Assembly: GCA_013368375.1 (NCBI GenBank)
Contig: JAACJP010000001.1
Coordinates: 992,001-1,056,000 of the forward strand
Direction of reading: 5' to 3'
DNA length: 64,000 nucleotides
Source of the DNA: Tricholomella constricta
Lineage: Eukaryota; Basidiomycota; Agaricomycetes; Agaricales; Lyophyllaceae
A model generated the notes under the pieces. It made no database searches and was not told the DNA's origin. It saw only the letters and a list, made by a program, of their open reading frames with translations. A program made the position numbers and the translations under genes. Of this stretch, positions 1-64,000 are shown piece by piece; the first letter of the stretch is position 1; every line of letters starts with the position of its first letter.

Positions 1-208
1 TGAACTCGCCAGTCAATCAACAAGGTGAGACTAGATTCCACCATAAGACAGCTATGATGACTCAGAGTGGAAGCTGTACGACCCGCCCCAAGTAAATGTT
101 CTGGGTCGCAATGTAGACCTGAAGTGTTCGAGATACTGCTGAGCCTTACTTTTATACCTAAACGGCTTGGTCGACCTTGTTTATGGACTTATTTCACTTT
201 CAACTAGA

Positions 209-1297
209 ATGGACCCCAGAAGAGCGCGCGACCCTCGCCTTTCTCGTCCAGATCCTCGTCTACAACATCATCAAGCCGGTTCGACACCAACACCTCCACC
301 TCCAGCCACTGCTCCTCATCCAGCATCGCAATGGGCGGAAAACGGAGCGACGAACCCTTCAGTGGTTCCCCCACAACTTTTTCAAGCACCTTCCGAAATG
401 CAGCCATCGCAGGATCAAAGTCTAGCGGCCCCAGGATTGTCGCAACCCGAGTACAAACCACGTCCTCTGTTTTGTGTAGTCTGCGCCAGCAATCAGGCAT
501 GTAATCTTAACCTCTTGACCCTCACGCGCACTTGACCTAAATCCGTCCAGAATCGGTCCATGGAAGGTCACTCAGTTCTTTCGTAAATTCCTTTTTGTCA
601 TCTGTTCGTGCTTCGGAAGATAATTTCTTTCAAGGAAAGCTGGCTATCAAGTCATCTCCTCTGGGACAGGGTCAGCCGTTCGTCTTCCGGGCCCTTCAAT
701 AGACAAGCCGAATATCTATTCCTTTGGAACCCCATACAACTCTATTTTTGAAGAGCTCAATTCTAAGGATCCTCGTTTGTTAGTGCCGTCAGTTGTAATG
801 TGTACTAATGGCTTACGACGTCCCCTTAGATACTCAGCAAATGGGCTTCTACAGATGCTTGATCGAAATCGACGTATAAAGCTTGCTCCGGAACGCTGGC
901 AGGAAAGCAGGACAGTAGCGGACATTGTGATTACCTGCGAAGAACGCTGCTTTGACGCAGTGTGTGATGGTATGTGCTTCAATTTTTTTTACCCTACATG
1001 AGATGCGAACATATCGGTTTCCTCAGATTTGCTTTCACGGGGTGGCGAATTTAACAGACCTGTACATATCATCAACCTGGAGATCAAAGATAACCACGAG
1101 GAGGCGCTGATTGCGGGGAAGGCGATGCTCGATTTGGCAGCAGCAGTACGTTTACTTCAATTGAATTACATTACAGCTCTCTGACCTACTCTTAGATCGA
1201 AGCAGCAAATGACATCGACGAACGAATAGATGAAATTTTACGGGTGCAACAGGAAAAACACCCGCATAGTATCCTTCATGCTGTGGCGTACTATTAG
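209..1297 (+). CDS. SSU72: Ssu72-family RNA polymerase II CTD phosphatase, six exons
   Basis: Product removes phosphate from Ser5/Ser7 of the RNA polymerase II C-terminal domain and acts in the cleavage/polyadenylation complex in the nucleus (family knowledge). Exons read from the sequence: 209-496, 551-582, 635-778, 830-969, 1027-1145, 1196-1297, giving 274 aa with all phases consistent. The start is the ATG opening [10 protein letters not shown]. About 85 Pro/Gln-rich residues precede the catalytic domain, longer than the usual Ssu72 N-terminus. The CX5R phosphatase loop is CASNQNR, followed by [39 protein letters not shown] and DNHEEA, all family signatures, and the protein ends HAVAYY. 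Intron 1 is a GC-AG intron that interrupts the catalytic loop between Gln and Asn. No lesion is visible, so the gene looks functional. Another in-frame ATG at 167 would add 14 residues. Confidence 0.93.
497..550 (+). other. GC-AG intron inside the SSU72 catalytic loop
   Basis: The exon boundary CAATCAG is followed by GCATGT rather than GT. The acceptor is CCGTCCAG at 550. Splicing here is required to join CASNQ to NRSMEGH; reading straight through gives a stop at 533-535. Confidence 0.85.
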
Positions 1298-1447
1298 TGC
1301 TCGCACTTCAGCAATAGTTGTTGACTAATTAGTGGCTTTCTGTAATATATATCGTACTTGTGTCGTAAATCAAGCGCCGTCTCCCCATTTTCAGCCTCCG
1401 CACTCTGAGTCGTCCCTCCCGCTTTTTCCTCCCTTACGCGCCTGCCC

Positions 1448-1798
1448 TTGTGCGACCATTCCCTGGCTGTCGAGCAGCTACGCCGTCGTCGGTTTTCTCG
1501 GGGTCGCATCGAGCGGCACCATCGTTTATGTCGATTCTGCCACCTCGCCATTGAGGACGAAGTGCAGGCCCTGTTCGGCTGTCGCCTGAATGACCGGCTC
1601 CTTTCTGTCCGGAATCAATTCCTCGACACCCTATTCCACCATAATCCTGAACTCCGCCTCCTCTTCTTCTCCACCCCTGCTACACATTTCGTTGACTTTC
1701 TCGTTAATTACACCGAAACCCTAAAGCCGTTCGCCGCTTATGTCCATCACATTTTCTGTATCTATGACGAGGCCCCCATGTTCATCCCTGCTAGATAG
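1448..1798 (+). pseudogene. LINE / non-LTR retroelement C-terminal zinc-finger fragment
   Basis: A 116-codon open stretch reads RLCRFCHLAIEDEVQALF followed by a Cys, the C-x2-C...H/C arrangement that follows the reverse transcriptase in many basidiomycete non-LTR elements (family knowledge). It then has hydrophobic FLDTLFHHNPELR and FVDFLVNYTETL segments typical of the same tail. No reverse transcriptase precedes it; only about 150 bp separate it from the SSU72 stop. It is therefore best explained as a 5'-truncated LINE remnant rather than a host gene. The exact left boundary cannot be set. Confidence 0.6.
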
Positions 1799-2551
1799 CT
1801 AAGCCCGCCACTGTCGCGAAGCTCTCATTCTCTCTCTCGCGAACGAGTCACCCCAGTCATTACATTGTTTTACTAAATGACAACATGGTCTACTCCAAAG
1901 ACAAAACACCTTTTGGGTGTCGATGACAGTGCCTCATTTCAACGCTTTCATAACAAACTCTTCTGAGTCCTAATATTCTCTGCTCACTACATATTATTCC
2001 CACACCATATGTTTCGATGTCTCTCGGTATTCTGTGGAGCTTTTCGTCCGCCTCCAGAGGAGTGTCGCATGGGTAAACTAATCCGTGAGACTCCGTATAT
2101 CGCATCGGCTCCTGGTTTATTCATGTCCGTAGCATACATTTGATGTCGTGTATGTAGAACGGGCCCCGCTTATCCTTTTTTGGGACCGCTGCAGGTACAT
2201 CCATCCATCCATCCATCCATCATGCTTGGATACTCCGAATGCACTGCCCATGGTTAGCTATTTTAAATGTAATAACCCGTTCAATTAGTCGTGATCGTGC
2301 ACCGCAATTCCAGTTTCACTCATGGAGACGCTGAGTTCGGAGTCAGATTCCTTTGTCCGACGCAAAACAGACTACATAGGCTTGCGAGCACGCAATGCGA
2401 ACGTAAGTCTTGCAAGCTTTTGCGAACAGTTTGACCTCGATTTGACTGCGTGAGAATCGAAGACGCGATTCGGCTTATTTATCTAGCCGCATCTACTGAA
2501 TCTTACCATTGCCATCTCCTCCCTCGACCACTACCTCTTCAGTATATCGAA
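1799..2551. other. Intergenic region, no gene seen
   Basis: No convincing coding sequence. A short CATC/CCAT microsatellite lies at about 2197-2221. The last 200 bp presumably hold the peroxiredoxin promoter and 5' UTR; no clear TATA box was recognised. Confidence 0.6.
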
Positions 2552-3533
2552 ATGTCTCTCCGCCTAGGCAGCATTGCTCCCGATTTTGAGGCCGACACCA
2601 CTGTAGGCCCCATAAGGTTCCATGAGTGGATTGGCGACTCGTGGGTAGGCACACCTGTGTTTCCATTCCCTCCTTCTTCCACTGACTTGGGTCAGGCCAT
2701 CCTGTTCTCCCACCCCGGTGATTTCACTCCCGTCTGCACCACGGAATTGGGTGAGGTTGCCCGCCGTGCCCCAGATTTCGAGAAACGAGGTGTTAAGGTC
2801 ATCGGTATCTCGGCCAACGGCCTTGAGGAACACCACAAGTGGGTTCAGGATATCAACGAGTATGGAGGCAAGTTCGGACCCACCGATGTGCAGTTCCCCA
2901 TTGTGCGTGATTGTCCTCTACGTGAGTCAAAATCGACCTAGTTTTTTGGCTTCCGCCCAGATCGCGGACGAGGACAGGAAGATCTCTACCCTGTATGACA
3001 TGCTGGATGCCCAGGACGCTACTAACCGCGATGCCAAGGGACTGCCCTACACCGTGAGTGTTTTTAGCATTTTCAATTCATGCGTGTATGACTGTTGCCT
3101 CAGATCCGCACTGTCTTCGTTATTGACCCAAAAAAAGTCATCCGCCTGACCCTTGCGTACCCTGCTTCCACTGGTCGCAACTTCGATGAGATCATCCGGT
3201 GAGTATGGTAGTTGTAATTTCTCTACTAAATCACGTATACTAACGGAACCATAGTGTTGTTGATTGTAGGTCTAAGATTTGCCATTGCTCCTGCACGCTG
3301 ATGATCGTGTTTAGCCCTTCAGATCGGTGACAAGCATCGTGTCACCACTCCCGTCAACTGGAGCAAGGGGGACGACGTAATTGTCCACCCTTCCGTCACC
3401 AATGAGGAGGCCAAGACCCTCTTCCCCGAATTCACGATCCACAAAGTATGCAAAGTCCGATCGCCACACCGTTCAGCCGATATTAACCTGATTGCAGCCT
3501 TACCTGAGGACCACCCCTCTCAAGGTGGATTGA
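2552..3533 (+). CDS. 1-Cys peroxiredoxin (Prx6/yeast Prx1 type), seven exons
   Basis: Reduces peroxides with one catalytic cysteine (peroxiredoxin 6 class). Exons: 2552-2644, 2696-2902, 2961-3053, 3104-3198, 3255-3265, 3315-3445, 3498-3533, summing to 666 nt (221 aa), the usual length for the class. The catalytic motif is HPGDFTPVCTTE with Cys45. No other cysteine is present in the spliced product, so no resolving Cys exists. Further signatures are GVKVIGIS, FPIIADEDRK, YPASTGRN, DSLQ and TTPVNW. The start ATG opens MSLRLGSIAPDFE; an upstream in-frame ATG at 2450 would add 34 residues and might be a leader, but the segment is not clearly mitochondrial. Exon 5 is an 11-nt microexon, and intron 1 is 51 nt without an in-frame stop. 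The gene looks intact. Confidence 0.93.
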
Positions 3534-3793
3534 ATCTATTAGGCGCTATATATTACAATCGGTGTATCTCTAACATAGCTGAATTGAATTTTATGAGATC
3601 GTAAAATCACCCGGCAAGTTAACCGTACACCGCCAAACGGACTTCATGTGAAGCCGACGGTGCCGGTAAATGTGGCTACCAAATATTTAATCGATACAGA
3701 GATGTCGTGTCGGCCCATCTAGGGGTCATATACAACACCTCTTTGACGCTCGAGGAGCTGTGAGCCTGCCTTTTCCAGTACTGCTTTTGCCTT

Positions 3794-4056
3794 TGTTGGA
3801 CATTACATCTTCTCCATGACCGTTCTACGTATCACGTGACTCGTTCGCATACACGCGCCCTCGTCTCCAAACGTACCTCAGTTGTTTACCACTTCTTCCT
3901 GGCACTAAGCATACATATTTCCTATTCTATACCTATTGTATATCACCTACTTACAACATACTAGTTCACTACACGCGTCCTAGGTAATATTAATAACGAG
4001 TTGTTTACCACTTCTTCCTGACACTGAGCTTCGCTACACGTGTCCTAGGTCAAACA
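3794..4056 (+). repeat. Copia-1 5' LTR (decayed)
   Basis: Begins TGTTGG and ends CA directly before a GGTTATGGGCCCC primer site. It has the same layout as the Copia-2 LTR at 52158: TGTTGG start, CACGTGACTC about 45 bp in, and a duplicated segment (GTTGTTTACCACTTCTTCCT twice, each followed by CTACACGYGTCCTAGGT). No matching 3' LTR was found in the window. Confidence 0.65.
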
Positions 4057-4069
4057 GGTTATGGGCCCC
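4057..4069 (+). promoter_or_regulatory. Copia-1 primer-binding site, half-tRNA type
   Basis: GGTTATGGGCCCC is complementary to the anticodon stem-loop of eukaryotic initiator tRNA-Met (GGGCCCATAACC), the copia-type internal priming site. It is identical to the site after the Copia-2 5' LTR. Confidence 0.75.
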
Positions 4070-5734
4070 AAGTGCTTCTAATCGCGCATCTCTCTTTCTG
4101 AAGAATCGTTTATCATGTCTACCAATTGTCCCCTTCCGTTTCCCCCTCGAACCTCGTCAATCAGATTTGTTTCGTCAAACCAGCTCGCATATTTCATTCG
4201 GCTCCCACCATCCCTCCCAACAGCATACAATGCCACTTTCAAGCTCTGGAGAAATTCCTGCTTTGCAGTCAAACGTCCCTCACACCCAAGCAAATAGCAA
4301 TCTCAGCGAAGACACTCAACTGATCGGTCCGCATCCTCACACCCTTTTGAACATTATCAGCAGACTCCATACCATCTGATGGCTTACCTGATGCATCCTA
4401 CGCATATACCAGTCACACCGGTCGCATTCCACCCAAATTTGCCTTCGTTATCATCAAATAGTGTGCATACATTCAACTCAGCTGGCCAATTTTTCTCACC
4501 TCCGCCAACGACGATGCATCTAGCTCAGCCTGGGGGTGTCCCTCATCCCTCCTACTATTACAACCCAATGCCTACCACTCCTGCTCCTCCCCACTATACT
4601 GTGCTGAACCCTGCTCCTGTCCATTATAATGTACTGCACCCACCTCCCGCCCCGAATCCTCTGCCTGTCCCGATTCCTCCTCCTGCACCTGCTCCGACCC
4701 CTCCCTTGCCAGCTCCATCACCTGCTCCGTTGCCTCACTCTACTTCTCCATCTAACTCTGACAACAACAGGCTCCCCAATACCACCCACATTCCCTTATT
4801 GACTGACAAACACGACTGGGGTCCCTGGTCTTCTGCTGTTGAACTTACCCTTGACAATCTGGATCTCACCAAGCACATTTCGGACCCACCTGCACCTGTA
4901 CCCCTTGGGACCCCAGCTTGATCCCCATGTATCTCCCCATTATCGACCAACTCTCTACCTCTGATGAAGTTAAGGCATGGCATTACTGGTGGCAACGTGA
5001 TGGGCAGGCTCAACACATCCTTTTATTGTGCCTCTTGGGTTCAATTCAGAACAGCTTACCGGGTTTTTGGGTTTCTGGCACTAGGCTCCCCTCTCGTGAT
5101 ATCTTGGCCACGCTCCGTAGCCTTTACGGGATTGGCAACTGGACCTCTGCTCAGGTCAAAACTCGCCTGCGCAATCTCTCTTATGGCCCTAATCGCATCC
5201 TCGAATTCATCACCACATGGCAAAACAGCATCAATCAACTGAGTCCGCTGGCTTCCCTTGGGATTTGCATGATGGCCTTTTGACCTTCCTTGACCGCTTC
5301 CCCTTTGCCAACCATCACCTCGTCAAACTTAGCGCATACAGGAAGCTTCTTCGAGGACCTATCTCCTCCTTGCCTGCTTACAACACCATATTCCAGGACT
5401 TTCACAATGTGGAAATCGACTATCAATGTCTTCATTCCCGTCCTCGTCCCCAGCTTAATTCATCTTCTCGACCACCTCTCAACAACAATTCTCCCCGACC
5501 CGCAACTACTACACCGCTTCGCCTCCCCCACCTTCTTCTTCTAATTCTGCTCTGCGTCCCTGCCCTGTCCTACCGAACACAAATCAAAATCAAGGTTGGC
5601 ATTCAAACACTGGCCCTTCTGGGGGTGCTCAGCAATGCCCTAATTAGGCTTTACTCGCTGATGGTCAAGAACAATTGGTGGACTCTGGTGCCAAAGGCGA
5701 AGACGGTTTTACTCATTGCATTCCTTGTCCACAT
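4070..5734 (+). pseudogene. Copia-1 gag remnant, frameshifted and truncated
   Basis: A Pro-rich leader (frame from 4379) runs into LLTDKHDWGPWSSAVELTL. It continues in a second frame from 4918 (KAWHYWWQRDGQ, RDILATLRSLYG) and a third from 5217 (FLDRFPFANHHLVKL). This is the copia-type Gag capsid pattern also present in the Copia-2 gag: SDWTKWHSAVLQV, YKAWWAQDD, ARDILRLLRTKYG. At least two frameshifts break it, and it stops without protease, integrase or RT where the satellite block begins near 5735. Right boundary is approximate. Confidence 0.7.
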
Positions 5735-7261
5735 ACAGGCACTACAATGTAGTGTGTCCCATGGCCCATACATTGTAGTGTACTCGACCACATACAGGCA
5801 CTACAATGTAGCGTGTCCTACTGTCCAGCGGGGCCATACATGTAGCCGTATTGACGGCACCAGCGCGGCCGCTGGAGTGCCAGCGGGGCCACTACATGTA
5901 GCCGTCTGGCACAGTACCAGCGGGCCCGCTGGTGCTGCAGCGGGCCTATATGGTGCTGTGGGGGGCAGCAGGTGGGGGCTAGTGGGGCACTACCCACGTC
6001 CGCGGACGTCTCGTGGAGCACACTCAGTATTGCAGGGGGCCGATATGGTGCTGTGGGGGGCAGCAGGTGGGAGCTAGCGGGGCACTACCCATGTCCGCGG
6101 ACCTCCGCGGATCGTTGTCTGTGGAGCACACCCAGTATTGCAGGGGGCCGATATGGTGCTGTGAGGGGCAGCAGGGTGGGGGGGCTTGCGGGGCACTGCC
6201 CATGTCCGCGGACGTCCGCGGGTCGTTGTCTGTGGGGCACACCCAGGATTGCAGGGGGCTGATATGGTGCTGTGGGGGTAGCAAGGTGGGGGGCTTGCGG
6301 GGCACTGCCCATGTCCGCGGACGTCCGTGGGTCGTTGCCTGTGGAGCACACCCAGCACTGCAGCAGGCCTATATGGTGCTGTGGGGCCACAGAGCAGCAC
6401 ACCTCCTCCGCGGACTTGCAGCGGAGCACACTACATATAGTATGTCCGCATGACATTGAGCTTGCACGGCATTACCCACGTCCGCGGACCTCCGCGGGTT
6501 GTTGCCTGTGGGGCACACCCAGCACTGCAGCAGGCCTATATGGTGCTGTGGGGGCCACAGAGCAGCACACCTCCGCGGACTTGCAGCGGAGCACACTACA
6601 TATAGTATGTTCGTATGACATTGAGCTTGCAGGGCATTACCTACGTCTGCGGACCTCCGCGGGTTGTTGCCTGTGGGGCACACCCAGCACTGCAGCAGGC
6701 CTATATGGTGCTGTGGGGGCCACAGAGCAGCACACCTCCGCGGACTTGCAGGTGGAGCACACTACATATAGTATGTCTGCATGACATTGAGCTTGCAGGG
6801 CATTACCCACGTCCGCGGACCTCCGCGGGTTGTTGCCTGTGGGGCACACCCAGCACTGCAGCAGGCCTGTATGGTGCAGTGGGGGGCCACAAAGCAGCAC
6901 ACCTCCGCGGACTTGCAGCGGAGCACACTACATATAGTATGTCTGCATGACATTGAGCTTGCAGGGCATTACCCACGTCCATGGAGGTCCTCCGCGGGTT
7001 GTTGCCTGTGGGGCACACCCAGCACCGCAGCGGGCCTATATGGTGCAGTAGAGGGCCACAGAGCAGGTGCTGTTCCACACCTCCGCGGACTTGACTTGCA
7101 GCGTAGCATGTCCGCATGACATCAGGCTTGCATGGCATTACCCATGTCCGCGGACCTCCGCGTATCATTGGCACACCCAGCACTGCAGCAGGCCTATATG
7201 GTGCAGTAGGGGCCCACAGAGCAGGTGCTGTTACACATCTCTGCGAACTTGACTTGCAGCG
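5735..7261 (+). repeat. GC-rich satellite block, left arm of an inverted repeat
   Basis: Tandem, variable units of roughly 115 and 165 bp are built on CCGCGGACNTCCGCGG, GCAGCAGGCCTATATGGTGC and CCAGCGGGCCCGCTGG motifs. The reverse complement of the block recurs at about 9865-10980: 6781-7119 pairs with 10283-9945 nearly base for base, and the outer CTGTCCAGCGG...ACATGTAGCC segment at 5820-5910 pairs with 10870-10955. All long ORFs here are by-products of the repeat: every frame and both strands are equally open and the same peptides recur. Confidence 0.85.
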
Positions 7262-7950
7262 TAGCATCCGCGGAGTTGCAGTAGAGCACAAAATCAAGGA
7301 AGAAGGAATAATACTCCTTGAAAGATTAAACCGGGTGTCTTTGATCATGGTCCTATTGGGCAGTTCGGACACCAGCCTTGCTAGGAAAATACAATTTGAG
7401 TACGGTTAAAGACAAGGAGCAGGGCTGTTTTGCCACCTCCCCGGAGTTGCAGTAGAGCACAAAATCAAGGAAGAAGGAATAATACTCCTTGAAAGATGGA
7501 ACCGGGTGTCTTTGATCATGGTCCTATTGGGCAGTTCGGGCACCAGCCTTGCTAGGAAAATACAATTTGAGTACGGTTAAAGACAAGGAGCAGGGCTGTT
7601 TTGCCACCTCCGCGGAGTTGCAGTAGAGCACAAAATCAAGGAAGAAGGAATAATACTCCTTGAAAGATGGAACCGGGTGTCTTTGATCATGGTCCTATTG
7701 GGCAGTTCGGGCACCAGCCTTGCTAGGAAAATACAATTTGAGTACGGTTAAAGACAAGGAGCAGGGCTGTTTTGCCACCTCCGCGGAGTTGCAGTAGAGC
7801 ACAAAATCAAGGAAGAAGGAATAATACTCCTTGAAAGATGGAACCGGGTGTCTTTGATCATGGTCCTATTGGGCAGTTCAGACACCAGCCTTGCCAGGAA
7901 AATACAATTTGAGTACTGTTAAAGACAAGGAGCAGAGCTGTTTTGCCACC
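7262..7950 (+). repeat. Four-copy 171-bp tandem array
   Basis: The segment CGGAGTTGCAGTAGAGCAC recurs at 171-bp steps (about 7271, 7442, 7613, 7784, with a fifth partial start near 7955). Each unit carries AAGGAATAATACTCC, GGGTGTCTTTGATCATGG and TTTGAGTAC. Units are almost identical. No ORF spans more than part of a unit. Confidence 0.9.
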
Positions 7951-9129
7951 TCCGCGGAGTTGCAGTGGAGCACACGACATGTAGCATGTCTAAAGTACAC
8001 CTGCAGACCTCCATGGATTGTTGTCTGTGTAGCACACCTGGTGCTGCAGTGGGCCTATACAGTGCTAGGGGGCCATAGAGCAGAGGTGTTACACACCTCC
8101 ACAGAGTAGCAATGGAGCACACTACATGTAGCATGTCCCACATTTCTACTGGTATACAACCTCAACAGTATACAGTATCACCATCAAATCCTGTCTGGAT
8201 GTTATGCTTTACCTCCATTCAATCATGGGCCTACAGAGGAGGCTACACTTAAACCTGTAGCTCCACTATAACTGTGGTGTGGAGTTAACAAAGCCTGTAT
8301 CAAGTATCAAGGGAGTGTTGTGTAATGAGTATGACCTTTGTGTTCCTTAGTATTTCAATAGCAGGAGGGCTGCAACAGCTGTATCTAGCTCAATATTGAC
8401 AATGCTGTGCATAAAGAGTACATTATATTGCAGTAGCAGAGTAGGTATGTAAAGCTCGATATGAGAGATGGTGCTGTATCATGCACTCTGAAGCACAAAC
8501 AACAAAGACTGCTGATTGACAGCTATAAGAGGACACAGGGCTACTCTCAATACATTCTCTCCGTGAATTTGTAAGAATAGCTTACATAGTGTAAATAATG
8601 CTAGTATATGGTAGAGATGATATAAGAAAGCTACAACAGCATGATGCTGCAGTGAACATAAGTACTGCAGAATAAGCAATCTTTTGGATATTGGACATGT
8701 TCACTTGCCTGTAAAGTGTACCAAAGTGGTACACTTATGCATTCTCCTTGGAATCCAGCCCACATATTAGAGGTAGGCTTGGACCAGTTAGACTAAATTC
8801 AAAGCTTGTGTATCCAAGCACATATACATTTTTGATTGACCGTGGCGTAACAATAAATATACTTTGAAATGCATTGCCATACTGCTGCTGTGCTGTTGGA
8901 GTGATGAAGTGTCAGTGGAACCAAGGCTGAAGATTACATCAATACAATTCACTTCTATTACAGGGCATGGAAACCTGCAGGTCTTGCACACTGGTTACGC
9001 CACACTGCAGAAGTGACTGAAGTCCGCGGACATGCGAAATGTCATATACCTGCCCTGTAATGTGATGTCGGTATTTGAACTGGAGCCTACATCACACACT
9101 GCAGAGCGCGGTCACCGGCATTATGCCTC
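7951..9129. other. Spacer between satellite arms, no gene seen
   Basis: The first 190 bp are a degenerate unit of the flanking satellite. From about 8150 to 9000 the sequence is AT-richer, apparently single-copy, with stops in all frames and no recognisable protein or tRNA. Confidence 0.6.
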
Positions 9130-10985
9130 GTATGTTGGACATGCTATATAGTGTGCTTCCGCGGAGGTGTGTAACAGCACCTGCTCCGGCCTCCTACAGT
9201 ACTATATAGGCCCGCGGCAGCCCCAGCGGGCTTGTTGACACTATGCCAGATGGCTGCACGTAGATGACATGCTTGTACATTGGATATGATATATGTAGTG
9301 TGCTCCGCTGCAAGTCCGTGGAGGTGTGTAACAGCACCTGCTCCGCGGCCTCCTACAGTACCATATAGGCCCACAGCAGCCCAGCGAGCTTGTTGACACT
9401 ATGCCAGATGGCTGCACGTAGATGACGTGCTCGTACATTGGACATGATATACATAGTGTGCTCATGATATATGTAGTGTGCTCCGCTGCAAGTCCGCGGA
9501 GGTGTGTAACAGCCCCTGTACTGTGGCCCCCTACTGCACCATATAGGCCCACTGCAGCCCCAGTGGGCTTGCTGATACTGTGCCAGATGGCTACACGTAG
9601 ATGATGTGCTCCTACATTGGACAAGATATATGTAGTGTGCTTTGCTGCAAGTCCGCGGAGGTGTGTAACAGCACCTGCTCTGTGGCCCTCTACTGCACCA
9701 TATAGGCCCGCTGCGGTGCTGGGTGTGCCCCACAGGCAACAACCCGCGGAGGTCCGTGGAGGTGGGTAATGCCCTGCAAGCTCAATGTCATGCAGACATA
9801 CTATATGTAGTGTGCTCCGCTGCAAGTCCGCGGAGGTGTGCTGCTCTGTGGCCCCCACTGCACCATATAGGCCTGCTGCAGTGCTGGGTGTGCCAATGAT
9901 CCGCGGAGGTCCGCGGACATGGGTAATGCCATGCAAGCCTGATGTCATGCGGACATGCTACGCTGCAAGTCAAGTCCGCGGAGGTGTGTAACAGCACCTG
10001 CTCTGTGGCCCTCTACTGCACCATATAGGCCCGCTGCGGTGCTGGGTGTGCCCCACAGGCAACAACCCGCGGAGGACCTCCATGGACGTGGGTAATGCCC
10101 TGCAAGCTCAATGTCATGCAGACATACTATATGTAGTGTGCTCCGCTGCAAGTCCGCGGAGGTGTGCTGCTTTGTGGCCCCCCACTGCACCATACAGGCC
10201 TGCTGCAGTGCTGGGTGTGCCCCACAGGCAACAACCCGCGGAGGTCCGCGGACGTGGGTAATGCCCTGCAAGCTCAATGTCATGCAGACATACTATATGT
10301 AGTGTGCTCCGCTGCAAGTCCGCGGAGGTGTGCTGCTCTGTGGCCCCCACAGCACCATATCGGCCCCCTGCAATACTGGGTGTGCTCCACAGGCAACGAC
10401 GTCCGCGGACATGCAGCAGTGCCCCGCAAGCCCCCCACCCTGCTGCCCCCCACAGCACCATATCAGCCCCCTGCAATCCTGGGTGTGCCCCACAGGCAAC
10501 GACCCGCAGACGTCCGCGGACATGGGCAGTGCCCCGCAAGCCCCCCCACCCTGCTGCCCCCCACAGCACCATATCGGCCCCCTGCAATACTGGGTGTGCT
10601 CCACAGACAACGACCCGCGGAGGTCCGCGGATGTGGGTAGTGCCCCGCTAGCCCCCACCTGCTGCCCCCCACAGCACCATATCGGCCCCCTGCAATACTG
10701 GGTGTGCTCCACAGACAATGACCCGCGGAGGTCCGCGGACGTGGGTAGTGTCCCGCTAGCCCCCACCTGCTGCCCCCTACAGCACCATATAGGCCCGCTG
10801 CAGCACCAGCGGGCCCGCTGGTACTGTGCCAGACGCTACATGTAGAGGTCCCGCTGGCACCGTGCCAGACGGCTACATGTAGGGGCCCCGCTGGCGCTCC
10901 AGCGGGCCCGCTGGTGCCGTCAATACGGCTACATGTATGGCCCCGCTGGACAGTAGGACACGCTACATTGTAGTGCCCCTACCTG
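9130..10985 (-). repeat. GC-rich satellite block, right arm (inverted)
   Basis: Reverse complement of the 5735-7200 block, again with CCGCGG-centred units. The inner part (9430-9650) additionally pairs in inverted orientation with 11300-11515. The arm is a few hundred bp out of register with the left arm, consistent with gain or loss of units. Confidence 0.85.
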
Positions 10986-11548
10986 ACTCGACGGCACCAG
11001 CGGGCCTGCTGGAGTGCCAGACAGCGGGGCTCCTACATGTAGCCATCTGGCACGGTGCCAGCGGCAGCAGGACCTCTACATGTAGTCATTTGGCACAGTA
11101 CCAGCAGGCCTGCTGGTGCTGCAGCGGGCCTATATGGTGCTGTGGGGGCAGCAGGTGGGGGCTAGCGGGGCACTACCCATGTCTGTGGACCTCCGCAGGT
11201 CGTTGTCTGTAGGGCACACCCAGTACTGCAGGGGGCCACAGAGCAGGTGCTGTTACACACCTCCGCAGACTTGCAGCAAAGCACACTACATATATCATGT
11301 CCAATGTACGAGCACATCATCTACGTGTAGCCATCTGGCACAGTATCAGCAAGCCTGCTGGGGCTGCAGTGGGCCTATATGGTGCAGTAGGGGGCCGCAG
11401 TACAGGGGCTGTTACACACCTCCGCGGACTTGCAGTGGAGCACACTACATATATCATGAGCACACTATGTATATCATGTCCAATGTACGAGCACATTATC
11501 TACATGTAGCTATCTGGCAGAGTGTCAGCAAGCCCACTGGGGCTGCAG
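10986..11548 (+). repeat. Satellite block, third (direct) segment
   Basis: Orientation returns to that of the left arm: GCGGGCCTATATGGTGCTG at about 11120 and CATCTACGTGTAGCCATCTGG at about 11310 are forward copies of motifs reversed at 9.4-9.7 kb. It ends where the LTR at 11549 begins. Confidence 0.8.
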
Positions 11549-12055
11549 TAGGGGAACTCCTGCTCGCACCCTCCGACGCCCACAGATCGCTCCCCGACTC
11601 ATGCGATCGCCCCCGACCGACCAATTGTGATCCTGACCCGATGCTCTGACCCAAGCGTTGGTGTACGTACATACTTACATACTTCCTGTCATTTCCTTTC
11701 CCTCCCTGCGCGTGCCCGACACCGATCCCAATGACCCGACATCCTGACGTCGGCTGTCCCTCCTCATGCCCGTACCCTGAGCCACGAGGATTGGACAGCG
11801 TCGGGAACGTGTCCATACATGCGCCGCACACCATTTGTTATTATTACATGTACAGTACACTCTGGAGGACTGGCCCTCACGTCCTACACTCGTATATAGT
11901 CAGCCCTCTGACATTGGGGAATCCTTTACACTATTCTCTTCGGATTCCTCCTTGTCAGGTAAGCCTTACTTACCTTCGTTTACTGTACATCAAATATAAC
12001 TTCGGATTACCCCTTGTCAATGAGATAGCGCTCCACTGTAAGGGTTGCCCTAACA
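11549..12055 (+). repeat. LTR-D copy 1, likely 5' LTR of Gypsy-E
   Basis: Aligns by eye with 31873-32327: GGGGAACTCC start, CATGCGATCGC, GACGTCGGCTGTCC, GAGCCACGAGGAT, ACTCGTATATAGTC, ATAACTTCGGATT. It ends GGGTTGCCCTAACA, matching the CCCTAACA end of the copy at 63788. The first bases of the TGTTAG start are missing where it meets satellite. Confidence 0.8.
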
Positions 12056-12507
12056 GCAGAATAGTGTCCCCTGAGACCCGGTGGAGTAGCGCGCCAGCGC
12101 TACCCAGAGCGCACAAGAGCGTCGAAAGGCATTGTTTGTACATGTTTGGCAAGGGCATTAGCAACATTAGTCAGCAGTAGATACAGATTCGGCGAGGAGG
12201 GACAAGAGCCCTCAGCAGAAAATACAACAACTATCAAATCGGAACCAAGGGGCAAACGAGCCCACTCCATCTGGTGACGACAGCAAATTCTTCCAAACCG
12301 CACTACGCAACGTACAGAGAACCAGGACACACGTAAGCAAGACGGATCAAAGAAGTAAAGAACCTGAGAACCCTGACGGAACACTGGCACCGCGACGCCG
12401 ACCAACGCTACCCAGAGATGCGCAGGGCCGATTCCTAGCCTTTCGCGAACCGACACCCACGCTGTCGCCAACAACCCCCACCACGGAAACTTCGCGCACT
12501 AACAGCC
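12056..12507 (+). other. Gypsy-E leader region upstream of gag
   Basis: No ORF worth calling. The region links LTR-D to the Gypsy-A insertion, ending in the TSD CAGCC (12503-12507). Its continuation after the insertion runs 22500-22585 into the gag ATG. Confidence 0.55.
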
Positions 12508-12728
12508 TGTAACGGGGTTACAGAATTTGGGGACCTTGTTGTTCACACTAGATGTAAGCTTGACAAGTCTGTCGATTGCTACGTATAGGTGTACAAGGTT
12601 GTTTATACTTAATTAATGTAATGAATTAAATAGGCAACACCAGAAGGTGTTGCCAAACAATAGCGTAATCGTCTCGATAAGATACGATTAGATAACCAAG
12701 ATTAGATAAGATAGTGGGCGTCCTTACA
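12508..12728 (-). repeat. Gypsy-A 3' LTR
   Basis: Starts TGTAACGGGGTTACA on the plus strand (a palindrome) and ends TTACA. It is followed by TACCCCCATTTAAG, which on the minus strand is the polypurine tract directly before the LTR. Confidence 0.92.
12633..12654 (-). other. LTR hairpin, 9-bp stem with 4-nt loop
   Basis: GGCAACACC-AGAA-GGTGTTGCC is a perfect inverted repeat (loop UUCU on the transcribed minus strand). It recurs at 22399-22420 and has a covarying counterpart in the Gypsy-B LTR. Confidence 0.75.
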
Positions 12729-12742
12729 TACCCCCATTTAAG
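12729..12742 (-). promoter_or_regulatory. Gypsy-A polypurine tract
   Basis: Minus strand reads CTTAAATGGGGGTA immediately upstream of the 3' LTR, the expected plus-strand primer site. Gypsy-B has TCAAAGGGGGGTG in the same place. Confidence 0.7.
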
Positions 12743-13084
12743 ATCGCGTGTAGCGATCTTCACCAGGGAGTTGGGCAGAAAAAGAGAGTAAAAGGAGGGT
12801 CTAGGTCCCGGCGACCTAGACCTATCAAATAATGCAGGAATACGTAGGTATAATACGTATTCTTGACTTAACGAGTAGTGGATGCATTAGCGCCACTGCA
12901 CGGCCTCAAAGTGCCGTGCGACAATGAATGGTGGTGAGGACATCCAATGTTGCGTTAATACGCAACCTGCGGATTGCTCCTCGGGAGTCAGGTGGTCTGC
13001 ACCTGACAATGGCGGTCGGCCCGGCGGTACGCCCTACGTGTCGAGGTCGGTTCGTTGACGGGGGGATTAAGTTGTCTCCCCGAC

Positions 13085-16039
13085 CTATGACTCCATCACT
13101 GTGTCGGGGTCGGTGGTGTTGTTGTCCACCGGACCCTGGCTGGTGGTAATCACCGCCAGTGATAAAGGCCCTGTAAGGGCCGACACGGGGTCCACTTGGG
13201 TTTCGGTAGCTCCAGTTGGAGCTGCCACGACTGTGGAGGGTGTCGCGGGGGCAGGTATAGCTGCCGCCGGGTCCGCCATTTCGACGTTGATGGACGTCGA
13301 TCCCGATGAAGCTGGGTGATGCAGGCCTGGGGGGAGATATTCCCCCACCCGAACACGGAGTCCTCGGAAGTGTGGGTCTTCACCCACAAACATCCATTCC
13401 GAACTCACTAGACAGTCTAGTGATTCGGTCTGGAATTCCACGTGCATCAGTGTTTGGATGCGCGTGATGTCGTCGGTGGTGGGATGGTACCACCCATCCC
13501 ACTCAGGGATGGCGGGCGGAACACCCATTTCATCTAGACGACGAACTCGATCGTCATCAACATTGCGGAACAGGTCCTTATAGGGACCTGAGTTAGAGTA
13601 GTTATGGTCCAAATAATGTAGACCATAAGTGTAGCTATGGTGTATCCAGCTTACTGGAATACCAATGTTGATAAGGTGTTGCAAGACACCTTGTTCAGTG
13701 ATCCGCACCTCCGGAGGGATCACTTGGATGCGAGGTATGGTAACCTCAGGGCCTTCGATCGGTGTGAAAGGCCGATCTGGATTGGCCTCGTTATAGGCAG
13801 CCACAGCCTCTGCGTAGAGGTATGGCCGCGCAGTAATGGTCGCGAAAAGTCGCATGAACCATGACCGCATGCTGTGGGTAGTTGGCGCTAGTACATTCGC
13901 CAACAAGTATCCCCAAGTTCCGCGCCTATGTACACGCAACCGGTAGTCCATGACGATTCCTCCGTATTGGTTCTTTGAACCAATACGCCCATGGGGAATC
14001 ATATGTCGGCACCAGTGCTCGACATCGAGGGCATGGTCGGGGCCTGGCTGAGGCAGGCCAGCGCCTCGTGTAGGCTTGTCCGGCCTATATTCGAATGCCC
14101 TCCCAGGCCGCCTAATTGGCGCGGCCTGCCAAATGGGTGACCGTGTATCGAACGGTCGGTTGACGCTTCTAAATTCATCCATGGCTGCTCGAGCCATGGA
14201 TCGGTCGCGCAAATGGGGCGCTACCGAGAGGGAGACTCGCCGGAACTCCCTAAAGAGCATAAAGGCCTCTGCCCGCTCTTCATCCGTCACGCCGGGGCGC
14301 CGATCGTTGATCAGTGAATACAACTGATCAACTTCACGAGGGTTCATTGGGAACCCGCGTGGTGTGACGGCATATAGCCGTCCCGATGGGGGACGAGAAT
14401 TGTGTCCCGTCCCCAACTCGCTTTCGGACACTCGCGCTGCGGTGCCTAGTGCGTAGGCACGATTCTGGGCGGACAATACATATATCGTCCGCACTAGCAT
14501 ATCCCAAAAGCGGTTGTCCCTCTCGTGGCGGTCGTTGATGAAGACCACCCCGAGCTCGTCAGGGATCCGCCCCGGCATCTCCTTCTCAGCTTTGCGAGCC
14601 ATATTCTCGCGATGCTGCTTTTGCCCGGCAGCCTTCTTCTTGCTGACAGGCTTGTCGTCGTCAGACGACTCGCCCCAGTCCGATTCATCCATAGCCTCGG
14701 CATATGGATCCGATGCCTTCTGTTTGCCTTTGGATGGCGGCGTTGGGGGCTGCACCATCGTACTAGGTGGTGCAGGGGCTGGCGCTGGCAAAGTATATTT
14801 GCCAACAGGTTCCTTCTTCTGAGAACCTCGTTCTGGGTTCCGCACCCGGCTTTCTCCCGGGGGCGGTAACGCTCCGGATAGGTTTTGCGGCTTTGCTTCC
14901 GCTGACGTCGACGATGTCGACGCCGTGCGCTCGATTTCTCGAGCAGGTAAGGGGCGCACTTCGCGCGTCCCTTGATCCTCTCGGCGCTCTTCCCGTTGAG
15001 AACCATAATCAAGTGGGCGTTCGTCACGCCACACTTCCTGGTCGGGGTGGCGGTTGTACCGCCGATTCTCCTGTTCCAGGCGTCGTTCCGGACGCCTGGG
15101 CTCGCTCCTCTCTTGTCGTCGCGGCTCGTATGAGGTGCGTTCTTCTCGACGCACCTCCATTTGCTGCCTTTTTATGGGTCGGGACGATGGTCCCTCCCCG
15201 CGATCCGGCGATGCTACTGCCGGCCGTTTTCTTGCCAGGCTGAGTTGCTCAGCCATGGCCGCTTCTCTCGCTTTCACGCGTCTCAAATCCGCGCAAACTC
15301 CATCGTATGCATCAAGCAGCTGGGTTATAACCAGCTGCGCCATTCCATCGTCCAAGAAATCACAAAATTCGCGGTGAATACCCGCGTCTTCCAATCGATC
15401 CAAGAGAGAAGAAAGGAGACCATCGTCTGCGAATGGTCTCCTCGAACTTGACGCAGGCGATACTCTACGATCGTCTGCCATCCTCCGCGAACTCGACGCC
15501 GACGACGCTTTGTCGTCTGCATTCGGTGCAACATGTTGCCGCACCGGTTCGCCGCGCACCACTTGCGCCGGCGGAACATTTGCTTGCAGACGACTTTGGT
15601 CGTCTACCTCCATCTTCTCCGATTCGTTGTACCGCGTATTGTGCGGTACAGGCTGCATGGGCATTTGGGGGTACCACGTCGGTTGCGGGTACCCCATGAA
15701 ACCCGCCATTGATGGCATCTGTTGGAATGCCAGCCCTGGCGGGTAAAAACCACCCATAGGTGGTTGTTGCCCTTGGTGGTGCGGTTGGCTCATATGGCCA
15801 ACCGTCGGAAATGTTTGTTGCCCCTGATGGAGCGGTTGGCTCATATGGCCAACTGGAGGATATTGGTATAATTGGGGCTGCGAGCCCATGTAAGTTGGGG
15901 GCAGGGGCGCATTTTCCGCGCGCCCCTGCACTCCCTCCCCACTTGAACTCGGCCCCGGGTTCAAATTTTGCTGGTCGGTGCGGCTGTCGCCGCCCCGAAT
16001 CACGTCGTTGCTGGAGGTTGGTACTTGGCTGGGGTACAT
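13085..16039 (-). CDS. Gypsy-A extra ORF downstream of pol, unknown function
   Basis: 984 codons, beginning MYPSQVPTSS, starting 129 nt after the pol stop and ending before the polypurine tract. Residues 1-190 are Pro/Gln/Met-rich. About 195-270 is a predicted coiled coil (LLSSLLDRLEDAGIHREFCD, DDGMAQLVITQLLDAYDG). About 280-450 is highly charged Arg/Glu-rich. About 450-870 looks globular with RGFPMNPRE, TRGAGLPQPG, ARPYLYAEAV, HYLDHNY and PPAIPEWDGWYHPTTDDI. The same blocks occur in order in the Gypsy-B ORF at 33008-35656, so it is under family-level constraint. It sits where env lies in some Gypsy elements, but I see no signal peptide, membrane anchor or glycoprotein pattern. No family recognised. 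Confidence 0.85.
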   Translation of the reverse strand: MYPSQVPTSSNDVIRGGDSRTDQQNLNPGPSSSGEGVQGRAENAPLPPTYMGSQPQLYQYPPVGHMSQPLHQGQQTFPTVGHMSQPHHQGQQPPMGGFYPPGLAFQQMPSMAGFMGYPQPTWYPQMPMQPVPHNTRYNESEKMEVDDQSRLQANVPPAQVVRGEPVRQHVAPNADDKASSASSSRRMADDRRVSPASSSRRPFADDGLLSSLLDRLEDAGIHREFCDFLDDGMAQLVITQLLDAYDGVCADLRRVKAREAAMAEQLSLARKRPAVASPDRGEGPSSRPIKRQQMEVRREERTSYEPRRQERSEPRRPERRLEQENRRYNRHPDQEVWRDERPLDYGSQREERREDQGTREVRPLPAREIERTASTSSTSAEAKPQNLSGALPPPGESRVRNPERGSQKKEPVGKYTLPAPAPAPPSTMVQPPTPPSKGKQKASDPYAEAMDESDWGESSDDDKPVSKKKAAGQKQHRENMARKAEKEMPGRIPDELGVVFINDRHERDNRFWDMLVRTIYVLSAQNRAYALGTAARVSESELGTGHNSRPPSGRLYAVTPRGFPMNPREVDQLYSLINDRRPGVTDEERAEAFMLFREFRRVSLSVAPHLRDRSMARAAMDEFRSVNRPFDTRSPIWQAAPIRRPGRAFEYRPDKPTRGAGLPQPGPDHALDVEHWCRHMIPHGRIGSKNQYGGIVMDYRLRVHRRGTWGYLLANVLAPTTHSMRSWFMRLFATITARPYLYAEAVAAYNEANPDRPFTPIEGPEVTIPRIQVIPPEVRITEQGVLQHLINIGIPVSWIHHSYTYGLHYLDHNYSNSGPYKDLFRNVDDDRVRRLDEMGVPPAIPEWDGWYHPTTDDITRIQTLMHVEFQTESLDCLVSSEWMFVGEDPHFRGLRVRVGEYLPPGLHHPASSGSTSINVEMADPAAAIPAPATPSTVVAAPTGATETQVDPVSALTGPLSLAVITTSQGPVDNNTTDPDTVMES

Positions 16040-16167
16040 GTTGGTTTGTGTTGAGAGGGTTGAAAATCGGTTGCGCGTCTAGCGCCAAACATATTTAACC
16101 TTCTGTCATAACTTTTGATGGTTATGTAATTTTCCTGATCGCCGTAGTCACATGACCGCGCCACATT

Positions 16168-19100
16168 CTAGGTTCGTCGCGGTAATCTCGACGCGCTCTT
16201 CACCCCTTGTAGTTCCAAGTAGCGATCCAGTGCCGCTAACTTGTTACAATTGGTGTGCGGTTCCCAGGTGGTGTCTCCCAGGCTCCACCTAACCTGATAT
16301 TCCACAGTATTATTTTGGGACCATCTATGGCCCAAAATGTCTTCTACAAACCATTCGTGATTATCCGGCGCCCCAAAATCGTAGGGCTCCGGATGAGTTC
16401 TATTAGGGAACATTGTATCATTCGTTGCGTAGTATGGGCGCAACATCGATATATGAAATGTTGGATGTATCCGGCGCTCCATGAGTGCCGTAGGTAATTC
16501 CAACGTATAGTTCGACGTGTCTGGCATGGCCTTCAGCACTTTGTAGGGCCCGACGAATTTCGGGCACAATTTACGGGCGCGTCCCTTGGGGAGGTTCAAG
16601 TTCTTGGTGGATAAATACACCAAGTCTCCCCCCTTTATTTCTGGACCAGCGGATCGGCGCCTGTTTGCCTCGCGCGTTTGAAATACGCGCGCTTCGATTA
16701 TAGCGTCATGCGCCTCCGCTATATTCTGCAATGCGCGTTCCGCATACTCTCGAATTCCCTTCGGTATTACGCTGTCTGAGCGTATCTCTTTCAACATGGA
16801 CGGCATGTATCCACTATTCAGCTCAAATGGAGCGAACTTGGTAGTAGCCGATACACTCGCATTTATCGCGAACTCAGCCATGGGTATACAATCTACCCAA
16901 TCCTTTTGGTCATGCCTCACAACGGCACGAAATATCTGGCCAATACTACGATTGGCTCGCTCCGTTTGTCCATCCGTCTGAGGATGGAAAGATGTCGACA
17001 TTAGGAGCTTAGCTCCTAATAACTTATGTAGTTCGCGCCACCAGCGTGACGTAAACTTAGAGTCTCGATCGCTTACGATCGAGCGTGGCAGGCCATGGAG
17101 CCTGACGATCTCCCGTAAGTATACCCATGATAATTGGGCTGCTGTCATCGTCGTATGTATGGGTATCATATGCACCATACTCGTCATACGACAAATTACT
17201 ACCCATAGGTAATTATATCCCTTTGATTCTGGAAATGGACCGATAAAGTCCATTCCGATAGAATCCCAAGGCTTAGTTGGTACTGGCAGGGAGTGTAGTT
17301 TCCCTGACGGTTTTTGATTCGACGTCTTGATCTGCTGGCAGTACTCGCACGTTTTACAAAACGTACGCACGGTCGTGGCTAGTGATGGCCACCAATACCA
17401 TCGTCGAATATATTCAGTAGTCCGTTCGGCACCGAAATGGCCCATAGTTTTATGGGCTTGCTCAATAATTGTGGTGATGAGCTCGGGTTCTCGCGGTATA
17501 CATAGAACGCTATCATTTATAGCGTTCGTGGTCCAAATGAGATTGTCTTTCGTGGTGAACGTACGAAAGTCCATGGGGTTAGCGAGAATAACTGAAAATA
17601 GTTTATCCTTTGGGTATCCAAGGATAATGTCGTGACGGATCTTTTCATCCGTTTTGTCTGGGGGAGGAGAAACTGTGTCCCTCCCGAGGACAATATCTCC
17701 GACCGTACGTTCCCGTTCGGTTGGACTCATGCTTTTCTGAGGGTGTGACGATGTTCCGGATGCGGTACTTGGTGCCGCAGCCTCCATTATCTGAGCCTCG
17801 ACATCTCGATCCTCCTGGTGTTCTTGAAGACGCTTGCTTCGACGTATTTCTACGTCTTTCATCGCTCGAATCTCAACTACTTTTTCCACGATTTCATGGT
17901 ATCGTGGTACTGGTAGATCTTCACCAGTAGGATCGATTCTAGCATCAGCAGCTACGAAGTCGTGGACGTCGTAACGATCTTGATGGTTATCGCTCTCGAA
18001 GTATCGCGATAGACAGTCGGCGACTTTGTTCAGTTCGCCTTTCACATAGGTTATGTCGAAGTTAAATCGCGACATGTATTCCATCCATCGACGCTGCCTA
18101 GGTGATAAATTCACCTGGGTCTTAAAGAATTCGAGGGCTTTATGGTCGGTAATGATGTGGATTTTATAGCCCACAAGTTTATCCTCCCACTTAAGTAACG
18201 CTTCGAGAATAGCTAAGGTCTCGAGTTCATGCACAGCATAATTCTGCTGTGCATTAGTGAATTTTTTGGACATGAATCCAGCCGGCTGGGCTTGGATCCA
18301 TGTAGGTCCTTGTCCATACATCGCACCGACGCCTGACTTGGAGGCGTCACAGATAATCCAAATTGGTTCGCCTGTCTTCGGTTGAATCGGCCGAATAATT
18401 GGCGTTGTGCAGCATATATGCTTTATCATTTCAAAGCATCGCTGATGAATTGGTCTCCAATAAAATGGCGACCCATTCTCGGTCATCGCCATTAGTGGAC
18501 CAGTGTATGCAGATATATCTGGGAGAAACTGTCCCAGATAGTTAACAAGTCCAACGAATCGTTGGATATCGTGGTAATTCCGTGGTATCCTCCAGTCACG
18601 GATCCGTGCCAGTTTGTCGGCGTCAGGGTGAATTCCTTGGTCGTCAATAATATGACCAAGGCAATCAACGCGATCCGAATACAATTCGCATTTCTTCCAT
18701 TTAAGGTAGAGTGATTGTTCGCGTAATCGTTCGAACACAACTCGCAAGTGGTCTTCATGTTCCTCAATAGAGTTCGAGAATATGAATATATCGTCCAAGT
18801 ATACATGCATGAACTTCCCAATGACGTCCCGAAAGATGGACGTCATTAATCGTTGAAATGTCGCGGGAGCATTACAGTCCCCGATTTGCATGATGTTACT
18901 GATGTATGTTCCCGCTATCGTTGCGAAGGCGGTTTTATGTACATCTTTTTCAAGGATGCGTACTTGTTCATACGCATCCGTTAAGTCAATTTTGGACCGT
19001 ATTTTTCCCCTAGCGACATCTTCGCGAATAACTTCCTGGTCTGGCAAGGGTGTAATGTCCTTGATCGTGTTATCGTTATGCTGGCGTGCGTCCAAGGGTG

Positions 19101-20067
19101 TTCTCAGGGAGCCGTCTTTTTTCGGGATACATAGCAGCGGCGCTGCTTGCTTCACCGAACGAGGCTCCCACCATTTAGAATCCGTATACCGATTGACCTT
19201 CGCGTAGAATTCCTCGCGAAGGGACATTGGGCACCTCGGCGCGTGGTACTGGTACTGTTTCTCATCATCGACGAGAGTAATCTCGTGATTGACTTCCCGC
19301 CAGGGTGGTAGCTGTTGTTTCGTACCACCCACCATATCTTCGAATTCGTCATGCCATTGCTGGCGAAGTCGTGGATAATCTTCCGCGGTAAGGCCTCCAT
19401 TGGGTGCCTTACCTTTTCCGTTCACCGTTCTTGCAGCGCGAATGTGCGCTGTGTCTTTATTGCTAGGTTTAACATCAAACCTAGCTCGTAGTTTTACGAG
19501 AGCAAAGTCACTCTCATCCTTCACTGGTAACCGATACAACGGCCGTTTAGCCCGTTGTATATTCACCGGAAAATTCATTTCCGTTGGCTCCGATACTTCC
19601 TCAGGCCGTGGATTTCGGTACGCTTGTCCTCGCGTGCCTACATTTCTTCCTTCGTGAGCCCGCATTGACGCTATTACTGCGTTCCATTCTTGCGGCATCC
19701 GTGGGTCAAACATCCACTCATATTGTGGATGTGGATTTGGTCTATCCCAAAATGATCGATTACTCGTATTCGTATACGGCTCTGATTCCGTATCCTTGTC
19801 GGCCCCGCTCGTCTTACGCGCTTCATTATCGCGCTGATGTTCTTCGCATGGCTCGTCAACCTGTGCTCGTTCGTTCGAAGGCTCGTTTTTTGCCTTCTGC
19901 TGTCGTCGTTGGGGTTTTCTCTTCTTCGGAGGTGGCTTATCCCCCTCCTTAAGAGTTTCTTGAAACTCTTCCTCGGATAATAAAAGTGCTGGATGATCCT
20001 TCGGTAGGCTGTTTATCGGCCTACCCTCATTATCAGGATCATCGTCATCTTCTACTGTTACTTTTAG
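16168..20067 (-). CDS. Gypsy-A pol: reverse transcriptase, RNase H, integrase, chromodomain
   Basis: Open in one frame from just after the UGA at 20068 to the stop at 16168 (first ATG-initiated stretch 19713, 1181 aa). The order is an acidic linker, RT (PLDARQHNDNT, VYLDDIFIFS with the YLDD site), RNase H (WIICDASKSGVGAMYGQG, HELETLAILEALLKW, ITDHKALEFF) and integrase. The integrase has an HHCC zinc finger (AHKTMGHFG ... CKTCEYC) and a DDE core (GMDFIGPFPES, SDRDSKFTS, HPQTDGQTERAN). A chromodomain-like tail follows (EYQVRWSLGDTTWEP). All catalytic motifs are intact, with no frameshift seen. Expression presumably needs readthrough of the UGA as a Gag-Pol fusion. Confidence 0.93.
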   Translation of the reverse strand, partial: LKVTVEDDDDPDNEGRPINSLPKDHPALLLSEEEFQETLKEGDKPPPKKRKPQRRQQKAKNEPSNERAQVDEPCEEHQRDNEARKTSGADKDTESEPYTNTSNRSFWDRPNPHPQYEWMFDPRMPQEWNAVIASMRAHEGRNVGTRGQAYRNPRPEEVSEPTEMNFPVNIQRAKRPLYRLPVKDESDFALVKLRARFDVKPSNKDTAHIRAARTVNGKGKAPNGGLTAEDYPRLRQQWHDEFEDMVGGTKQQLPPWREVNHEITLVDDEKQYQYHAPRCPMSLREEFYAKVNRYTDSKWWEPRSVKQAAPLLCIPKKDGSLRTPLDARQHNDNTIKDITPLPDQEVIREDVARGKIRSKIDLTDAYEQVRILEKDVHKTAFATIAGTYISNIMQIGDCNAPATFQRLMTSIFRDVIGKFMHVYLDDIFIFSNSIEEHEDHLRVVFERLREQSLYLKWKKCELYSDRVDCLGHIIDDQGIHPDADKLARIRDWRIPRNYHDIQRFVGLVNYLGQFLPDISAYTGPLMAMTENGSPFYWRPIHQRCFEMIKHICCTTPIIRPIQPKTGEPIWIICDASKSGVGAMYGQGPTWIQAQPAGFMSKKFTNAQQNYAVHELETLAILEALLKWEDKLVGYKIHIITDHKALEFFKTQVNLSPRQRRWMEYMSRFNFDITYVKGELNKVADCLSRYFESDNHQDRYDVHDFVAADARIDPTGEDLPVPRYHEIVEKVVEIRAMKDVEIRRSKRLQEHQEDRDVEAQIMEAAAPSTASGTSSHPQKSMSPTERERTVGDIVLGRDTVSPPPDKTDEKIRHDIILGYPKDKLFSVILANPMDFRTFTTKDNLIWTTNAINDSVLCIPREPELITTIIEQAHKTMGHFGAERTTEYIRRWYWWPSLATTVRTFCKTCEYCQQIKTSNQKPSGKLHSLPVPTKPWDSIGMDFIGPFPESKGYNYLWVVICRMTSMVHMIPIHTTMTAAQLSWVYLREIVRLHGLPRSIVSDRDSKFTSRWWRELHKLLGAKLLMSTSFHPQTDGQTERANRSIGQIFRAVVRHDQKDWVDCIPMAEFAINASVSATTKFAPFELNSGYMPSMLKEIRSDSVIPKGIREYAERALQNIAEAHDAIIEARVFQTREANRRRSAGPEIKGGDLVYLSTKNLNLPKGRARKLCPKFVGPYKVLKAMPDTSNYTLELPTALMERRIHPTFHISMLRPYYATNDTMFPNRTHPEPYDFGAPDNHEWFVEDILGHRWSQNNTVEYQVRWSLGDTTWEPHTNCNKLAALDRYLELQGVKSASRLPRRT

Positions 20068-20070
20068 TCA
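20062..20070 (-). promoter_or_regulatory. Putative UGA readthrough site between gag-pro and pol (Gypsy-A)
   Basis: On the minus strand gag-protease ends ...GAGAAACGAAGAGAA then TGA CTA AAA, and pol continues in the same frame as L-K-V-T-V-E-D. UGA-CUA is a known strong readthrough context. Gypsy-B has UGA-CUC at the homologous place. Confidence 0.65.
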
Positions 20071-22248
20071 TTCTCTTCGTTTCTCCAATGACCGATGGCG
20101 TCTAGCTCGGCCATCGGTATCCTCCATTTTTACCTTAGTCGCTGGTATAGCGACTCCATTGACGACAACTTTGTCACGGTTAAAGTCCAGCACGACGTTA
20201 TTTGCGCGCATGAACGGCGTGCCTATAATCACGTCGTATCGATCAAAGTTAGCAAGGTCCATGTAAACCTTGCCTTTAAACCCTGGCAGAGCGGCTTCCA
20301 CCGTCGTACCAAAGTTTACTGTGGCCCGACTTCCTTTAGTCCCGAGCTGGAGGATTAATGGATCCTCCAGCGGAAATACTCGAATATCGGCCACTTGAGC
20401 GAATGACGGCGTAAGTCCGGTAGTTGTACTCCCGGAATCCCAAAGGGTCCAAGCCTCATGTCCACCTACGTTAATGTAGGTGACAAGGCACTCCTTGTCC
20501 TTTATCGGAACTACGGGACGAGCAATTTTGTCCCTCCCCGTCCGCACTTTAACTTTGCGAACTGGTGGTTTATCATTGCGTTCTTCTGACGCAATTACTT
20601 CTGTCATTGCAAACATACGCTCGGTCTCATCGTCCCGAGCATAGTATTCATTTTCGTAGACCTCCATGTCTACGAACTCATCGCCTTCGTCTTCATTGTC
20701 CGCCTCTGTATCAGGGCGTCCATTGTCTCGTCCGTCCGGGTCCTCGGGAGACGTGTCTTCATCGTCCGCCTCACTTGCCGTGTCAGGTGCCGCTGTACGT
20801 GCGGCCCTTAGGAACGCTCGCTGTTTCTTGGGCTGTTTGCAATCTTTTGCAAAATGCCCTAGTTTTCCACAATTAAAGCACACTTCCCCGGAGGGTGGTT
20901 GTGATGATCGTGGTTTTTAGGTTGATCGTAACGCGGACGATCTCCTGTCTTCATCGCTGGTTTTTCGACGTGGGGCTTTTGCTCTCCACATCCAGGTTGA
21001 TCCTGATACGCTGGCTTGACATATGGCTTTTCATTTACTGCGCCATACACCCGTCGAGGCCTGTTGAAATTATTGTGTGGAGCGTTTACTCGTGAACTTG
21101 CTCCGTGATAAATCACCGTTTCTCAAACGCTGATATGCGACTCGGTTGTTCCAATCTTTCGCTAATGGAACACGGCCATCCTTCGCATCCATAGGTACTT
21201 GAATAGCTGGCGCGCTTTCGTCGCCAGCTGCTTGCGTGGTTGTATACTTACGTTCCGTGGGTGGGTCTAACGTAGACTCACTAACAGGGGCCCATTTGGA
21301 TCCCTGTGGTTGCGCAAGATGCTCTTCACGAGTCATTCTTTCGCGCTTCGCTGCCGCAGACCGACGACGATAATCGTCGTCAGATTCTCCTAACTGTCGC
21401 GCTTGATGCAGCGCCGATACTGCCATGGCAGCCTCATCAAGAGGCTGGTTCGATCCGGCAGCCACGGCTTGAGGAGTGAAGAGGTCATCCCAACGACCTT
21501 TTCCTTTGTTGAACGAGGCTTTCTTAGGTACAGGCGTCCCAGCGATCGAGCTGACTGCTGAATTCGAAGTTCCCTTAGGGTACTTCTTCCTGTATTCCGT
21601 AACTACTACGGACAGCGCTTCCAAGTATCGGTCGGCATATGCTTGTGCGACCATTTCTCCAACGGATTGTGCTCCGGTAGATCGCAGAACGAGCCTATCC
21701 ACTCGTTCCTCCAGTCGCCTTCGCCGATGCTCGCTAACCACATCGGTGGTGTCCCAGAATTGCTTCACTTGAAGCGCAAGCAGTTCCCTTTCGCTGGCCT
21801 CTTCTTCATTAGCCTCGGGGTCGGACAAGTCGTCTTCGTCCGACTCCATCTTGATTATGCTCAGGGTGGACGCCCCGAACGCTCTATTTGACAGACGGCT
21901 GTCTGGCCATCTGCTTCCCGCCGTGGGGCCAGGTCGATGTGACCTGGCCAATTCGTCGGCCAAGCTCCCAGGCACATTGGTGCTTGCTATTGGCCAAAGT
22001 TCCTCCGATTCTACTCCTAGTGTATTCTGCGCTGGTGAACTTTGTCCACCAGCGACTGATCCGACTTCCACTGGTTGCAGTGGAAGTTGTGATGGAGGAT
22101 GCGCTGTGAGCGCATCCTCGAGGACCGGAGTTCGGCTCTTTCCGGATGTGGGAGTTGTTGTCATCGGGTCTCGGTCTCGTTGGTTCTTTTTGATGATGGG
22201 TGTTCTAAATGGAATGTGGGTCTGCGTAACGTCGTGGGTACGCAGCAA
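20068..22248 (-). CDS. Gypsy-A gag-protease, internally deleted
   Basis: The N-terminal part runs 22248-21070 (392 codons, frame of pol), with an acidic/coiled segment around EASERELLALQVKQFWDTT and later APAIQVPMDAKDG. The C-terminal part runs 20883-20068 in the same frame, with a CCHC knuckle (CFNCGKLGHFAKDC), an acidic tract, aspartic protease TLWDSGSTTTGLTPSF and IIGTPFM. Between about 21115 and 20884 the reading passes through another frame, so two compensating indels are needed. Compared with Gypsy-B, the several-hundred-residue block containing the retrotransposon capsid motif (TWYQRHVVHVNRRQRHW ...) is absent and N-terminal gag joins almost directly to the zinc knuckle. Role: particle assembly and polyprotein processing, probably lost for assembly. 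Confidence 0.75.
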
Positions 22249-22273
22249 TAGAAAGCAAGGTAGCTTAAAAAAA

Positions 22274-22494
22274 TGTAACGGGGTTACAGAATTTGGGGAC
22301 CTTGTTGTTCACACTAGACGTAAGCTTGACAAGTCTGTCGATTGCTACGTATAGGTGTACAAGGTTGTTTATACTTAATTAATGTAATGAATTAAATAGG
22401 CAACACCAGAAGGTGTTGCCAAACAATAGCGTAATCGTCTCGATAAGATACGATTAGATAACCAAGATTAGATAAGATAGTGGGCGTCCTTACA
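22274..22494 (-). repeat. Gypsy-A 5' LTR
   Basis: Same 221-bp sequence as 12508-12728 with one substitution noted, including the hairpin at 22399-22420. On the minus strand it is followed by TTTTTTTAAGCTACC, not the TGG-type start of a canonical tRNA primer site. TSD CAGCC follows at 22495-22499. Confidence 0.92.
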
Positions 22495-22585
22495 CAGCCC
22501 CGATTCCTACGGATTCGGTAACAGAAGCCCAACCGCACTGACATCGCCACCCCCGATCCCCATACAGAGTACTTCCGACGACGAC

Positions 22586-23335
22586 ATGCCGGCCAACGTC
22601 GAACCCTTCTGGGGCGATCAGCCCGATGAAAACGGACAGGACTTCTTCCGCGCGTTTAATCGCGCGATGGGCGATAAGCCCAACGACGTCAAACGCAAGC
22701 TTTTCGTTAATTATCTGCACGCCGACAGTGAGGCCGACGAATGGTACGCGGCGCTACCCCAACACGTACGCGGCGACTGGGACAGCATCAAAACCGAGTT
22801 CCATGCGCGATGGCCGAGGGCGACGGTGGCGAGGAAGACAGCAATGGAGTATGAAGAGGAGATACTGGCACTACAGCTGAAGGAGGAAAGCGTTGGCCTA
22901 AAGGAAACGGTGGCAGGGCGGGAAGTCTACACGCACATCGCATGGGCTGACAAGATGGGAGTGTTAGTGACGCGGGCGGGACACATGGCGGGGTCCACCT
23001 ACATCGGCCTCGTGCAGCGCGGGCTACCGAGCCTCATCAGGGAGAAGATCGTCGGCGCACCACTGAACTGGACGGCCTTCCTGGCGACCGTGCGCGCCGT
23101 CGATATCGATCACATCCGAGATGGGGCGGCCGCGCTGAGGAAAGAAAGAGATCGACAGAAGAGGATCGATGAGCGTATGAGGACGCTGGAGGCGATGAGT
23201 TCACCCACACGCGCGATCCGAGCACAGCTGGCCCACACCAACCTAACCCCAACAGCACCGAGGCACGGGCAAGCGAAGGCCAACGACGACAACCCCTTCC
23301 TTGCCGTTATGCATCCTTCACATCCCCCAAGTTGA
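22586..23335 (+). CDS. Gypsy-E gag, truncated
   Basis: 249 codons starting MPANVEPFWGD. It resembles the Gypsy-C gag at 44538 in layout: a polar start, FFRAFNRAMGD, a WYAALPQHVRGDWDSIKTEF capsid helix pattern, TARWP-like HARWPRATVARK, then YTHIAWADKMG matching YTHVAWAEDIR in Gypsy-C. It ends without a zinc knuckle, whereas Gypsy-C gag runs to 457 aa with one, so the 3' part of gag and all of pol are missing. Its LTR and leader lie at 11549-12507 across the Gypsy-A insertion. Confidence 0.75.
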   Translation: MPANVEPFWGDQPDENGQDFFRAFNRAMGDKPNDVKRKLFVNYLHADSEADEWYAALPQHVRGDWDSIKTEFHARWPRATVARKTAMEYEEEILALQLKEESVGLKETVAGREVYTHIAWADKMGVLVTRAGHMAGSTYIGLVQRGLPSLIREKIVGAPLNWTAFLATVRAVDIDHIRDGAAALRKERDRQKRIDERMRTLEAMSSPTRAIRAQLAHTNLTPTAPRHGQAKANDDNPFLAVMHPSHPPS

Positions 23336-23762
23336 TGTTCTCAGCCTGCAGCTGCCCTTGCTAAGATAGAGGCAGTCAAGAACTGACACCCTTAGATAAG
23401 CAACAACAACGACAATTATTCCTCACAAACACAACATCTTGTAGGGATTGTAAACACTGGGAAATAGGCATTAGATGTCTAGCAATGCATCCCACAAACC
23501 AGAACTTTAATATGTCTTCGTCTTGCACAATAAAAAAAAAACTCGATTTCTTTTCTTGAGTCCAAACACATTTGCACTTTGATTTGAAGTAGGTTGGAGA
23601 TTTCCCTGCAAAGATTTGGCTGCTTACTAATACAGTCACGTGACAGGTTCACCCCTCCCAAGAAAGCAGGGAGAGACGCGGTATTTCGACATCTAAAGGC
23701 AAGGAAAAGCCACACAAATCTTGCCAGAGCTGCAAATCTCTGTAAAAGCAGGGAAAAGCATT
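23336..23762. other. No gene seen
   Basis: AT-richer sequence between the Gypsy-E gag stop and the DIRS-like 3' repeat. Stops in all frames; nothing recognised. Confidence 0.55.
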
Positions 23763-23952
23763 ATTTCGTGTTTTCGCTTACACAAGACTAATAAAATATT
23801 TCCCAAATTAAGCTAATAGGCGGTTGGACAGAGTAACGGTAATGTATACACTTTCCGTACAAACTCTATTGTGGAGATGGGTTAGAGCGTCCCGTCGCCT
23901 TTCAGCTTGAGAGCTAAGGGGGGGTCTGAATGAGCGAGGGATGTCACCCAAG
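23763..23952 (-). repeat. Split direct repeat B2
   Basis: About 190 bp from ATTTCGTGTTTTCGCTTACA to GATGTCACCCAA. Matches 24309-24498 with few differences (CAAATTAAGC/CAAGTTAAGC, CTTTCAGC/CTTTCGGC). Confidence 0.85.
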
Positions 23953-24308
23953 GATCAGTCAGAACAATAGAGCAGGTTTGGAGAGTGTAGTCATAGAAGA
24001 AAGTAGTGAGGTAAAAGGATAGAGAGGTTTTACGGTAGAGGAAAGTGAAGGGATTGTAGATTAGACGTAAAAGAAGAGAAATGGAGACATTGATAGATGT
24101 CGTGGAGTGGGTGGGTGGGCGCGAAAGCGTCGTACACGTACAGCGAGCTAGGTAGGAATCGCTCGGAATGACGCGCGAAACAGACGAGGATGAAGTCTGC
24201 AGACGCGCCGAAGGAGGTGGAGGTAGGAAGAAGAGAGAGCCGGGTCATGTGTCACGCGACACGAAACATGTCCCTCATTCATCCCGTGCCTCCTTTCCGA
24301 GGACTTTC
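23953..24308 (-). repeat. Putative A2 repeat segment
   Basis: Lies between the two B copies, as A2 does in PAT/Ngaro-type elements. Its partner A1 is not in the window, so the assignment rests on position only. Confidence 0.45.
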
Positions 24309-24498
24309 ATTTCGTGTTTTTGCTTACACAAGACTAATAAAATATTTCCCAAGTTAAGCTAATAGGCGGTTGGACAGAGTAACGGTAATGTATACACTTT
24401 CCGTACAAACTCTATTGTGGAGATGGGTTAGAGCGTCCCGTCGCCTTTCGGCTTGAGAGCTAAGGGGGGGTCTGAATGAGCGAGGGATGTCACCCAAA
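24309..24498 (-). repeat. Split direct repeat B1
   Basis: Second copy of the 190-bp repeat, beginning 60 bp after the recombinase stop codon on the minus strand. Confidence 0.85.
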
Positions 24499-24557
24499 AC
24501 GGTAGGCAAGCCCAGCGGCGCGTCGGAGCCCGAGAACGACCACCCCCCGATCGGAGA

Positions 24558-25715
24558 TCAAGCCGGAGGGCTGAAGGAAGGTACGTGATCAAATAGCGGC
24601 TGAAGGAGTTCGGCATGAAGGGGCGCAATGATTTCGAGGCAATGCCAGTACCTGAAGAAGGAATCCGAGGACCAGCGGCCCATCAGTTTGACCACGTCGG
24701 GGGGAACATCCGCCAGTAGGAAATGCGTAGTGCCTCCAATGTGAAAGGAGTGCCCGGAAATGGGAGGGAACCCGACGCCCGCGAGAATGGAGTTGCAGCG
24801 AGCGAGAAATTTTCGTTTAGAGAGTGCAACCGGCATACCGTCGGAGGAGCGGTACCATGACAATAACCAAGAGTCATCCACCGCATTGATGCGTTGATGA
24901 CCCAGTAGACAGGCGACAGGATCTGCCGCTGACTGCCGCATAATCACAACATCCTCCCCGGCGGACCCGGAGGTTTTGGATTGCGGCAGGTGCAGGACGC
25001 GAGAACCGTTAGCGTTGGGCGGGCCAAGATGTGACCAGGAAGGCAGGAGCCGCTCAGGTACTAGTGACTCACGGTCTGGCAGGAGCTCGCCCAGTCGGAG
25101 CTGACCCCAGAAGGCGGTTGTCGCTACGGACGCTACGCAGGAGTCACGACAGTCGTTAAGATCGAGGCCTGAGAGCAGGGTAGACAACATATTCGATGTA
25201 ACTGGGGCGCGTTTGCTGGCGAAGGATGAAGCCGGTCGAGAGGCTTCGCAGCCCTTGATAGTGTAGGAAAGGTGTGTGCCGCCGAGCCAGGGTAACCCGT
25301 TGAGGATGTGCCAAGAGCGAAGCGCGGCACATTTCGACCTTATCGAGTTGCCTGCGAGAAGGCCCGAGAATGAAGCAGCGAAAGCGCAAAGAAGGTCCTC
25401 GGAAGCAGGAAGGCACGCAGAAGGGGGAACCCCGGTGTCTGAACAGAAGGTGAAGAATTGTTGAATGGCTCGAGAATATCCCGCAGAGGTGGAAGGTTTC
25501 CAAGCGCAAGAGATCACACTTTCTGTATGAGCTTGCAGGGAGGAAGGCAATTTCCAGGGGCGGACAGGGCCGTCTCTGGGGTGCTCGCGAGAGGTTGGAC
25601 CATTGGCAAAAACGCGGTGTGTCCACTCAATGGAAAGGCGAGAGATGATGCCGTTCCGTTGATGAATGGGAGTCATCGAAGAGATAAGTGACGGTGCAGC
25701 TGACCGCTTAAGCAT
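24558..25715 (-). CDS. DIRS-type tyrosine recombinase
   Basis: 385 codons beginning MLKRSAAPS. It would cut and rejoin circular cDNA during integration of a DIRS-class element. An N-terminal SAM-like core-binding region (STSAGYSRAIQQFFTFCSDT) is followed by the catalytic domain. ArgI lies in GQLRLGELLPD, the box II signature is GHSFHIGGTTHFLL, then PPDVVKLMGRWSSDSF and the nucleophile Tyr in FFRYWH. Family members have HSFR in box II; here the Arg is His (one CGC to CAC change), so catalysis is probably lost although the frame is open. RNase H lies upstream and the B1 repeat immediately downstream. Confidence 0.88.
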   Translation of the reverse strand: MLKRSAAPSLISSMTPIHQRNGIISRLSIEWTHRVFANGPTSREHPRDGPVRPWKLPSSLQAHTESVISCAWKPSTSAGYSRAIQQFFTFCSDTGVPPSACLPASEDLLCAFAASFSGLLAGNSIRSKCAALRSWHILNGLPWLGGTHLSYTIKGCEASRPASSFASKRAPVTSNMLSTLLSGLDLNDCRDSCVASVATTAFWGQLRLGELLPDRESLVPERLLPSWSHLGPPNANGSRVLHLPQSKTSGSAGEDVVIMRQSAADPVACLLGHQRINAVDDSWLLSWYRSSDGMPVALSKRKFLARCNSILAGVGFPPISGHSFHIGGTTHFLLADVPPDVVKLMGRWSSDSFFRYWHCLEIIAPLHAELLQPLFDHVPSFSPPA

Positions 25716-25867
25716 GGAACGTGTCTAGGCATAGGGAGAATATAGGCAGCCGGCCATCAGTTGAAGTTCAGGTAGGCGAATACTGATGGCCCCGCGCATG
25801 AACATTTGGCATAAGACGTAGAAAATTGTATTAAAGTCGTATTTGACACGATGTATACGTGAAACCG

Positions 25868-26623
25868 TTAAGCTACGAGCTCATGAAATGAGATGGAAGG
25901 GGCAACGAAGGGTTTGAGGTAGTACGGGATGCGCGGAGAATGTGGGTAAAGTAGTTTACGTGGAGGGAAGGTACCTCGAGAGGGACCGTCGGCAAGGTTC
26001 AGGTTGGTTGGTATCCAATTGGTAGTAATCCAAAGCCCATGTTGTTGGAAGTTGTCGACGATGCGCCGGAGAATGGTGTTCTGCTGGGAGTTTCGGGATC
26101 TCCCAGCGGCAAGAGCACCGACGACGCCAGAGTTATCTGATTGAATGATGAGGTGGCAGGAAGAATGACCGCCGGAAATAATGGCGTGCAATGCGAGATC
26201 CACCGCAACCATTTCAGCCCATCCGATATCGCATTCGGCGGATTTCCATCCCGGTAGTAGCTTCCAGGCAAGCCATTTCCCGTTCAGGCAGAACCCGATG
26301 CCCCAGGAGGTGGAGGCATCCACGAAGATGGGAACGTCAAGAGGGTCGGGAGGTCGCACGATGTCAAGTCGGCAGGGAGAATGTTGGAGGATAGAACACC
26401 ACCAGAGAATTTCGGTGGAGACTGCGGGGGTCACGCGATGCTTGGACCAACGAGGAGCGTCAGTCGCGAAGGCGGCGCGAAACTTGTACAGCGCAGGGAG
26501 GTGTGAACGGCCGGTGGGCACGACGAGGCAGACGTGATTGAGCGTTCCGATAATGGACTCAGTGTCGTGTAGGGAAACGAAGGCACCGAGAGACCAGGGC
26601 TCGAGTTTGGCTAGATATTTTGT
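25868..26623 (-). pseudogene. DIRS RNase H portion of the RT-RNase H polyprotein
   Basis: In the same frame as the RT ORF, beginning just after the UGA at 26624-26626 (first ATG at 26521). Carries the acidic RNase H residues in VPIFVDASTSWGIGF, WAEMVAVDLAL and IQSDNSGVVGAL, then TNWIPTNLNLADGPSRG. It degrades the RNA strand of the hybrid. The intervening UGA is most simply a nonsense mutation in an otherwise continuous protein, since TKYLAKLEPW reads on directly after it. Confidence 0.78.
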
Positions 26624-27187
26624 TCACTTAGAATACGGGAGGCGCACAGATTTGTCAGAGAGACACCAGAGAAAGCCAATGTATGTGAAGGAGGCGGAGA
26701 AAGGGACGAACTTGTCCGCGGCCCAGGGCCAGCCGAGGTCACCGGCCAAGGACCAGATCAGGGATTCGTCGTACGAGTAGATGGGGAGGCCGTTGAGGAA
26801 TTTACGTGGGTACCGGAAGAAGATGAAGTCGTCAACCCATTTGATGACGGCGTCGATGCCCTTGTGCAAGTAGATCCAAACAATAGCATCAGCGATGAGA
26901 CCGAAGATACCGGGGGCAGGACAGATACCGAAGTTCAGGCGGCCGTCGAGTTGCACGAGACCGTTAATTAGGATAGCAGTTGCAGTACGATCAATGGGTT
27001 TGGTAGGAATATTTCGGAAAGCGGAGTCGACGTCAAAGACGCACGCTTGAGTGCCGTAGGGGGCATCCGCGACTAATAGGTAACAGACGGAGAATGTGCC
27101 CCATGCACATTGAAAGTGTTTCACATTAATCTCGGAATTTATGGAAGGTATGAGGGGATTGTCGCGAGGGTAAGAATGGTCGACAGT
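26624..27187 (-). pseudogene. DIRS reverse transcriptase fragment
   Basis: Retains CRITVDHSYPRDN, FDVDSAFRNIPTKP (first catalytic Asp), GICPAPGIFGLIADA and IKWVDDFIFF (the YVDD site with Trp). It starts abruptly at satellite sequence, so the N-terminal fingers and any upstream gag-like ORF are absent. It ends at UGA 26624-26626. Confidence 0.82.
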
Positions 27188-27424
27188 AATACGACACATA
27201 CAGACACTACACTGTAATGTGACCGATGCTCTAGCGGGCCTATACAGTGTACCGTAGTTGACGCGTCCAGCGGGTCCTCTGTGCTGTAGTGGACGTCTTT
27301 ACAGTGTGTGGTTATTAACGAAGTAGCGGACTCAATACACTGTATCATGGTTTACTGCAGCAGCGGGCTCTCTACACCTACAGAGAGCCATGGGACCTGT
27401 AGCCAAACCGTCCGGGTATATCAT
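27188..27424. repeat. Satellite fragment related to the 5.7-kb block
   Basis: CACATACAGACACTACACTGTA, GCGGGCCTATACAGTG and TCCAGCGGGTCCTCTG resemble CACATACAGGCACTACAATGTA, GCGGGCCTATATGGTG and CCAGCGGGCCCGCTGG at 5735-5950. It begins exactly where the RT homology stops. Confidence 0.6.
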
Positions 27425-28125
27425 ACGGAATTCACGGCCGGATTTCGGGTTGGGTAGTGCACGGAAACTCTGGCAGGATGTGCACGGGAACTACGGCTGA
27501 ACGTGTACGGAAACCACGTTCAGAACCCGGATTGAGTACTGGACGGAAACCACAGCAGCGGGTGCATGGAAATTCTGGCCGATATCCGGATCGGATAGTG
27601 CAAGGGTAGCTCAGCAACAATCCGGATCCGGATAGTGCAGGGGAACTGCACGGGAACAGCACAAGGAGTTCCGACATCATGCCCGAAACCCGGAATGAGT
27701 ACTGCACGGAAAGCAAAGCAGCGGGTGCATGGAAAATCCGGCCGATATCCGGATCGGATTGTGCACGGGTAGTTCAGCAACAATCCGGATCCGGATAGTG
27801 TAGGGAAACTCTGGCAGGATGTGCACAGAAACTACGGCTGAACGTGCACGGAAACTACATTCAAAACCCGGATTGAGTACCGGACGGAAACCACAGCAGC
27901 GGGTGAACGAAAATTCCGGCCGAAGTCCGGATCGGATAGTGCACGGGTAGTACAGAAACAACCCGGATCCGGATAGTGCAGGGGAACTGCATGGAAACTG
28001 TTGCACGAGCAGTTCCTGGAAACCCGGATTGAGTACTGGACGGAAAGTGAAGCAGCAGGTGCACGGAAATTGCGGCCGATATCCGGATCGGATAGTGCAC
28101 GGATTGTACAGCAATTGAAGGTAAG
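27425..28125. repeat. Tandem repeat with GGATCCGGATAGTGCA units
   Basis: GGCCGATATCCGGATCGGAT recurs near 27571, 27741, 27918 (one change) and 28073, each followed by a short spacer and CCGGATCCGGATAGTG, giving irregular units of about 155-177 bp. The ORFs crossing it on the minus strand are fused LINE sequence plus repeat and are not believed to be genes. Confidence 0.82.
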
Positions 28126-29271
28126 GCGTCTGTCGAAGGATACACCTAGTATCCGTATGGTGTCGCTCGCCGCTATCGAGACTTCTGGGCCGTTTGGGGT
28201 TGGGAGGCGGATGTTTGGAGAGTATCCTTTGTCTCTGCGCCAGGAGTGGTGCATGAGTTCTGTCTGTTCTGCTGCTGTGGATAGTCCATTGTTTTCGAGC
28301 CATTCGTTGACTACGATGAAATTTGATTGGAGGATCTTGACGTTTGTGTCCAGCATGTCGGACGATATTCGTAGATTACCGTCGTCGATGTACATGTTCA
28401 GTGTGGGATCTGTGGGGTTATCAGGGATTCTGGGAGGGCGCGGTCCTCCTGGTCTCGGAGGGGGTATTTTGCGGCTTTCCATCAGTTCTTGTAGTTCGGC
28501 AGTATAGATGACCGATAGTATCGGGGAGACTGGGGACCCTTGTGGTATGCCGTTGGCGACTGGTTGCATTTCGCCCCTGCGGCCGTCCAGGCATATTGAT
28601 GCTTCCCGGTCGCTAAGGAATGACGCTGTCCATTTGACTAGAGGAAGAGGTATACCTTTGCGACGTAGTTCGTGGAGAAGTCTTGCGTGATTGACATTGT
28701 CGAAGTATCCGGAGATGTCGAAGGTCAGTACCGTCGTTACCTTTTTGTGGCTGTGTGCAGCTTGGATGTCTTCGATATGTGTGAGCAGGGCATCGTTTGT
28801 GCTGCTGTTTGGGCGGCCGCCGAACTGGCTGGGAGGGACTAGGTCTTCCTTACCTACCATGTACACTAGTCGACATGCCACGATTCCTTCCAATACCTTC
28901 CCCAGGCATTCGAGTAGTTGGATGAGGCGGTATGCGCGCGGTTCTGAGTAGTCCGGTTTGTTTGACTTTCGGAGTGCGACTGCAATTGCGCGACACCACG
29001 TCCTTGGGTGGTGGCCTGTTTGCACGCAGTGGTGCATCAGCGCAAATATTACCTTTTCGTTGGCTTCCCAGGCCCAGCGGACGGTGTCGAATGTCATTTG
29101 GCTTTCGCCGGGGGCCTTTTTGGTGCTGTGTCGGTATATTGCCTCTTTAACTTCTGTGAGTGTCAGTGGTATGTGTTCGGCGTCATGTTGCTGGGGGAGC
29201 AGCAAGTCCGGTCTGTCGTTGTTAGCGAGTCTCGGGGGGGTTTGAATAGCGTGTTGCGGAGTGTGTTGCAC
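28126..29271 (-). pseudogene. LINE reverse transcriptase domain
   Basis: Frame continues from the endonuclease after a frameshift. RT blocks read from the sequence: KKAPGESQMTFDTVRWAWEA, RAYRLIQLLECLGKVLEGI, FGGRPNSSTNDALLTHIEDI, TFDISGYFDNVNH (first Asp), GIPQGSPVSPILSVIYTAEL, and the catalytic LNMYIDDGNLR. Homology ends at GVSFDRRLTF, after which the frame runs into satellite codons. Thumb and C-terminal zinc finger are missing. It would synthesise cDNA at the nicked target site. Confidence 0.88.
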
Positions 29272-30557
29272 TTGTCGCCGTGTTGTACTGCTGGGGTCTT
29301 GTTGGGTCGTTTGATGGCTGGGGATGGGTAGTTGTGCGATCCCTTGGACCAGTTGCGGAATCCCCAGATTTCGTTCGGTGTGGCTTCCTCTAGGGTCTTG
29401 TTTATCCAGGTGCGTTTTTCGTGTTTGAACAGTCGCTTGAAATAGTTGTCAGTTTTCTTGAGTGTACGATGGATTACCTCACAGTGTGTGCCCCATCGCA
29501 TTTTGTGGGCTTGTTGTTGTTGGCGGAGTGTCGTGCGCTCTACGTTGGCATCATTTAGGGTGTCCGTCCACCAGGGTTTGGCCTTCTTGGAGGGGCGTTT
29601 CTCTTTTGTCGAAGTTGTCGTGGCGCCTTTCATTGCTTCTGTGAGGAGTTTGACGTCTTCGTCTAGTTGTTCCGGCGATCTGGGAATGTCGAGGTTCTGC
29701 AGTTCGAGCCATCTCGGGCCGTTTTGGGCGAGTTCGTCGTCGAATGTGTTCTTCCATTCCTTCGGGTCAGCATCTTTGAAGTTATACTTCGTACCTGTGA
29801 TGTTTTCTATTTCGGTGCTGCCATGGTCGATGACCCATCGTAATGCATGGTGATCTGATCCGCAAGACGCTGAGTCGTCTATGGTCCATTCTTTTGTTGC
29901 GTCGAGGTCGACGGCGGCCGGGTTGGCAAATGTGAGGTCGATTACTGTGGTAGCGCCTCTCGATCTATGTTCGAAGTAAGTAGGTATACCTTTTTCGTTG
30001 AGGAGGGAATATCCTCGTCCGCACAGCCATTCTACCAGTTGTCTTGTTTTTGTCGATGGGGGTTTGTTTCTGATGCTCCAGTCCGGATGGTGCTGGTTCC
30101 AGTCCCCGCTGATGATGACTAGGTTGTCTTCCGGGAGGCTTAGTGCTTGTAGTCTGGTTGAGGCGTCAGTTCTGCGGCCGATCGAGCTTTTGGCGCGTGG
30201 TTGGCTGTAGATGTTGACTATTGTTGTCGTGGGGTAGTTGGCCTGTTGGATGTCTAGCACCTGTATGTCAAGGTCCTGTGCTATGTCGGAGCGTAGTGTG
30301 ACTGAGAAGTCTGGCCAGGCTCTGGCGTAGGCCATGACACGTGGTCTGTGTCCCCGAGGGATGGTGGCTATCGGTAATATGGGGGTCCATGCGTGGTGTG
30401 CGACTGGTCCGATTTGGTCGGTTCTGATTTTGTCCCACCACGGTTCGGTGATGAGGAGCAGGTCGTATCTGTCTGTGTACGCGTTTAGTAGGGTGTGGCA
30501 GACGGTGTTGCTTCGGTTAGTGTTTAGCTGCAGTATGCGTATCGGTTGTGTCTTCAT
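29163..30557 (-). CDS. LINE ORF2 endonuclease part (AP-endonuclease-like)
   Basis: 464 codons before the frameshifted end. Endonuclease/exonuclease/phosphatase fold residues are visible: LQLNTNRS, LLLITEPWW, VNIYSQPR, IISGDWNQHHPDW, and SCGSDHHALRW. A charged linker to the RT follows (KRPSKKAKPWWTDTLND). It nicks the genomic target for target-primed reverse transcription. The start ATG overlaps the ORF1 stop as ATGA (30554-30557). A run of seven G on the plus strand at 29234-29240 lies exactly where the frame must change to join the RT at 29271. Confidence 0.86.
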   Translation of the reverse strand: MKTQPIRILQLNTNRSNTVCHTLLNAYTDRYDLLLITEPWWDKIRTDQIGPVAHHAWTPILPIATIPRGHRPRVMAYARAWPDFSVTLRSDIAQDLDIQVLDIQQANYPTTTIVNIYSQPRAKSSIGRRTDASTRLQALSLPEDNLVIISGDWNQHHPDWSIRNKPPSTKTRQLVEWLCGRGYSLLNEKGIPTYFEHRSRGATTVIDLTFANPAAVDLDATKEWTIDDSASCGSDHHALRWVIDHGSTEIENITGTKYNFKDADPKEWKNTFDDELAQNGPRWLELQNLDIPRSPEQLDEDVKLLTEAMKGATTTSTKEKRPSKKAKPWWTDTLNDANVERTTLRQQQQAHKMRWGTHCEVIHRTLKKTDNYFKRLFKHEKRTWINKTLEEATPNEIWGFRNWSKGSHNYPSPAIKRPNKTPAVQHGDKCNTLRNTLFKPPRDSLTTTDRTCCSPSNMTPNTYH

Positions 30558-31651
30558 ATTGAAACGTCACCTGTATATGTGTCGTGCAATGCGGACGATC
30601 CGCTTGGTTGCATTTGGTAGGTGTCCCGGGGGTCTGGGGGTTGCGCGCTGTTTGGTGCTTTCTTGGGGCGCGATTTTTTGAGGGTGCCTTGGGTGGTTTT
30701 GATCTTTGCGGTCCCCCATTCCGTTGTTATCTGTGTGTCGTTTTCCTCGGTGTCCATGTGGTTGTCGGCGTACATGTCCTCCAGTTCGTCTTCGTGTTCA
30801 ATTTGTGTGTCGTCGAGGTGGTCGGCCGATTCTCTGTTGAGTGCCGTGGGGTTGGCTGACGTCGTTTGCGTTGTGTGTGGTGCTGGTGTGGCCTTTGGAG
30901 TTGGTGTGGCCGTCGCCTTGGTCGTGGTTTTCTTTTTGCTGGTGGCCCTGGTCTTACCTCCGCCATTGGTCGGTTTCTTTGTTTCTTTGGATGTACCCGC
31001 TGAGCGGGCCCGTTCGGCGCACTTGCAGTTGGTGGCTGGGTGATCGTCGCCGCAGTTGGCGCATTTGAATTGTTGTTGGTTGGCGTTGATGCTTTTGTCT
31101 GCGTTGGGGTGGGGCTGGTCGTCGTTGGGTGGGTTCTTGTGGTCGCGTTCCTGGTGTGGTCCTGTGCAGATTCGGCATTTGGTGTCATTCCTGCAGCGTC
31201 CGGCGTGGTGTCCGAAGGCCCAGCATTTGCTGCATTGCATTACGGGTGGGCGGTCTGTGTGCAGTACCACCTCGCAAAAGCGTGCAAAGGTGGCTACTCG
31301 CTTTGTAGCAAGAAGGGCCATGGTGTCATCCTCCGACTTGAATTCAAGTACAACGGATGAGAACTCTTGCTCCCAGAGGTCCACGTCGGCTTTCACCCAT
31401 CTCGGAGGTCCTGTCGGGCTCACCTTGTCCATTACCGGGTTGTTCAGCCTGAGTTCCTCCGCGATCTCTTCGGGGGTGTTTATCCTTCCGTTGTCCCGTC
31501 CCGTCCATATCCCGTTGATCCGGACTTTGAAACGCCTGTCGTCGGTGACGAGATCGATTGCGTCGGGTGATGTCCCGAGGGGTAGTAGGAGGTCGATGAA
31601 TTTATCTGCGTGTGTTCTCAGTTTGGCGCCTGTTTGGTCCTCGCGGGTCAT
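30554..31651 (-). CDS. LINE ORF1 nucleic-acid-binding protein
   Basis: 365 codons starting MTREDQTGAKLR. Middle region holds three zinc-knuckle-like motifs: CSKCWAFGHHAGRC, CRICTGPHQERDH and CANCGDDHPATNCKC. These are followed by a Lys/Thr/Pro-rich basic tail and an acidic segment. This is the usual ORF1p of fungal Tad/L1-type LINEs, binding element RNA in a ribonucleoprotein. The frame is intact. Its stop overlaps the ORF2 start, suggesting termination-reinitiation. Confidence 0.85.
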   Translation of the reverse strand: MTREDQTGAKLRTHADKFIDLLLPLGTSPDAIDLVTDDRRFKVRINGIWTGRDNGRINTPEEIAEELRLNNPVMDKVSPTGPPRWVKADVDLWEQEFSSVVLEFKSEDDTMALLATKRVATFARFCEVVLHTDRPPVMQCSKCWAFGHHAGRCRNDTKCRICTGPHQERDHKNPPNDDQPHPNADKSINANQQQFKCANCGDDHPATNCKCAERARSAGTSKETKKPTNGGGKTRATSKKKTTTKATATPTPKATPAPHTTQTTSANPTALNRESADHLDDTQIEHEDELEDMYADNHMDTEENDTQITTEWGTAKIKTTQGTLKKSRPKKAPNSAQPPDPRDTYQMQPSGSSALHDTYTGDVSI

Positions 31652-31872
31652 GAGGATGAGGTTCGAACGATAGTTATATCTTGCAGATGCGATGCGGATG
31701 TGCTTCGAGTCCTCATGTTGTGCAAGTCGGTTGTTTATGGATGTGACTGCTGTCCTCTCTGGCAGGCGGTCCTGGGCTAGGGGGCCGGTGTGTGAGACGA
31801 CGACGAGGCGGGCAGGGTGGTGCGAGTCTAGTGGGGATCTGGGATTGGGTAGTCTGGGTATTGTGGTGGTGG

Positions 31873-32327
31873 TGTTAGGGGAACTCCCTCTCGCGCCCTC
31901 CGACGCTCACCAATTGTCCCCCCGCCCATGCGATCGCTCCCCCGACCGTTCGCGATCCTGACCCCCGACGCTCCGACCCAAGCGTCGGCGTATATACTTA
32001 CACACTTCCTGTCGTTTCCCATCTCTCCCTGTGTGCGCCCAACGCCGATCCCGACCACCCGACATCCCGACGTCGGCTGTCCCCACTCGTGTCCGTACCC
32101 TGAGCCACGAGGATCGGACAGCGTCGGGAACGTGTCCATACACGCGCCGCAGACCATTCCTTGATTATTATGTACAGTACTCGTATATAGTCGGCCCACT
32201 GGCATTGGGGATCCTTAGTCTATTCTCTTCGGATTCCCCTCTGCCAGGTAAGCCCCTCTTTACATTCCTTACTGTACTTAATATAACTTCGGATTCCCCT
32301 CTGCCAGTACGACTCAGCTCCCTAACA
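31873..32327 (+). repeat. LTR-D copy 2, solo LTR
   Basis: TGTTAGGGGAACTCC start and CTCCCTAACA end, 455 bp. Contains CTCGTATATAGTCGG and the duplicated CTTCGGATTCCCCTCTGCCAG motif. No internal region on either side and no matching flanking duplication (GGTGG versus AGCAA). It ends 164 bp before the ATG of the split gene, so it forms most of that gene's upstream region. Confidence 0.85.
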
Positions 32328-32620
32328 AGCAAGCCCAAAGAGCGGTAAATCAGGATATGTTCCGTCCCAATTTCAGCCACCAAGTGTGTGGTGTTTGCTT
32401 CTCTCTTAACTTCAACCATCTCTCCTTTCTCCCCTTTTTTTGTTTCTGTTGCTCAGCTCTTTTCATTTGCTCCTGCTTCCAAGCTTGACTATGACATCTC
32501 CCGCACAAGCCTCTTCACCAATGTCACTTCCAGGGGCCCAAGAAATGACTCCGGAGGAACTCGAAATGCAGGCAATTATGTGTTCAAGCCCACCACCATT
32601 TCCTGACAGTGGTGCCAATG

Positions 32621-32854
32621 TGTAACGGTTGTACGGGGTTGGGGGATCCTTGCGAGACACCAGACACGTTAAGCTAGACCAATCTGTGGGATTCTGCTAA
32701 GTACGTGTACAGGGTGAAGGTGCAAATGATTATCTAAGCATACACTGTACAGGACATTTATATACGCATAACAAAGATGGTCGTGCATTACCAGAAGGTA
32801 ATGCCAAACAGGTCGCGTCTCAATATAGACGTATTGTAACGCGCCGTCGTTACA
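32621..32854 (-). repeat. Gypsy-B 3' LTR
   Basis: TGTAACGG...GTTACA ends. On the minus strand it holds a TATATAA box (plus-strand TTTATATACGC at 32757-32767) and the hairpin 32785-32804 (GCATTACC-AGAA-GGTAATGC). Followed by CACCCCCCTTTGA, the polypurine tract on the minus strand. Confidence 0.92.
32785..32804 (-). other. LTR hairpin, 8-bp stem with 4-nt loop
   Basis: Stem GCATTACC/GGTAATGC around AGAA. Same loop and closing CC/GG pairs as Gypsy-A but different stem bases on both sides. Repeated at 43085-43104 in the 5' LTR. Confidence 0.75.
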
Positions 32855-33007
32855 CACCCCCCTTTGAGATCAATGTATGATCTCAGCAGATGGATGTGCA
32901 TGGTTATTATTATAAGTACAAAGCGTGAGTATACAACTCCCGCTCAATTAGTGATCGCGTATGTATTCGACGACTACCATGACTGTGGCGTACACTCGAC
33001 GTTGTCG

Positions 33008-35656
33008 TTAAGCCTTCTCGACTACATCCATCGCATGGTCATCAGAAGCGTTAGCCTCTGGTAGAAGGACCAGTGGTGCGGATGAACTAGATGGAGCAGA
33101 GGGTGCTGGCGACGTAGTGGACTCGATAGTTGGGAGCGGAGGACCTTCCACCATAGGTGGTGGCGCAGGCGGGTCAGTGGTATTGTTAAACACCAGATCG
33201 CCGTCGTAGAGTACAGTAGCTTCGCGGTCACGTCCGGTGATGAATTTCATCGACGTGATGTCGTATCCTACAGGGTGTAGGCCGCGAGCGTGCGCAGTGT
33301 CCAGTCCTCGCTCTTTCTCGCAGTCGAGTAGTACGTGGAGTCTAGCGATATCATCGCGGGTCGGCTGTCGCCATCCATCCCATTGAGGAATGGCCGGGGG
33401 TATCCCGTATCGACATAGCCGAACAAGTTGATCGTCGTCCACATTGTCATATAGTGTACGATCAATTGTGGTTCCCGTATAATGCGCATCCAAGTAGTGG
33501 AGGCCGTAGGGATATGCGTGATCAATCCAAGCGACGGGTAGTCGATTAGCTAAAAGCGTACGGATTACGTCCGTTTCGGTTAAGTTGGCGGCATGCTCCT
33601 CAGGAAGAGCTAAGCGACCAAGGCTTGCTGTAGAAGGTAAGTGGTCGGGGATGCGATCCAATGGGTGAATGGCATTCCACGAGTCCACCGCTTCTTGATA
33701 GAGGTTCGGTCGAGCAATGATCATGGCGTATAGGCGCATGAACGCGACTCGAGATGCGGCTCGGGTAGGGCTCATGGCACGACCAAGGGCGTACCCGACC
33801 ACAGTGGGGAAGTGGATCGAGAAGTTATAGTCGATCACTAGACCGCTGTATACGTTGTCTAGGCCTGGTCTTCCGTGGTGTACAATATATTGTCCCCACA
33901 CATTGAAGTCCAGGGCTTGCGATACCGATGGTATGGGTAAACCCGCACCTCGGGTTCGAGGGTTGCGTGCTGAAGTGGACAATACTCCAGCGGGCGGTGG
34001 TAACACAGGTCGTGTCCACGCAGCGTCATCGCGTATCGATGGTTTGTGAGCCGGATCGAAGTATTCTCGTTGAAGGATAAACTTCATAGTCCGGTCTCTG
34101 TGGGGTTCGGCATATCGGGAAGCGATATGATAGAAATCCCAGAGCAGGTAGTGGGCTTCCACACGTTCGGTGTCCATGTTGAAGTTATCGTCACGGAACT
34201 GAACCAGATTGCGGATGTCTCGAGGGGACATAGGGAACCCGCGAGGTGCACACTTGTACAAAGGTGAACCTGTCGCATTGAATGCGGTCTTGTGTTCACG
34301 TTCGTATTCTAGAGCGCGACTAGCGCTCTGAGAAGCAAACACCGTATTACTGTACGGTGACCAGTACAGGCGTCGGTGAAGTAGTCCACCAAACGCGTTG
34401 TGGCGTTCGGGAGTACCATTGATGTGTAGTACGCCAATGGTATCTGGAATGCGTCCGATGAATGTCTCGAAGTTATACTTCAAGCGTTCGTTGGCTTCTC
34501 GGTCTGCAGCAAGGCGGTCGCGGCGGACTGAGGCGTTGTGCTTCATTCGTAAGCTACGCTCGTCGGCGGTTTCGCTTGCTGGTTCCTCCTTCAGCGTACC
34601 GATGGTAGAGGGCTCTACAGTCTCTTGCATCGGTTCATCGGCAGGAGAGCTAGCGTCAACCAGTCGTACATCGTCGACGGGCATCTGCTCGGGCACCGCA
34701 AAGGCCTGACGTATCGTAAGCACAATACGTCCAGCATCAATGTGCGGAGGTACGCCAAAAGGAAAGGGTACCTCGATAGTGGGGATCACTAGAGGTACTT
34801 TGGCAGCGCTTGTGGGCGCAGATCCTATTTCTTGCGCTGGCGCCGTGGACTGCACCGATGTGGGTGCGGTCTGAGGACCCTGCGTCCGACTACGCTTGTC
34901 GGTATAAGGCATCGCGTTCGGCAATGCGGGGCGCTTACGTAGCGCGCGTTGCAGCTCCTCGGTGATGTGGCGTTTAGCCATGGTTTGCTGATCAACTTCT
35001 CGTTGAAGGCAGTCAATGGTGTCAAGTAGTTGTCCTATCACGACCCTTGCCATTCCATCATGGATAAAGTCGACTACAAAGTCGGGTGCTACTCCGACGG
35101 TCTCGAGGCGGTTGAATATACCGTCTGGGTTCGTTCCCATATTAGCATGTGGTGCGTTGCGTGGCGCAGCATGCATACCTCGAGTATTTCCGTGAGAGTT
35201 CGAGGGATTTCCTTCCTTCTCTTCGACGGCTCGTTCACCCCCCTTTGGGCGGTGTGGTTTGTTACCACCACGCTGTTGTGAGGGGCGTCCCATCTCGACG
35301 CTTCTGTTCTTAGCATCAGGCAGCTGTCCAGGCTCGAGTTGCCCTGCTCCATGTCCATCGACATCCATTGGAGCGTGCAGGCGCTCAACGGCGGGTCCAG
35401 GAGCAGGCGTCTCGCCTGTGTTGGAAGGATTCTGTCCTTCGGACAGCTGATAGCTCGGTACCATTGTTGGCTGGTATGCTATCGATCCAAACGACAGTGG
35501 AGACTGTGCTTGGTTTTGCGGTTGCGTAGTTTGTTGCGCATGTTGTACGCGAGGTGAATTACTCGTAGCGCTGCGGTTATTGCGACCGCGGCGTCCACGC
35601 GTTCCTCCCCCTCTTGAGTTTCCTCGAAAACTCAGTGATTCTTGTCCAGACGACAT
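33008..35656 (-). CDS. Gypsy-B extra ORF downstream of pol, unknown function
   Basis: 882 codons starting MSSGQESLSF, about 140 nt after the end of pol. Homologue of the Gypsy-A ORF at 13085-16039: coiled-coil block (VVDFIHDGMARVVIGQLLDT), RIPDTIGVLHING, APRGFPMSPRD, TRGAGLPIPS, FMRLYAMIIARPNLYQEAV, LHYLDAHY, NVDDDQLVRL, PPAIPQWDGWRQPTRDDIAR. The N-terminal 170 residues (Gly/Arg/Gln-rich, RGGGTRGRRGRNNR) differ, so only the central and C-terminal parts are conserved. The ORF is fully open although gag and pol of the same copy each carry disabling mutations. No transmembrane or signal segment seen; function unknown. Confidence 0.85.
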   Translation of the reverse strand: MSSGQESLSFRGNSRGGGTRGRRGRNNRSATSNSPRVQHAQQTTQPQNQAQSPLSFGSIAYQPTMVPSYQLSEGQNPSNTGETPAPGPAVERLHAPMDVDGHGAGQLEPGQLPDAKNRSVEMGRPSQQRGGNKPHRPKGGERAVEEKEGNPSNSHGNTRGMHAAPRNAPHANMGTNPDGIFNRLETVGVAPDFVVDFIHDGMARVVIGQLLDTIDCLQREVDQQTMAKRHITEELQRALRKRPALPNAMPYTDKRSRTQGPQTAPTSVQSTAPAQEIGSAPTSAAKVPLVIPTIEVPFPFGVPPHIDAGRIVLTIRQAFAVPEQMPVDDVRLVDASSPADEPMQETVEPSTIGTLKEEPASETADERSLRMKHNASVRRDRLAADREANERLKYNFETFIGRIPDTIGVLHINGTPERHNAFGGLLHRRLYWSPYSNTVFASQSASRALEYEREHKTAFNATGSPLYKCAPRGFPMSPRDIRNLVQFRDDNFNMDTERVEAHYLLWDFYHIASRYAEPHRDRTMKFILQREYFDPAHKPSIRDDAAWTRPVLPPPAGVLSTSARNPRTRGAGLPIPSVSQALDFNVWGQYIVHHGRPGLDNVYSGLVIDYNFSIHFPTVVGYALGRAMSPTRAASRVAFMRLYAMIIARPNLYQEAVDSWNAIHPLDRIPDHLPSTASLGRLALPEEHAANLTETDVIRTLLANRLPVAWIDHAYPYGLHYLDAHYTGTTIDRTLYDNVDDDQLVRLCRYGIPPAIPQWDGWRQPTRDDIARLHVLLDCEKERGLDTAHARGLHPVGYDITSMKFITGRDREATVLYDGDLVFNNTTDPPAPPPMVEGPPLPTIESTTSPAPSAPSSSSAPLVLLPEANASDDHAMDVVEKA

Positions 35657-35797
35657 TAGGTGCGATTTCTAGTGATAGTGGTAGTGCACAAGGGGGCAGA
35701 GAGAAAATTTTTCGCTCCCCCGATCGGAGCTCCACTCGATCGAAGTGATCGAGTCCAGCCACGCTGTGGCTGTGTGGCGCACATTGCATGCCACACC

Positions 35798-38700
35798 TCA
35801 GCGCAGCTTTGCGAGCTGCAATATACGCTTCACCCCCTGGAGCTCGAGGTATCTATCGAGAGCTGCCAGGGATTCGCAGTGCTCACGCGGCTCCCACGTA
35901 GTGTCCCCCAGGGACCATCGAACTTGAAATTCAATGGCGCCCTCGGACCACCTATGTCCCAGAATCTCCTCGATGAACCACTCGTGGTCGTCTGGTGCAC
36001 CAAAGTCGTAAGGCTCTGGGTGCGCTTGATTCGGGAACAGTGCGTCCTCCGTAGCGTAATACAGTCTCAGCACGGACACATGAAACTTCGCGTGTAAGCG
36101 GCGCTGCTGAAGCGCGGAAGGCAGTTCCAACGTATAATTTGACGTTTCTGGCTCTGCCTTCAAGACACGATAAGGCCCCACGAACTTGGGGCATAACTTG
36201 CGTGCTCTACCCTTTGGAAGATTTAAGTTCTTCGTAGATAGGTAAACTAAATCACCAGTGCTAATCTTAGGATCATCACTCCGGCGTTTATTCGCATTCA
36301 GCGCTTGGAATACGCGGGCCTCGATAATAGCATCGTGGGCTTCCGCGAGATTCGAAAGGGCTTGTTCTGCAAACTGGCGAATACCCCGAGGAATCACATT
36401 ATCACTGCGAATTTCCTTGATCATGGAGGGCATGTATCCGCTGTTGAGTTCGAATGGCGCGTATTTGGTTGTCTCCGATATACTCGCATTAAGTGCGAAC
36501 TCGGTCATATCTACGCGATCAACCCAGTCTTTCTGGTCGTGGCGCACCACAGTACGGAATATTTGTCCGATACTGCGGTTTGCATGCTCAGTCTGTCCAT
36601 CGTTTGAGGATGAAACGATGTGGACATGAGCAGTTTCGATCCAAGGATCTTGTGAAGTTCTCGCCACCATTTGGAGGTGAACTTCGAGTCCCTATCGCTC
36701 ACGATGGAACTAGGAAGACCATGCAAACGAACAATTTCGCGCATATATATCCAGGACAACTCCGACGCTGTCATGCGCATATGTACTGGAATTAAATGCA
36801 CCATGCTCGTCATTCGGCACATAATAACCCACAGGTAAATATAGCCTTTAGATTCAGGGAATGGACCTATAAAGTCCGTTCCGATGGAGTCCCATGGTTT
36901 AATGGGCACTGGTAGCGAATGTATTTTGCCGGCAGGTTTTTGATTCAAACCCTTGGCTCGCTGACATGACTCACAAGTTTGACAGAACTTGCGAACTTCT
37001 GCGGTAATGGTGGGCCACCAGTACCAGCGTCGGAGGTATTCTGTGGTACGCTGGGCTCCAAAGTGTCCAACGGATGTATGTGCTTGTTCTATGAGTTGAG
37101 TGATCAATTTACGATCACGAGGAACACATAGAACTTCTACGCCGGCTGGATTCGTTGTCCAAATTAACGCATCTCGGTGTGTAAAATGCGTGAATTCACC
37201 GGGTTTGTCCATTATTACCGTGAACAATTTATCGGTTTTGTAACCTTTCCGTACTACCTCCAGGAATGAAGCATCGCCATTCCGTGGGTGTGGGTCTGGA
37301 TGCAGCGCAGGTGCGGGCTGTTGAAACAATGCCTCGCCCAACGTTTGTTTGCATTCTGAAGGAGCCCCATCCGGTTGTTGACCGGTCGAGGATTCAGACT
37401 GTACGGTAGGTTGCTGAAACTCTTCCAGGATGGCGGCTTCGATTTCTCGATCCTCACGTCGTTCCTGAAGGCGGCGACTACGCCTCACTTCCACGTCCTG
37501 CATGGCTCGAATTTCAATAACTCGTTCAGCCACTTCTTGCAGTCGTGAAGGTGGGAGATCCTCTCCGTCTGGATCTATTCGCGCGTCAGCGCGTACATAG
37601 TCGTTGACGCTCTGCACCTCATTAGGTGCATCTCCTTCAAAGTAGCGGGATAAGCAATCAGCTACTTTGTTCAGTTCTCCTTTTACATATGTAATGTCAA
37701 AGGTGAACCGAGACATATGATCGTTCCAGCGTCGTTGACGCGGTGACAGATTTACTTGAGTTTTGAAGAACTCTAGCGCTTTATGGTCTGTGATTACATG
37801 GATATTGTAACCAACCAATTTATCTTCCCATTTTAATAGGGCTTCTAGAATCGCAAGAGTTTCGAGCTCGTGTACAGCATAATTTTGCTGAGCGCTCGTG
37901 AACTTCTTCGACATGAACCCAGCGGGCCGACATGTCTGCCAAGTGGGTCCTTGGCCGTACATGGCTCCGACGCCAGTCTTCGAGGCATCGCATATAAGCC
38001 ATATAGGGTCTTTATTCTTAACGTCTATAGGCTGTATGACTGGTGTCCTACAACATATTTGCTTTATCATTTGAAAACACCGATCATGGATCGGTCTCCA
38101 ATGAAATGGTAACCCGTTTTGCGTCATGGACATGAGGGGTCCCGTATACGCAGTAATATCAGGTAGGAAGTTACCCAAGTAATTTACTAGTCCGACGAAC
38201 CGCTGAATATCATTATGTGATCGCGGTGTTCGCCATTCGCGTATGCGGCTTAGTTTATCGACATCAGGGTGTATACCGCGATCATCAATAATGTGTCCAA
38301 GGCAATCAATGCGTTCAGCGTATAATTCGCATTTCTTCCATTTCAGATACAAAGAAGCAGCTCTGAGTCTCTCGAATACTATTCATAGGTGTTTCTCATG
38401 CTCTTCTATCGATTCTGAAAAGATAAAGATATCATCCAGGTAGACATGCATGAATCTACCAATCAAGTCTCGAAAGGTTGACGTCATGAGTCTCTGGAAT
38501 GTGGCAGGTGCGTTGCAGTCACCTATCTGCATTATATTGCTGACATAGGTGCCGGCGATAGTTGCAAAGGCCGTTTTATGTACATCCTCTGGTCGTATAT
38601 GCACTTGCTCATAGGCGTCGGTTAGATCAATTCTTGATCTAATCTTCGCCCGCGCCACATCTTCCCGAATAATTTCTTGATCGGGTAGTGGTGTCACATC

Positions 38701-39663
38701 TTTCACGGTGTTATCGTTCCGTTGACGTGCGTCTAGTGCAGTTCGTAGCGAACCATCTTTCTTCGGTATGCACAGTAGTGGGGCTGCTTGGCTGACGGAC
38801 CGTGGCTCCCACCACTTAGCATCCACATAGCGGTTTATCTTCGCGTGGAATTCTTCTCTCAGCGAATTTGGGCACCGCGGTAAGTGATAGTGATACCGTG
38901 CATTCTCATCGATTAAATGAATCTCATGGTTAACTTCCCTCCACGGTGGTAACGTGTTAGGAGTTCCGTTCACCATATCTTGGAATTCATCATGCCATTG
39001 CTGACGTAGGCGGGGATAATCTTCTGTAGTGAGTTTACTTTTGATTTTTGTATTCCCATCCTTTCGTCGCTTCCCTTCCGCGGTTGGTTTCTCATACCTA
39101 TCGCGGAGGGCTTGTATCCGTTCTTCCGTCTCATCTGGTACTTCCAGTCGTACTTGCCGTGACTGTGGCGTACTTCCTGTAGTACTACCAGCTATTGTCC
39201 TGACGTATACTGACAGTTCGGATATCTCGTCTGGGCGCGCATCGCGATATATCTCGCCTTGAGGTGCTTGGACTCGCGTATATGCACGCATGGACGCAAT
39301 TACCTCGTTCCATTCAAATGGCATTCGAGGATCGTACGCCCAATCGACGTGCGGATGTGGTACAGGTCGATCCCAAAATGTTCGCTTGGGTTTCTCCTGC
39401 GCCACTTGTGGCGGCACTTGTGGTTCCGGTATTTTTATCTTCTCCTCAGTGCTATCCAAATTATCGATTTGCGAAGATTTGGGTTCTTTGTGCTGCATTT
39501 TGTGCGTTTTGTCTTTCTTTTCATACTCGGTTGACCCTTTCTCCCCCTGAAGAGTATCTATATACTCTTCCTCGCTCATCAGTAGACATGGCGCGTCCGA
39601 TGGAAGACTATGCATTTTGTGCACCTCTTCCTCCGGAACGTCTTCTACTGTGACTCGTGGGAG
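35798..39663 (-). pseudogene. Gypsy-B pol with nonsense and frameshift mutations
   Basis: Open after the UGA at 39664 through RT (LDARQRNDNT, HVYLDDIFIFSES) to a TGA at 38383-38385. There Gypsy-A has Arg in EDHLRVVFERLR, so the change is CGA to TGA. It continues in frame from 38352 through RNase H (WLICDASKTGVGAMYGQG) and integrase (AHTSVGHFG, CQTCESC, GTDFIGPFPES, SDRDSKFTS) to STSFHPQT. There one G is missing relative to Gypsy-A and the frame shifts (near 36600). The remainder (GQTEHANRSIGQIF, then chromodomain-like EFQVRWSLGDTTWEP) lies in the frame of 35798-36670. Two lesions therefore inactivate it. Confidence 0.9.
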
Positions 39664-39666
39664 TCA
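39658..39666 (-). promoter_or_regulatory. Putative UGA readthrough site between gag-pro and pol (Gypsy-B)
   Basis: Minus strand: CGG GAT TGA CTC CCA, with pol continuing in the same frame as L-P-R-V-T-V-E-D. The V-T-V-E-D after the stop is shared with Gypsy-A. Confidence 0.65.
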
Positions 39667-42600
39667 ATCCCGGGGTTTATCCGTGGTACGATAGCGGCGC
39701 AGCCGTCCATCATTATCCCGGAGGTCTACCTTCGTGGCTTCGGTTGATACACCGTTGACCACAACTGTATTCGTCGCGAAATCAAGGATAACTCCATGCT
39801 TTCGCATAAACGGTGTACCGATAATCATATCATATCGGTCAAAGTTTGCTATATCGACATACAGCATTTCTTCAGATCCATGTGTTTTAACTAACGCATC
39901 AGACCCAAAGTTCACTGTCGAGCGACTTCCAATCGTTCCCAATTGCAGCGTTATTGGTGCATCCAACGGATACACGCGCAGTCCCGCTACCTGGGAGAAT
40001 GCTGGGGTTATGCCCGTAGTTGTACTACCCGAGTCCCATAGCGTCCACGCGTCGTGTCCGCCTACATTGACATATGTGGCCAAACACTCCTTGTCGTCGC
40101 GCTTATGCACTGGGCGAGCCTTAGCTACTTTCGATGCGCGAAGATGTACTTTGCGCATCTTTACCTGGCGAGTTTCATCCAACGGTAATTCCGTTATCGC
40201 CCTCAGGACTTCAGTCTCGCTGTCTCGGGAGTAGTAGTCATTATCATAGACATCGACCTCAATGAGTCCATCGCTGTCGCTGTCTACCAACGACTCAGGT
40301 GGATTATCCGCTTCATTAGCAGAGGTATGTCCACTCTGGTCATCAGCCTCATTCTCCTGATCCATGTCCAAATCATCGTCCTCTTCATCAACTGCGGTCC
40401 GAGCTGCTCGTATCTGAGCACGCACGGGGTACGGTTTCTGTTTACATTCTCTCGAGTAATGACCTTTCTTTCCGCATTTGTAGCAGATGACATCTGCCGC
40501 TGGTGACGGATTCGGTGTCGGAGATGAATGCAGTTGGGGGCGTTCCAACTGTCTATTGGGTGTCGCACCCGAGTTCGGGTCGGGGCGTGCTTGCACTCCC
40601 ACCTTTCCTCCTCGTCCACGCAGTGGCGTAGCCACCACTCTCGCGTGTAGTCCTCCTGCTAAGGCGGACTTGCGAATGAAAGTGGTACCGATTCGCCCAC
40701 CTCCGCGGGGCCTCGAAGATGTTACTTCAGGATTCCGGCGCGAACGACGGCGTGAGTTTCGAGCAAGGTAGTGCGCAGCTGTCTTAGAGGCAGACTCATA
40801 CGCCTTCGCCTCGGAGACAAACTCATCGACTGTATTTATCTCAGGTGACAATCCACCTTCCTTAATTAGGGCGACGAGCATATCTTTGGGTATACCTTCC
40901 AGGAAGGTATCACGCACGGTGTATTCGTCTGGGAACACAGCCATATTTTGTGCGTGGTCCATGAGCTCATCATAAAACCCTTGAACTCCGATGCTCTCAT
41001 TATAAGTAGCATCGTAGAAGTCCTCTCGTGCATCCTGCATTGTTGACGGCTGTACAAAGCGATCATACAATCCAAGAATGACGTCTTCAAACGTCCAATG
41101 GCGTTGACGACGGTTTACATGAACGACGTGGCGCTGGTACCATGTCTTAGCTTCTCCTCTGAGAAACTCTGGTACAACGAGCACGCGTTCACGGTCGCGT
41201 TCGTCGCCACCATACTGGCATGCGGCTAAATGAACGCACACGTCCGTTAGCCACCTTTCAAGGTCGCTAAACTTGGTTCCTCCAGCGTATGGAGTTATAG
41301 TTTTGGACGCGTCAGATCGATTCAATTTACTACCCTCGGGAAGTTGCAGGCGTGTACCGAGTTGTTCTTCTAGCAGCGCTTTCAAGCGTACATGCATAGA
41401 ATCTCGGTGTTGTTCCACGGCTTCAGTGACTCCAGGGTTTTGGGAAGTTGACCGCACTTGCGGAGGCATCGAGAACCCACGCCCAGGGGTTTCACTTGAT
41501 CTACCTGGGTTTCGGGATATAGGGTTCACGACGCTCATTCCCCTACCGCGTCCACGAGCATTGGTAAAATGCGTACGAACTACGGGAGTCTCCTGAGGAG
41601 GTCGATCTCTAGCAAATGTTTGCTGTTGATCACGTCCCTGCAGGTGCTCATCGTAGGGGGCACTCTGCACATTATTATCCTGTTCGTGAGGTTGTCCAAT
41701 CGACTCGAAATAAATGCTCTTCATTTGGTCGACGGGCTGACGTCCGATAAAGATCACTCCCTGGTCATCGTAAACCGAATGACCCTGTTGCTGCAAGTCT
41801 CGATCCCGCTCGCGCTGGAGGGCGGCTCTGTCTGCCCACGAGTCTGCCATTGGGTATCGACGGGATGCATTCCCAGGGACTTGTATCACAGGCGGTGATG
41901 TCTCAGTCGTGAACCGTAGTGTTTGAGCAGGCGCAGGCCTTTCCTCAATCGGTTTGACGCCATCGTGTGTTTCATCCACACGATCCTCGATTTTTACAGG
42001 CGTGGTGAGCACAGGGCCGATGCTGTCGGCTGCTTGTGTTGTTCCTACTGTTGCTTGCGAGCTTTCGGTGTCGAAGACCTCGATGCTTCCAAGACAGTGG
42101 CCATAGAATAGTTATCTATTTCGAAGCGAATGCCTTCGATAACTAGCTTTACGAATTCGATACTGTTCGTATCAGGCTCCGTGTCCATGATCGCACAGTG
42201 TACGTAGGCGGAGCCTAGCGCGTTCTCATTCATCTGAGTACGTCGACTAGCGTCTGGGACCATCGACTGGTATTCTGACCAGTAGAGGTGCACCTGGCGC
42301 TTGAGGAGGGGCGAGAACCTGAAGATGTTCAGGGTCCCGTTGTCCGATTCTGCCGTCGAGCTGACAGGTGATAACGCCCGTCGTCGAAGGTACGCACTTG
42401 TAACCGACTGGTTATCCGTGTTGGCATGTACCGGGGCTTGTACCGAAGACTGTGGCACAGCAGTGGGGGCCGGGGAGGCGGCGTATGCAGCGTACGCTTG
42501 TTGCAGAGCCAATCGTACGGGGCCATCGTCCGATGCATGTCTAAGACTCGCATCTTCAGCAGTTTCGACCCCCAGAGTGCCTAACCTTGCGGCTGGGTGC

Positions 42601-42806
42601 TTTGTGGCGTGCATTGATAGTAGCTCCAGGCTACTTACCACTGTTGGTCCCTCTGCTGCTGCTACACCTTGCCCGACTTCGTCCGAATGACGTTGAGGCG
42701 GCACATAGGCTATAGGAGGTCGCAGTACTGGCGGATCGACGATAGATTGTATCGTTGGTGTGTTTTCAGAGCTGGTAGCGCTCAGTGGCGCTCGGTTTGG
42801 ATCCAT
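39664..42806 (-). pseudogene. Gypsy-B gag-protease, one frameshift
   Basis: The N-terminal part lies in ORF 42806-42045 (253 codons; FRFSPLLKRQVHLYWSEYQS). The main part (about 782 codons, ending 39664) is in another frame, open upstream past its first start codon, so one indel near 42045-42060 separates them. Main part: LRFTTETSPPVIQVPGNASR, retrotransposon capsid region (AKTWYQRHVVHVNRRQRHWT, LYDRFVQPSTMQDAREDFYD), basic tract, CCHC knuckle CYKCGKKGHYSREC, acidic tract, aspartic protease TLWDSGSTTTGITPAF and MIIGTPFMRKHG. Supplies capsid, nucleocapsid and protease of the particle. Confidence 0.85.
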
Positions 42807-42920
42807 CGCAGATAGATCTTCGTTTCAGGGTTGTGGTGATGGTGATGGCGCTGATAAGCGAGTCGACGTCGAAGATAGAGAGCAGTTAAGCAGATAGCAA
42901 AGCTGGGTAGCTTAAAAAAG

Positions 42921-43154
42921 TGTAACGGTTGTACGGGGTTGGGGGATCCTTGCGAGACACCAGACACGTTAAGCTAGACCAATCTGTGGGATTCTGCTAA
43001 GTACGTGTACAGGGTGAAGGTGCAAAGGATTATCTAAGCATAAACTGTACAGGACATTTATATACGCATAACAAAGATGGTCGTGCATTACCAGAAGGTA
43101 ATGCCAAACAGGTCGCGTCTCAATATAGACGTATTGTAACGCGCCGTCGTTACA
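42921..43154 (-). repeat. Gypsy-B 5' LTR
   Basis: Second 234-bp LTR; on the minus strand it is followed by CTTTTTTAAGCTACCC, nearly the same as in Gypsy-A and without a TGG-type tRNA primer site. TSD CAATG at 43155-43159. Confidence 0.92.
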
Positions 43155-44016
43155 CAATGGTCATCCAGCAGCGGGATCATCACTAAGACTCGATAACGAC
43201 GAGCAAGATACTGCTGCGGCTTCAAATAGCAACACTCCTAGTACACCATTCACCCCGTCACCAGCCTCTGGTTTTCAGCTAGCGGGCAACCGCAATGAAC
43301 TGGCTGCTGCCCATTGTCTTGCAATTCGAGTCAAGTTACATCTGTATCAACAGGAAGCTGTCGAGGATTTCATCAAGGTGTGTTGTGACGTGTCACTCAG
43401 AGTGCTCACTCCCTTAACTTCGAAAACTTAGGATCCATTGGTTGGTCAGCAAATCAAGCTTTTCATCAAGCAATGTGAGGTGGAGAATAAGCTTGATAGC
43501 ATTGTTGCTATCATGCCTCCCTTTTCTCCATTGAAAGCTCTCCTGGTTGGATATTTTCCATGTTTGTTCACTCATGGTGTTAACAATTTGTTAGGACAAT
43601 GTTAAGAGCTACTCACTTGCTGTCCTTCTTTCTGCAAAGCTTTCAGCATATAAGGGGACTATTCCTGCAGCCCATGTTGTTGTATGTCCTTGTTGTGTTC
43701 TAATTCTTGTTATTGACTTGTTCTCGTTTAGGGCATTCTTCGTCACCATGCTCTCCATCTTCCCACCAACCTTCCGCATGACCCCAATGCATTACTAACT
43801 CTGAAGGCTACTGTCAATGATGCCCTCACGCAGATCCGTGCTCAGATCAAGAAGGATGTAAGTGTGCATTATCTGGAATCCACAATGTCACGGTGCTCAC
43901 TAGGTCCTGGATCTCAGATCAAAGCCAGTATAATAAGCAAACAAGGAGTTTATGATCTAGCCACCAAGGTAGTTCGTGATTCACAGTGCACTGTCACAGT
44001 CCAGCTCTGTGCGCGT

Positions 44017-44176
44017 TGTGGCTGTGCCACCAGCACCGAGCGCGGCTAACTCCGGCGGAGTTCGAACCTGACCTGTAGTATTTTCGCAGTAGAACATAAT
44101 AAATTACCTTCTCTCATCATTGCGTTCTCCATTGGGCTCGCGCTAGGCTTCGTGCTCTGAGGCCTAACGGTCTCCA
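44017..44176 (+). repeat. Gypsy-C 5' LTR
   Basis: 160 bp. Compared with the 3' LTR it has only one copy of the TCATCATTGCGTTCTCC segment and lacks TCCTCGACAGTCCCTC before TTCGTGCTCTGAGG. Confidence 0.85.
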
Positions 44177-44179
44177 TCT

Positions 44180-44193
44180 TGGTGACGACAGCG
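44180..44193 (+). promoter_or_regulatory. Gypsy-C primer-binding site
   Basis: TGGTGACGACAGCG three bases after the 5' LTR. TGG pairs with the CCA tail of a tRNA ending GTCGTCACCA, a conventional tRNA primer site unlike those of the other elements here. Confidence 0.65.
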
Positions 44194-44537
44194 ATTTCCG
44201 ACAACTTTCGTGCTTTATTCTCGCAGATTCCTCGCTCAAAAAACTGGCCAATCGACGATCGACAGAAGCAGAACTCAGGACCCGAGTAGAAAGAGCAACA
44301 GCAGCGGAACAACAGCGCCGGACAGATCAGATCTTACAACGAGCAGCCCGCATCCACGCTAAGTCAAAGTCCTTATCAGACAGCAGCCCGAGATCGACGA
44401 TCAGCACCGACCGTAGCACCCTGACCGAGACCCTCAGCGGATCAACACCGAGACCACCACCTGCGCCTGCAGCACCACGCATTTCCCCGCCCATCGTAAC
44501 CCCAGCTCCCCACACAGCACACGACTCCGACGACGAC

Positions 44538-45911
44538 ATGGCGAAGGACGACGCGCCCCTCTTCCGCGGTGACTACACCGCAAAAGAAAAACCGCACACC
44601 TGGTTCCGCAAACTCGAGGGTCGTTTCGACGACACGACCAGCCTCGCGACGAAGCTCTACCGCTTCGAGAAGGGCTTAGACCCTGGCAAAGGAGCGGAGG
44701 TATGGTTCCAATCGCTCCAACCCGCTGACACGCTCACTTGGGCGGCCCTGTACACCGCCTTCACGGCGAAATGGCCCCTCCCTGTAGTAGCTGCACCGTC
44801 TCGGGAGGAACTCCTCGACCGCCTGCGCACCACGCGCCTTGCAGAAGACACCCTCGGACAACTCACGGGCGACGACGACAAACGCTACACTCATGTAGCG
44901 TGGGCTGAGGACATACGCGAGATCACGGCGGCGCTGGAAGATGACAGAGGTCACCTTATCTCCCAAGTGCGCCGTGACCTGCCCCTATTGGTACGTCACC
45001 TCCTACCCCCCATGCTAGACACCTGGTCTACCTTCCTAGCAGCAGTAACGGCGCTGCCACTCGACCGCATCTCGGACGAGCTCGAAGCCCAGCTCCTCCA
45101 GCAAAACCTCATCAACCGCTTCGGCGCCTTCAACATGCAGCCCCCAGCGCGAACAGCACCGCCTGCCTACCAACGGGCAATCAACCCGGCTTACCAACAG
45201 CACATCGCGCCACCGACACCCCAGCAACAACCGGCGCCACGCACCTACGCAACACCCAGCCAGAACATGCCGACATACCAGACGCCGAGACGCGAGACGC
45301 CCCCCCACATGACTGGGACCCACGGAGGTGCCGCCAGGGGGACACCCCAGCAGCCAGACCCCTTCGCCAGCCACGGGACACCGCTACAGGCTGGATCACT
45401 GTTCTACCAACAACCCATCGCCGGTGCCCAACCGAATGCGGACCCGCAAACCCCCTCGCGCCCCAGCAACGAAATGCTGGCGCGACGCGCGGTAGCAGCG
45501 ACATCCACGTTCACTGCGACCGTAGAAGGGATAAAGCGCTACACGGAGGCACTCAAGCTCTGGATTGAGGTCCACACGGAATCAAGGGAAGTTGACTTCA
45601 CTACCACCCCGTACCCGCTGACGCCGGGCACGGTCAACATAGGCTCTAGGGAGTGCTTCAACTGCGGACACCGTGGCCACTTCGGATGTGACTGCCCAGT
45701 ACCGGAACCACAACGCGTCAACGCCAAGGAGCAACGCTGGAGGTCCAAGATCAGCCGCATCCTCTCCACACGCCGCACTGACACCGCAGGCGTGTCCCAA
45801 ATCAATGTCTACGAAGAGCCCATGGACTATGATGCGGAGATCTATGATGCGGCGAACATTGTATTCGATGGTGACGAAGAGCAGGGAAATGGCCCGGAGA
45901 CTCGCGCGTAG
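44538..45911 (+). CDS. Gypsy-C gag
   Basis: 457 codons starting MAKDDAPLFRG. An N-terminal capsid-like helical region (TWFRKLEGRFDDTTS, WFQSLQPADTLTWAALYTAF, YTHVAWAEDIREITAALE) precedes a Pro/Gln/Thr-rich middle (residues about 215-315) and the CCHC knuckle CFNCGHRGHFGCDC near residue 375. Forms the particle shell and binds genomic RNA. The frame is intact. An acidic C-terminus (YDAEIYDAANIVFDGDEEQ) precedes the stop. Protease/RT follow in another frame after about 260 bp that contain an in-frame TAA just before the protease. Confidence 0.85.
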   Translation: MAKDDAPLFRGDYTAKEKPHTWFRKLEGRFDDTTSLATKLYRFEKGLDPGKGAEVWFQSLQPADTLTWAALYTAFTAKWPLPVVAAPSREELLDRLRTTRLAEDTLGQLTGDDDKRYTHVAWAEDIREITAALEDDRGHLISQVRRDLPLLVRHLLPPMLDTWSTFLAAVTALPLDRISDELEAQLLQQNLINRFGAFNMQPPARTAPPAYQRAINPAYQQHIAPPTPQQQPAPRTYATPSQNMPTYQTPRRETPPHMTGTHGGAARGTPQQPDPFASHGTPLQAGSLFYQQPIAGAQPNADPQTPSRPSNEMLARRAVAATSTFTATVEGIKRYTEALKLWIEVHTESREVDFTTTPYPLTPGTVNIGSRECFNCGHRGHFGCDCPVPEPQRVNAKEQRWRSKISRILSTRRTDTAGVSQINVYEEPMDYDAEIYDAANIVFDGDEEQGNGPETRA

Positions 45912-46171
45912 AGGAACGCGAGTCTCCCAATACTTACACCTCGGACAAGGACACGGCGGCAGAGTTGAGTGAGACCCAAGACCCCTCCTCTGCAGCGGTG
46001 ACCGGGAGCCGGGACGTTTTTAGAATTAGCAGTGCGCCCAAATACATTACGCCTGTTTTTGCCTACGACGACCCCCTCTCTGAGTCGGTGTACACCATAT
46101 CCTCCAACAAAGACGACCCCCCCACCAAACCGTTCATGTAACGCATCCAACTAGCAAGCCCTGGGAATGGC

Positions 46172-48001
46172 ATGGTCAGAGCCACAGGACAAGTAGACGA
46201 CGGCGCCATGCGCAACTGCATCTCCGCAAGACGCTGGCGTGAATACAGCCACTGCCTCTCCCCACTTGCACCATCAACAACACGCATCCGAGTAACGAAC
46301 GGATCTGCGGTCGACACACTCGGCACCTGGACGGGCACGGTACGAGTCGGCGGGACGTCCACGACCACCCGCTTCGAGGTCTTCGAGTGTGCTGGGGCCT
46401 TTGACGTCATACTAGGCAAGCCATGGTTGCGTCAAGTCCGGGCCAACCACAACTACGAGGCTGACACAATTACCCTCCGCCCACACAATAACACAGAAGA
46501 GATACAGAACCAGGAAGCGGAGATACAGGATGACGACGAAGAGGATACAGGAGTACTAGCAGTGAAGGACAGCGACACGACGGAGGTCGACGAACGAACG
46601 AGCAGCGGGAACGATAGCAGCGGCATGGAGGAGGCCGAGGAGCACACATGTGGAGGTAGCGAGCGACAGCGCTGGAGACGCCAGGACGAGTACGAGAAGT
46701 GGAAAGCACGACGAGAGGAGGAGCGTGAGGAGCAGTACCGGAGATGGGGAGAACCGGGCGAGGCCACCAACATGAAGGGGAGCAACAGGCGAATCTCGGA
46801 CCCCGAGAGGGAGATGGCGGACGAATGGGTGCACATCCACATGCTAAACACAGTGGACAACCCATGGGTAGAAACTCGATGGGGATCGCTACTCGCAGGG
46901 GAACGAGTCAGACACACGGACCGCCAGGACACGAAGACGGCGGACGAGTGGCTCGACGAATTCCACTCCGAACCGAACCCGAATCCACACCCAATCCACC
47001 AACAACAGAGAGACCGCTGGGACGCGAAACGAGCAGAGGAGGACATGCAGAACCTCCTCGACAACCTGATTGACCAGAACCGCGCGACGCCTCCAACACT
47101 GGGGTGTGCAACGAACCCAAAAACAGCAGCGGAGACACGCAGAGCGAAGGACGAGACGGATGCAGCCACTTGGCAGGGGAGGCGCACAGAGCGGACAGCC
47201 GAGCAGTTGTTCGGCATCTCAGACGTCAGAACCCCGGGAGATAGAAATGTTTTGAGGAGGCTTCTTCACTCGGAGGTCCGGGTGAAACAGCTACGCAACA
47301 AACTTGACACGCTCCGCGACATGGCGTTAACGGCACAACCAGAAACAACAGACGCCGTCAACGCTATCGGGGAAGTCAGCACTGAGGAGTTCAAGATCGA
47401 CAGGGGGGTCAACGAATCCCAACGAGTTGTCGACCCGTTCTCCACAGAACGAGTAGACCGTATACTCACAGCGATAGACATCAGACTTGACCTGTCGAAC
47501 AACGAAAGGGACGTCGTACGCTCCCTCATTCGTGAATACGCTGACGTTTTTGCCCTATCCCTCAGCGAAGTGCTCTTCGTTGACTGGTACAAACACAAAC
47601 TCGTCTTACCTGAGGACGCCACCTTTCCGACGCGCATCAACCAGCGCCCGGTCACGGAAGCACAAAAAGCCTGGTTCAACGACATACTTGATGACATGGA
47701 AGCGTCCCACGTCATCCAGAAAGTACCGGGCACCTTCATCAAAGCACTCAGCAGCACGAACCTTGCACCGAAGGAGGCAGGCAAAACCGGCCTGACGCGC
47801 ACGGAGGTGCTCCGCAGCGTAAACGCTGAGTGCATCCGCAATGGACTACCGCCCTTCTGGGAGGAGGCAATGGAACCAGGGGAGACGAATGAGGCGCTAC
47901 TCGAGGCTATTGACGGCGTAGCGCCGAACGAAACCAAAACTAAGTGGCGTGTCTGCCATGCCTTCAATGCGCTGAACAAAGCTACACAGGTACCACCGTT
48001 C
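46172..48001 (+). pseudogene. Gypsy-C pol, part 1 (protease and RT N-terminus)
   Basis: Aspartic protease core is visible at the start: GQVDDGAMRNCISARRW and AFDVILGKPWLRQ. A long charged, Glu/Arg-rich linker follows, then the RT start: VDWYKHKLVLPEDATFPTRI, WFNDILDDMEASHVIQKVPG and WRVCHAFNALNKATQVPPF, where the hAT element interrupts it at 48002. The next residues, PAGDLK, are found at 50184 after the insertion. A TAA stop lies just upstream of the first ATG of this ORF, so expression from gag is unclear. Confidence 0.85.
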
Positions 48002-48291
48002 GAGGACTTTACACTCCCCCTGGTGATTCCGTATGGATTCCATGGACTCCTTATGGACTCCGCGGATTCCATGGAATCCATGAGGAGTCCATGTGGACAA
48101 CGTGTGGCTGAGACACCACTCAAATCCAAGAGTCCAGTCCAGGTCAGTCCTTGTGGAGTCCTTGCAAATTCCGTGTGGAAAACGCGGAATCCTGGAATCC
48201 GCGCGGACTAAATTGCTCATGGAATCCACAAGGACAGCATGGAATCCAAGGACTCCATGCTCCGCAATTTTCCAATGCAAAATTATTTGCA

Positions 48292-48366
48292 CCAGCAGGA
48301 ATTGAACCCTTGCTTTGCTCCCTAGCACATTTGAAGATGTCGCGCTAAACCACTAGGCCACTAGTC
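48292..48366 (-). repeat. tRNA-related sequence (SINE head or tRNA pseudogene)
   Basis: On the minus strand TGGCCTAGTGG (plus 48350-48360) matches the polymerase III A box, and GGTTCAATTCC (plus 48298-48308) the B box with one change, about 41 bp apart with an anticodon-arm-like segment between. Acceptor stem pairing is poor and no functional tRNA is claimed. Confidence 0.6.
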
Positions 48367-48463
48367 CCGTTAACAACTATTAAAATGCGTGCTACATATT
48401 GGCAAAGCACTGATGCACGTGCTTGTGACAATGGCTCACGCTGCACCAATTACAGTGACGATG

Positions 48464-49830
48464 ACTCGGACCACCACCACCACCACGCCACGACAACGGC
48501 GACGACGACGACAACAACGACAACAACGACAACAACGACAGCAACAACGACAACGACAGTGGTAGGAGAGGGCCGAAAAAGGGCGCCCACCGACCGCCAC
48601 GTACACTGACCACCACCACCACCACGGCCACACGACTCACAGCACCCAACGGCCCACAGCACCACCACCACCCTGACAACACCTCCACCACCACCACACC
48701 ACCACGACGACGGCCACCACACCACCACCACCACCATACTACCACGACGACGGCGACGACCCCACCACCACGGCACTACCACGACGACGGCGACGACCCC
48801 ACCACCACAGCACCACCACCACCACCGACGACAACGGCACAGCACACCACCACCCCCAGCACGACGACGACGGCCACACGACGACGACAGCCACACGACC
48901 ACCACCACCACCACCACCACCACCACGGCCACCAGCACACCACCACCACCAACCCCAGCACGACAACGACGGCCACACGACAACGACGGCCACACGACCA
49001 CCACCACCACCCACCACCACCACCACCAGCACAATGACGACGGCCACACGACGACCACCACCCACCACCACCACCACACGATGACGGCGACGGCACGAGG
49101 ACACCACCACCACACGACGGCAATGGCGGCGACGGCACGAGGACACCACCACCACACGACGGCAATGGCGGCGACGGCACGACGACACCACCACCACCAC
49201 GGCGACGGCCACGTCGACGGCACGACGACACCACCACCACCACGGCGACGGCCACGTCGACGGCACGATGACACCACAACCACGACCACCACACCCACCA
49301 CCACAAGGACACGACCACGACCATGACCACCCCACCACCACAACGACACGACGACGACGGTGACGACAGCACCACAATGACGGCCACGACAACACCACAC
49401 CACGACCATCACAACGGCCACGACAGCCACCACACCACCACGACGGCCACCACACCACCACCACCAGGACACCACGACAGCACCACCACCACCACCACCA
49501 CCACAACACCACGATGACAGCACCACCACGACGGCCACGACGGCCACTACCACAACACCACGACGGCCACCACCACACCACGATGACAGCACCACCACCA
49601 CGACGGCCACGACGGCCACCACACCACCACCACCAGGACACCACACGACAGCACCACCACCACCACCACCACAACAACACCACGACGACAGCACCACCAC
49701 GACGGCCACCACCACACCACCACTACGGCTACGACGGTGACGCGACTCGGCCACCGTTGCGACAGCCACGGCGATGACGACGGCCTCGCCGCCACCTTGC
49801 CCCGCCACCACCGCCCCACGGCCACGACGA
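48464..49830. repeat. CCA/CGA-rich low-complexity array inside the hAT element
   Basis: About 1.37 kb of CCACCACCA runs broken by ACGACGGCCAC, strongly strand-asymmetric (C/A on plus, G/T on minus). Very long ORFs exist in several frames on both strands but encode only His/Thr/Pro/Arg or Trp/Val/Gly runs. Confidence 0.9.
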
Positions 49831-50183
49831 CGACTATGATTATTTATTTATTTATTTGTTTTTGTAGAATAGAAAATACATGTTTTTTTTGATATATCAT
49901 TATCTCTAGAGTGCAATGCCCACAGAGGGTGGATGACTGTGACTTTGGTAGAGTGTTCCCAAGTCCTGGTTTGTGGAGTCCATGTGGACTCCACAGGGAA
50001 TCCTCTTCATATTGTAGGGGATTTGTAATTTTTTTATAGACTTAGATGTTCCTTGTGGAGTCTATGGATTCCACGGAATCCACGGGGAATCCACGGGGAA
50101 TCCACAGGGAATCCACAGGGATTCCGCGGACTCCATGGACTCCATGAGGAACACCAGGGGGAGTGTAAAGTACTGCACCGTTC

Positions 50184-52157
50184 CCTGCTGGCGACCTCAA
50201 AGCCAAACAAGAGTTCGCAGCTGGACACAGGTGGGCGAGTGTCATTGACTTTGCAGCAGGATACTACGCGGTCCCACTGGACGACGCCTCCGTCCCCTAC
50301 GTCGCGTTCTACGTCGAAGGCAGAGGGTACTACGTCTACCTATGGATGCCCTTCGGCCTAACAGGAGCACCAGCAACATTCTGCAAGATGGTCTCCATCG
50401 CACTCGACGATATGATCGGTCGAGAACTCGTGAACTGGATGGATGACATCTGCATCCCAGGCGATGTCTTCGACACCAAACTCGCCAACCTGAGGCGCTT
50501 TTTCGAGCGTTGCCGCTCGAAGAACCTGTCCATTGCCCCGACCAAGACCAAGCTCTTTCAAACGGACGTCCTCTTCGCAGGGGCAATGATCAGCAATCAA
50601 GGCATCCGCCCCAACCTAGACAAGGTCGGAGCGGTGGTCAACTGGCCAAGACCGGAGACGGCCCAACAGCTACTCAGTTTCCTGGGTCTGTCCAATTACT
50701 TCCGCCGCTTGATAGCTAACTACGCTCGCATTGCAGCGCCACTCACGGACCTCACACGCGACATCAAGGTAGAGGCACCGAGTGCGAACTGGCGGGTACG
50801 CAAGGGGGCTTACAAACGCGCACTGACAGCGACGTCATTAAAGGATAAGTGGGGCCCCGACCAGCAGAAGGCCTTCGTGACGCTTAAGTGCATGCTATCC
50901 GAAGAGCCCCTGCTCAAGGCGCCCCAATATGACGGCTGCCAGTTCCGGGTCACCACAGACGGCAGCATGACGGGCTTCGCAGGCTTCCTGTCGCAACCGT
51001 TCACATCCACGGACAGCAACGGCAAGGAAACCACACATTGGCACCCGATTAGCTACTGCTCGAAACGGACCTCGCGCAGTGAAGAGAAGTATGAACCATT
51101 TTTACTCGAGTTTGCTGCGCTCAAATACAGCCTCGACGAATTTGCGCCGTACATCTACGGCTCACCTATCGAGATCGAGACCGACTGCCAGGCCCTACGC
51201 GACTGCCTGGTACAGGAGAAGATGAGCGTCCACCACAGCCGGTGGAAGGAGATGATCCTCGCACACAACATCATCTCGATTTGCCACCGCCCCGGAGTTG
51301 ACAACCCAGTAGCGGATGGCCTCAGCTGCATGTGGGAGGACCGTGATCGCTCGGCGACAGATGGCTCAACATGGTCAGTCCTCCCAGATTGGGAGGCATC
51401 CAAAGGTATAATTAATGACATCTTGAGCGTCTCGATGGCCCCGGACACACGACACCCACTGGAAACACGCTTCGAGGACGACATCTTCTTCAAGCCCATA
51501 GTACGCCACCTTCTAGGCAGGACCCACGACGACCCCGCACCAGAACAGTGCAAAGCGGCCCACCGTGCACGCGACTTCATGATAGAGAGCGGCCGACTCT
51601 GGAGGGTCAGCACACGCACCAACGACCGGGTCTCACGGACGGAGTGTATCCCGAGCAAGGATGGCTTTGACAAAGCCCTCGAAGCGCACATCTCGAATGG
51701 CTGCTTCGGCCCTGACCACACACAGCTGCACCTCCGGGACCGGTTCTTCTGGCCAGGGATGTATACTGACTGTAGACAGGCACAGCTCGAATGCCCGAAG
51801 TGCAAGTCCTTTGGGGCGACAACACGAAACTCAGCATTGCAACCAATACGTCGCTCGACACCCTTCGCCCTGATCGCCGGCGACTATCTCTCGCTCCCCA
51901 CAGGCAAAGGCGGCTTCAAGACCGTGGGCCTATACATTGATGCGTACTCGAACCTTCTTTGGCCCTCGAAACTGAAGACCGCCGGAACCGGGAGAACGAC
52001 GGTAACGTCGCTCAAAAAGATCACTCACGAATTTGCAGCCCCCCACTCGTTCATGGCCGACGGAGGAAGCCACTTCGACAACGCCGAAGTCAATGCGTTC
52101 TGCAACGAGAACGGCATCACCCACATCACCACACCCGCCTATGCGCCGTGGGTGAAC
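50184..52157 (+). pseudogene. Gypsy-C pol, part 2 (RT, RNase H, integrase start)
   Basis: Continues the RT exactly: PAGDLKAKQEFAAGHRW, VIDFAAGYYAVPLDD (first Asp), WMPFGLTGAPATFCKM and VNWMDDICIPGD (MDD catalytic pair). RNase H follows: VTTDGSMTGFAGFLSQ, EEKYEPFLLEFAALKY, IETDCQALRD. The integrase zinc finger is HISNGCFGPDHTQLH ... CPKCKSFG, and the core has AGDYLSLPTGKGG and FMADGGSHFDN (two of the DDE residues). It stops at HITTPAYAPWVN where the Copia element is inserted. No stop or frameshift within this piece. Confidence 0.9.
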
Positions 52158-52432
52158 TGTTGGCCTGGTCCTAGTTCTCATCGCTTACGTTACCATTCAC
52201 ACGTGACTCTCGATACATTTGCCTCCGTTCCATCGTTTACATCCTCAGTCGTCTTTCCCTTACTATCACGACGCTGAGGATGTGAGTATCTCCAGTCACT
52301 TATTATTTCTCCATACCTTACTGACAGACTTGTAGTGATTACTTGTCTTTGTTCTAGGTACAAATATAGTCGTCTTTCCCTTACTATCACGACGCTGAGG
52401 ATTGATTACTTGTCTTTGTTCTAGGGTCATCA
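52158..52432 (+). repeat. Copia-2 5' LTR
   Basis: TGTTGGCCTGG ... GGGTCATCA. Contains an internal near-duplication: TAGTCGTCTTTCCCTTACTA-type segment plus GATTACTTGTCTTTGTTCTAGG, each present twice. Identical base for base to the 3' LTR as read. Confidence 0.94.
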
Positions 52433-52445
52433 GGTTATGGGCCCC
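52433..52445 (+). promoter_or_regulatory. Copia-2 primer-binding site, half-tRNA type
   Basis: GGTTATGGGCCCC directly after the LTR, complementary to the anticodon region of initiator tRNA-Met. Confidence 0.8.
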
Positions 52446-52577
52446 GCCTAGAACGGATTCAATTCAATCGCCTCGGTTTCGGAGGCCTCGGCGACTCATT
52501 TTGATCGTATAGATCTTTCTTTCTTACCGCATATAGTCACCCCGATCTTTCACGATCGGTCAATTGACTCCGCGACG

Positions 52578-54728
52578 ATGTCCAATCCACCACACCACGG
52601 CCAAGGATCTGCTCAACCGGGTCGTCCCACTTTTCTTGCGCCTCGCTCTTACATTCCCCGACGTGTTCTTTCGCATCCGACAAGCGCATCCGTAACTCCA
52701 CGCGGACCTTCGTCAGGACCAATTTTGGCCGATCCAACCTTGCCCCAGTCGCTCGCCGTTTCGTCGGCACCTGTTTCTCCATTTTTTACTGCACCACCTC
52801 CTTGGTCTCAAACTCAACACGTTCCTCCTCCTTCTTCGTCGCAGTTTAATACAGTTCATGTTCAACCACCAGTACGATCTTCTTCAACCTCTGTTCCTTT
52901 ACTTAATAAACCCCCTTCTACATCACCTGGACATGGACAATCCTCTCGATCTTTTCTACAGACTCCACGTTTACCTCCCCCTGCTCCGATATCATCCGCC
53001 GGTCTTTCGTATGTTTCTTCAACTCATCTTCCTATTCTTCAAAACCCTTTCCCTACCCCCGTGCGTTCTTCTTCAATCCATAGTTCATCCCATTCACACC
53101 ACTCCGATCAACGCTTCTCTGTTACTGGTTCTGTGCATACAAATAATCCTATTGCTCCTGTTCCAATTCGCCCAATCCTTTTCGATGATTTGAACCGTGT
53201 TGTTTCTCCTTCATTCCATACTCCCCTTGCACCGGCTCCCCCTTACTTTCAACATCCATTCAATCCCATTCCGAACGTTTATCATGTTCCTATGGATCAT
53301 TCGCAACATTCGCATCATGCCAGCACTCCTTCACGTACGCTTTCAGCTTCTTCTTTACATTTACCTATGCGACCTGCTTCCGCTCATGTTTCGATCCTTT
53401 CACCGTTGTCTCCATATATCCAACCTCCACTCCCTTATCTGCCGCGCTCGTTACCTGCCTCTCCGGTTCCTCGCATTGTTGCCCCCCCTCCCGCACCTAC
53501 ACGCACTAATTCTACCTATACAAAACCCGATTTTCCAAATTTAACTAGCATTCCTTTTCTTTCCTCGGCGAGCGACTGGACTAAATGGCATTCGGCGGTC
53601 CTTCAGGTCATCGAAGCGACAGGACTCTTCGACCACATTGCTGATGTCCTTCCTCCGGACGTTCTTTTGGATCCGACAGCTTATCCTTCTCTGCCTCCCG
53701 TGATCGACAGAGCGAACTACACTCCCGATGAACTCGACTCTTATAAAGCCTGGTGGGCTCAAGACGACATCGTTTCTTTTGTCCTCCTCGGCAAACTTGG
53801 TCCGATTCCCCTCTCTCTCATTCCTCCGAAGCGGGACGCTTGGGGAAACCCGCAACGCACAGCCCGGGACATCCTTCGTCTACTTCGCACGAAATATGGA
53901 GTATACGATGCAGGCTCTGCTGCGATCGTTCAGGAATCGATCTTGTCGAAGAAAGTCATCGGCGGAGATGTTACTTCGTATGTTGACTCGTGGAGAAAGG
54001 CTGTCCTTCAAGTTGAAGGAACTCATTGGGATTTCTCGTCGTTTGACAAAGTCCAACGTTTCGCCGACGGTCTCCCGCGGACGTACGAGTATGAACCTTT
54101 ATGCGTACTTATTCGTGAAGGCTTCAACACAAACCCCCCTCATGGAGTTATCTCCTTCCACGACGCGTCACAAGCTGCACTCAATATCGAACTCGCTAGT
54201 CGCCGCCTCTCCGCGTCTCATGGTCCGACGACTAGGCGCCAAACCTCTTCATCGTCGACTGTAGCTCCTTCCACCGGTTCGAATCCACCTTCAGCTCCGT
54301 CTGTTGAACCCACTACTTCTCAGGCTACTCGTCCTCGATGCTCCAACTGTGGTGCTCTTGGCCATGTCGCCGGAAATTGCTGGGAACCTGGTGGAGGCGA
54401 TGTCGGCGGTCGTGATCGTTACCTTGCCGCCAATCCTCCTCGCCCTCGTGCACATGTCGCTATCGCTTCTGATACACAGCTTGATCCCGTCGTAGAAACT
54501 GTCGAACCCGAAATTGAATCGGCCTCTGTGCCACCTTCCTCTTATATTTCGTCTGATGCCCCGCTTTCCCCAGTCCCGGACACGGCACTGATTCCGAATT
54601 TGCCAACGCCGCTAGTCCCATTGTCCTCGCATCCTTGGCTGACCGATTCAACGCCATTCTCGACTCTGGGTGTACGGTCCATATTATTCGTGATCGAAAT
54701 TTTTTTTGGACCTACGACACTACGCTAG
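52578..54728 (+). CDS. Copia-2 gag
   Basis: Starts MSNPPHHGQGSA. The first 310 residues are Ser/Pro/His-rich and low complexity. The copia Gag core follows (IPFLSSASDWTKWHSAVLQV, YKAWWAQDDIVSFVLLGKLG, ARDILRLLRTKYG, VTSYVDSWRKAVLQVEG) and a CCHC knuckle CSNCGALGHVAGNC near residue 595. Gag coding sense is convincing to about 54580 (VPPSSYISSDAPLS). From there the protease is read in another frame (SEFANAASPIVLASLADRFN), so the last 50 codons of this ORF are probably not native. Builds the virus-like particle. Confidence 0.85.
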   Translation: MSNPPHHGQGSAQPGRPTFLAPRSYIPRRVLSHPTSASVTPRGPSSGPILADPTLPQSLAVSSAPVSPFFTAPPPWSQTQHVPPPSSSQFNTVHVQPPVRSSSTSVPLLNKPPSTSPGHGQSSRSFLQTPRLPPPAPISSAGLSYVSSTHLPILQNPFPTPVRSSSIHSSSHSHHSDQRFSVTGSVHTNNPIAPVPIRPILFDDLNRVVSPSFHTPLAPAPPYFQHPFNPIPNVYHVPMDHSQHSHHASTPSRTLSASSLHLPMRPASAHVSILSPLSPYIQPPLPYLPRSLPASPVPRIVAPPPAPTRTNSTYTKPDFPNLTSIPFLSSASDWTKWHSAVLQVIEATGLFDHIADVLPPDVLLDPTAYPSLPPVIDRANYTPDELDSYKAWWAQDDIVSFVLLGKLGPIPLSLIPPKRDAWGNPQRTARDILRLLRTKYGVYDAGSAAIVQESILSKKVIGGDVTSYVDSWRKAVLQVEGTHWDFSSFDKVQRFADGLPRTYEYEPLCVLIREGFNTNPPHGVISFHDASQAALNIELASRRLSASHGPTTRRQTSSSSTVAPSTGSNPPSAPSVEPTTSQATRPRCSNCGALGHVAGNCWEPGGGDVGGRDRYLAANPPRPRAHVAIASDTQLDPVVETVEPEIESASVPPSSYISSDAPLSPVPDTALIPNLPTPLVPLSSHPWLTDSTPFSTLGVRSILFVIEIFFGPTTLR

Positions 54729-57700
54729 CGGTACCGGTTGGAACTGCCAACTGCGGGACTCTCACGACACTGGCAAAGGGCGAAGTTCGTTTTCGACTCA
54801 CTCTCGATGGGGTAGACCAGGTTGTTTCCCTTCAGGATTGTCTTCATGCGCCCGATGTCCCTATCAACTTGATCTCGGTCGGCTCCCTGACGGAAAAGAA
54901 CATGCGGCTTGTTTTCGAGAAGAACATTACATCCATCCATCTCCCTGATTCGTCTCCTCTCCTTACGACGCATACAATCAACGCTACGGTCGTACGCCGC
55001 CTGTCTTTTCTCTTTCTGGATTTCGTCCTCCCTCCGGATAATCCCACCCGCTCTCCGATCGATCCAATCGCTCTACCTGCAATGAACAACAAGATTCCGA
55101 CCTCGTATTTCCCCATGTCGAACCCACTCCGAACCTCTGGCATCGCCGTTTTGGTCACCTCGGCCTTGACGCCACTCGAGCAGTTCTTACTAAATCCTTC
55201 GTCACGGGCGTGAAGTACTCGGGTCCCTTCTTGGACACTCATTGCATCCCCTGTCTCGTTGGCAAGCACCCCCAACGACCTTTTGACCACCTTGCCCGTC
55301 GAGCGGATCGTATCTGCGACCTCCTCCATATGGATACATGTGGCCCCTTCCCGATTCAGACTCCTCATGGAAAAAGCTTTTTCCATGTCATTCTCGATGA
55401 CCATTCGAATTACGGGTCGACTGCTCTCCTGGCGCATAAGGATGAGGCTGTAGCTCACTATTTATCGACGGAGGCATCATGGGAACGGAAGTCAGGCAAC
55501 AAAGTTCTTGTGGTTCGCTCTGATGGCGCCGGCGAGTTCACTGGTGGGGATTTGAAAGCCCATTTCATCTCTCGTGGAATACAACATCAAGTTACCGCTC
55601 CTTACGCTCATGCCCAGAACGGTAAAGCGGAATGCTATATTCGGACCCTTGAAGAAACGGCGCAGACCCTCCTCGCGGAATCTGGTCTACCTTCGTCCTT
55701 TTTCGGTGACGCTGTCCTCACTGCTCAGTATCTTCGTAACCGTTTACCCTCGTCGACTCTCCCCTCGGGCTCCACTCCGTTTTTTGTCATGGAGAATTGT
55801 AAACCTGACCTCTCCCATCTTCGCGTATGGGGTTGCCAGTGTTTCGTTCTTATTCCTGCCAAAATCCGTCCCAAGGGTGGTCCAAAGCGTTTTGAGGCAA
55901 TCTTTGTCGGTTATGAGGAAGGTCGCATCGGCTGGAGGGTTCGTGATCTAAATGGAAAATATCACTTCTCTCGGGATATCGTTTTCAATGAAAATGTTCG
56001 AGGATCCCTTCGCCATTCGACTGTCATCCCCACTAGTCCGACCGTTACTTGTCCAACTCCGCCTCTTGACACTTCATCTGCCTCCCCGCCTCCTACCTCG
56101 TCTCCTCCACCCGTAATTCCTGTTCCTCGTCGATCCACTCGTGAGCCAACTCTCACCACTCGTGGCGTTGATCATGCTACAACCATCCGCGAACGTGACG
56201 AACGCTTAGCTCGTCTTCGTGCCGCCCGTGTCTCCCGTTCTGGGGTTGTGCATCCCCAACAAACCCTCCAGGCCATCGACGATTTCATTTCCATTTTGTC
56301 CAGTCAGGCTTTTGATGCTCCTGAAGACGATCTCACCTCTCACGAGGCTGCCGCGATTTCTTTCTATAAGTCGCTTGTAGCATTTCCCGAAACTCTTCGT
56401 CGGAAAACCCAACCTCGTCAATTCGATCTCGACGTTCCTCCTTCTACTTATGAGGAAGTTCTCCTTCACCCTGACGCCGACGTTTGGAAAGCTGCCATGC
56501 AGCGTGAGTATGATAGTCTCCAGGATCTCGGTGTCTTCAAACCGACCATATTGCCTCCTGGAAGGAAGGCTATCGGACTTCGATGGGTTTTTGATTTCAA
56601 GTATAATCCTGACGGTTCGATCATCCGTGGAAAGGAGAAAGCCCGCATCGTTGCACGAGGATTCGCTCAACGACCTGAAGACTACGGCACTACCTACGCC
56701 CCCGTTGCTAAACTCACCAGTATTCGCATCGTCCTCGCCTTCGCAGCTCTATTTAATCTCGAACTTCGCACCTGTGACGCCAAAACTGCATTCCTGAACG
56801 CTCTTCTTATGCACGAAGTTTATGTTAAGCAAATCCCTGGCTTTCCAGAAATCGATCCCCATCTCGTCCTTCTTTGCATTCGCGCTCTCTACGGGCTCAA
56901 ACAGTCGTCCCATGAATGGTATAGTCTCCTCCGCAGGGTTCTCGAGGGTATCGGCTTGATTAGATGCGAAGTCGACCATGCCGTTTTTTATGGCCGTTTC
57001 TCCTCCCCTCCCCATCCCTCTATCCCTATGCCCTTGGACGGCTCTGACCTCATCTTTATCATGCCCGTTCACGTCGACGACGGCCTTGTCGCCACCAACT
57101 CTGAGCCCCTCTATCACTGGATCCTTGAAGAGATGAACCGTCATTTTACTGTCGTTGACCTTGGTCCCGCTTCCCTTTACCTGGGAATTCGTATCACTCG
57201 CGACCGTCCTAATCGCAAGCTTTGGCTTTCACAACGCCCCTTCGTCATCGACCTCCTTACTCAGTATAACCTGCTTAATGCTCGACCAGTTTCTCTACCT
57301 CTTCGACACAAACTCTCGTCTTCTGATCCCATTCCCCCCAACTGTCTACCGGACATTGCGGACTCCGAGATTACGATTCACTACCAACGTCTCGTTGGAT
57401 CCATACTTTACCTCTCCTTGTGCACACGACCAGATTTGGCCTTTACTGCCATGTCCCTAGGCCAGTTCAACGCTAATCCGACTCGCCTTCATCTCCTTGC
57501 GGCTAAAACGGTCCTGCGCTACCTATTGGGTACTGCCGATCTCGCTCTGGAGTACAACTTCGGTCCTACCCCTGTTGGTCCTCCACTTAGCGTTCTCGTC
57601 CCTCGAAACTGCGGTATGATGGACGCCGATTGGGCCGGAGATGAAGACACCCGTAGGAGCGTATCTGGCTACGCTTTTTTCATATACTCTAGCCTCGTCT

Positions 57701-58092
57701 CGTGGAGCTCCGTTCGCCAACGTACTGTCGCTTTATCCTCAACCGAAGCCGAATACATGGCTATCTCCCATGCGATGAAAGAGGCCCTTTGGATTCGCCA
57801 ATTCTTACGTTCTCTCTCGCTCCCTTATCCTCATCCGTTCCCCATGCTATGCGACAACCAGAGCGCTCTCGAAATTGCCAACTCGGACAGCACGTCTTCA
57901 CGTTCCAAGCATATAGACATCCGATATCACTTCATTCGCGAACACTTCCACTCCGGCTCTTTCTCCACATCCTGGATCCCGACATCGGACATGACTGCTG
58001 ATATCCTTACGAAGGCTTTACCTCTTCCGTTGCATACCAAACATTCACGCGCTCTTGGCCTCGTTACTTTACCGTCTGTTACGTCTTCATAA
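54580..58092 (+). pseudogene. Copia-2 protease-integrase-RT-RNase H, one further frame change
   Basis: The protease lies in frame 54635-55213 (FNAILDSGCTVHIIRDR). A change to the frame of 55210-58092 occurs between about 55040 and 55100, where NLWHRRFGHLGLDATRAVL (GAG-pre-integrase) becomes readable. Then come the zinc finger (CIPCLVGKHPQRPF) and the integrase core: MDTCGPFPIQTP, VVRSDGAGEFTG, APYAHAQNGKAECYIRTLEE. RT has FDFKYNPDGSIIRGKEKARI, KTAFLNALLMHEVYVKQIPG and MPVHVDDGLVA (VDD site). RNase H has MMDADWAGDEDTRRSVSGY, ALSSTEAEYMAI and CDNQSALEIANS. It ends LGLVTLPSVTSS. Domains are intact apart from the two frame changes. Confidence 0.9.
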
Positions 58093-58132
58093 TTGTTCCT
58101 TATTTTTTCCGCTCATTATTCACTCCTGCGAT

Positions 58133-58142
58133 GATGGGGTTG
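58133..58142 (+). promoter_or_regulatory. Copia-2 polypurine tract
   Basis: GATGGGGTTG immediately before the 3' LTR, purine-rich and in the expected place. Confidence 0.6.
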
Positions 58143-58417
58143 TGTTGGCCTGGTCCTAGTTCTCATCGCTTACGTTACCATTCACACGTGACTCTCGATA
58201 CATTTGCCTCCGTTCCATCGTTTACATCCTCAGTCGTCTTTCCCTTACTATCACGACGCTGAGGATGTGAGTATCTCCAGTCACTTATTATTTCTCCATA
58301 CCTTACTGACAGACTTGTAGTGATTACTTGTCTTTGTTCTAGGTACAAATATAGTCGTCTTTCCCTTACTATCACGACGCTGAGGATTGATTACTTGTCT
58401 TTGTTCTAGGGTCATCA
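58143..58417 (+). repeat. Copia-2 3' LTR
   Basis: Identical to 52158-52432; followed by the TSD TGAAC and the resumed Gypsy-C integrase frame. Confidence 0.94.
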
Positions 58418-58422
58418 TGAAC

Positions 58423-59144
58423 GGTCTTATTGAAAACGCTAACAAACTTCTACTAGGGCGCCTTAAACGCCTCTGTGCACCCGACCACGACAACTTGGTC
58501 GACGAAATCGACGTCGACCCGAAATCAATCCCGGCCAACTGGCCAGACCACTTTGACGAAGCAATCCGTCAACTCAACAACCGCATCCTACCAGCGCTCA
58601 ATGCAACCCCACGCGAACTACTCTTCGGCCTGCGCCTCCGACCCGACTACATACCAGCCCCACCAAACCAACCGACGACTACAGAGGACGTCGCGACCAA
58701 CTTCACCCTTTCCGACTCATTCCGTGCGGATGCACACTTACGCGCCTTACAAGACGCAGAAAGACGTAAAACGTCTTTCGACAACACATCCCCAATCACC
58801 ACCTTCAACGTCGGCGAACTCGTCCAAGTCTACGACTCAGCCTCCGACTTCAGTCACGCCACCATCAACAAAATTGCACCTAAGTGGTCCCCACCACGCC
58901 TGATCTCAGCTAAGTTTTCCAATTCTTATTCTCTTTGTACAACGGGGGCACACCCTTAAAAGGCATAACACATTCTCATAGAATGTGCCACTATATACCA
59001 CTGCGAGGCACACCGCTTGACCTCCTGAACCCGAGGGACGATCAACCACCAACGCCAACCGACTTGGAGATAGCAGAGGCGGAGGAGATGATGTTTGACG
59101 TGACGTTCTTGACCTCAGGAACGTCGCCCAGGGACGACCTCTAA
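58423..59144 (+). pseudogene. Gypsy-C pol, part 3 (integrase end)
   Basis: Resumes after Copia-2: WVN joins GLIENANKLLLGRLKRLC, supplying the third catalytic acid (Glu in GLIEN). The integrase C-terminus follows: NWPDHFDEAIRQLNNRILPA, PRELLFGLRLRPDY, FNVGELVQVYDSASDF, IAPKWSPPRLIS. A 1-nt frameshift near 58940 shifts reading to YNGGTPLKG and HYIPLRGTPLDLLNPRD, ending SPRDDL at 59144. The region 59145-59303 has no gene and ends in the purine-rich GGAGGTGGGCAGA before the 3' LTR. Confidence 0.82.
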
Positions 59145-59303
59145 AACATTGCACTGTTTACACCAACAGTGCGTGGCTCTCCCCGGGTCATCCGACATGT
59201 ACACATACGTGCTGCTGGGGGAGAGATTTGGTTGGCGCAACAGATTGCGTGCACGAGGAGGACTTCCGACATTCGGGGCGTACGTCACTTGGAGGTGGGC
59301 AGA

Positions 59304-59525
59304 TGTGGCTGTGCCACCAGCACCGAGCGCGGCTAACTCCGGCAGAGTTCGAACCTGACCTGTAGTATTTTCGCAGTAGAACATAATAAATTACCTTCTC
59401 TCATCATTGCGTTCTCCATTGGGCTCGCGCTAGGCTCCTCGACAGCTCATCATTGCGTTCTCCATTGGGCTCGCGCTAGGCTCCTCGACAGTCCCTCTTC
59501 GTGCTCTGAGGCCTAACGGTCTCCA
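59304..59525 (+). repeat. Gypsy-C 3' LTR
   Basis: 222 bp; carries a 46-bp tandem duplication (TCATCATTGCGTTCTCC... at 59401 and 59447) absent from the 5' copy. Otherwise near-identical (GGCGGAG versus GGCAGAG). Confidence 0.85.
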
Positions 59526-59890
59526 GCATTTGGCGCTCTTGGTGAGGATCTGCTTGCCTAATTTCCATGTGCCATCAATATCTGATGCCGGTGGCTTTTG
59601 TTAGCGCAGCCTCTACACGGACAGTGCCACCTTCTGGGACAACGTTGACGCAAAGCTGGTGCTCATTCGAAAAACGGCATCAAATGAAGAGCGGAAAATA
59701 ACCAAGTTTGTCATCACTATACGCGCACTTGAGTTCGACTGATCAACGACATTTTAAAAGGGCTTTTACAGCATATTTGGATCAAGATCGCGAGAAGTAC
59801 GGCTTCAAGGATGCTTGCACTATTCCTGAAGCTGGTGATGCATGGCAACAGGAAGTCGATAACACCATTGATGGCACATTGCTTGCCTGA

Positions 59891-60959
59891 GTGTCACGAC
59901 GGGGGTTCCGAGCGCATTTTTCAACGAGCTAAACTACATGGACAATTACTTAATTTCCAACCCAGTCATTTGTTACATTCCGTCATCACTAATCCTATTC
60001 ACCTCCAGCTTGTATGCCAGGAGCTTCATGTAGCATCCTTTGTGTATCTCTTGTCTGGGCTGCTGATACATAACCAATTGTTGTTCATCCTTCCGTGAAT
60101 TCTTCTCTGACAGTGGCTGAAAGTGATTTGGGTTGAGGTCGATCTCCTGGCAGAGCCAGAGTCCATCTGTGCGTCACCAGACCAGGTACACATAATAGGC
60201 CGATGAAGTCCAGAAAATGTCAGCTTGCACTTATGTGTTCATCATGTACAACGACAACTCATATTGGCTAAGACAGAGGGAATAGACTGTGTTGAGATAC
60301 TGCAAAAACTGGACGGGTTCCAGACGTGCCTCATGCTGGAGAATAGGACAGCAGTCTGGTGGGAGACAGATAGACTGGCACCAGGGCCGTATTAGTGCGC
60401 TACAGACCTGGGATGCAGCTGGTGATCAACACATCGTGCGATCAAAGGAACACTTTTGGTGTTCCGTAACACTCTTCAAACCAAATAGTTATGTGTTACT
60501 CGGCCGAAATCTCTTCTCTTCAATGACCTGCGTTACACGTGACGTGAAGACTTGGTCATATTAGTACAGTATCTTGCGTCCCCTTGTCATCATGGTTCAG
60601 ACCATGACTAACAATTATTCGGGCTCAGCCTCCGTCACAGAAGAGGGATTGGCGTCTGGCGAGACATCCCCAGGGATTCCCTTACACTCCATCCCCTCTT
60701 AATCCCCTCTTCTAGGTCAGCCCATAATTTTATACTCATCCTCCGGGATTCCACTCACACACAATCCCCGGATAGTGCACTCCAGGGCCCTCTATTTTGA
60801 TCATGTCCAAATATCATATATTCATCACGCTCCCCGCTCAAACCTCATGTCTGAGAATTATGCCGCCAATTTCTCCTTCAACCGTCCAGGGACCGAAGCC
60901 CATATGCAGGGGAAATCCCAACCCAAGGTTCAGGGAAGCGTCAACACACCAGACTCTTC
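59891..60959. other. Region without a supported gene
   Basis: About 1.07 kb after the split gene's stop. Only short overlapping ORFs; no recognised protein or RNA. Confidence 0.5.
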
Positions 60960-63004
60960 TCACAAGACTATCCAGTCCTGAACCTCATCCTTGGAGGCCG
61001 AATCGATTTTGAGCTCTCAGTTACGGAGAAGTTGGACTCCTTTATCGCAAAATTCAGAGAGGGTAGAGAAACGAAGGCTAACATCATCTTCAATGCCTTC
61101 GGGACAATCAACGACACCACGGGCAACTCCCCGGATGCCCAAAAGTTTGCTTTCAATGAGTTCGTCTCTACCATCGACTCCGTCAAAATCCTCGCAGACT
61201 CAGCTCGGCACAGGGGTGAGCGGGCCCAAGCTGGGCTTGACGTCGCCTCAGGGGGTGCTAGGGAGCCTGACACCACACACATTGCCGACAAAGCCTGAGA
61301 CAATGCGCTCAATCAACTTGCCGTGAAAATTGGGTCCAAGCGCGGAGGATCTGAGGTCTCGTCGAATGCAGATGCCAGTTTTGGAGGAGAGGATGACATG
61401 GATTCCAGAGGCAGACTGAAGCGAAGGAAACTTAAGCCCTCCAATCTCTCTTGGCACAAAGAGGTTATCCAATTTTTTTTAAAAAAAAAAATCCCTGTTT
61501 ATCGACCGCTGGGCGTAGCCCATGTCGGTCCTCACTATCCTAAGTACAATATAATAAATTGGGGCCCCTTCGCCTCCTTTATTCCTGCACCTGCTGAGCT
61601 TGTGAATGCACACTTTGACGGGCCATGCTCATCGCCCCCCAAAGGCCCGAAACCCACATAAGGTCCCGTTTTAGACACCTTGCCCTGACGTGTGAGGTGC
61701 ACCATTTCCAGTTCTTCGTTTTTGTGTGCGGTGAGTTTTTGGCCCGCTGTATGGGCGGCTGCTCTCACCGCTTTCTGGGGCTGTTGTCGACTCAGTGGAC
61801 TGCTCCCCACCTCTACCACCACTTTCTCCTCCTCTCATTTCCCCTCTCACGACACCCCACTGCATACATCGCTTTTCAATGGCAAATGTGTCATCACCTT
61901 TCATCTTCACTGGACTAAGACCACCACTTTCGCCAGTGGTGAGTGCATTCTTACTGCTACCGACAACCTCTTTTGTCCCATCGCCGCACTCCAAAACCAT
62001 TTACGTATCAAAATTTTTTCCTCCAATTCCATTTCTCTTTTTGCTTATAGCTCACCCACTTCTTCTCCCCTTTCCCTCACTAAACCTCTTTTCTTACGTA
62101 CCACTTCTAATATCTTCTCACTCTACCACCTCAACCCCGTCTTGGGTCACAGCTAAGGTAGAGGTATTTCATATCCATCCAATGTCTTGTGGCTGTGGCG
62201 TGATTTTGCGTGACATTGTAGAAATAATAAAATAACAAAAGCCCACAGAGCTATTTAATGAATCTGTTACCGCAAAATATTTTAACTTCGGAATCCAGAA
62301 CTTTTCTCGGTTTCCGTTTGTCGACATGTGAAGTTGAACATATGTTATAAATTTCAAGGCAGTTTCGTGTGCAAACAGCGTTTACGGCCACGTGACACTA
62401 TTGACCAGGTGCTTGAGATTACGCGCAAGGTGCGAGAATTTGAGGCCATATTTTTGCCCAATTTCCACTGTGGTATCAACTTTATTGAGCAATACTGAGG
62501 CCACACGATCGCTTGAGGTGCTTTGTTGCATATTCCTTTGGCCTCAATGGGAGATAGCTGCTGCGGTGGCATCCATGTTCTGCCAATGGGAGACCTCCTA
62601 AAAGCAGGGCTTTAGGTAGTTTTCAGTAATTACATTCAGCAGCCTCTACTACACATGTAGCTCAATAAAACTTTGTCTAAATACTCGATAAATGCTGTCC
62701 TCCTTGACGCAAATGATCAGCGTGCACTAGATCATGTGCCTTAACTCCCCTAGTCACACATCAGTCACAGCACCTGACAGTGGATGAGTATGAATTACCT
62801 CTACCTTACTGTATTGGTGGTTCTCTCGAACTCCTTGCAGCGGGTGTGTCTCTCGAATTCCTTATGAAATTAGGTGGCTGGACTTCCCTCTCTTTCTTAC
62901 TCTACTGGCGTTGTCTCGACTTCATTGTTCCCACTGCTATTACTCGCTCTTGGGATGCCTGCTGTCATGATTTCGCTCGTAAGTACAACTTACCTCTTGT
63001 ATAA
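60960..63004 (+). pseudogene. Decayed tyrosine-recombinase-like gene interrupted by a MITE
   Basis: The N-terminal part reads FELSVTEKLDSFIAKF and NEFVSTIDSVKILADS, then RLKRRKLKPSNLSWHKEV and WGPFASFIPAPAELVNAHF in shifting frames. Box A-like region at 61900-62150: LHWTKTTTFASGECIL, FCPIAALQNHLRI, then ...NPVLGHS. After the inserted element (62154-62808) it resumes IGGSLELLAAGVSLEFLMKL, GGWTSLSFLLYWRCLDFIVP, the HxxR and Tyr boxes of fungal tyrosine recombinases (GHSFRIGG ... FLRYWR in relatives). Several stops and frame changes show decay. Recombinase assignment is good for 61900-63004; linking the N-terminal pieces to it is inference. Confidence 0.6.
62154..62808. mobile_element. MITE-like element with AAGGTAGAGGTA terminal inverted repeats
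   Basis: Left end TAAGGTAGAGGTATTTCATA, right end (reverse complement) TAAGGTAGAGGTAATTCATA: 20 bp with one mismatch, 655 bp in total and no transposase. It splits the recombinase box GHS|IGG. The TSD is not resolved because the flanks (CACAGC / CTGTATTGG) do not repeat cleanly; TAA/TTA at the ends would suit a Harbinger-type element. Confidence 0.65.
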
Positions 63005-63787
63005 TATTAATATCACTCTTTTCATCACATGCCTCTATGGGGTAGCGCATTCACCTGACATTGAGCCATGCTCTTCTGGGGTAGTTGTGGCTTCTCTCGC
63101 CTGCTCTCATCGATACCCACAGAGCGGGACGTCCCAGAGCGCATGAACACCTTTCAGGCTCGAAGTCACATTACCTTTTGTACAGAGGTTCCGGCTTCGG
63201 ACCTCTTACTAAAAAAACTTATCTCTGAATCTCATTCCTCTTGCACTTCTTAACGAGTGTGTCAGTCTTATTGATAACTGAGGCTACGTGAGCCTGTGAA
63301 CGGCTAGCCTAAGTGAAAATAAGATGGGCGCGACTTCGATATTCTGGCCGGCCACCTCGTGACTCAGAGTTTCAGGATTTCTGGTGGCCGGACGCTCTTC
63401 TGAGACATTCTTTCCCTCATCGCGCCCATCTCAAAATTTATCTACCCACCATCCCACCCTTAGACTTTTACTTTGGCCCCCCTGTATCCCAAAAGCAAAA
63501 AAAGTAAATCCAAATTGCAACCTAAATTTGCCTGACATAGTCCTTAAATAGGCAGAAATCGATTTGAATGCAAATGCCTAGGGTCTGTTAAGACCAAAAC
63601 TGTAAAAAATAGAAGCCATCCAAAGATACAACATGTTCACATGTATTCCTGTCATTCTGAGCCAAGATAATAGTGTTTTCAACTGAACATTCCCTGGTCA
63701 TGACAAAAAAAAAGGATGTCCACCAAGAAATTGAGGCTGCAAGTGACATACCTGACTCACTAGCTGACATAATATATGGAAAGCCAG
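63005..63787. other. Region without a supported gene
   Basis: Short ORFs only. Contains the inverted-repeat element at 63322-63431; otherwise nothing recognised. Confidence 0.5.
63322..63431. repeat. Small inverted-repeat element
   Basis: AGATGGGCGCGA at the left and TCGCGCCCATCT at the right are perfect reverse complements. Inner arms (TCTGGCCGGCCAC / GGTGGCCGGA) also pair partly, giving a 110-bp hairpin-capable unit. Confidence 0.55.
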
Positions 63788-64000
63788 TGTTAGGGCGACC
63801 TCAGCACAGAGCTTAGTCGTGCTGGCAGAGGGGAATCCAATGTTATATTATGTATGATAGAGAGAGCGTAAGTAAACCTACCTGGCAGAGGGGAATCCAA
63901 TGAGAATAGAGTAAAGGATTCCCCCATGTCAGGAGGACGACTATATACGAGTAAGATACGTGAGGGCCGGCTCTCTGGGGTGTATGGTACGTAAATGATA
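63788..64000 (-). repeat. LTR-D copy 3, minus strand, runs off the window
   Basis: TGTTAGGGCGACC start is the reverse complement of the CCCTAACA end of copies 1 and 2. CTGGCAGAGGGGAATCCAA occurs twice, matching the duplicated TTGGATTCCCCTCTGCCAG-type motif, and GACTATATACGAGTAAG matches CTCGTATATAGTC. Whether an internal region lies outside the window cannot be seen. Confidence 0.8.

Follow-up and report, generated by a model that had tools for sequence, protein, structure and literature searches.

Results

An interrupted seven-exon gene

The window analyzed here is a stretch of 64,000 nucleotides (C1:992001-1056000) from the genome of the saprotroph Tricholomella constricta (Lyophyllaceae, Agaricales; 44.1 Mb in 118 contigs). 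On its plus strand lies a seven-exon gene that runs from a start at 32491 to its end at 59890 and is stretched over 27 kb, with exon blocks at 32491-32620, 43160-44016, and 59530-59890. The coding pieces are:

32491..32620, plus strand: exon 1a, from the start codon to the Gypsy-B site; matches exon 1 of paralogue L021 (E = 1.6e-4)
43160..43377, plus strand: exon 1b
43432..43545, plus strand: exon 2, 114 nt
43595..43681, plus strand: exon 3, 87 nt
43732..43857, plus strand: exon 4, 126 nt
43918..44016, plus strand: exon 5a, its 3' end being the target site duplication (TSD) GCGT
59530..59541, plus strand: exon 5b, following the TSD copy GCAT (59526-59529)
59605..59705, plus strand: exon 6
59761..59890, plus strand: exon 7, with the stop codon

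Together these pieces give a coding sequence of 1017 nt, that is 338 codons plus the stop; the seven exons of the original prediction were thus recovered, and its count of 337 codons had to be corrected. All six introns are of the GT-AG type with lengths of 49 to 63 nt. The coding pieces contain no stop and no frameshift, which supports the earlier proposal that the gene was intact when it was hit. After discounting one TSD copy, exon 5 comprises 111 nt (99 + 12). Exons 2 to 5 have identical lengths (114, 87, 126, and 111 nt) in the window gene and in its paralogues C38 and C19; for the two paralogues the borders come from gene models made in the present analysis. A DNA search of the genome revealed a single copy of the interrupted gene, and a Pfam scan of its pieces and of the relatives included gave no family above the cut-off.

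Elements inserted into the gene

Two Ty3/gypsy retrotransposons, the second of which carries two further elements, account for the interruptions:

32621..43154, minus strand: Gypsy-B, Ty3/gypsy, antisense in exon 1; LTRs at 32621-32854 and 42921-43154
32616..32620 and 43155-43159, no strand: perfect 5-bp TSD of Gypsy-B, CAATG
44017..59525, plus strand: Gypsy-C, Ty3/gypsy, sense in exon 5; LTRs at 44017-44176 and 59304-59525
48002..50175, no strand: non-autonomous hAT-like element in the reverse transcriptase (RT) domain of Gypsy-C; 8-bp TSD CACCGTTC (47994-48001 and 50176-50183)
52158..58417, plus strand: Ty1/copia element in the integrase domain of Gypsy-C; 5-bp TSD TGAAC

The LTRs of Gypsy-B (234 nt) differ from each other at two positions, and 40 matches to this LTR were scored in the genome among 91 candidates. 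Zinc knuckle, RT, RNase H, integrase, and Tf2-1 SH3 domains were identified above the cut-off; gag, protease, and chromo domains scored below it. In Gypsy-C the 5' LTR (160 positions) differs by one substitution from the 3' LTR, which is longer. Its 4-bp TSD copies, GCGT (44013-44016) and GCAT (59526-59529), are one base apart (CG versus CA). The only other place in the genome where this LTR was found is a solo LTR (C11:905866-906044) with a perfect 4-bp TSD, ACGT; on the strength of this one case, a 4-bp duplication appears to be a habit of the family. Both elements exhibit the LTRs, the TSD, and the RT-RNase H-integrase order by which Ty3/gypsy elements are recognized.

The 2,174-bp hAT-like element combines an 8-bp TSD with short terminal inverted repeats, as in hAT. 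A hAT transposase was not found, four scanned ORFs of the 46-50 kb region, one of them wholly within the element, having given no Pfam match; the element is therefore termed hAT-like and is at most non-autonomous. The copia element has LTRs of 275 nt with no difference between them and, as in Ty1/copia, a TSD and an integrase ahead of the RT. Judged by LTR differences, with no rate applied, Gypsy-B, Gypsy-C, and the copia element are all young.

Verification of the junctions

All insertions put forward in the original prediction proved to be real, as evidenced by TSDs, LTR pairs, and homologues spanning the junctions. This holds for Gypsy-B in exon 1 with its perfect CAATG duplication, for Gypsy-C in exon 5 with GCGT/GCAT, and for the hAT-like and copia elements inside Gypsy-C. 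Because of the TSDs the reading frame is restored at every junction; this point of the prediction is correct and, as it follows from the duplications, gives no independent evidence. The insertion history, claimed to be readable as a whole, can be read for the nested pairs (the hAT-like and copia elements came after Gypsy-C) but not for the order of Gypsy-B and Gypsy-C.

As was also expected, relatives continue across both interrupted exons. Exon pieces 1a and 1b, with flanks searched unjoined, both matched exon 1 of one paralogue in the proper order, and the homologues P0003 and P0004 continue through the exon 5/Gypsy-C junction (LCAR-LALL-R in P0004). The exons are flanked by many-copy repeats, as might favor a false joining of unrelated contigs at 43.2 or 59.5 kb. 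However, TSDs are present at the junctions, each exon stretch has one DNA match, the exon lengths agree with those of the paralogues, and the homologues are continuous. An assembly error is therefore very unlikely, with a probability close to nil.

Linkage of the gene family to a transposase-like gene

A protein search of the genome identified four paralogous loci (C16, C38, C19, and C41); the annotated T. constricta protein D9615_006533 is the C16 paralogue of the interrupted gene. At C38 (C38:326192-332872) and C16 the gene lies in a unit of 6.7 kb that is 99.5 to 99.6% identical between the two and occupies unrelated genomic sites, the C16 unit being interrupted in turn by 13 kb of inserted sequence with a duplication of 8 bp. 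C38, C16, and C3, the last an internally deleted copy of 1,441 bp, are bounded by TA-CACC on the left and GGTG-TA on the right. C41 shares the left end TA-CACC with C38, and its right end reads CAGTG-TA; at C19 the right end lies beside the small gene and the left end perhaps about 15 kb away. Termini of the CA..TG type with TA on both sides, as found at C38, C16, and C3, fit the CACTA-Mirage-Chapaev-Transib (CMCT) clade, in which TSDs have 2 to 5 bp. The simplest reading of these sequences would be that TA represents the TSD of the unit; empty sites were not encountered.

The other strand of the unit encodes a multi-exon transposase-like protein, transcribed divergently from the small gene, and C19 and C41 show the same divergent layout as the C38 unit. 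A transposase-like gene thus accompanies each of the four paralogues identified, at C16 across the 13-kb insert. One transposase exon recurs in the genome, with 21 matches distributed over 18 places. A Pfam scan of eight ORFs from two units yielded no family above the cut-off.

The linkage extends to more distant transposases and to other fungi. A profile of the small-gene family was applied to seven more distant transposase neighborhoods and gave matches in four of them (L072, L073, L075, and L076; best E values from 8e-6 to 7e-4), all in the divergent orientation predicted and accompanied by additional weak exon matches whose order is largely preserved (L076 has one exception). L074 showed weak matches only, in order (best E = 0.2), L078 one weak match, and L077 none by this profile. 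Seven reversed sequences served as controls, together with eight other loci of which five surround transposase exons; none of these scored below E = 0.76. In addition, 6 of 26 family proteins come from a contig equal in size to that of a same-species transposase relative among the best 120 of 343 relatives (see below). These are from Collybia nuda (twice), Pluteus cervinus, Laccaria bicolor, Crassisporium funariophilum, and Mycena capillaripes. Two such contigs have only 7,147 and 13,528 bp, so both genes must be near neighbors there; the other four pairs are on longer contigs, where equal contig size does not give the gene spacing.

Properties of the transposase and of the small protein

With a spliced model of the transposase, 343 relatives were retrieved from the protein database at E ≤ 0.001 (7,996 candidates scored). 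The best 120 of these 343 were compared, the other 223 being outside the comparison. All 120 bear the names "hypothetical," "uncharacterized," or "predicted" (one also "C2H2-type domain-containing"), and a precomputed Pfam domain was present in none of them. In this set D428, D429, a CxxC motif, H662, an HxxxH motif, and E817 are invariant in all non-gapped rows, and D515 is conserved in 115 of 117. The pattern of D, D, and E with C(2)C, H(3-4)H, and a third H between the second D and the last E is that of the CMCT clade. At the level of sequence, the putative transposase carries conserved residues of the CACTA/Transib clade; the conserved acidic residues include the putative catalytic ones. 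A Foldseek search of the PDB with the predicted structure, a model of middling confidence, gave eight hits at E ≤ 0.001, all of them RAG1; HzTransib followed with E = 0.096. The transposase is accordingly predicted to have an RNase H-like core related to RAG1/Transib.

The small protein is predicted to be all-helical. Its model gave no hit in a PDB structure search at E ≤ 0.001, and neither this search nor Pfam, where no family exceeded the cut-off, revealed a RAG2-like match.

A transposon left end upstream of the window gene

A further feature of the window was identified by sequence match:

3626..3727, plus strand: left terminal sequence of the gene's DNA transposon family (TACACCGCCAAACGGAC...)

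It is 70.6% identical over 102 nt to the left end of the C38 unit (E = 1.7e-11, two units only being compared) and is one of eight places in 44 Mb with at most one mismatch to the 17-mer. Among six ends compared it is closest to C19:694825, with 89 of 101 aligned positions identical and a score of 75, shuffled sequences reaching at most 14. Its orientation matches that of the gene, which starts 28.9 kb downstream; a copia-like element, tandem repeats, Gypsy-A, and a LINE lie in between. By density alone about 0.003 left ends would be expected there, yet transposons cluster. We infer that this end is the window gene's own. Neither a transposase remnant nor a right end was found for this copy.

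In the phylogenetic tree the window gene groups with Sphagnurus paluster (86/90 support) and falls outside the mobile clade formed by C38, C16, and C19. Its protein is 42% identical to that of C19, and the comparison with C38 gave pN = 0.40 and pS = 0.70 over 197 codons. Together with the open frame these values suggest past selection, which would fit a transposon gene and a host-kept gene alike.

Discussion

Origin of the interrupted gene

The locus consists largely of mobile DNA lodged within other mobile DNA; the interrupted gene is probably a recently intact copy of the accessory second gene of a two-gene, RAG1/Transib-type DNA transposon of mushrooms. The source transposon would be a cut-and-paste element of the CMCT clade, in whose intact units the small gene is transcribed divergently from the multi-exon transposase. 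In En/Spm the TnpA protein, and next to RAG1 the RAG2 protein, play partner roles beside a transposase. By analogy, the small protein may be a helical partner that binds the transposon ends or regulates transposition. The window copy would once have been part of a now broken unit starting at 3626. Its small gene probably stayed intact until recently. Gypsy-B entered exon 1 and Gypsy-C exon 5; later the hAT-like element and the copia element inserted into Gypsy-C.

The gene had been described as of cellular type, a description that we abandon because the family travels with a transposase-like gene. A course of events in which retrotransposons entered an ordinary cellular gene, of which transposons captured a copy, might be argued from the seven exons and from the Pfam scan of pieces and relatives, which gave no family above the cut-off. 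However, all four paralogues found in the T. constricta genome sit with a transposase, and the linkage recurs, by equal-sized contigs, in Laccaria, Collybia, Pluteus, Crassisporium, and Mycena, so that we regard this alternative as highly improbable.

Given a left end, no transposase or right end found, and the grouping with Sphagnurus, the window gene is best interpreted as a stranded second gene from a broken transposon, the main alternative being a copy kept by the host. In the latter case, a lone, domesticated descendant of the transposon's second gene would have been under selection and later destroyed by the Gypsy insertions in this strain. The missing transposase and right end agree with such a history, as do the single DNA copy, the closest relationship to a Sphagnurus paluster protein, and the open frames and GT-AG sites kept despite the low identity to C19. 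Against it speak the correctly oriented transposon left end upstream of the gene and the linkage of other family members to transposases; a low pN/pS ratio between copies is expected for the genes of active transposons, too. We therefore consider domestication unlikely, albeit worth keeping in mind, and prefer the stranded transposon gene.

A wider interpretation, possible rather than probable and proposed tentatively, is that the interrupted gene is a stranded partner copy from a widespread, unnamed class of two-gene transposons of the Agaricales. These would combine a RAG1/Transib-type transposase containing a BAH-like chromatin-reader domain with a divergently transcribed, all-helical partner of new fold, as a fungal counterpart of RAG1-RAG2. 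A published description of the gene pair, or of a BAH-like domain in such a transposase, was not found in the literature, of which coverage was partial, so that this absence is weak evidence. A "hypothetical" mushroom gene family is now tied to a transposase with a predicted RAG1-type core that lacks a Pfam family above the cut-off. Annotators thereby gain a transposon family to mask, and the field of RAG-type transposition gains another transposase kept with a partner gene.

Comparison with known systems

Compared with other LTR retrotransposons nested in genes or in one another, the insertions of Gypsy, copia, and hAT-like elements with normal TSDs are the same; taken alone, the nested insertion is ordinary and well preserved. 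The sole oddity is that the target here is itself a transposon-type gene.

With the group of RAG-like (ProtoRAG) and Transib elements the unit shares a RAG1-type catalytic core by predicted fold and a second gene adjoining the transposase. In contrast to RAG-like elements, the second gene of the unit is predicted to be all-helical, with no RAG2-like match found. The unit ends presumably differ from those of RAG-like transposons. A further difference is that the second gene of the unit is divergent, whereas the RAG1L/RAG2L pair is convergent (PMC7204232).

Active transposons of another mushroom are covered in PMC9674265. With Plavaka elements, as described in PMC12730594, the unit has in common the relationship to CACTA, the occurrence in Agaricomycotina, and short TSDs. 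Membership in Plavaka was rejected, as the unit ends read CACC..GGTG, or TACACC..GGTGTA, and those given for Plavaka TGT..ACA or CATCA..TGATG. The nearest published system in the literature searched is the ESTA lineage, whose families with TET/JBP genes are described under Pucciniomycotina (Kojima 2025, PMC12730594). Likened by the features described there, ESTA and the unit share TA outside CA..TG-type termini (TA as TSD, characteristic of ESTA, being the simplest reading for the unit), C(2)C and H(3-4)H between the second D and the last E, and similarity to RAG1. As to accompanying genes, TET/JBP genes are described for those ESTA families; the unit has its conserved second gene, and among the eight ORFs scanned from two units no Pfam family exceeded the cut-off.

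Related copies of the elements in the T. constricta genome

A 1,441-bp element on contig C3 (L068, G000:C3:9218-10658) is a non-autonomous derivative of the DNA transposon family to which the gene belongs, because the two transposon ends are present but the space between them is too short for the family's coding genes. The left end of this family was also found in the window (3626-3760), interrupted by a Copia-like element with a putative 5' LTR starting at approximately 3760. The transposon copy on contig C16 contains a 13-kb insert (G000:C16:179375-192461) flanked by an 8-bp duplication, CTTTTAGC. Gypsy-C is represented by a solo LTR on contig C11 (L058, G000:C11:905866-906044) with the 4-bp duplication ACGT, and its host is a relative of Gypsy-A.

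Elements and repeats around the gene

Retroelements upstream of the gene include:
12508-22501, minus strand, Gypsy-A with near-identical LTRs
~27.2-32.2 kb, minus strand, LINE with endonuclease and RT domains

The LINE ends (~32.2 kb) near the start of the gene (32491). Gypsy-A is adjoined by an ORF (22481-23335) that gave no Pfam match; judged by eye, it is gag-like and from another gypsy element.

Tandem arrays with units of 110-171 bp occupy 5.9-7.9 kb and 9.2-10.8 kb and are apparently inverted versions of one another. At 60454-60573, a MITE-like short repeat of ~120 bp has numerous matches in the genome; the 563 bases immediately before it match nowhere else. Two direct repeats of 189 nt each (23763-24497, 98% alike, spacing 546 bp) resemble a small LTR-type (TRIM-like) element.
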